DNA of 26,452 bases, taken from IMG/VR virus record IMGVR_UViG_3300027899_000060, positions 1-26,452 of that record, one strand, 5' to 3'. The first letter of the stretch is position 1; each line of letters begins with the position of its first letter. Of this stretch, positions 1-26,452 are shown one piece after another. This stretch comes from a virus. The notes under the pieces were generated by a model, which saw nothing but the letters and a program-made list of their open reading frames with translations, made no database searches and had not been told where the DNA came from. Position numbers and translations under genes: made by a program.

Positions 1-2485
1 CAATATACTTCTTATAAGGTACTATAGCCTCACCATTGATAGTGCCAGTCACTGTAAGGTCACTCACCACCATGCCATCATTAGACAACGTCTGACCGTT
101 ACCTACTATCACTCCCTTAGTGCCAGCCGTTACAGTGTTACCTCTACCCATCACCATTGCATCTGCACCTGGCATGATCACGTTGTTGTTGGCAGTCATT
201 GACCTAATCACACTATCTAAGCCTACAGCCGTTATGGTATCACCTATCGGTGTGCCTGCTCCAGTTAGGAAGGGTGCAAGGTCAATCTCAGTATCTACAC
301 TAATCAACTCAACTTTAGTCAAGCTGTTGTTGTTAGCATTGTAGTCTTGTATCTTGTTAATGTTCCACCATGAGTTGTCTATGTATATCCTGTCATTGAG
401 CTTCAAGCCTTGGATGTCTACCTCATCAAGGTCAAACATAGCAGTCAACATCTTACCTACGTTTATCTGGTTGACTGTGCGCCTCCAGTATAGGTTGTAC
501 AAGTTGTTGTTGGTTAACGTCTCAGTCTCATAGAAGTAGTAGTCATTGGTGCCAAAGTTGATGTCAAAGGTAGGATACAACGGGTCATTGAAGTGACCTA
601 TCACAGGGTAGTCAGTTTCACCAATCTGCCCTGTAGTGCCAAAGTCTATGATGTCATACGGTTGACATGTGCCAACACCACCATCATATAAGATGCGGAT
701 GTTCACATTGGGTGCTTGACCGCTTATTGCAGGGACATAAGCCCCAAAGATTGTACGGTATACTGGAGTAGGGGAGAACAGTAACTCCTTAGTATCAACG
801 TCCTTAACATATTCATTGTCAAAAGTGTATTCTATTTGTCCATATATCTCACCAGTCGCTTGAGTATATGCCACGTTTGGACCATCCTCATCAGGTGCAT
901 AGGTTAACTTAAGCTTCTTGTTAGTTACATCTGGCAGGAACATCAACTCCTGAGCCTTATCTTTTGCCAGCTTTTGACTCCAGTCCTTCTCAGCACCTGA
1001 GTCATAGTACTCATCCCTATGTCTGAGTATTAGGTTGTACGGGTTGTCAACATCCTGCTCAATGTAAAGGTTGTACATTTGAAAGATTGCCTTAACAAAG
1101 TCAGACTGCTTAACCTCAACTGGCACGTATTGATTCATGGCTAAGGTTGAGCCCGTCACTTGGATGTTGTTCGATGGTAGTATCACCATGTTGATAGATG
1201 CCAAGTCAAGAACTATGTTAACATTAACAAATGCACCACCAGCACTAAGCCAATAGCTGTTGCCTTGTAGCTGTACTGTGCCGTTGCTGTTGTCAAAGCT
1301 AATTACCTCAACTCCCACCTCAAGGATCTGTATATCTGCTGCATCAATAGATATAACAAATGGGTCATTAGTAACAGCAGCAATATCCAAAGTCTCAGCA
1401 AAGCTAAGTATTGTAGTAGTTCCTGTTGCAAGGGGTGTAGTGCTTGGATATAATGTAGATGTCTGACCATACACAATGACATTCTGTTGACCTGCTACTC
1501 GTACCCTTGCAAAGACTCTGTATCTGTTGTAGTTGTCACCTACTGGGAAGAGGCTGCCTAAGTATGCCAGTGCACCACTTGAGTTGACCAAGGCAATAGT
1601 GCCACCTATAGACAACTGATAAGTGTAGTGCTCACCTGCATAAGCATTAGTACTGAATGGTGAAGAGTACTCACCCGTTGTAGGGTCAAAGATACCTTGA
1701 CTATCAATCACCTCTGCCCATCCTGAGTCTACTGCTTCAAAGAATGTTGCATTGACTCCTGTGCCCTGCACATTGGTTGTGGTCCAAGTATTGGTTGCCT
1801 CAACTCTATAGTCCTCATAATCTTGGTTGTTGGTATCTCCATTGTAAGGTATCAACAGCTTATCGAAGTGTGCAGCAGCTAACTCACTCCATGTGTAAGT
1901 GAAGCCAGCCACAGCGAATATCCTATCAAAGTAAGTCTTAGCATAGATGCCAGGCTTGAAGTCATTAGCAGTATAATCTGGTAAGTCGCTCCATGGCATG
2001 ACGTACTTGTAGCCATCTGTTACAGTGTGTGCAAATGATGCTACTATAGCAGATGAGTCAAAGACGTGGTTTAAGTCACTAAAGTCTAAGTCAGTCAAGT
2101 TAGCATTGGTGATGGCAGTAAAGAACTCAGCCCTGCTATCCTTGATAAGTACGGTGTAGTTCACCTCATCCTCATAGCTGTTGTTGTTCTGCACCTTGTT
2201 CACGCTCACCAACTGTAGCAGTGCATCATCTAAGATAGGCACACCGTTCTGCACCACCTGGCACTTAGTCAAGGTGTTGATGTTGAATGTTCCTGCTTGG
2301 ATATTCACATCATAGTAGTGACCCAACAGCTCATGGTTGTTCTTAGTACCCTCAAGCACTATGCTTTTGGAGAACGTTCCCTTCCTTGAGGTCAAGTCTC
2401 TGATGTCACCGATGTTAAATGTGATAGGTACTGATACGTTCTCAGCCACATCAAGCTGCCCTGTGCTTAGTACTATATTAACCAT
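1..2485 (-). CDS. Large tail-tip/baseplate-like structural protein (partial, C-terminus off the left edge)
   Basis: I translated this by hand: an uninterrupted minus-strand frame runs from an ATG at 2485 to the left edge, about 828 residues with no stop. The start MVNIVLSTGQLDV overlaps the stop of the upstream gene by 8 nt, so the two are translationally coupled. The N-terminus (IRDLTSRKGTFSKSI, then a stretch around LGHYYDVNIQAGTFN) resembles large structural proteins of Bacteroidota phages thought to sit at the tail tip; this is from memory. The body is rich in aromatic, Asn and Thr residues, typical of beta-sandwich virion proteins. Near residues 765-810 comes a glycine/valine-rich stretch (VIMPGADAMVMGRGNTV, then GVIVGNGQTL) resembling the stacked turns of trimeric adhesin heads, suggesting a receptor-contacting tip. 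No signal peptide or membrane segment is visible. The exact role is inferred. Confidence 0.8.
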   Translation of the reverse strand, partial: MVNIVLSTGQLDVAENVSVPITFNIGDIRDLTSRKGTFSKSIVLEGTKNNHELLGHYYDVNIQAGTFNINTLTKCQVVQNGVPILDDALLQLVSVNKVQNNNSYEDEVNYTVLIKDSRAEFFTAITNANLTDLDFSDLNHVFDSSAIVASFAHTVTDGYKYVMPWSDLPDYTANDFKPGIYAKTYFDRIFAVAGFTYTWSELAAAHFDKLLIPYNGDTNNQDYEDYRVEATNTWTTTNVQGTGVNATFFEAVDSGWAEVIDSQGIFDPTTGEYSSPFSTNAYAGEHYTYQLSIGGTIALVNSSGALAYLGSLFPVGDNYNRYRVFARVRVAGQQNVIVYGQTSTLYPSTTPLATGTTTILSFAETLDIAAVTNDPFVISIDAADIQILEVGVEVISFDNSNGTVQLQGNSYWLSAGGAFVNVNIVLDLASINMVILPSNNIQVTGSTLAMNQYVPVEVKQSDFVKAIFQMYNLYIEQDVDNPYNLILRHRDEYYDSGAEKDWSQKLAKDKAQELMFLPDVTNKKLKLTYAPDEDGPNVAYTQATGEIYGQIEYTFDNEYVKDVDTKELLFSPTPVYRTIFGAYVPAISGQAPNVNIRILYDGGVGTCQPYDIIDFGTTGQIGETDYPVIGHFNDPLYPTFDINFGTNDYYFYETETLTNNNLYNLYWRRTVNQINVGKMLTAMFDLDEVDIQGLKLNDRIYIDNSWWNINKIQDYNANNNSLTKVELISVDTEIDLAPFLTGAGTPIGDTITAVGLDSVIRSMTANNNVIMPGADAMVMGRGNTVTAGTKGVIVGNGQTLSNDGMVVSDLTVTGTINGEAIVPYKKYI

Positions 2486-3977
2486 TTATCATGTCGTTAT
2501 TAGATAACCTAATCTGTACTGATTGCTTGATCAAGTTCTTGTTGCGTTGCCTCTGTATGTCAAAGTTAGTGTTCAGCACATTACAGCTAATATACTCAGT
2601 GCTCTCAGGCACATGTAAGATGCAGCCATCCTCATCATACAACGGCACTCCGTCCTCTGTGATGTGATACACTACGTTCTTAACATAAGTCTGTGGTGAT
2701 GTAACTAACTGCTGGAAGTAGATGCCCTCGTTCTCACTCATCCAGTTGGTGTTGAGGTCAATGGTCTTAGTCACTTGGGTGTTGAAATTAACAGCCCCTT
2801 GTTCATAACTATTGTATTTCCACTCTGCGCCCGTTACGTATCCTGGCACATCCTTGTTGTAGGTCTCTCTCTTGATAGCCAGCTTCTCATAGCTCTTAAG
2901 CTGAAAGGCAAAGCTACTCCATGAGCCCATACGATCTAAGAAGAGTATATGACTCTCTGAGATGAGTATCCTCCTATCTATGTTTACTATGTATGCTAAA
3001 CTCTTCACAGGGTAAAAGATACCGTCACTGTACCACATCTGATATGTCTCAGTTGTTGGCTTGACCAGTGGAGCAGTGCCACTTACCAAGGTAAGTGAGC
3101 CGTAGTTGTTAGGACCAACTGCCACACCCTTAATGTAGTCAGCTCCACTCACTGCCTTGTAGAATATGTCATTGTTATCGTTCTTGAAGTACACCCGCTT
3201 GGTAGTTGGTGTTATGCCTGGGTCTTTGATGTTGAGCCATAAGTCCTGACCAGGTGTGCAACTGAATACTTGAGGCTGGTCTGTGAGCCATTGCCCATGC
3301 ATGTTGTCAAGTGTGTAGTCAGTCTCATCCCAGAAGGGCATATCAATCCAAGGTTGCGCCCCGTTAAAGACATACTTATCTAAGGTGCTCACTATGTTCA
3401 AGGATATTGTCTTACGATTGTCAGCATACTTCACTGCACCGTTGATGGTTGCATCCGTCACCTCAGACCATAAGGCATTGATAGTGAATGATGTTGTGCC
3501 AACTACTGAGACAACAGTGTGCAGACCTTCCACTCCAGGGTTGGCTGCTATGCCTCCCACTGCTTGGGTGATGTTTATCTGGTCACCTACCACAAAGGCA
3601 TGTGTTGCTGTGATACGCACGTTGCCTGCATTGTTCACCAAGGATGCTGTGTAGCTCAACTCATAGATGTACTCCTCACCTATCTTAACATCATACTCGA
3701 AGTAGCTATTAGCCGCATCATAGAATGTTGTCACTGTAGGGTTAAAGTCAAAGCTCACCATGTTGCTGAGTAGCTTACTCAAGTCCTGCTCACCATAGCC
3801 AGTGCCGAATGTTGGCAGTGCTTTGTAGTATCCTATCCTGGTTGCTGTGCCTGCCTCGAATACCTCAAAGATATATCTGAAGCCATCCTTATTGACATTG
3901 GTTGAGTTGACTATGAACTTGCACTCATTGTATGCAGGAGTGAAGTCTTGAGGCTGTGCTATGATTGTTGTTGCCAT
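2478..3977 (-). CDS. Virion structural protein, tail-tip/baseplate-like
   Basis: A 499-residue protein beginning MATTIIAQPQDFTPAYN. Its ATG abuts a copy of the TACAATATAGG element (3978-3989), making it the first gene of a late cluster together with the large downstream protein, whose start overlaps its stop by 8 nt. The sequence is beta-rich, with many Tyr, Asn and Thr residues and no enzyme motif, signal peptide or membrane segment. A central piece (FLDRMGSWSSFAF, about residue 345) matches my memory of conserved structural proteins encoded beside the tail-tip gene in Bacteroidota phages. Its place directly after the terminase genes and before the adhesin-like protein supports a tail or baseplate role. 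The family name is unknown to me. Confidence 0.75.
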   Translation of the reverse strand: MATTIIAQPQDFTPAYNECKFIVNSTNVNKDGFRYIFEVFEAGTATRIGYYKALPTFGTGYGEQDLSKLLSNMVSFDFNPTVTTFYDAANSYFEYDVKIGEEYIYELSYTASLVNNAGNVRITATHAFVVGDQINITQAVGGIAANPGVEGLHTVVSVVGTTSFTINALWSEVTDATINGAVKYADNRKTISLNIVSTLDKYVFNGAQPWIDMPFWDETDYTLDNMHGQWLTDQPQVFSCTPGQDLWLNIKDPGITPTTKRVYFKNDNNDIFYKAVSGADYIKGVAVGPNNYGSLTLVSGTAPLVKPTTETYQMWYSDGIFYPVKSLAYIVNIDRRILISESHILFLDRMGSWSSFAFQLKSYEKLAIKRETYNKDVPGYVTGAEWKYNSYEQGAVNFNTQVTKTIDLNTNWMSENEGIYFQQLVTSPQTYVKNVVYHITEDGVPLYDEDGCILHVPESTEYISCNVLNTNFDIQRQRNKNLIKQSVQIRLSNNDMING

Positions 3978-4013
3978 ACCTATATTGTATCTTAGTTTGA
4001 ATCCTGTTAGAAG
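3978..4013 (-). promoter_or_regulatory. Putative phage late promoter B
   Basis: Read on the minus strand: CTTCTAAC (4013-4006), 16 nt spacer, TACAATATAGGT (3989-3978), then the ATG of the 3977 gene. The upstream box overlaps the terminase stop codon (TAA at 4009-4007). If TACAAT is a -10 box, transcription would begin at or within 1-2 nt of the start codon. Confidence 0.65.
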
Positions 4014-5155
4014 GAAAGATATGAGTCATCTGTGAAGTAATTCTCCTTGATGTAAGTTGCTGCATACCGTATGGCATCCATAGCATCATCCCATAGTTTG
4101 ACTGGCTCATCCGTTATCTGGTCGCCTACTTTTTTCCATTTGTAATTCTCATACTCCTTCTTAAGTTGAGGATGGTCCTCACAGATTATACCAAAGGTCT
4201 TGATGTTATCTATACCCTTCTTGACTACCTTGTTGGCATTCTCAATGTAATACCCTGCCCTATCTATCTCTGCTATGGTCTCAGGTCTTGAGTAGTCAGC
4301 CAGTATGTTTACGCTCTTATCAATACCTAACTGGTCCATCCTTGCAATTAGGTCAGTTGTGGTGAGGTAGCTCTCATAGATCACTGGTTCAATGTATAAG
4401 TCCTTATCCCTCCAGTAGACTCTGACCAAGGCAGTAGGGTGATTGTAACCAAAGTCAAGCCCATAGACAAACTCTGTGAACTTAGCAGGTCTGTGCTTAA
4501 CAAATGACCAGTTGGAGTAGATGTTACTCTTAGAGATAGCTTTCTCCCCAAGTGCATATATCTGGTACTGTGCCTCATCTGTTCGCTTCAAGTCTTCTAT
4601 CTGTTTCTTAATGCTTTCAGGTAGGAACGGGTTGTCCTTGTAGGTTGACTTGATGAGCACGCTCTCTTCCTTTGGTAGTTCATACAGCCATGAGTTGGAC
4701 TCAGATGGGTTGTAGTCAAAGATTAGCTTGCCCTCCGTTCGCATGTTGAGCTGAGTGAAGTCATCGTAATACAGCTCATTGGCTTCATTGCACCATGCCA
4801 GATCTCTCTTCCTTCCTCTAATCTTTTGCTCGTCATCCACTGAGAAGAACTCCACAATAGATCCATTGTCAAAGGTGTAGATGTGCTCAGACTTATTGTG
4901 CTTGGTCACCTCGTAGATATCCAAGTCCTTCATTATCTCGAGGAAGTCTCTCATCACTGTAGCCCTCAAGGCAGGGAAGGTCTTACGTATAATGCTCACT
5001 ACCTTGCCTCTGTTCTGCAGGCAGTAGACTATGATAAGCTGGCAAAGGCTGTAGGTCTTAGATGACCTTGAGCCGCCCTCGTTTATGATAAACCTGGACT
5101 CACTTGCCAGGGCTTCAAAGTTGCGCTCGAATATGACTGTGCTCTTAATCTCCAT
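4007..5155 (-). CDS. terL: Terminase large subunit (packaging ATPase and nuclease)
   Basis: This is the motor that threads phage DNA into proheads and cuts it. From the ATG at 5155 (an upstream TTG at 5164 is less likely) it has 382 residues, somewhat short for the family but complete. The ATPase domain shows a Walker A-like GGSRSSKT at residues 27-34 and a Walker B-like DLAWCNEANEL at about 118-128. The RNase H-like nuclease domain shows the expected acidic residues: D in GLDFGYNHPTAL (about 234), D in ADYSRPE (about 287) and the DD of LWDDAMDAIRYA (about 356-357). It follows the small subunit after a 63-nt gap holding a hairpin. The -35-like box of the next late promoter overlaps its stop codon. 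Confidence 0.95.
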   Translation of the reverse strand: MEIKSTVIFERNFEALASESRFIINEGGSRSSKTYSLCQLIIVYCLQNRGKVVSIIRKTFPALRATVMRDFLEIMKDLDIYEVTKHNKSEHIYTFDNGSIVEFFSVDDEQKIRGRKRDLAWCNEANELYYDDFTQLNMRTEGKLIFDYNPSESNSWLYELPKEESVLIKSTYKDNPFLPESIKKQIEDLKRTDEAQYQIYALGEKAISKSNIYSNWSFVKHRPAKFTEFVYGLDFGYNHPTALVRVYWRDKDLYIEPVIYESYLTTTDLIARMDQLGIDKSVNILADYSRPETIAEIDRAGYYIENANKVVKKGIDNIKTFGIICEDHPQLKKEYENYKWKKVGDQITDEPVKLWDDAMDAIRYAATYIKENYFTDDSYLSF

Positions 5156-5172
5156 TGTGTGCAATAGTTGGA

Positions 5173-5196
5173 CTATACCACTTATTAGTAGTATAG
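5173..5196 (-). repeat. Inverted repeat in the terS-terL gap
   Basis: CTATAC (5173-5178) and GTATAG (5191-5196) form a 6-bp stem that extends through a mismatch by ACT/AGT around a TATT loop. No T-run follows on the minus strand, so it does not look like a terminator. A TAnnTTTG box (TATCTTTG, 5216-5209) lies just upstream, so the hairpin could sit in a short terL leader. Function unknown. Confidence 0.4.
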
Positions 5197-5218
5197 TAAG
5201 AATTATGTCAAAGATACA

Positions 5219-5632
5219 CTATTTAATAATAGTAACCTTAATATCATTTATTGCCTGACCTTGAGTTGTAGTATCTACTCTCTCAGTTAGGTTGTTTAGT
5301 CGCTGGGTGATGGATGGGTTATACTGCCCTGCCATACCTCCAGTTATCTGGTCTTCTCTGATGACTCTCTTTATACGCGAACAGATGGCAACATACGCTG
5401 AATATCTCCCATCTCTATTTTCAAAGTATTGGTCAATACATCCTATGTTGTCATAACAGTAATTATAGAAGCCTTCAAATACAAGTGGTCTCTCAAGTGG
5501 TATAGCAGTTGCCTCACCCGTCTTATTAGAAAGTGAGTATTGATACCTTGGGTTTGACTTGCACCAATCCCTGTAAGCCTCGAATAAAGCCCACATTGCC
5601 TCAGGGGTTTCTATGTATTTATGCTTTGGCAT
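5219..5632 (-). CDS. terS: Terminase small subunit
   Basis: DNA-recognition partner of the terminase. I chose the ATG at 5632 (MPKHKYIETPEAMW, 137 residues) because the longer frame back to 5689 lies inside the neighbouring gene; with this start the overlap is only 14 nt. The pattern PEAMWALFEAYRDWCKSNP, then PLVFEGFYNYC, a helical YVAICSRIKRVIREDQ and GGMAGQYNPSITQRLNNL matches the phage DNA-packaging small-subunit layout: N-terminal helical DNA-binding part, central oligomerisation helices, C-terminal tail. It lies directly before the large subunit. It is presumably transcribed from the late promoter at 6040 as part of the cluster 6039-5875, 5891-5619, terS, terL. Confidence 0.85.
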   Translation of the reverse strand: MPKHKYIETPEAMWALFEAYRDWCKSNPRYQYSLSNKTGEATAIPLERPLVFEGFYNYCYDNIGCIDQYFENRDGRYSAYVAICSRIKRVIREDQITGGMAGQYNPSITQRLNNLTERVDTTTQGQAINDIKVTIIK

Positions 5633-5891
5633 CTGCCTTAGGTTTGCGTTTCTTTTTAGGCTTAGCCGTTGTCTCAGGTATTGGACCATCTATAGCCTTG
5701 TACTCTATCACAACAACATCCTCAGTGGTCTTAGTCACTACCTCCTCAAAGATATGCTTGAGACCGATTGACTGGTAATAGGATACGTTCTTAAGGTTAA
5801 TCTTGTTTACTACTATAGTCTTAGAACCTAAGATTCTATCATACACCTTGACAGTCTGCCCGATGTACTCTGGTTTAATTTTGTAATTCAT
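5619..5891 (-). CDS. Small protein with lysine-rich tail, upstream of terminase
   Basis: A 90-residue protein starting MNYKIKPEYIGQTVKVYD. The first 65 residues look like a small beta-rich domain. The tail is strongly basic (KPKKKRKPKADAKA), which could bind nucleic acid. It overlaps the preceding small membrane-protein gene by 17 nt and the terminase small subunit by 14 nt, so it belongs to the packaging cluster. I associate this kind of small gene with the position just ahead of terminase in Bacteroidota phages, but know no proven function. Confidence 0.7.
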   Translation of the reverse strand: MNYKIKPEYIGQTVKVYDRILGSKTIVVNKINLKNVSYYQSIGLKHIFEEVVTKTTEDVVVIEYKAIDGPIPETTAKPKKKRKPKADAKA

Positions 5892-6039
5892 TCTCTTTTA
5901 TTATAATAAATATTAAATAACCTGCTAATGTTGCACCTGAGAATTTAAACAGCAGGTACATGTTCTCATTGAATAATGCCAGGACCACACCCCATGCCAG
6001 GATGTAAGTTATAAGCCCTATGATATCAACACTCTTCAT
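5875..6039 (-). CDS. 54-residue membrane protein at the head of the packaging cluster
   Basis: I read this short frame by hand: ATG at 6039, TAA at 5877-5875. The product starts MKSVDIIGLITYILAWGVVL and has two hydrophobic stretches (about residues 5-22 and 28-47) separated by a short polar FNEN turn, ending KENELQN. It therefore looks like a two-helix membrane protein. Its ATG abuts a perfect TACAATATAGGT element lying inside the 3' end of the sigma-like gene. The gene overlaps the end of that sigma gene by 14 nt and the next gene by 17 nt. A holin-like or envelope-modifying role is possible but unsupported. Confidence 0.75.
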   Translation of the reverse strand: MKSVDIIGLITYILAWGVVLALFNENMYLLFKFSGATLAGYLIFIIIKENELQN

Positions 6040-6568
6040 ACCTATATTGTATTGACTTTATATTTTCTTTAATTTCTTTAATCAGGAAGTAGGCAGAGGT
6101 ACTGTTGATGTTGAAGTACTTAGCCAGTGCCGTCTGTGTTGAGTGCCCTTTATCGTAGTATGCCTCAAAGACTATCTGCTTGATGCGGTCGTGTTGCTGG
6201 CTTCTGTATATCTCAACCATTGCCTTCTTGAAGCTGTAGCGTTCCTCTATCTGTATCTTATGGTCAAGGTCTGTTGTGTCGTCTATGTCATCACCTAAGT
6301 GCTCCTGAGACCTATAGATGTCATCTCGCTTGGTCCTTGAGCCTTGAGTCCATATCAACTCATACTTGATCGTGTTGAGTAGGTAGCTCTTAGCCTTGTC
6401 TTGAGTCATCTCTGGAAGGTGTACCTTGGTGCAGTGGATGTAAGCGTTGTTGATGACGGCATCTGCATCTATTGAGGCAGGTATATTGAGCACCTTGAGG
6501 AAGTGCCTGGTGTACTTGAGCACCTCACTGTAGTTGTTAGCTACGTATCTATCCAGTTGCTCCTTCAT
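6026..6568 (-). CDS. Divergent sigma-factor-like protein
   Basis: I favour the ATG at 6568 (180 residues, MKEQLDRYVANNYSEVL), which overlaps the upstream gene by 20 nt; a GTG at 6616 would add 16 residues. The layout fits a small sigma-70/ECF protein. Residues about 12-75 are helical with a region-2-like pattern (DADAVINNAYIHCTKVHL, then AKSYLLNTIKYELIW). An acidic linker (LGDDIDDTTDLDH) follows. Residues about 112-172 resemble region 4: FKKAMVEIYRS, then a helix-turn-helix at STQTALAKYFNINSTSAYF followed by LIKEIKENI. Such a protein would guide host RNA polymerase to phage promoters. Its 3' end contains one of five copies of the proposed late promoter. Similarity to known sigma factors is weak, so this call rests on architecture and context; another HTH regulator is the alternative. 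Confidence 0.6.
   Translation of the reverse strand: MKEQLDRYVANNYSEVLKYTRHFLKVLNIPASIDADAVINNAYIHCTKVHLPEMTQDKAKSYLLNTIKYELIWTQGSRTKRDDIYRSQEHLGDDIDDTTDLDHKIQIEERYSFKKAMVEIYRSQQHDRIKQIVFEAYYDKGHSTQTALAKYFNINSTSAYFLIKEIKENIKSIQYRYEEC
6040..6075 (-). promoter_or_regulatory. Putative phage late promoter C, inside the sigma-like gene
   Basis: TACAATATAGGT (6051-6040) followed directly by the ATG of the 6039 gene. At the -35 position the match is weaker (AAATTAAA, 6075-6068), keeping the TAA shared by the other copies. The core encodes part of the sigma-like protein's C-terminus (SIQYRYEEC). Confidence 0.6.
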
Positions 6569-6755
6569 ACCAGATGTTAAAGTCTTTGAGCCATACCTTC
6601 CTACGTACCGATGCACAGAAGCACTCCTTATCCTTGATGCCAGTGACTCTACTCTTGATGCGTTGCAGTTGTATCAGGGTACGCTTGGTGAGTATCCTAT
6701 CCTCTGGCTGGTTGAGTAGCTCAGTTATGAGTTGTATATCAGTTTGTTCAAGCAT
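6549..6755 (-). CDS. Small Cys-containing protein upstream of the sigma-like gene
   Basis: The ATG at 6755 gives a 68-residue product (MLEQTDIQLITELLNQPEDR). The longer frame to 6920 runs through the neighbouring gene and has an Arg/His-rich, unprotein-like start, so I reject it. The protein is helical and basic (TKRTLIQLQRIKSRVTGIKD) followed by KECFCASVRRKVWLKDFNIWYE, with a CxC pair and an aromatic end. I recall similar small proteins in Bacteroidota phages but know no function. It overlaps the membrane-protein gene upstream by 31 nt and the sigma-like gene downstream by 20 nt, so it may be a cofactor or antagonist of that protein; this is inference only. Confidence 0.65.
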   Translation of the reverse strand: MLEQTDIQLITELLNQPEDRILTKRTLIQLQRIKSRVTGIKDKECFCASVRRKVWLKDFNIWYEGATG

Positions 6756-6955
6756 ACTGCTGTGAGTGACGTGGCACATGCCACAGTGAAGGATTGAGAA
6801 TAGATCAGTGTAGCCCAGAAGGAGGTACACTTCCAACACCCTAAGGCGGTGTGTAGCCAGTCGGGTAGTATCATGGTGTTGATGTAGTCTTGTATGGGTT
6901 CGAAGTGGGTGAACCACCATGTCATGACTAAGGGAGCTATGTATTGTATTATCAT
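6725..6955 (-). CDS. Small membrane protein with CWKC motif
   Basis: A 76-residue protein, MIIQYIAPLVMTWWFTHFEP. Hydrophobic stretches at about residues 2-16 and 44-66 suggest two membrane segments. Between them is C40-W-K-C43 followed by TSFWATL. The CxxC-SFW layout resembles small phage membrane proteins of the DUF1360 type; this is from memory. It is the first gene after a 194-bp gap with a nested inverted repeat, and it is followed by the sigma-like gene cluster with overlapping frames. Whether CxxC binds metal or is redox-active cannot be told. Confidence 0.65.
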   Translation of the reverse strand: MIIQYIAPLVMTWWFTHFEPIQDYINTMILPDWLHTALGCWKCTSFWATLIYSQSFTVACATSLTAVCLNKLIYNS

Positions 6956-7149
6956 GTGGGTAAAGATAGTGAAAATTTATAACAGTTGTTATGCGCCATT
7001 AAAACGTGCGCATAGCTTGGTGTTATAACAAAGGGGAACTGTTACACTCCCCCTGTTGGCTGCCATTGAAGGTGTTGCCAAGCACCTGCATTACTTGCAC
7101 GTCTGCTTTCGTGGATGGCTATTGCACCCCTTAATGGACATTGAACTGT
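6956..7149 (-). other. Gene-free gap with nested inverted repeat (6977-7028)
   Basis: TTATAACA (6977-6984) pairs with TGTTATAA (7021-7028). Inside, TATGCGC (6990-6996) pairs with GCGCATA (7008-7014), leaving a 5x6 internal loop and an 11-nt apical loop. On the minus strand AATTTTC follows, a weak U-tract. A further short hairpin, GGGGA/TCCCC followed by TTTG, lies at about 7033-7053. The element could be a terminator or attenuator ending the replication operon, or a protein-binding site. I find only 16- and 22-codon frames here, which I do not call. Confidence 0.5.
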
Positions 7150-7248
7150 TCAAGTATCAATCTGATTAGGGGGTAGGCTATCAAGCACCTCCTGTGGGGT
7201 GTAATATTGCCCGTCAATGTCAATCATTATCTGTACTAAGTAGTTCAT
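7150..7248 (-). CDS. 32-residue microprotein coupled to the XRE-like gene
   Basis: A hand-read frame, ATG at 7248 and TGA at 7152-7150, starting MNYLVQIMIDIDGQYYTPQE. The start overlaps the stop of the upstream HTH gene as ATGA, the arrangement used repeatedly in this genome. The peptide is acidic with a small hydrophobic N-terminal strand and no membrane segment. Coupling supports translation; no function can be assigned. Confidence 0.5.
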   Translation of the reverse strand: MNYLVQIMIDIDGQYYTPQEVLDSLPPNQIDT

Positions 7249-7457
7249 TTCAGCAAGTAATTAAACGCCTTATCATAGAACTCACCCTTCACTGACTTAC
7301 CATGCAGGAAGCGGTGAAGCGTAATGTTAGCCACTCCGATATCCTCTGCCATGTGTACTGCTCTGTTCCTACTGGATAGCTTATCCTTAAGCTCAGCCCT
7401 CACCCATTCAGTGAGGGTCTGATTATCTTGTAGATAGATGGTCTTAGAACGGGTCAT
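7245..7457 (-). CDS. Small XRE/Cro-like DNA-binding protein
   Basis: The ATG at 7457 gives 70 residues (MTRSKTIYLQDNQTLTEWVR). An ATG at 7496 would overlap the SSB gene by 53 nt, whereas 7457 leaves a 14-nt overlap. Residues about 33-64 (SRNRAVHMAEDIGVANITLHRFL, then HGKSVKGEFYDKAFNYL) have the spacing of a Cro/XRE helix-turn-helix, including the typical recognition-helix pattern GVANITLHRFLHGK. It is the penultimate gene of the replication/recombination operon and may autoregulate it. Confidence is good for HTH and low for target. Confidence 0.7.
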   Translation of the reverse strand: MTRSKTIYLQDNQTLTEWVRAELKDKLSSRNRAVHMAEDIGVANITLHRFLHGKSVKGEFYDKAFNYLLK

Positions 7458-7755
7458 CCTCAGCAAGTATTGTGAATGCATCCTGTACTTGTTCACCTAC
7501 TATCTTCCAGGCATCAAGGCTGTTGTAGAACTTATCACCCACTTGTCTACCTCGTAGGTTGAATGATACTTCCACTTCCTGACCTACCCCATACGGTTTG
7601 ATTATATCCATGCGGTCGTTTAGGGTTTGGAACATGATGTCTTGAGGGTACTTATCACCTGTAGTGATCACGAACTCTCTCACTTGAAACTTATCCGATA
7701 TCACTTTGATAGGATTGATGAGCTTGATAGCTCCTTTGACTGTTAAATCTGCCAT
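7444..7755 (-). CDS. ssb: DUF3127-type single-stranded DNA-binding protein
   Basis: A 103-residue protein. REFVITTGDKYPQDIMFQTL, then GQEVEVSFNLRGRQ and SLDAWKI follow the DUF3127 pattern, a small OB-fold-like family found mostly in Bacteroidota and linked to ssDNA binding. The last residues, LAEDDPF, form an acidic tail ending Pro-Phe like the partner-recruiting tip of bacterial SSB. The gene abuts the exonuclease gene (1-nt overlap, TAATG) and follows the ERF annealase, a layout typical of phage single-strand annealing modules. It would coat ssDNA during replication and annealing. Confidence 0.8.
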   Translation of the reverse strand: MADLTVKGAIKLINPIKVISDKFQVREFVITTGDKYPQDIMFQTLNDRMDIIKPYGVGQEVEVSFNLRGRQVGDKFYNSLDAWKIVGEQVQDAFTILAEDDPF

Positions 7756-8375
7756 TATTTATTATTTAATTCATTTACATACTGTGCATAGTACTCAGAG
7801 CAATATCTGAGCCTCTCCATTATCTGCTCTTCATACAAAGCCTCTTTCTCATATCTCACTACAGTTATCCTGTGTGTACTTGGGATGTGGTCAACTCTGT
7901 GGATAGACATGTTATCCCACTCAGTGAGCAACTCATCGGGTGTAGTGTACATGGTGTAGATTAACTCAAAGCTTGGTCTATCATACAACCACATGTAAGC
8001 TCTACCTTGCCACTCATAATCACTTGACTCAGCCTCTGATGGTGTTGCTGGGAAGGTCTCTAATGACCAAGAGCTTTTGATGTCAATGATGAGGTCATCT
8101 GTTATGATATCACAGCATCCTGACATGTACTCATTAGTCACTCGTTCCTCATTCTTAGTGTAGTTGGTGAAGCGAACTGTGTTGAGTAGGTCAATTCCTT
8201 CCTGCTCCCACTCTGTGCCTTTAATCATTGGCTTCGTTCTAAGCTCTGTGTTGAAGCCGTAGAAGTCCTGCTTAGCAATTCTACGTATTTCTGACTTAGC
8301 GGTCTCAGATAGCATCTCTGACTTGCTACGAGGGTTTGTCATTAGCTTCCCTAACTGTGATGGTCTCCATTTCAT
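7755..8375 (-). CDS. YqaJ/RecE-like PD-(D/E)XK exonuclease
   Basis: A 206-residue nuclease of the lambda-exonuclease/YqaJ type. GTEWEQEGIDLL (residues 53-64) corresponds to the helix-borne Glu motif. GCCDIITDDLIIDIKSS supplies the active-site D89 and D98-x-K100. YEWQGRAYMWL (about 120-130) supplies the conserved Gln motif. Partnered with the ERF annealase it would resect dsDNA ends to make ssDNA. The start overlaps the ERF stop by 4 nt (ATGA) and its stop overlaps the SSB start, so the three are co-translated. Length and motif order are as expected. Confidence 0.85.
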   Translation of the reverse strand: MKWRPSQLGKLMTNPRSKSEMLSETAKSEIRRIAKQDFYGFNTELRTKPMIKGTEWEQEGIDLLNTVRFTNYTKNEERVTNEYMSGCCDIITDDLIIDIKSSWSLETFPATPSEAESSDYEWQGRAYMWLYDRPSFELIYTMYTTPDELLTEWDNMSIHRVDHIPSTHRITVVRYEKEALYEEQIMERLRYCSEYYAQYVNELNNK

Positions 8376-8986
8376 AGTGCTGCCTCCTGTTCTTTAGTTA
8401 GGTTAAACTTTGCTTTGAGCTCCTCAACCTTATAATCACCTGCTGCTATCTTAGCCAGTGCATTGTTGAAGCGTTCTGTAGATAGTGACTCCTTTGCTTT
8501 GGGCTTTGGTTGTTCCTTCACTGGCTCAGATGCCATGTTGCCATCGTCATCCACAGCCTGTAGTGAGAGAATACTTTGGAGGGTGTACCTGCGATAGTAA
8601 GTTATGGCACTACCCATCTTCTGTGGATCTATGCCAGTAGGTAAGTCCATACATGACTCAATCATATTACCTGACTCAACATCTATTATCTGAGTGCATA
8701 CACTATTGCCATGGATAGGCTGTAATAATAGCAGACCATTCTCAAGTAGAATAGGCTCAACTGCCTCAATGATTGCATTCAAGTCGGCATATGACTTCTT
8801 GAAGTGTGGGTTATTAGCATTCTTGGTCACCTTGCCAATTGCTAACTTGCATTTGTACACCTTTTGGTGTAGGCTGAGTACAGCTTGAGTGCTCTCTGCC
8901 TCATTTGCTTGTCTGATTTTCTCAGACGTACTGATTAGTTCTTTCATTTCCTTTGTATTTTCATCAAAGTTAATAAAGTTTTGCAT
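8372..8986 (-). CDS. erf: ERF-family single-strand annealing recombinase
   Basis: A 204-residue protein matching the ERF superfamily: VYKCKLAIGKVTKNANNP, HFKKSYADLNAIIEAVEPIL (about residues 61-80), then GSAITYYRRYTLQSILSLQA and DDDGN (125-150). ERF proteins anneal complementary strands during phage recombination and circularisation. The C-terminus is a lysine-rich linker followed by a short helical domain (FNNALAKIAAGDYKVEELKAKFNLTKEQ), common in this family. The gene leads the ERF-exonuclease-SSB trio. The start at 8986 lies behind an A/T-rich leader. Confidence 0.9.
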   Translation of the reverse strand: MQNFINFDENTKEMKELISTSEKIRQANEAESTQAVLSLHQKVYKCKLAIGKVTKNANNPHFKKSYADLNAIIEAVEPILLENGLLLLQPIHGNSVCTQIIDVESGNMIESCMDLPTGIDPQKMGSAITYYRRYTLQSILSLQAVDDDGNMASEPVKEQPKPKAKESLSTERFNNALAKIAAGDYKVEELKAKFNLTKEQEAAL

Positions 8987-9004
8987 ATTAGAAAAATAAA
9001 GTTA

Positions 9005-9367
9005 TTAACAATTATATGTTAACTCCTTACCAGTAAGTGCAAAGTATAGGTTTTCCAGTTGGTGAACGTATTTGATATGATTATATCTTATAAAGTGATC
9101 ACCATTTTTAATGACAAAATGATTAGTTATACCAAATTCATACCCATAGTGATAGTCTTTGACATATACTCTATCAGATACAGGCTTAAACCCAAACCTA
9201 ATTAACCAGCTCTCATCTATCTCCATTGCTTGATAGAAGTCATCAAGGTCATCATCTAATAAGTTGCTAAGGTCTTCCAAGTTTATCAGGTCACTCTTAT
9301 AAGTGCCATCTCCTAATTCTATTTTATAGGTATTACCTAATCTAATCTCGTGTGAATCTAATGTCAT
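9005..9367 (-). CDS. Conserved phage protein of unknown function (120 aa)
   Basis: Starts MTLDSHEIRLGNTYKI and ends with KYVHQLENLYFALTGKELTY. I recognise the ending as a motif shared by many Bacteroidota phage proteins, which usually begin with an 'RIGN' strand, carry a WLIRFGF element (here about residues 54-60) and close with this helix. No enzyme motif or membrane segment is visible. The low-GC leader (AAATATATAG) ahead of the ATG is typical of the host's non-SD starts. Function unknown. Confidence 0.75.
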   Translation of the reverse strand: MTLDSHEIRLGNTYKIELGDGTYKSDLINLEDLSNLLDDDLDDFYQAMEIDESWLIRFGFKPVSDRVYVKDYHYGYEFGITNHFVIKNGDHFIRYNHIKYVHQLENLYFALTGKELTYNC

Positions 9368-9370
9368 ATT

Positions 9371-9556
9371 CTATATATTTATTTTTAACAACTCCATAAC
9401 CACCTCATCCCAATACTTCCAAAGGTGAACGGGTGCAATAGCACGTACTGCTCTTGCTTGTTTAATGGCTTCACTCTTTGCTGCATGTCCTTGGTGTAAC
9501 ATCTGAGCATTCATTAGCATGTTGTATGCTTTATTCTTAGCACTGATCATCATCAT
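9371..9556 (-). CDS. Small helical protein of unknown function (61 aa)
   Basis: Starts with three ATG codons (MMMISAKNKAYNMLM); translation could begin at any of them. The remainder is predicted helical, with WKYWDEVVMELLKINI at the end. The SAKNKA/KA-rich start resembles the upstream gene's SAKDKAKDLVDTY, so the two may be distant paralogues. It overlaps the 36-residue microprotein frame by 20 nt. No function assigned. Confidence 0.55.
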   Translation of the reverse strand: MMMISAKNKAYNMLMNAQMLHQGHAAKSEAIKQARAVRAIAPVHLWKYWDEVVMELLKINI

Positions 9557-9647
9557 CTATTCCTTTTACTGGGTGTTTATACTTCTTTCTAAGGTGCTTG
9601 AGCTTGACCTTGAACTTAGGCATCTTTAGTTTATATCTCATTTTCAT
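9537..9647 (-). CDS. 36-residue basic microprotein
   Basis: A hand-read frame: ATG at 9647, TAA at 9539-9537. The product starts MKMRYKLKMPKFKVKLKHLR and ends DDDDQC, a strongly basic body with an acidic tip. The ATG overlaps the upstream stop as ATGA and its end overlaps the next gene by 20 nt, so it fits a coupled series. A nucleic-acid-binding peptide is plausible; not recognised. Confidence 0.5.
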   Translation of the reverse strand: MKMRYKLKMPKFKVKLKHLRKKYKHPVKGIDDDDQC

Positions 9648-9886
9648 AGTAGTTGTATTTCTTGTTTGACCTCTTCAAGATATTCTTTCTCTTTCTCACA
9701 GTACCTACCAAGTGAGGTATTAATATCTGTGAATGGTAGTACTGACATCATCTCATCCACAGCAATTATTGCAGAGTACTTAGCTATCACAGTACACAAT
9801 ATCTCCTCACCACATTCAGTATCAGTATTCATTAGCATTATCCTATAGGTATCTACTAAATCCTTCGCCTTATCCTTTGCACTCAT
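9644..9886 (-). CDS. Small acidic protein of unknown function (80 aa)
   Basis: MSAKDKAKDLVDTYRIMLMN followed by two cysteines (TECGEEILC) and a helical AKYSAIIAVDEMMSVL, ending EKEYLEEVKQEIQLL. I have seen similar short proteins in Bacteroidota phages without a known role. It overlaps the nuclease gene upstream by 4 nt (ATGA) and the basic microprotein downstream by 4 nt. Confidence 0.65.
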   Translation of the reverse strand: MSAKDKAKDLVDTYRIMLMNTDTECGEEILCTVIAKYSAIIAVDEMMSVLPFTDINTSLGRYCEKEKEYLEEVKQEIQLL

Positions 9887-10359
9887 AACCCAATAATAAA
9901 AGATTCATACCACACCACAAACTCATCAAAATTTCTAACAATTAAATAAACACCACCAGCTCTTTCTATAGCAGCTTGATATTGTTTTTGAACGTCACTC
10001 TGTTTGTCCTTTTGCTTAATCTCTATCTTAACTGACCTTCCTCTGATAGTAGATGAGATATCAGCAGTACCTTTGGTAGATTGTCCTGGTGTCCACTTAC
10101 CAGGTAGTTGTTTTTGATAAGCAATCTCACCTGTGCCTATCTGTATCTTAGCACCTTCCCTGTACTGACCTTGTGATGAGATACGTTCAGCTTGACCTCC
10201 CATGTACTGGACAAAAGCAATCACACAGTTGGTCAGTGAGTTGGCTGAGTTATCCTTCCAGTCTGTGAAAGCTAAGTACTTTTGGTCAATGGTCGGGTGC
10301 TTGAGACGTAGTGCCTCAAGTTCTAATGCTTTGAGCTTAGCTTTGTTTAGTTTATTCAT
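9883..10359 (-). CDS. VRR-NUC-like PD-(D/E)XK nuclease
   Basis: A 158-residue protein. The C-terminal half carries GQSTKGTADISSTIRGRSV, then KIEIKQKDKQSDVQKQYQAA and AGGVYLIV. Active-site candidates are D100, E113-x-K115 and Q128, the order expected for VRR-NUC/Holliday-junction-resolvase-like nucleases that cut branched DNA. The first 30 residues are a basic helix (MNKLNKAKLKALELEALRLK). It overlaps the methyltransferase gene by 4 nt. A resolvase-like role in clearing branched replication intermediates before packaging is the likely function. Confidence 0.75.
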   Translation of the reverse strand: MNKLNKAKLKALELEALRLKHPTIDQKYLAFTDWKDNSANSLTNCVIAFVQYMGGQAERISSQGQYREGAKIQIGTGEIAYQKQLPGKWTPGQSTKGTADISSTIRGRSVKIEIKQKDKQSDVQKQYQAAIERAGGVYLIVRNFDEFVVWYESFIIGL

Positions 10360-11018
10360 TTGAATAGGTTTAATTGATTAGTGTGATTAGTTATCCTCTG
10401 CATTGCCTTATCAAAGTATTCCTTATCTAATTCACATGCAGTCAAGTCAAAACCGTAGTCATGGCATGCAATTGCTATTGAGCCTGAGCCTAAGTGGGTG
10501 TCAAGTATTTTGTCGTTTGGCTTGGCGTATTTGTCTAAGATAGCTTTATATAATTTAATTGGCTTTTGTGTTGGATGGAATCTATCCTCTTTATTTTTCA
10601 TGTCATATTGTATCATTCCATTCCAAGTAACCTCTATTTTTCTTAAGCCACAATCAAAACTTGACCAAGCTAATTCTCCATCACTAAAATTATTTTCACC
10701 ATTATTTTTATCCCAAAAAATCCAACCTGATTTTTGTTCTAAATAATTAGTCATATAATTACCTCCCCAAACTATCTGATTTTTAGATACTCTTTTTAGC
10801 TCATCAAAATATAATTGATTTGGTATATTTAAATCCCAATCTTTTTTAGTGTAGTTTCTTTTTTTTGCTGAAGCATTACCATACTTTTGACCTGATTGTT
10901 CACCTGCTTTATTTGCATGGTTTATCCCATAAGGAGGGTCAACAATAGCCAAGTCAAAGTACTTATCAGGGTAGCGTGCCATGAGTTGCATGTTGTCTTC
11001 GTTAGTGATATGTAACAT
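10356..11018 (-). CDS. Orphan DNA adenine methyltransferase (beta class)
   Basis: From the ATG at 11018 (overlapping the primase stop as TGATG) it has 220 residues. Catalytic motif IV DPPY (27-30) precedes HPTQKP (148-153) and the S-adenosylmethionine motif LDTHLGSGS (172-180), the order of beta-class amino-methyltransferases, most likely N6-adenine. No restriction enzyme lies beside it, so it probably protects or marks phage DNA. The C-terminus ends QLNLFK, matching the sliding-clamp-binding pattern QLxLF. The central part, about residues 53-152 (10561-10860), is roughly 28% GC by my count of five 60-nt lines, against about 45-48% in flanking lines, suggesting a swapped recognition domain. 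Confidence 0.85.
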   Translation of the reverse strand: MLHITNEDNMQLMARYPDKYFDLAIVDPPYGINHANKAGEQSGQKYGNASAKKRNYTKKDWDLNIPNQLYFDELKRVSKNQIVWGGNYMTNYLEQKSGWIFWDKNNGENNFSDGELAWSSFDCGLRKIEVTWNGMIQYDMKNKEDRFHPTQKPIKLYKAILDKYAKPNDKILDTHLGSGSIAIACHDYGFDLTACELDKEYFDKAMQRITNHTNQLNLFK

Positions 11019-13402
11019 CAAAATCCTGCTTTATTATTTAACTCATCCCACACATCTGCTGGCTGTGGCTTCACCTCATCAGTACTATATTCTACCCAAC
11101 GTCTACCATTAGTCTTGCCATCAAGTATCTTGTAGCCATGGTGCTTACCATAAACAGTGAGCCAAAGAGTAAATCTCTTTTTAGTAAGCCACCTGGATAG
11201 ATCACTGTAGTCTTTTGTTATCATTTCATGTAGCTCATCCTTATACAGTCGAGTGTTAATAGGTAGATTTCCATCCTCTGACCACTCATAGAACTCGTGT
11301 GAGGTCTCTTTAATAAACTTCCTGACATCAAGGTTAGTAAACTCATGAGATACAAGTCCATTGCGAAGGTAAAACTGAGCGCATTGTATCATAAAGTTGT
11401 CAAACATTATCCATTGGTCCTGCTTCCAGTCATCAAATAGCATATGCCCAAACTCATCAAGGGGAGTCTTTTTAAACCCGAAGTAGTCTGACATCTCAAC
11501 CTCAAACTTTCTACGCTCAAATGAGCCACCAACACCTCCAATAGTATAATTAGTAGTAATCACTATTTTAGGTGACTTAGTCACTGGTAGCTTGATGGCA
11601 TCCTGGCCTTTGTACTCAAGTGTGATACCTTCTGTGATTAGACTAAAAAGATTCTCAAAGTTAAAGTTCTTTTTAACGTCATCAAATACCAGTAGCTGAG
11701 TATCTGTTGATACTGTTTGATAGGGGAAGGACTTAGTGAACTCAAACGTCTTACCATCTATTGAGGCAACCTTCTTAAGTTTAGCCAGGGCATTCCAAAA
11801 TAAGCCCTTTCCACTTCCTCCATTGGGATTCTCTGAGATAGTCTCATCATTGAATACTATTGCTTTATTATTGGCAGATGTCTTAAAGGAGTGCATCAAG
11901 TAGCCTATCACTGACTTGAAGCTGTTGTACTTAGCTGAGTCTTTACCACTGACCAACCATAGGAAGGTTCTGAACTCACTATTGTGATGGTCACTTTCAG
12001 TATATTCTCTATTTATGATTTGTTTTTTCCATACATATCCATCAAGGTCAATGTACTCATGCTTTGTAATGGTATCTTTTGTGATTTCTACAGCACAATT
12101 CTTGTAGTAAAGGTAGCAGATTTCAGAAGTATCCTCAAGCATGCTCACATCTGAGCTATCAAGCATTGATAGGAACTCAGATGTAAAGTACTTAGTTGCT
12201 CCTGCCATTAGGTCATAAGGTTGATAACCTATCTCAGGACGTGCCAGAAGTGCTCCAAGAGTAAAGTCTTTAATTCTCTTCTCATTGGTCTCTTCAATAA
12301 GGTTCTGCTCCTTCTTAATAAAAGTATAGGTATTGCTATCAGTAGGAAAGTGTTTAAAAAAGTTGTTTTGCTGTAGCCAAAACTTATATTGGTGTATGCT
12401 CAGTTGTATCTTGTTGCTCTTAGTGTAGGTCCAGAAGTCCTCAATGTTGCCAGTCTCTTTGATAGCATCAACACATTTGTCAATCTCATCTTGAGTAAAC
12501 TCAGGAAGGGCTTTTATTATATCACTGGTTTTTTTACCTCCTCTGATATGTTTCTCAATCTTATCCCTGGATAATGTATCCTCAAAGAACTTAGTGCCAA
12601 AGTTTGAAGTCTTTAAGTAGGCACTCTTTATGATTTTACGTATCTCATTCTCTTTGCCTCCCTCATCAAACTTGAGCAGCACATTCTCAGCCTCTGACTG
12701 GTTGACTCCAAAGTCATTAAGTGCAGCAGCTAACTTGAATAGGTTGTTATTTTTAGCTCCTATTTGCATGCCGTACTTCTTATCCCACCATTTGAGTAGA
12801 TTCTCAATGATTCTATTGTCTGACTTGATAGGTATCATAACATCAATACTTCCTACCTCTTCAATGTCTGGCTCCTCAATATGAGTCCAAGTTGTTGAGT
12901 CCAGGTTGAGATACAATTCAGGATCGTAGGACTCAAAGCAAAAGCGGTCAATGTTACTGCCTGAGTTATCCCAGTAGTCAGAGTCAAAGTAGGTTCTAAG
13001 TGCATCAAAGTAGCCTTTATGATTACCAACAGTAGGTATCTTAACAAGTACCTTAACTCCTTTTCCAGATGGTGATATCCATGCAGAGAATACTATCTCA
13101 CTTTTTATAACTTCCTGTTTGAACTGGATAGCTTCTGCCTGATGGCTCATGTTATCAAAGTCAAGGACAATAAGTCCAGACCGTTGGTCAATACCTTTAA
13201 TGGTTCTTTGAGTAAATGTGCCATTGAAACACACACCAGGGAGCTGAGACTTCAAAGGCTTCTGTTCCTCTTTGCTGAGTGCTCTGATTTGTTCTACTAA
13301 TTCCTTTGACTTACCTTGCTTAATACGGTCAAGGCAATAAATAGCAGATTTGTTGAATGGGTTGGTGGTATCCGTTACCCTCTTAAAAATTGATACAATC
13401 AT
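11018..13402 (-). CDS. VirE_N/BT4734-type primase fused to SF3-like helicase
   Basis: The open frame extends to 13492, but I choose the ATG at 13402 (MIVSIFKRVTDTTNPF, 794 residues). The upstream extension is Cys/Arg/His-rich and lies in the leader. The N-terminus (about 1-170) resembles the VirE_N/BT4734 domain, with VLDFDN (about 80-84) and SPSGKGVKVLVKIP (about 110-123), a primase-like fold. The C-terminal ATPase has Walker A NPNGGSGKG (about 522-530), Walker B LLVFDD (about 570) and KIVITTN (about 612-618), as in superfamily 3 / D5-like helicases. Such fusions prime and unwind DNA at the phage origin. It heads the replication operon and is preceded by an iteron-rich region and a leader hairpin. 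Confidence 0.88.
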   Translation of the reverse strand: MIVSIFKRVTDTTNPFNKSAIYCLDRIKQGKSKELVEQIRALSKEEQKPLKSQLPGVCFNGTFTQRTIKGIDQRSGLIVLDFDNMSHQAEAIQFKQEVIKSEIVFSAWISPSGKGVKVLVKIPTVGNHKGYFDALRTYFDSDYWDNSGSNIDRFCFESYDPELYLNLDSTTWTHIEEPDIEEVGSIDVMIPIKSDNRIIENLLKWWDKKYGMQIGAKNNNLFKLAAALNDFGVNQSEAENVLLKFDEGGKENEIRKIIKSAYLKTSNFGTKFFEDTLSRDKIEKHIRGGKKTSDIIKALPEFTQDEIDKCVDAIKETGNIEDFWTYTKSNKIQLSIHQYKFWLQQNNFFKHFPTDSNTYTFIKKEQNLIEETNEKRIKDFTLGALLARPEIGYQPYDLMAGATKYFTSEFLSMLDSSDVSMLEDTSEICYLYYKNCAVEITKDTITKHEYIDLDGYVWKKQIINREYTESDHHNSEFRTFLWLVSGKDSAKYNSFKSVIGYLMHSFKTSANNKAIVFNDETISENPNGGSGKGLFWNALAKLKKVASIDGKTFEFTKSFPYQTVSTDTQLLVFDDVKKNFNFENLFSLITEGITLEYKGQDAIKLPVTKSPKIVITTNYTIGGVGGSFERRKFEVEMSDYFGFKKTPLDEFGHMLFDDWKQDQWIMFDNFMIQCAQFYLRNGLVSHEFTNLDVRKFIKETSHEFYEWSEDGNLPINTRLYKDELHEMITKDYSDLSRWLTKKRFTLWLTVYGKHHGYKILDGKTNGRRWVEYSTDEVKPQPADVWDELNNKAGF

Positions 13403-13416
13403 AGTTCTTACTTTTA

Positions 13417-13454
13417 TTCTTGCTAAATTAAAATATGGGGAAAGGTAGCAAGAA
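13417..13454 (-). repeat. 9-bp inverted repeat in the primase-helicase leader
   Basis: TTCTTGCTA (13417-13425) pairs perfectly with TAGCAAGAA (13446-13454) across a 20-nt loop, ending 15 nt upstream of the chosen ATG. It is not followed by a T-run on the minus strand. It could be a leader hairpin that controls translation, or an operator. Confidence 0.45.
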
Positions 13455-13489
13455 AACCTTTTATGTGGATGCCTCCGACAACCCCTCTG

Positions 13490-13497
13490 CAAATATA
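13490..13497 (-). promoter_or_regulatory. Candidate host-type promoter for the replication operon
   Basis: TATATTTG on the minus strand matches TAnnTTTG, the Bacteroidota -7 box. It would start a transcript near 13483, giving a leader of about 80 nt before the primase ATG at 13402. I see no clear TTTG -33 box at the usual spacing, so confidence is moderate. Confidence 0.4.
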
Positions 13498-13719
13498 AGT
13501 AATTATTTCATATAAGATGCTAAAGTACACATTTTTTTTATCTGCCCCTCAATGTGCCCCTCAATCTGCCCCGTTTTTTTTCAATGTTTACAAGGCTTTC
13601 AGAGTTTTTAGGGCACATTTTTCTAATTTTAACCCTACTTTTGAAAAAATAAAAAGTAGTAATTGATTGAAATAAATAATATATATATATAGTGAGTCAG
13701 AAAAGTGCCCTACTGCCCC
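13498..13719. other. Putative replication origin with iterons and AT-rich stretch
   Basis: Three TGCCCC cores at 13543-13548, 13555-13560 and 13567-13572 recur at exactly 12 bp within the repeat TGCCCCTCAATs. Related cores appear at 13611-13616 (GGGCAC, inverted), 13705-13710 (GTGCCC) and 13714-13719 (TGCCCC). Between them lie a CTACTTTT/AAAAGTAG inverted repeat (about 13634-13658) and a run of alternating AT (about 13679-13691). Iterons plus an easily melted segment directly upstream of the primase-helicase, beside a DnaA-domain-IV-like gene, suggest an origin. I see no protein-coding frame here. Confidence 0.45.
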
Positions 13720-13757
13720 AAAAAAAAACACCCTTAACTCATTTGCTAAGGGTGTTT
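13720..13757 (-). terminator. Rho-independent terminator after the DnaA-like gene
   Basis: AAACACCCTTA (13726-13736) pairs over 11 bp with TAAGGGTGTTT (13747-13757) around a 10-nt loop. On the minus strand it is followed by nine T residues (13728-13720). It would end the early operon that finishes with the 14206-13787 gene. Confidence 0.85.
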
Positions 13758-13786
13758 GATAATCAATAAATACAAAGTATGCTAAG

Positions 13787-14206
13787 TTAGGTATAAATAT
13801 TTGTTTGAACTATATTATAGGCAGAAATAAAATCCTGAGGCTGATGCTCATATTCGTTGTTCTTTATCCGTTTGACTATATTCATTAGGTCAGTTGTGTT
13901 ACGTGCGTTCAAAACCTCTGTAAAGATGTCTCTGCGTATCTCTACCAATGGTGCAAATATCTCTAATTCCTTTTGAATGTACATTTTATAGATGCTGTCA
14001 TTTGTTTTGATAAAGTGTTTGTCTGATCGTATTGCATGTATGATTGTGGCATGAGTTAAATTAAATACATCTGCTATAGCTTGCAACGTCATGCCCTCTT
14101 TGTGTAGTAACCCAGCTAAGAACATTCTGCGGTATACATATTCTCTGTGGCGGTCTTTACGGTTTAACCCGGTCTCCTTGATGTAGTTAATTATTGTTGT
14201 TATCAT
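13787..14206 (-). CDS. DnaA domain IV-like helix-turn-helix protein
   Basis: A 139-residue protein. Residues about 20-64 (YVYRRMFLAGLLHKEGMTLQ, then AIADVFNLTHATIIHAIRSD) resemble the DNA-binding C-terminal domain of DnaA, including a THATIIHA recognition helix comparable to DHTTVIHA. The remaining 75 residues are helical and unassigned (FAPLVEIRRDIFTEVLNARN). No ATPase domain is present, so it is not an initiator by itself; it could bind origin repeats or compete with host DnaA. It is the last gene of its operon, next to a terminator and the putative origin, which supports a replication-control role. Its start overlaps the preceding microprotein by 20 nt. Confidence 0.7.
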   Translation of the reverse strand: MITTIINYIKETGLNRKDRHREYVYRRMFLAGLLHKEGMTLQAIADVFNLTHATIIHAIRSDKHFIKTNDSIYKMYIQKELEIFAPLVEIRRDIFTEVLNARNTTDLMNIVKRIKNNEYEHQPQDFISAYNIVQTNIYT

Positions 14207-14282
14207 TATATATCATTCCTATTATTAGTACTATTATTCCTACTGCACAAGTGAATAGTGCCATTTTTGCCTCCTCTGCCAT
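14187..14282 (-). CDS. 31-residue single-pass membrane microprotein
   Basis: A hand-read frame with ATG at 14282 and TAA at 14189-14187. It starts MAEEAKMALFTCAVGIIVLI and ends MIYNDNNNN: a short charged N-terminus, one hydrophobic helix (about 8-24) and a polar Asn tail. It overlaps the DnaA-like gene start by 20 nt. Its size and shape match the 32-residue microprotein at 15561-15659. Confidence 0.5.
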   Translation of the reverse strand: MAEEAKMALFTCAVGIIVLIIGMIYNDNNNN

Positions 14283-14283
14283 G

Positions 14284-14352
14284 TTAACTGAATTTAGTTG
14301 TGTAGTAGATGGCTTTGTATGCCAGTACTAAAGTTGTTGATGTTGTTGTCAT
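14284..14352 (-). CDS. Possible 22-residue peptide
   Basis: An ATG at 14352 overlaps the HTH gene's stop as ATGA. The frame ends at TAA 14286-14284, one base before the next ATG. The product starts MTTTSTTLVLAYKAIYYTTK. It may serve mainly to pass ribosomes from the HTH gene to the membrane microprotein. Support is positional only. Confidence 0.3.
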   Translation of the reverse strand: MTTTSTTLVLAYKAIYYTTKFS

Positions 14353-14540
14353 TTCTTTAATTGGTATTTATTATTTGTATCCTTATCTATTGAGTACCCT
14401 AATGCCTTGAATAGTTCAAAGTAACGGTACACTGTGCGGTGACTCACTGCCAAGTACCTTGCAATGGTAGTGATGCACCTGTACTTATCCTGCAGGAGCT
14501 CCATGAGTCGGATGCACCTGTACATCTTGTGTTGGTTCAT
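14349..14540 (-). CDS. Small winged-helix-type DNA-binding protein
   Basis: A 63-residue protein, MNQHKMYRCIRLMELLQDKY. Residues 8-50 follow the HTH_11/DeoR pattern: RLMELLQDKYRCITTIARYL, then AVSHRTVYRYFELFKALGYS with a recognition helix around SHRTVYRYF and a short wing ending NNKYQLKK. Probably a phage transcription regulator acting on early operators such as nearby inverted repeats. Start and stop overlap neighbours by 4 nt each. Confidence 0.75.
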   Translation of the reverse strand: MNQHKMYRCIRLMELLQDKYRCITTIARYLAVSHRTVYRYFELFKALGYSIDKDTNNKYQLKK

Positions 14541-14824
14541 TGGTCTGATTTAAAGGTTTCGTTGTTTTCTGAAATTTTAGAAGCCAATCCCCAACTATGC
14601 AACTTACTTCCGTAGTTAGATATAAATCTAAATACATCACCCATGTATGTTTTTTCAGATGGTGTATAAATATAAGTTCCTGCAATAGTTTCCAGTCTTA
14701 ATTTCCAAGTAAATTTATCCTTATAAACTTCTGCATCAAATCCCATACACAACTTTAATTCTTCGGCAATTAAATTACATTTTTCTTCATTATCAATTTT
14801 TAATTCTGCTGCTGTCTGTTTCAT
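14537..14824 (-). CDS. Cassette-like protein MKQTAAE...ETFKSDQ, unknown function
   Basis: A 95-residue protein starting MKQTAAELKIDNEEKC and ending NNETFKSDQ. The first 16 nt and a 22-nt stretch near the end are identical to the neighbouring gene (14825-15040), while the middle is unrelated. The middle here is beta-rich (FTWKLRLETIAGTYIYTPSE). Gene families with a constant MKQTA start and an ETFKS end are common in Bacteroidota phages as I recall; their role is unknown. Confidence 0.65.
   Translation of the reverse strand: MKQTAAELKIDNEEKCNLIAEELKLCMGFDAEVYKDKFTWKLRLETIAGTYIYTPSEKTYMGDVFRFISNYGSKLHSWGLASKISENNETFKSDQ
14544..14565. repeat. 22-bp direct repeat, copy 1 (second copy at 14829-14850)
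   Basis: An exact 22-bp match (TCTGATTTAAAGG... to ...GTTGT) occurs at 14544-14565 and 14829-14850, covering the ends of two adjacent genes. A separate exact 16-bp match at 14809-14824 and 15025-15040 covers their starts. The repeats flank otherwise unrelated coding centres. Confidence 0.85.
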
Positions 14825-15040
14825 TTATTCTGATTTAAAGGTTTCGTTGTAGTATTGTTCTGCATCATAATATTTAACATAAAAATCTGTTCTTTGACCG
14901 TCTTCAACTGCATCTATTATCTGCTCCTTCTCCATTTCTTTGGCTTGGTTCTCAAGTTTATTAATAAATATCCTTGCTTCAGTAGAAACATTTATTTTAT
15001 TAATTTCTTGTACTAACCACTCTACTGCTGTCTGTTTCAT
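14825..15040 (-). CDS. Cassette-like protein MKQTAVE...ETFKSE, unknown function
   Basis: A 71-residue, mostly helical protein: MKQTAVEWLVQEINKINVST, then FINKLENQAKEMEKEQIIDA and YYDAEQYYNETFKSE. It abuts the next gene without a gap. The N-terminal MKQTAVEWLVQE and C-terminal YYNETFKSE match a family I recall from flavobacterial phages. No catalytic motif is seen. Confidence 0.7.
   Translation of the reverse strand: MKQTAVEWLVQEINKINVSTEARIFINKLENQAKEMEKEQIIDAVEDGQRTDFYVKYYDAEQYYNETFKSE
14829..14850. repeat. 22-bp direct repeat, copy 2
   Basis: Identical to 14544-14565. It encodes the ETFKS end of the 15040-14825 gene. The distance between copies (285 bp) equals one gene, so homologous recombination between them would delete or duplicate one gene exactly. 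Confidence 0.85.
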
Positions 15041-15041
15041 A

Positions 15042-15299
15042 TTAACAATATTTATTTAAGTTATCAAATGTTGCTCCTGAGTCAGTCATGATATAGTTAT
15101 GCTGAGTAGCAACTAAAGCTAATATTCCTGTTGAATCTCCAGTAACAAAAGCAAAGATATTCTCATCATCCCTACCATTCATCTCTAAATATTCATTAAA
15201 CTCTTTTTCACTTTCCCTTGTTGTTAAAGTGTAACCCTTTCCTAGGCTAATATTCATCTCATACTTGCCATTTTTACTAATTTTTCTTAATGTATACAT
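15042..15299 (-). CDS. Small protein of unknown function (85 aa)
   Basis: MYTLRKISKNGKYEMNISLG followed by YTLTTRESEKEFNEYLEMNG, IFAFVTGDSTGILALVATQH and NYIMTDSGATFDNLNKYC. The alternating hydrophobic pattern suggests a compact beta-rich fold. The ATG is preceded by an A/T-only leader (AAATAAATATATAT), typical of this genome's non-SD starts, and by an 8-bp inverted repeat at 15318-15341, so the gene may begin an operon. Not recognised. Confidence 0.65.
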   Translation of the reverse strand: MYTLRKISKNGKYEMNISLGKGYTLTTRESEKEFNEYLEMNGRDDENIFAFVTGDSTGILALVATQHNYIMTDSGATFDNLNKYC

Positions 15300-15317
15300 A
15301 TATATATTTATTTATTT

Positions 15318-15341
15318 GTGTGATTAGATACAGAATCACAC
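15318..15341. repeat. 8-bp inverted repeat ahead of the 15299 gene
   Basis: GTGTGATT (15318-15325) and AATCACAC (15334-15341) form a perfect inverted repeat with an 8-nt centre. It lies in the only gap of the 15564-13787 gene series. On the minus strand it is followed by A/T repeats rather than a T-run, so an operator or leader hairpin is more likely than a terminator. On the plus strand TTTTTT follows a few bases later. Confidence 0.45.
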
Positions 15342-15360
15342 TGACTGTTTTTTCTCTATT

Positions 15361-15564
15361 TTAATTATTAAACCCTCCCAAATGTCTGCCTTGACTTTTG
15401 CTTGAGCAGATGAGTCTGCTTTTACGGTCTTGTTGGTTCTCCTCCACGCTCCTTGCGTGAATACTTGATAGTGTATTATCCACATTGTTTATTGCTTTTA
15501 AATAGCGGAAGTATAGTTTCTCATCGAACTTATCCCACCCTGTTAGTATTGCTAAATTTGTCAT
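15361..15564 (-). CDS. Small protein of unknown function (67 aa)
   Basis: MTNLAILTGWDKFDEKLYFR followed by YLKAINNVDNTLSSIHARSV and a polar, basic end (ENQQDRKSRLICSSKSQGRH). The start overlaps the 32-residue microprotein's stop as ATGA. The N-terminal half looks like a real helical fold; the C-terminal half is low in hydrophobics. Not recognised. Confidence 0.5.
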   Translation of the reverse strand: MTNLAILTGWDKFDEKLYFRYLKAINNVDNTLSSIHARSVEENQQDRKSRLICSSKSQGRHLGGFNN

Positions 15565-15659
15565 CCTACTACTCCTATGATTACAAGGAAGGTTGTCACT
15601 GCCAATGCTACGGCTCCCATTATAAGGCAGTCAACTATTGCTTTTTGATTCTCAGTCAT
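15561..15659 (-). CDS. 32-residue single-pass membrane microprotein
   Basis: A hand-read frame: ATG at 15659, TGA at 15563-15561. The product starts MTENQKAIVDCLIMGAVALA and continues as one hydrophobic helix to the end (TTFLVIIGVVG). It begins 2 nt after the zinc-ribbon gene's stop and ends in an ATGA overlap with the next gene, so it is tightly coupled. A membrane-acting early peptide is likely. Confidence 0.55.
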   Translation of the reverse strand: MTENQKAIVDCLIMGAVALAVTTFLVIIGVVG

Positions 15660-15661
15660 GG

Positions 15662-16006
15662 TTATAAGTTTTGAAGGTTAGCTTTATACATCTCAAGTCT
15701 CGCAAGTGCACGGGCTTGTATTTGAAGTCTGTGCTTGTAACGTGCCATAAAATCAGGTAGCATCTCAAACTTAGCAACCATCTTGATGTTGTCAGATGTC
15801 AATCTAATACGAGTGATCATGCCATCAATCATATCCTGAGCATCCATAATAGCCTCATCTAATGCATCCTGGTCATGTACCTTACCTTCCTCACAGTAAT
15901 CACATGCCCATACCTCATCTCTTGATGGGTGATTATCCCATGAGTTGTTTCTGCCTTGTATACCAGTGCCCTCGCATGTGGTACATTCTTTAATAAACTG
16001 TTTCAT
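15662..16006 (-). CDS. Zinc-ribbon protein (DnaJ-like CxxCxGxG), 114 aa
   Basis: MKQFIKECTTCEGTGIQGRN opens with CTTCEGTG, and a second CDYCEEG follows at about residues 35-41. Together these form a four-cysteine zinc ribbon like those of DnaJ central domains and other nucleic-acid or protein-binding modules. The remainder (ALDEAIMDAQDMIDGMITRI, then ARYKHRLQIQARALARLEMY) is helical. First gene of the early accessory block, with a TAnnTTTG box 27 nt upstream. Not DnaJ itself; possibly an adaptor. Confidence 0.7.
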   Translation of the reverse strand: MKQFIKECTTCEGTGIQGRNNSWDNHPSRDEVWACDYCEEGKVHDQDALDEAIMDAQDMIDGMITRIRLTSDNIKMVAKFEMLPDFMARYKHRLQIQARALARLEMYKANLQNL

Positions 16007-16032
16007 ATTACTTTGTGTTATTGATTACCTTA

Positions 16033-16040
16033 CAAATGTA
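16033..16040 (-). promoter_or_regulatory. Candidate host-type early promoter
   Basis: TACATTTG on the minus strand matches TAnnTTTG and would start RNA near 16026, about 20 nt upstream of the ATG at 16006. No -33 TTTG box is visible at standard spacing. Confidence 0.4.
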
Positions 16041-16130
16041 GTCAAATTTTCTTAACTGAAAAATTTAATTAACAATTTGAGTAAAAATAATTGTAATTTA
16101 TAATGATTCTAAATAAGATTATCAGGTCTT

Positions 16131-16184
16131 GGCGGGATAAGGCGGGATAATTAATGTCTAAAGAATGTCTAAAAAATGTCTAAA
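16131..16184. repeat. Tandem short repeats (2 x GGCGGGATAA, 3 x AATGTCTAAA)
   Basis: GGCGGGATAA occurs back to back at 16131-16140 and 16141-16150. AATGTCTAAA follows at 16153-16162, 16164-16173 and 16175-16184, spaced exactly 11 bp. One helical turn per repeat suggests cooperative protein binding on one DNA face: an operator array for the early block or a second replication-related site. Confidence 0.7.
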
Positions 16185-16195
16185 ATTAGGCATAG

Positions 16196-16219
16196 AAAAA
16201 CCCCTCTTGTGAAGGGGTT
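16196..16219 (-). terminator. Rho-independent terminator after the lysis operon
   Basis: AACCCCT (16199-16205) pairs with AGGGGTT (16213-16219) around a 7-nt loop. On the minus strand five T residues (16200-16196) include the base of the stem. It would end transcripts that pass through the 16562-16320 gene. Confidence 0.75.
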
Positions 16220-16319
16220 AGGGGTGACTTGCTAACTGTTCTAATGGTAAGTATGCAGGTACTGTTAATCAAATCTATTTTTCGTTAACACGTTTTATAT
16301 ATATGTTAACACAAAGGTA
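16220..16319 (-). other. Untranslated stretch between the lysis operon and its terminator
   Basis: No coding frame is seen. Two TAnnTTTG matches point left: TACCTTTG (16319-16312) and TAGATTTG (16277-16270). Both lie upstream of the terminator at 16196-16219, so unless that terminator is bypassed they would yield only short RNAs of roughly 60-110 nt. GTTAAC sites occur twice (about 16285 and 16305). The gap from 16007 to 16319 as a whole holds the early promoter candidate, the tandem repeats, the terminator and this stretch. Confidence 0.3.
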
Positions 16320-16562
16320 CTATTTCTTTTTAAACCGCTTCACAATGAACTTGGAAGCTAAGGTTGCAAGGGCTTTAAGGAACTTATTTTCTGACTGCAC
16401 CTCTACCTTCGTGCCAGTCTCATCCTTAGTGATGTGCACATCCACTTTTTTACCATCATACTTGAGGTCATGGTTAGTGCCATCCTTGTGATACTCTATT
16501 TCTGCCTTGTTGGTCTCAATGATTACATCAACTTTGCGAGGTCTGCCTACTTTCTTTGCCAT
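16320..16562 (-). CDS. Small basic protein with GRPRK motif (80 aa)
   Basis: MAKKVGRPRKVDVIIETNKA, then beta-like repeats rich in Lys, Asp and Thr (DLKYDGKKVDVHITKDETGT) and a basic helical end (FLKALATLASKFIVKRFKKK). The GRPRK core resembles an AT-hook minor-groove DNA binder, but this opening also occurs in unrelated phage proteins. It is the last gene of the portal-lysis operon, 1 nt after the lytic-enzyme gene, followed by a terminator. Function unknown. Confidence 0.65.
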   Translation of the reverse strand: MAKKVGRPRKVDVIIETNKAEIEYHKDGTNHDLKYDGKKVDVHITKDETGTKVEVQSENKFLKALATLASKFIVKRFKKK

Positions 16563-16563
16563 G

Positions 16564-17112
16564 TTAAAATTCGTTTATAAGTGCTATTGTTACTCTTGCA
16601 TAGTCTTTTGCCATCTTGACCATGCGCTCATAGTCTGGGTTGTTATTAAGGACCAGGCATCCCTCTGACCAACCTCCTATCTTAGTTGCTACCTGTTGGC
16701 TGCCCTTGTTATAGGTTGCCCCATGTATATTCATGAAGATAATGTTATCCATTAGCTTAGTAGTTGGGTTAGTCTTACCATCTGTAGTGTAGTCTCTACG
16801 ATATGGCACCTTAGCAACCTGCCTAAGTGCTTCCATCTTACCCTTGTGAAGTCCATAAGCATAGGCATCATAGTTCCAACGGTCAGCTTCCATGACAGCA
16901 GTACCCTTGTTGCCCTTGTTAGTGGTGCATGAGGTAACGAATTGGAAGTCTGAGCCAATCCAGGCATATACTTTGTCATCAAACACATCATTTGCATCCT
17001 CATTTGACCGCACGAATAGCAGCCACATGCCAGATGGTATGTTCTTATAGGTAGGTAGTGACTTGACTCTTGCAAGTAGTTCCTTGTCTGTGTAGTTTTT
17101 AACGTTGCTCAT
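16564..17112 (-). CDS. Putative lytic enzyme with L,D-transpeptidase-like motif
   Basis: A 182-residue protein after the holin. The C-terminal half has NIHGATYNKGSQQVATKIGG followed by WSEGCLV: H130 and S149-E-G-C152 with an 18-residue gap. This resembles the HG...SxGC signature of L,D-transpeptidase/YkuD-fold enzymes, with Cys as nucleophile. In phages this fold has been adapted as an endolysin. Asp/Tyr-rich upstream parts (DRWNYDAYAYGLHKGKMEAL) probably form the substrate groove. There is no signal peptide, so it would need the holin to reach the cell wall. The gene overlaps the holin gene by 14 nt. Endolysin is the best call from context. Confidence 0.65.
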   Translation of the reverse strand: MSNVKNYTDKELLARVKSLPTYKNIPSGMWLLFVRSNEDANDVFDDKVYAWIGSDFQFVTSCTTNKGNKGTAVMEADRWNYDAYAYGLHKGKMEALRQVAKVPYRRDYTTDGKTNPTTKLMDNIIFMNIHGATYNKGSQQVATKIGGWSEGCLVLNNNPDYERMVKMAKDYARVTIALINEF

Positions 17113-17314
17113 TGCTTTCTACTGTTAATTGTGATAGTGTAGCCGCCACAGTACCCACTGTAATAGCGTAGGATGCAACAGTTACTACTGCAACAGGTAA
17201 AGTTATAGGTGCAGTCACGATAACGCCTGCAATGGCTCCTATTGTGATTGCTATTTTCTGCACTCTCTTCCAGAACTTTGGAGTAGGAGCGGACCATCTT
17301 TGTGCTATGCTCAT
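17099..17314 (-). CDS. Holin-like membrane protein
   Basis: A 71-residue protein: a basic N-terminus (MSIAQRWSAPTPKFWKRVQK) followed by two hydrophobic segments, IAITIGAIAGVIVTAPITLP and VAVVTVASYAITVGTVAATL, separated by a Pro-containing turn, with a polar end. Opening with SIA-RW--PTPKFWKRV is a pattern I recall for holins of Bacteroidota phages. It lies between a membrane-anchored coiled-coil gene and the lytic enzyme, as expected for a lysis cassette. The start overlaps the upstream stop by 4 nt. Confidence 0.75.
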   Translation of the reverse strand: MSIAQRWSAPTPKFWKRVQKIAITIGAIAGVIVTAPITLPVAVVTVASYAITVGTVAATLSQLTVESNEQR

Positions 17315-17601
17315 CTTGTTAGTTGTACTTCAATTAATTTCTTTACTGACTGAGTTAATTCACTGATTTGTTCTGCCAGGTGCTTAATCTCAAGCTGAGT
17401 CATTTTCTCAATGGCTTCATACTTAAACCTGGACTCATTGTCTACCAGTTCAATCTTACCTTTGAGCCTACCTTGAGTCTCAATTATTCTCTTTTGCTCT
17501 TCTGCTAATGCTTTTATATCTGAGTGCACCCCTTTAAGGAAGTATGCTACACCCGAAATGAGTATTGTTATTATTGTGAAGGCTATTTCGTTGAAGTTCA
17601 T
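17311..17601 (-). CDS. Membrane-anchored coiled-coil protein of the lysis cassette
   Basis: A 96-residue protein with one N-terminal membrane helix (about 6-24: IAFTIITILISGVAYFL) and a long heptad-like helix (DIKALAEEQKRIIETQGRLK to QLEIKHLAEQISELTQSVKK). Such proteins precede holins in many phages and may act as antiholin, spanin-like or holin partner. It overlaps neighbours by 1 and 4 nt. No Cys lipobox is present, so it is not an outer-membrane spanin. Confidence 0.7.
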   Translation of the reverse strand: MNFNEIAFTIITILISGVAYFLKGVHSDIKALAEEQKRIIETQGRLKGKIELVDNESRFKYEAIEKMTQLEIKHLAEQISELTQSVKKLIEVQLTR

Positions 17602-18167
17602 TACAGTATCAGTATTGAGTTATTATATCCGTTCTCTCTCATCCCACCACATGGGCATCCACTATGGCATACACCCACACAGTCACAGATGCATCTATCT
17701 ATCATAGGTCGTAGGTCAGTATCTCTGTTGGCAGGGTCAGTGAACTCAGGGAACAAGTCTCTGTTAGCTACTAAGTACCTGATCAAACGTTGCTCAAAAA
17801 ATGAAGCCTTCTGTGCGTAGTGCTCCATGCCAAAGGCAACCTCAGACCGTCCTACAGATGCAGAGAAGTCTCCGAACTGAGTCTGTAATCCTTTGTTCTT
17901 AAGTTGGTAAGTCAATCCAAACACCGCATCCTCTGCACTCCTCCATGCTATCACTGGCTGTATGAAGCCAACAAGGGTCTCCTCATCTGGATTCAATGAT
18001 TGAGCGTTGTATGCTGCAAGTAGATAGTTGTAGAACAACGTACCCAGGATAGGCATTACTCTAAGCTGGGCTTGTGTTGCTATATATGGAGTCACATCCG
18101 TTACATCAACATTCGCTGTGATAGGTGTGTTAGTTTTGAGATATGTCTCTGTTATAAAGTAGTTCAT
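17601..18167 (-). CDS. Probable head-tail adaptor with Cys-rich tail
   Basis: A 188-residue protein directly after the portal (4-nt overlap). The first 155 residues are helical (MNYFITETYLKTNTPITANV, then YIATQAQLRVMPILGTLFYN and AEDAVFGLTYQLKNKGLQTQ) and recall the DUF6712-like proteins encoded beside the portal in Bacteroidota phages, probably head-tail connectors; the family name is from memory. The C-terminus has six cysteines in 15 residues (C159, C161, C163, C167, C171, C173; CICDCVGVCHSGCPC), an unusual possible metal-binding or disulfide-linked tip. Confidence 0.6.
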   Translation of the reverse strand: MNYFITETYLKTNTPITANVDVTDVTPYIATQAQLRVMPILGTLFYNYLLAAYNAQSLNPDEETLVGFIQPVIAWRSAEDAVFGLTYQLKNKGLQTQFGDFSASVGRSEVAFGMEHYAQKASFFEQRLIRYLVANRDLFPEFTDPANRDTDLRPMIDRCICDCVGVCHSGCPCGGMRENGYNNSILIL

Positions 18168-19474
18168 AGTGCAGGTGTTTCTGTTGGTATGATGTCACCA
18201 CCTTCTATAGGAGGTAAGGATGCCAGGGCTCTGACCTCGTTTGGAGTCATTGCATTCAATACTTTAGTTGCTACCAATGGACTCAATGAGTTGATGGCAT
18301 CGGATGTCTTGGATGCATCACCTTCTATCTCTACAATAGTCTCATTGATTATCTGGAAGTTGTTGATCATGTACTTACCTGGTATCTTAGCTATCAATAG
18401 GAGCTCATTTACGATGTTTTCTACCTCGTTTCTCAATGGCATTACTACATTTTTCTCAAATACAACATAAGCCTGCTTGATGTCAGCACCACCACCAAGT
18501 GAGCCAGTGGTACGTACACCCATAAGGATAGGGTCAATTGTATGTGAGAAGCATATCTGCTCAGTGTTGAGTGCAGATGCCTCATGGAAGAGCTTATCAT
18601 TGTTATTTACGGGTAGAGCTTCAATTTTTGGTAGTTGGTCTGAGTTGTTTGCAAAGAATGCAACAGCCTTACCAGCATTAGCCGCACCTTTCAACCTATC
18701 AATGGTGTTCTTAATCATTGACTTCTCCTCCTCACTCTGTGGTCTCTTAGGGAACATCATAGCAAAGGATGGAAATATTGAGTTTTGGATGTTAGCCTTA
18801 GCAAAGTAGCTCAACTCACCAGATAAAAAAGCAAAGTTCAAAGCAGATGTATATTGAGGTAAAGGATACCACTCCTGACCCAAGGTCATTAACTCATAAC
18901 AGTATAACTGCTCCAAGTCAGTGCAGGTAGGATGGTATTTCTTGATAGGTGTAACATCAATACGGGCACTCCAGTCATCACAAAGGAAGTAAGTTATCTT
19001 ATCCCTTGCCACTCTGACCTTCTCAGGTGATACATTCTCAATCTTATATAGATCACCCTTCTTATTGTAGCATAACTTGAAGTAAACTCTATGATGTACT
19101 ATCAGTTGCTGAGTAAGTGCCTTATCAACCTTGCCTAATTTAATCTTTTTTTCAAAGGTGTATAGCTTAAGCTTGTCATCATTTGACATCTTCTCAGTCT
19201 CAAGGGTGTATCCTCCACCTATTACAGCGTTGGTCTTGAAGTCCACTATAGCACCATGTAAAGGTGAGGTGTAGTACAGTTGATTAAGTAGCTCAGGGAA
19301 CTGATTATCCTGACCAAACGGAATGTATCCTGCCACCTGGTATCTACCATTTACATAAGGCAGAGATAAGTTTGCACCTCCTACCTTCTGGAAGGGTGTA
19401 CTGAATGATTGATATCCCTCTATCACCTCATGTGCTTGAGGCTTACTGCCTACGAATCTACTATACCATGCCAT
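18164..19474 (-). CDS. Portal protein
   Basis: A 436-residue protein that forms the ring at the capsid vertex through which DNA passes. Recognisable features are an N-terminal clip-proximal part (QFPELLNQLYYTSPLHGAIV), a wing with NVSPEKVRVARDKITYFLCD, and the helical crown-side FSHTIDPILMGVRTTGSLGG followed by ADIKQAYVVFEKNVVMPLRN. The 'DP-L-G---------G-' and 'FE--V--P--N--' signatures are typical of SPP1/PBSX-type portals. Length is normal. It overlaps its upstream neighbour by 1 nt and the adaptor by 4 nt. Unusually, it lies after capsid and tail-tube genes and 13 kb from the terminase. Confidence 0.9.
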   Translation of the reverse strand: MAWYSRFVGSKPQAHEVIEGYQSFSTPFQKVGGANLSLPYVNGRYQVAGYIPFGQDNQFPELLNQLYYTSPLHGAIVDFKTNAVIGGGYTLETEKMSNDDKLKLYTFEKKIKLGKVDKALTQQLIVHHRVYFKLCYNKKGDLYKIENVSPEKVRVARDKITYFLCDDWSARIDVTPIKKYHPTCTDLEQLYCYELMTLGQEWYPLPQYTSALNFAFLSGELSYFAKANIQNSIFPSFAMMFPKRPQSEEEKSMIKNTIDRLKGAANAGKAVAFFANNSDQLPKIEALPVNNNDKLFHEASALNTEQICFSHTIDPILMGVRTTGSLGGGADIKQAYVVFEKNVVMPLRNEVENIVNELLLIAKIPGKYMINNFQIINETIVEIEGDASKTSDAINSLSPLVATKVLNAMTPNEVRALASLPPIEGGDIIPTETPAL

Positions 19475-19809
19475 TAGTCATATATTGAATTAGTTACTAC
19501 TCCTGCCACAACAAGTCTACCCTCTTCAATCATGGTCAAGCCAGTTGGATCAAGGGTGGGTGTTGAGCTCTGATACACCTTGTATCTATACTGACCCTTC
19601 ACGAAGTCAATATCTGTAGGCTCATCTATTGTGAACAGGTTATATCTTGATGTCCAGGATGAGGTATCAGTACCTTCCCAGTAGATTGGGTTGGATGTAG
19701 TGTTGAACTCATCCTCAAACTCAAATAAATAGTAAGGGTTGGGGATAGTTGTGACCTCTGTAAGAGTCAACACAAAGCTATTAACCTGACCTTTCTCAAG
19801 ATATATCAT
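19474..19809 (-). CDS. Small virion-operon protein (111 aa)
   Basis: MIYLEKGQVNSFVLTLTEVT followed by NPYYLFEFEDEF, RYNLFTIDEPTDID and GQYRYKVYQSS, an all-beta layout ending RLVVAGVVTNSIYD. I recall this short protein beside portal genes in Bacteroidota phages and think it is structural, but the role is unknown. Its ATG abuts the fourth copy of the late promoter element and its stop overlaps the portal ATG, so it leads the portal-lysis operon. Confidence 0.75.
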   Translation of the reverse strand: MIYLEKGQVNSFVLTLTEVTTIPNPYYLFEFEDEFNTTSNPIYWEGTDTSSWTSRYNLFTIDEPTDIDFVKGQYRYKVYQSSTPTLDPTGLTMIEEGRLVVAGVVTNSIYD

Positions 19810-19845
19810 ACCTATATTGTATTACGTGTGAGTAATAATTAAAAA
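19810..19845 (-). promoter_or_regulatory. Putative phage late promoter D
   Basis: TTTTTAAT (19845-19838), 16 nt spacer, TACAATATAGGT (19821-19810), then the ATG at 19809. Its T-rich upstream box is the T-run of the preceding terminator. Confidence 0.6.
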
Positions 19846-19865
19846 AGCCCCACCGAAGTGAGGCT
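19841..19865 (-). terminator. Rho-independent terminator after the tail-tube gene
   Basis: On the minus strand AGCCTCAC (19865-19858), loop TTCG, GTGGGGCT (19853-19846), then TTTTT (19845-19841). The stem has 8 bp with one G-T pair and a stable UUCG tetraloop. It ends the capsid operon just before late promoter D. Confidence 0.9.
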
Positions 19866-19887
19866 CTTAGTTATAATCTATGGCAGA

Positions 19888-20436
19888 TTAAGGAGCAGGT
19901 ACAGGTACAGGAGGCTCAGTGATAGGACCTAAAATAGCCTCATCAACTACGTATGACAAAGTCTCATTCTCCGCTATCAGTGTAACGGAATATTTACTTC
20001 CATCCGCGCGAGCTGTTCCAGAACCTTCACCCGTTGCAGATAACTGCAAGAATGGGAAGTACCACCAAATGCCATTAGCATCTAATAATAAACCAGTAAG
20101 GTATCTTTGACCACCAGCTAAGATTTGAATAGCTCTTGACTTCTCTTGTTGTCTTCTGTGGAACATCAAGTTGATAGTCTGAGTAACGTAGCTTGAGCCG
20201 TTAATTAAGTCAATTGCAGACTCCTCTGTGTAAGATGAAGTGTTGCGTTTGAACTCAAGTTCAATGAAAGGCATTAAAGGGTCAACTAATGTGATACCGT
20301 CTACCTCCCATTTAGTTCCAGTCTCATCTGTAGAAATAGATGCGATGTTATCTTGTTCTGTTACAAAGAACCTATAGATACCACCTGAGTTGTTGTCGCA
20401 ACTTTTTTCGATTGTTTCTAATGTAATACAAGCCAT
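19888..20436 (-). CDS. Probable major tail tube protein
   Basis: A 182-residue protein beginning MACITLETIEKSCDNNSGGI with FFVTEQDNIASI, a central helix-like INLMFHRRQQEKSRAIQILA and a closing beta region (LQLSATGEGSGTARADGSKY, then SVTLIAENETLSYVVDEA). The GSGTARADGSKYSVTL ending is characteristic of tail-tube-like proteins in Bacteroidota phages as I recall. The C-terminus is a proline-rich tail (PPVPVPAP). It follows the capsid gene after a weak terminator, consistent with high but separately tuned output. A capsid decoration role is the alternative. Confidence 0.6.
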   Translation of the reverse strand: MACITLETIEKSCDNNSGGIYRFFVTEQDNIASISTDETGTKWEVDGITLVDPLMPFIELEFKRNTSSYTEESAIDLINGSSYVTQTINLMFHRRQQEKSRAIQILAGGQRYLTGLLLDANGIWWYFPFLQLSATGEGSGTARADGSKYSVTLIAENETLSYVVDEAILGPITEPPVPVPAP

Positions 20437-20456
20437 TTGTGTAATTTTTTATGTGT

Positions 20457-20486
20457 TAAAAATAGGGGGACACTTACTGCCCCCCT
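20457..20486 (-). terminator. Weak terminator between capsid and tail-tube genes
   Basis: On the minus strand AGGGGG (20486-20481), an 11-nt loop, CCCCCT (20469-20464), then ATTTTT. The 6-bp stem could cause partial termination after the capsid gene and so raise capsid over tail-tube mRNA. Confidence 0.65.
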
Positions 20487-20493
20487 TTATATT

Positions 20494-21426
20494 TTAGATA
20501 TAGAATGCGTTATACAAAACTATCTCAGCAGGGTTCGTGTAATGGAAGCCAGCCTTCATGTTTGCACGAGTTCTCAAGTAAGGCTCAGCAACAGTGTCAG
20601 ATAAGTTTACAGCTTTCAATGCTTTTGAGTCTCCTTCAGCATCAAATGCATAGATAAGGTTGGTTCTCAAAGTCAATAAGATAGTGTTGTCTGGCATACC
20701 TTCACATACAACTACATTGATACCTAAGAAAGTCAATCCTAATGGTAATGTAACATAAGTTTGAGTGTTACCTTGAGCAGCTTTCAACTCATAAGCATTA
20801 GCCACGTTTGTTGAAACATACAACCTAAGCTCTGATTTTTTACGTACAATAGATGCAGGAGCAGCGTTAACTACTGATTCTAATACAGTCAATACATTTG
20901 CAGTAGTGATAGCAGCTGAATATAAACCTATAACATCAGCATCATAGAACATTGGAAATAAGTATCCAGTACATAAAGACAATAACGGGTCTAAAGATGC
21001 AGTGTTACCTTGCCATCTCAACAACTCTAAGTCTTGACCAATTACATTAGCCATCTCATTCCAGTAGTATGACATGAAAGATGCTACAGTGAAGTCACCA
21101 TTAGAACCTTGAGCCATTTGTAAAGCTAAAAAAGACTGCTCTAGGTCAAATTGACACAGCTGCGCCATAGCAGAAAGTGCACATACGTCAATGTCAATAG
21201 CATCTAATGAATCAGTTGGTGCACTAAAGTTGCACGTTGAAGCCTGTAATAATGAACCGAAAGTTACATTAGCCAATTTTGTTTTTGACTTAATTCCTGG
21301 TAAAGTTCTGAAGTTGTTAGCAATATCAGGACTTGATAAATAAGCCTTAGAGTAGAACTCATCAGGGTTCGCACATAAAAGTGCATTTGTTTCGATATCT
21401 AAATCGAATTTAAGATTGCGTGTCAT
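20494..21426 (-). CDS. Major capsid protein
   Basis: A 310-residue protein starting MTRNLKFDLDIETNALLCAN. It directly follows the protease-scaffold gene (1-nt gap) and precedes a weak terminator, the usual setting of the coat gene. Beta-rich segments (SIVRKKSELRLYVSTNVANA, then LPLGLTFLGINVVVCEGMPD and NTILLTLRTNLIYAFDAEGD) and the long helix-like MSYYWNEMANVIGQDLELLR are consistent with a HK97-fold A and P domain. The length is normal. Sequence similarity to textbook capsids is low, so the call rests on fold-like pattern and context. Confidence 0.8.
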   Translation of the reverse strand: MTRNLKFDLDIETNALLCANPDEFYSKAYLSSPDIANNFRTLPGIKSKTKLANVTFGSLLQASTCNFSAPTDSLDAIDIDVCALSAMAQLCQFDLEQSFLALQMAQGSNGDFTVASFMSYYWNEMANVIGQDLELLRWQGNTASLDPLLSLCTGYLFPMFYDADVIGLYSAAITTANVLTVLESVVNAAPASIVRKKSELRLYVSTNVANAYELKAAQGNTQTYVTLPLGLTFLGINVVVCEGMPDNTILLTLRTNLIYAFDAEGDSKALKAVNLSDTVAEPYLRTRANMKAGFHYTNPAEIVLYNAFYI

Positions 21427-21427
21427 G

Positions 21428-22378
21428 TTATTTGGTTTTTGAAAATTTTACAAATTCTTTGAATTTCTCATGAGCAGTCATAGCCATTGGTGCTACTTCC
21501 TCCTCAGTCTCAGCTGAAAGACTTTCTTCCAGTTGGTTCTTTAAGTCTGCTATCATAGCAACAAGTTGGTTAACTTGCTCCTCAATAACGGGTGCAACAA
21601 TTGCAAGGATAGCCTCTGCATCAAGCACAGGGTCAACTGCCATTGCAACCTCTTCCTCCTCAACTACAGCCTCATCTTCAGCTATAGCTTCTTCCTCAGG
21701 CATGGCTGCTGCCATCTCCTCTTCTGCTGGTGCAGGTACGTCTTTGATCTCAATAACTTCTCCGTCTTTTACTACGTAGATTTTATCTTCAATCAGGTGT
21801 TCTCCATCTGGTAAAGTCATGGTATATTTATTTAAGTGTTCCGATAATTTCATACCAAGGAAGCCCTCTATTGAGTAGCCCACTTGACCTGACTCAACTA
21901 ACTTATCGTAGTAGTCTTTGTCAGTTACTTGGCTTGTTAGCATTAGAGTGCCTTTAGGGACCTCAATGCCGTATGTTGTGAATGCTTTGTCAGTCTCAGG
22001 GTTGTCTACTATCCAAGCCTCAAGGATGTACGCTGGTACTATCTTATCTTGATTGTGCTCCAGGTTAAAGATATTCTTGTTCTGTAGGTTCATCATGAAC
22101 TTAGCATGTATCTGCTCAATCACTTCTGCTGAGAATTGCACATCATACTCTTCATCAGTTTCTTGATCCCATCTATAGATTTGCATAGGTATCATGGCAG
22201 GTGCAACAATACGCATCTTAACACTATCACTGAATGACATAGGTGCAACATGAGAATTGAATGCTAGCCCTTTAACCTTTATGGCAGGCTTGGATGTGAA
22301 TGCTATCATTTCAACACCTAAGTCCTCCCCGTCTGAGTAAGCCTCATCAATAGTAATTTTGTACACTGGTCTGTCCAT
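21428..22378 (-). CDS. XkdF-type prohead protease fused to scaffold domain
   Basis: A 316-residue protein. Residues about 1-180 match the XkdF/S78_2 phage serine protease pattern: FNLEHNQDKIVPAYILEAWI with catalytic-type H108, VPKGTLMLTSQVTDKDYYDK, and GQVGYSIEGFLG with S169. Residues about 215-300 are a highly acidic, Ala/Glu-rich stretch (EEEMAAAMPEEEAIAEDEAV) followed by a coiled coil (EEQVNQLVAMIADLKNQLEE), and the end is basic (HEKFKEFVKFSKTK). This is a protease-scaffold fusion that shapes the prohead and then cuts itself away. Its ATG abuts the fifth late-promoter copy. It is directly followed by the capsid gene. Confidence 0.85.
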   Translation of the reverse strand: MDRPVYKITIDEAYSDGEDLGVEMIAFTSKPAIKVKGLAFNSHVAPMSFSDSVKMRIVAPAMIPMQIYRWDQETDEEYDVQFSAEVIEQIHAKFMMNLQNKNIFNLEHNQDKIVPAYILEAWIVDNPETDKAFTTYGIEVPKGTLMLTSQVTDKDYYDKLVESGQVGYSIEGFLGMKLSEHLNKYTMTLPDGEHLIEDKIYVVKDGEVIEIKDVPAPAEEEMAAAMPEEEAIAEDEAVVEEEEVAMAVDPVLDAEAILAIVAPVIEEQVNQLVAMIADLKNQLEESLSAETEEEVAPMAMTAHEKFKEFVKFSKTK

Positions 22379-22414
22379 GCCTATATTGTAGAAAGTTGTA
22401 TATTTGTTAAAAAA
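22379..22414 (-). promoter_or_regulatory. Putative phage late promoter E
   Basis: TTTTTTAAC (22414-22406), 15-nt spacer, TACAATATAGGC (22390-22379), then the ATG at 22378. It differs from the other copies by C for T just before ATG and by a spacer one base shorter. It overlaps a plus-strand TAnnTTTG box. Confidence 0.6.
22399..22406 (+). promoter_or_regulatory. Candidate host-type promoter for the plus-strand island
   Basis: TATATTTG fits TAnnTTTG and would start RNA near 22413, about 9 nt before the ATG at 22422. It lies on top of the upstream half of late promoter E on the other strand, so the two may exclude each other. No clear -33 box. Confidence 0.4.
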
Positions 22415-22421
22415 TAATTCT

Positions 22422-22970
22422 ATGGTAACAATTTTAGGAAGGGAAGTACCTAATCAACTGAATGAGTTGACGGTCTTACAGTTTGAACAGATCACAAATA
22501 TCCATGCCAACAATGAACTGGATGCAATAGCTAAGCACCTTGAAGTGTTTGAGTTGTTAGGTGTGCCAGAGGTAGACTTTGAGGATGTATCTATTGAGGA
22601 GTTCAAGGAATGTGTTAAGGTATTCAATGACCTTAGTGGTAAGCCTGAGCTACAGCAGTCCATTGAGATGGAAGGATACACTTATAAGGCATTCGAGGGT
22701 GAGACATTCAGACTATCAGTGAAGGATACTAAGCACATTGAGAAGGTTATGCACTCCAAGCACAAGGGATACATAGCTGAGTTACTGGCTATCCTGTTTA
22801 AACGTGATGACTTGACCAAGGCTGAGCACTATGCAGAGGCACACATCAAGCACAAAGCAAAAATGATACGTGAACTTAAGGCTGAGTTAGCAGTACCTTA
22901 CTTAGTTGAGATAGGTCAGAAGTTAGCCAAACAAATGCCTAAGGATGCACCTGCCGAAGTCGTGGAGTGA
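22422..22970 (+). CDS. Putative tail-assembly chaperone, G-like
   Basis: The ATG at 22422 gives 182 residues (MVTILGREVPNQLNELTVLQ); an in-frame TTG at 22404 is less likely. Helical and charged, with LNELTVLQFEQITNI, then EVFELLGVPEVDFEDVSIEE and FKECVKVFNDLSGKPELQQS. The same order of elements recurs in the next gene, so the two are paralogues. Small tandem paralogues ending in a basic helical tail (KAKMIRELKAELAVPYLVEI) resemble tail-assembly chaperones of the gpG type. It is on the opposite strand to all other genes in the window, which is odd for such a protein. The call is tentative. Confidence 0.45.
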   Translation: MVTILGREVPNQLNELTVLQFEQITNIHANNELDAIAKHLEVFELLGVPEVDFEDVSIEEFKECVKVFNDLSGKPELQQSIEMEGYTYKAFEGETFRLSVKDTKHIEKVMHSKHKGYIAELLAILFKRDDLTKAEHYAEAHIKHKAKMIRELKAELAVPYLVEIGQKLAKQMPKDAPAEVVE

Positions 22971-23679
22971 GATAGATGTCTTCCAGTTCAAAGAGATTAG
23001 GTCACTATATACCATTGAGGAAACTTTCTCCAGGGAAATAGAGATACTTGCAACACTGGCTGACATACCATCCGATGACTTAGAGGACTTGGACATAAGT
23101 GAAGTGGGTGATATGCTTAAAGATATCACCTTCATTAACTCTGAGCCGTCTAAGTTCTATAAGCATGTACTTGGTGAGTGGAAGTTCAAGCCATTATCTA
23201 AGCTCACAGTGGGTGAGTTCATTGACCTTGAGTACTTCTTTGCCAATGACTATATCAAGCACATCTCACATGTAGCCTCTATCCTTTACAGGAAGCACAG
23301 CATCAATGAGTGGGGTGACTTAGTCTTTGAGCCTTACAAGTATTCACCCTTTGAACGGGCTGAGCTGTTTGATGAGTACGGTATCAATGAGATATACGGT
23401 ATAATCACTGAGTACTTAGCATTCAGGACAACGTTCATGGAGAAGTATGAGCTACTCTTCCAGGCAGATGAGTCAGAAGAGGAAGAGGAAGCCATCAAGC
23501 CTGCCAACTCTCAAGATGCCAAGGCTGAGCAGGAGCATAAGAGTGCTATCAAGTGGAGCTGGGAACGGTTGCTGTATGGGCTGTGCAATGAGGACCTAAC
23601 TAAGTTTGACCAGGTCACTGACATGCCTCTTGTTCTAACCTTTAATATGATGGCTATGAAAAAAGAGTTAAACATCTAA
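22945..23679 (+). CDS. Putative tail-assembly chaperone, GT-like
   Basis: A 244-residue protein, MHLPKSWSEIDVFQFKEIRS, whose first half parallels the preceding gene (WSEIDVFQFKEIRSL versus LNELTVLQFEQITNI; LADIPSDDLEDLDISE versus LGVPEVDFEDVSIEEF). An acidic linker (ADESEEEEEAIK) is followed by SAIKWSWERLLYGLCNEDLT and DMPLVLTFNMMAMKKE, similar in layout to the C-terminal part of T-type chaperones. It starts at an internal ATG 26 nt before the upstream stop, in the +1 frame. Because it has its own N-terminal domain, coupling is more likely than frameshifting. Its end overlaps the convergent 23668-24120 gene by 12 bp. Confidence 0.5.
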   Translation: MHLPKSWSEIDVFQFKEIRSLYTIEETFSREIEILATLADIPSDDLEDLDISEVGDMLKDITFINSEPSKFYKHVLGEWKFKPLSKLTVGEFIDLEYFFANDYIKHISHVASILYRKHSINEWGDLVFEPYKYSPFERAELFDEYGINEIYGIITEYLAFRTTFMEKYELLFQADESEEEEEAIKPANSQDAKAEQEHKSAIKWSWERLLYGLCNEDLTKFDQVTDMPLVLTFNMMAMKKELNI

Positions 23680-24120
23680 AGGATAGCCTACTTGGAAGCC
23701 AGCAGGTGGGTCTAAAGCCTCAAATGTATACACTATTTTTTGGTTCTTTTCAAGTATCTCAGCCACTTGTAGGATAGGATACCGTTTTGTCATCCACTCA
23801 GTGTACTGTGAGTATATCTCAGCAGTGATACCAGCCGCATTAAGCTCCTGTGTGAACGTTGCAACGTAGTCTCTTGGTGTAATTACTCCACCGTTCCATA
23901 AGAATGCGCCATTATTAAGGAAAATAAAGTAGTACATGGCTATGATTTGTATCTCCAGTTTCTCAAAGCCTGTTATCTTGGCATTGATTCTGATAGATTC
24001 TACCAATGTGCCTTGACCATCAACAACATCATTTCTGATTATACGTTTAAGTATAGTTGCCATCCTTCTCCTTGTAGGATAAAGGACATTAAATTCACCA
24101 GTGTTAGCGTATCTTGCCAT
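23668..24120 (-). CDS. Virion-operon protein of unknown function (150 aa)
   Basis: MARYANTGEFNVLYPTRRRM followed by ATILKRIIRNDVVDGQGTLV, ESIRINAKITGFEKLEIQII, AMYYFIFLNNGAFLWNGGVI and TPRDYVATFTQELNAAGITA. The order (basic N-terminus, 'SIRI', a hydrophobic strand, 'FLNNGAF', 'PRDYVATF') loosely resembles the HK97-gp10/tail-completion layout, but I cannot confirm it. It is the last gene of the appendage operon and converges on the plus-strand island with no visible terminator. Confidence 0.65.
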   Translation of the reverse strand: MARYANTGEFNVLYPTRRRMATILKRIIRNDVVDGQGTLVESIRINAKITGFEKLEIQIIAMYYFIFLNNGAFLWNGGVITPRDYVATFTQELNAAGITAEIYSQYTEWMTKRYPILQVAEILEKNQKIVYTFEALDPPAGFQVGYPLDV

Positions 24121-24371
24121 TATTCAAAGGGTGGGGGTGTAGGTTTCGGTTCGTATGGTATCATCTCAAGGTCCTTAACCCATAAGAAGTCAGGGTTAAC
24201 ACATTGCTCAATCTCTTCTATTGAGATAACCCAGTTATCATTGAGGTCTTGGATAGGGTTGAAGTAGCTATCAGGTGCATACAACTGACCTATCAACTCA
24301 TCCTTTTGCAACTCAGTAAGCAAGCCTACGTACGTTATTTTTTGTTCTGCTGTTAGTTCTCTTAGTTTCAT
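24120..24371 (-). CDS. Small acidic virion-operon protein (83 aa)
   Basis: MKLRELTAEQKITYVGLLTE and LQKDELIGQLYAPDSYFNPI, QDLNDNWVISIEEIEQCVNP, then a proline-rich end (EPKPTPPPFE). Short overlaps on both sides (4 nt and 1 nt) tie it to the lectin-like gene and the 150-aa gene. Similar small genes follow tail-fibre genes in Bacteroidota phages as I recall; no role known. It may be an assembly chaperone for the appendage. Confidence 0.65.
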   Translation of the reverse strand: MKLRELTAEQKITYVGLLTELQKDELIGQLYAPDSYFNPIQDLNDNWVISIEEIEQCVNPDFLWVKDLEMIPYEPKPTPPPFE

Positions 24372-25447
24372 ACTTGACGTCCTAAAGTTGTTTGAAATGC
24401 TTGTACCGCTGTGTAAAAGTTAGCTACTTCGGTATCTGTTAAGCCGTCAGATATATAAGCAAATCTAAAATCATTTTTTACAAATCCATATCCCGACCCT
24501 ATTTGTAAAGCACCAATCCATGTGTTCAAATTAGGTAGTGTGCCACCGCTATTTCCTGTAGCTACTTGAGCACCGTTAACATATAAATCTGTTAAAGTTG
24601 ATGTTTGTTTTGACGCTGAAAAAAATCCTCGCATTGCAGTAGTTAAAAAACTTACTAAATTTCCATTAACTCTTGAAATAAAAGTTGTATTAGTTTTTCC
24701 TAAAATAAAGGCTTGAGATGCTGAATTTAAAGAACCAATAGGTATCGGGTCTAAGTCCGTTTCAACTATATTACTTCCTGTATAATATCCTAAAGAATTA
24801 GAATTAACATTTAAAATAGTAGACGGAACAAATCTTGTATCAGCATATCCATTACTCCCGTTAGGTCTGTAACCGTTAGCATCCCAAGTACCTCCGCCAA
24901 TAAATAACAATCTATATGCCGCATCTAAGTCTCGTGGGTCTTTAAGATTCCATTTCATAGTTGTTGCTGTAGACCCTATAAATGGGTACAAAGCTTTCAT
25001 TTTTGTCCAAACGCTATACCCTTTCAAATCAATAGTCAAGCTATTAGTAGCAGCCTTTTGTGTGGTATCTGTAATGGTTGCAGATGTTATGAACGCTTGA
25101 GCATCAAAGTCAAATATCTGAGCTAATGTGTTTGATGTTGCTGTTGCATTGCCAAAGGCATTTGTGCCAGTCACCTTACAAGTGATATTAGAGGCATTAC
25201 CTGCATCTGCCTGGACCAATACATAAGTACTTGATGTTGCGCCACCTATAAGAGTTGCACCCCTAAACCATTGATATGTATAAACAATTACAGGTGTGCC
25301 AGTCCATGTACCTGTAGTAGATGTCAATGTACTGCCAACTACTTGAGTGCCACTGATAACAGGTGCAACAGTATTAGCAGGAGGTGTACCTCCACTTGAT
25401 ACCTCCCAAGCTGTGCGTAAAAATACGCTGTTACCGTAGCCTATCAT
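24368..25447 (-). CDS. Appendage protein with Ig-like and lectin-like domains
   Basis: A 359-residue protein. Residues about 20-110 are an Ig-like domain: APVISGTQVVGSTLTSTTGT, then YTYQWFRGATLIGGATSSTY and ITCKVTGTNAFGNATATSNT. Residues about 150-355 look like a concanavalin-A-type beta sandwich (LYPFIGSTATTMKWNLKDPR, GYADTRFVPSTILNV, LTDLYVNGAQVAT, FRFAYISDGLTDTEVANFYT). Such proteins decorate capsids or form fibres that bind glycans. The C-terminal domain is strikingly AT-rich (22-27% GC in two 60-nt lines near 24661-24840) against about 47% in the Ig part, suggesting a recently swapped host-binding domain. Start and stop overlap neighbours by 1 and 4 nt. Confidence 0.8.
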   Translation of the reverse strand: MIGYGNSVFLRTAWEVSSGGTPPANTVAPVISGTQVVGSTLTSTTGTWTGTPVIVYTYQWFRGATLIGGATSSTYVLVQADAGNASNITCKVTGTNAFGNATATSNTLAQIFDFDAQAFITSATITDTTQKAATNSLTIDLKGYSVWTKMKALYPFIGSTATTMKWNLKDPRDLDAAYRLLFIGGGTWDANGYRPNGSNGYADTRFVPSTILNVNSNSLGYYTGSNIVETDLDPIPIGSLNSASQAFILGKTNTTFISRVNGNLVSFLTTAMRGFFSASKQTSTLTDLYVNGAQVATGNSGGTLPNLNTWIGALQIGSGYGFVKNDFRFAYISDGLTDTEVANFYTAVQAFQTTLGRQV

Positions 25448-25716
25448 TATGCAAGTATAAGCAATACACTGCCACTTGTTAAAGTAACACCACTAAACTG
25501 TTGAGCATTGACAGCACGTATGATAGTACCTGCCTTAACAGCCGTTGCTGGTGCAGCAATATAGGTTGCTTTTACATCTGTGCCTGCTATTCTAATAGCA
25601 CTGAACACAGTATCCTCAAGTACTACAATAGCATTGATTGTTGTTGTTTTTGCGACTGTGTTATTAAGTACAAAGCTTCCTTGGTTTGCTATTAAGATGT
25701 CGTTATCTGTTGCCAT
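25447..25716 (-). CDS. Small beta-rich virion protein (89 aa)
   Basis: MATDNDILIANQGSFVLNNT followed by TTTINAIVVLEDTVFSAIRI and VKAGTIIRAVNAQQFSGVTL, TSGSVLLILA. Alternating small hydrophobic and polar residues, a GTIIRAVNAQQFSGVTLTSG turn and no charged helices suggest a beta-prism or decoration-like fold. It lies 12 nt after the fibre-like gene, and its stop overlaps the lectin-protein start (TAATG). Likely part of the same appendage. Confidence 0.7.
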   Translation of the reverse strand: MATDNDILIANQGSFVLNNTVAKTTTINAIVVLEDTVFSAIRIAGTDVKATYIAAPATAVKAGTIIRAVNAQQFSGVTLTSGSVLLILA

Positions 25717-25728
25717 TTTTATTATTTA

Positions 25729-26379
25729 TTAGTATATTTTATTTAGTACAAAGTTCTGTGATTGAATCTTATTATTTGTCTTAGCAAGTCCCCACTCAGC
25801 TGTGATAGTAAGTGTATTACTAACAGTAGTATCAAAGGTAGTATTGCTTATCAAGGCAAAATTATTACCTGCTATCTCACCTGCTGCATTATGATTGTAG
25901 GTATACTGTCCATTAACAAACAACTCAGCTACTCCTGCTGCACCAATCTTGGTAACTGTGAAGTCAATAGTAAGCTCAAAGAATTTATTAGTTGTTATCT
26001 TCATAGAGAATACTCCAGCATCTGCTATAGTAACACCGTTTGATTTTATTCTTATACGTATTGTCTCATTACTTGCACATGATAGGTTGCCACACATCTT
26101 AGCCACAAAGCTATTTCCTACACTGAACGCATTAGCAGGAACAAATAATGTGCCTACTCCTGCACCCACTAAAGAGGTCTCTGTGATAGTGTTTGTGATA
26201 AGAGTACCCAAGGCAGTCTGAGCATAAAGCCCATAAGAGCCAGCCGAAATTATTTCTTGACCAGTGATTGACTTAGTAACATATCCCGAGCCAGTATCCT
26301 CACTTATCTCAAGCAAGTCTGTTGCCTCAAGGTTAGCCCCTTTAGGGGTCATCTGTGATATCTTTTGTCTGCTCGCCAT
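25729..26379 (-). CDS. Tail-fibre/appendage-like protein (216 aa)
   Basis: MASRQKISQMTPKGANLEAT with DLLEISEDTGSGYVTKSITG resembles the common 'KISELTPKGA-L---DLLEIS' start of phage fibre and structural proteins, an N-terminal attachment domain. The C-terminal 140 residues are beta-rich (GVGTLFVPANAFSVGNSFVA, then TIRIRIKSNGVTIADAGVFS and TITAEWGLAKTNNKIQSQNF), typical of a fibre tip of the TNF/C1q-like type. The ATG abuts a late promoter copy, so it leads the appendage operon. The exact location on the virion is unknown. Confidence 0.75.
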   Translation of the reverse strand: MASRQKISQMTPKGANLEATDLLEISEDTGSGYVTKSITGQEIISAGSYGLYAQTALGTLITNTITETSLVGAGVGTLFVPANAFSVGNSFVAKMCGNLSCASNETIRIRIKSNGVTIADAGVFSMKITTNKFFELTIDFTVTKIGAAGVAELFVNGQYTYNHNAAGEIAGNNFALISNTTFDTTVSNTLTITAEWGLAKTNNKIQSQNFVLNKIY

Positions 26380-26415
26380 ACCTATATTGTATTAACCTGG
26401 TAAATTAGTTATAAG
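26380..26415 (-). promoter_or_regulatory. Putative phage late promoter A
   Basis: CTTATAAC (26415-26408), 16-nt spacer, TACAATATAGGT (26391-26380), then the ATG at 26379. The upstream box differs at a single base from that of promoter B and has identical spacing. It lies within the end of the preceding frame. Confidence 0.65.
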
Positions 26416-26452
26416 AGGTACTTGACAATCTGTCCAGTTGCTCATGTCTACA
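26392..26452 (-). CDS. C-terminal fragment of a gene beyond the right edge
   Basis: A minus-strand frame enters from the right edge and ends at TAA (26394-26392), with last residues VDMSNWTDCQVPLITNLPG. It is too short to identify and could instead be a small frame starting at the ATG at 26446. Its stop codon lies directly before the TACAAT box of promoter A. Confidence 0.4.
   Translation of the reverse strand, partial: VDMSNWTDCQVPLITNLPG

Follow-up and report, generated by a model that had tools for sequence, protein, structure and literature searches.

Closest described systems

The closest known systems to the one described here are those of phages 7-11 and phiEco32. Phage 7-11 encodes a sigma factor with a region-4-like C-terminus (SaPh711_gp47) and carries bipartite promoters, GTAAtg-(16)-aCTA, ahead of its late genes, while its early genes depend on host sigma70, and both the promoters and the sigma factor have been tested experimentally (PMC8948821). 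In phiEco32, the sigma factor gp36 serves middle and late genes through the element tAATGTAtA, with transcription starting 6–8 nt downstream (PMC4281155; PMC4331800), and gp36 is annotated as an ECF sigma in the close relative SU10 (PMC4281155). The window analyzed here, a partial virus record of 26,452 bases taken as a whole, resembles phage 7-11 in pairing a putative phage sigma that has a sigma4-like half with bipartite late promoters, whose blocks stand 16 nt apart in phage 7-11 and 15–16 nt apart here, and in early promoters that look host-type, all of this being predicted in our case from sequence and models, but phage 7-11 is a large podophage of enterobacteria with another promoter sequence. 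With phiEco32 the window shares a putative phage sigma and short conserved elements before late genes, whereas gp36 lacks region 4 and uses a single-element promoter; the presence here of both an upstream block and a predicted sigma4-like half fits the rule that emerges from gp47 and gp36. As in such late sigma systems, five cluster-leading promoters accompany one sigma-like gene per record, its activity being putative. What would be new is that bipartite phage-sigma late promoters occur in different phages and in a near-leaderless arrangement; our search of the open-access literature turned up neither this phage family nor its sigma.

Five copies of one element head the gene clusters

The window contains exactly five copies of the 15-mer TACAATATAGGYATG, on the minus strand only, against 0.0004–0.0005 copies expected under order-1 and order-2 models. 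All five lie where an earlier note on this DNA had placed them, four ending in GGTATG and one (at 22376) in GGCATG:

3975–3989, minus strand: site A (TACAATATAGGTATG), −10 block and start codon of a 499-aa gene, predicted transcription start 3977
6037–6051, minus strand: site B, −10 block and start codon of the packaging cluster, within the last codons of the candidate sigma gene
19807–19821, minus strand: site C, −10 block and start codon of the portal-lysis cluster
22376–22390, minus strand: site D (TACAATATAGGCATG), −10 block and start codon of the protease-capsid cluster
26377–26391, minus strand: site E, −10 block and start codon of a 216-aa gene

The 11-mer core TACAATATAGG matches the window at these same five cluster-heading sites, again on the minus strand only, and nowhere else, so the claim that no copy precedes an internal gene holds; its reversed control has zero matches in the window. 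Each of the five ATGs is the start of a cluster's leading gene, as had been proposed, and family matches bear out the packaging, portal and protease-capsid assignments, whereas the "tail tip" and "appendage" labels found no such backing, the 499-aa and 216-aa leader genes of sites A and E having no match in our family searches. Family matches in the window comprise TerL, TerS, portal, protease, capsid, Erf and exonuclease, and the window also encodes a primase-helicase of Bacteroidetes type (BT4734-like); for the primase and the capsid, named phage matches come mostly from phages of Flavobacteriia and other Bacteroidota.

Conservation extends well beyond this record. IMG/VR searches gave 350 matches to the capsid gene and about 450 to the candidate sigma gene, and TACAATATAGG was found in 254 distinct contexts among the relatives, immediately before an ATG in 227 and with the ATG 16–22 nt away in 27. 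Every one of the 154 copies at capsid-gene loci is in the sense orientation, and each of 23 whole records carries three to six copies, always on one strand per record, while the reversed control pattern has a single match across those 23 records. The close clade keeps all five orthologous sites with few exceptions, as seen in 45, 12, 35, 24 and 29 distinct upstream sequences. Lone exact 15-mer matches in contigs without homologues appear accidental and were disregarded.

A second block upstream at fixed spacing

Upstream of the −10 blocks lies a second block:

4006–4012, minus strand: site A upstream block TTCTAAC, which includes the terL stop codon
6068–6075, minus strand: site B weak upstream block AAATTAAA, without TTnTAAY
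19838–19844, minus strand: site C upstream block TTTTAAT, at the tail of a terminator
22406–22412, minus strand: site D upstream block TTTTAAC
26408–26414, minus strand: site E upstream block TTATAAC

TTCTAAC, TTTTAAT and TTATAAC end 16 nt before TACAAT, and TTTTAAC ends 15 nt before it. The claim of a second block at a constant 16 nt (15 in one copy) is sustained at four sites, which share TTnTAAY, and is weak at the 6051 site, where the block is AAATTAAA. The AAC ending noted earlier is found at A, D and E (AAT at C), the last letter varying between C, T and A from one site to another. TTnTAAY occurs just 22 times on the entire minus strand, yet four of the five sites have it at −23 or −22. 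When equal weight is given to A, C, D and E (exact-core contexts only), T at −23, −22 and −20 and A at −18 never vary and −19 is A in most cases, positions being counted against the T of TACAAT, while most of the spacer is low in information across these four non-homologous sites. A chance origin of the upstream block is unlikely, because TCTAAAC-N15 recurs in other clades (see below). The block overlaps the terL stop codon at A, the terminator T tract at C and a divergent host-type promoter at D, and at E it apparently falls in the last stretch of a reading frame that lies upstream; these other features may explain part of the conservation of the four blocks.

The two-block layout also bears on whether these sites might instead serve a single-subunit phage RNA polymerase of the T7 kind, whose gene would lie in the part of the genome absent from this record. 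The core is TATAGG-like and almost invariant across 11–12 nt, which speaks for such an enzyme, but two blocks flanking a variable spacer are typical of a sigma promoter, the window encodes nothing similar to such a polymerase, and PF00940 was unmatched in 12 near-complete relatives, a weak point since the controls also lacked the family. We regard this explanation as the least probable of those considered, with hardly any weight left to it, and continue with sigma-type promoters.

Promoters rather than start-codon context

The five elements are almost certainly promoters rather than start-codon context. A translation-start signal or leader is suggested by the motif standing mostly directly ahead of the ATG, and signals of another kind would be plausible in Bacteroidota, which lack Shine-Dalgarno sites. 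The motif is nevertheless not tied to the start codon, since it is retained where the ATG is 13–22 nt distant; TAATATAGGT, for instance, lies well upstream of the ATG in four relatives (L097, L107, L124 and L171). It also precedes only cluster-leading genes and not internal ones, it comes with a second block at fixed spacing, and it places G at −3, contrary to the A−3/A−6 preference of Flavobacterium ribosomes (PMC6847099). One copy, moreover, directly follows a terminator:

19843–19868, minus strand: intrinsic terminator immediately before site C, its tail running into the upstream block

A terminator that abuts site C implies a new transcription start within the last ~30 nt, and a T tract of terminator type is retained ahead of site C in relatives. 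Site B, in turn, lies inside a coding gene, in the codons for QYRY of the candidate sigma gene, and reads exactly CAATATAGGTAT in 80 of 81 distinct contexts, a near-absence of synonymous variation. In the divergent relative L340 the sigma tail is QYKY, and sites A and E of L340 also read ATATAAG, which indicates that the sequence is set by the DNA and not by the protein. Conservation in relatives, persistence when the ATG moves, the terminator ahead of one copy and a clade-specific change in the −10 block together uphold the earlier preference for promoters over a translation signal, which we consider very improbable.

Reading the elements as promoters has a further consequence that corrects the first reading: they probably also define near-leaderless starts. 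In each of the five copies TACAAT spans 12 to 7 nt before the A of the ATG, so a start would be expected at the A of the ATG, or within 1–3 nt, at every site, giving predicted transcription starts at 3977, 6039, 19809, 22378 and 26379. Promoters of leaderless genes carry TANNNT about 12 nt ahead of the ATG, and a survey found nearly none of them in Bacteroidetes (PMC3160421); leaderless transcripts make up 5.5% of mRNAs in F. psychrophilum (PMC9723704). The window matches that layout, with a hexamer of −10 type from 12 nt before the start codon at five of five sites, but it differs from the surveyed promoters in that the elements are tied to a putative phage factor and divergent clades have leaders. 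We thus think it likely, though with some reserve, that transcription starts at or near the ATG in this clade.

A candidate sigma factor in the window

The window contains a probable reader of these elements:

6026–6568, minus strand: probable ECF-like phage sigma of 180 aa (sigma2 at about residues 3–83, a linker, and sigma4 at about 100–180, from AF2 models and fold searches)

ECF factors (group 4 of the sigma-70 family) consist of sigma2, a linker and sigma4, span ~170–200 aa and lack sigma1.1 and sigma3; their promoters have a −35 with AAC, followed by a −10 at 15–17 nt. Both predicted structures examined show the sigma2-sigma4 order, and the promoters show AAC at A, D and E and AAT at C, 15–16 nt from TACAAT (weak at B). 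The gene has hundreds of relatives in IMG/VR and is present in a single copy in 25 of 25 near-complete relatives; its ATG start is conserved and an upstream GTG is not, and its 3′ end spans the packaging promoter, site B.

Structurally, AF2 models of the window protein (pLDDT 77, pTM 0.42) and of a homologue ~40% identical to it (pLDDT 79, pTM 0.40) both have a helical sigma2-like half, a disordered linker and a sigma4-like set of four helices. For both models, the top 20 Foldseek matches consist of sigma factors together with the sigma-like PhyR domain (best 9n9q_C, then SigH, SigL, AlgU and sigmaE among others), at E-values of 1e-3 or worse. In VIA comparisons, the C-terminal halves gave Z of 8.8 and 8.5 against 3mzy and of 7.6 and 7.2 against 2h27 (sigmaE region 4 on its −35 DNA), and the N-terminal halves 6.4 and 8.1 against 5uxx; Z of 8–9 is moderate for helical proteins, and pTM is just 0.40–0.42. 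By sequence, the 180-aa protein has no Pfam, PHROG or noteworthy PDB match, tblastn against 50,697 phage records returned zero matches, and hhalign of the family against 20 real ECFs (proteins encoded by genomes that belong to the same phylum as the L340 MAG) was not significant and equal to shuffled controls. Across 27 family members, the five most-matched NCBIfam families are four sigma-70/ECF families and one RinA, all weak, with TIGR02937, TIGR02943 and TIGR02985 under their curated cut-offs (best sigma-70/ECF E 1.9e-4).

The RinA signal deserves weight of its own, as the same promoters might be served by the host's own RNA polymerase holoenzyme, with sigma-A or an ECF of host origin as its sigma, and the product of 6026–6568 would then be a DNA-binding late activator like RinA/ArpU. 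Genes of RinA/ArpU regulators sit just before terminase, and in the window the candidate gene likewise adjoins terminase; as in Gram-positive phages, control of a late operon would be involved, and at least two of the 27 members match RinA among the matches listed (best E 6.1e-4, under the cut-off). T−12, A−11 and T−7 are in addition common to the Flavobacterium −7 element (PMC6847099). Against this, none of the five sites carries the TTTG found in a host −7 box, the −10 part itself varies by clade, the predicted models have a sigma2-like half besides sigma4, and no match is above cut-off. We hold a host sigma with a RinA/ArpU-like activator to be unlikely. A divergent ECF-like sigma that reads the elements remains our preferred and quite confident assignment for the 180-aa protein, a structural one with weak sequence support, and the earlier hint of an ECF-like sigma has gained both sigma-like fold predictions and a probable factor within the window.

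Promoters and candidate factor vary together across clades

Where the sigma proteins of clades share 40–50% identity, the promoter layout is kept and the −10 sequence is changed. A search for ATATAGG failed in these clades because they use other −10 sequences, and in a blind k-mer search near start codons coding sequence drowned out any motif; the motifs were obtained from orthologous leader genes instead. The −10 part is AATAATATAGGT at site A of clade 2, [TG]ACAATATAAGT at three sites of L340, TGCAACATAGG in c3a, TAATATAGTC/TAATATTGGT in c43, and TAATATATAT and GATAATATAG in c45, mostly preceded by TAAAC- or GAAAC-type blocks, with TCTAAAC-N15 kept. In some clades the −10 variant differs from site to site, and co-variation of factor and promoter, read clade by clade and not against a tree, appears strong and imperfect. 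Some leaders in c45 measure 18–37 nt, so the leaderless placement belongs to the clade of the window and not to the whole system.

Candidate early promoters and a proposed order of expression

Upstream of early genes, three boxes of host type can be recognized:

16033–16040, minus strand: host-type −7 box TACATTTG ahead of the early block's first gene (consensus match only)
13490–13497, minus strand: host-type −7 box TATATTTG before the primase-helicase (consensus match only)
22399–22406, plus strand: host-type −7 box TATATTTG for divergent plus-strand genes, interleaved with site D (consensus match; retained in relatives)

The early/middle promoters thus look host-type (TAnnTTTG) by their sequence; a sigma70-type consensus scan gave the same counts as shuffles and was uninformative. 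The candidate sigma gene is the last gene of the early/middle block. Functionally, we posit that the five elements are very probably bipartite late promoters, TTnTAA(C)-N15/16-TACAATATAGG, and are probably read by host core RNA polymerase with a phage-encoded, divergent ECF-like sigma. Host-type promoters would transcribe the early/middle block, ending with the sigma gene, whose product would bring host core RNA polymerase to sites A–E, with sigma4 reading the upstream block and sigma2 the TACAATATAGG block, and would turn on, all at once, the packaging, capsid and portal-lysis clusters along with the remaining two late clusters. At site D, where the late promoter and the divergent host-type promoter interleave, activating one may exclude the other. 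We infer sigma activity, the pairing of domains with blocks and the start sites, as well as late timing, the last from gene content. The phage-specific late regulon suggested in the earlier note finds good support in these results, promoter-type elements standing at all five cluster heads and being kept in relatives.

On a wider scale, the evidence tips slightly towards an ECF-like sigma lineage of deep divergence that family libraries overlook and that has diversified across hundreds of small uncultured phages of Bacteroidota. In this reading, −10 specificity drifts with the factor under a fixed layout, late mRNAs lack leaders although leaderless mRNAs are rare in the phylum, and the packaging promoter lies within the last codons of the sigma gene. 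Such a system would make the order of gene expression predictable in this uncultured freshwater phage family, which gains a readable gene-expression programme, and would add a line of sigma factors overlooked by sequence libraries. Because promoters differ between clades in step with the factor, the family offers a natural data set for the evolution of sigma specificity. Bacteroidota sigma-A recognizes very different promoters, and the sigma-promoter pair could serve as an orthogonal expression tool in Bacteroidota. Leaderless late mRNAs, if true, would be unusual for Bacteroidota. As for genome size, near-complete relatives are ~29–31 kb long, and in a relative of 36.7 kb the first and sixth motif copies are separated by 30,256 bases, which fits a repeat unit of 30.26 kb.

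Overlapping promoters and cluster borders

Late promoter D, the minus-strand element that heads the protease-capsid cluster, shares its site with a promoter of the opposite strand.

22376-22422, opposite strands: late promoter D (minus) interleaved with the host-type promoter TATATTTG (plus)

By its consensus match, TATATTTG is a host-type promoter of two divergent plus-strand genes (22404-23679), the second of which (22945-23679) encodes a protein without a match in a PHROG search. Since the two promoters interleave inside ~40 bp, mutual exclusion may follow, which makes D and TATATTTG a possible early-late switch. The packaging promoter, B (6037-6051), is embedded in the final codons of the probable sigma gene, where it encodes QYRY and thereby fixes the C-terminus of the protein; the overlap between the gene at 5875-6039 and the sigma gene amounts to 14 nt. 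The clusters are bounded by two further intrinsic-terminator-like sites.

16219-16199, minus: intrinsic-terminator-like site after the portal-lysis cluster
20486-20464, minus: intrinsic-terminator-like site between the capsid gene and the gene at 19888-20436

A second repeated element in the early region

14843 and 14558, minus: repeated element AACCTTTAAATCAGAATANAATG, also present at loci L452 onward
13787-14206, early block: 139-aa protein with a helix-turn-helix (HTH), DnaA C-terminal-like, match below the cut-off
7444-7755, early block: DUF3127 protein

The element AACCTTTAAATCAGAATANAATG lies 3-5 nt upstream of the ATG of small early-region genes, frequently in arrays in which such genes are spaced ~200-235 nt apart, and it occurs in at least 120 IMG/VR stretches, phages of 60-224 kb among them. 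Among 191 distinct sites, 126 have the element in the reading frame of the upstream gene, whose protein thereby ends in a (YYN)ETFKSE* tag. The remaining 65 carry no such in-frame tag, so that selection on the protein does not account for all of the constraint, and DNA or RNA must be its target at least in part.

A relative in a pond MAG

The divergent-clade relative L340 (JAIXRY010000011.1, 29.6 kb) was binned into a 0.8-Mb pond MAG, and sampled genomes of this MAG's phylum are mostly 0.5-1.1 Mb. This placement may reflect an error in the binning of a phage contig, or it may hint at a small-genome host.
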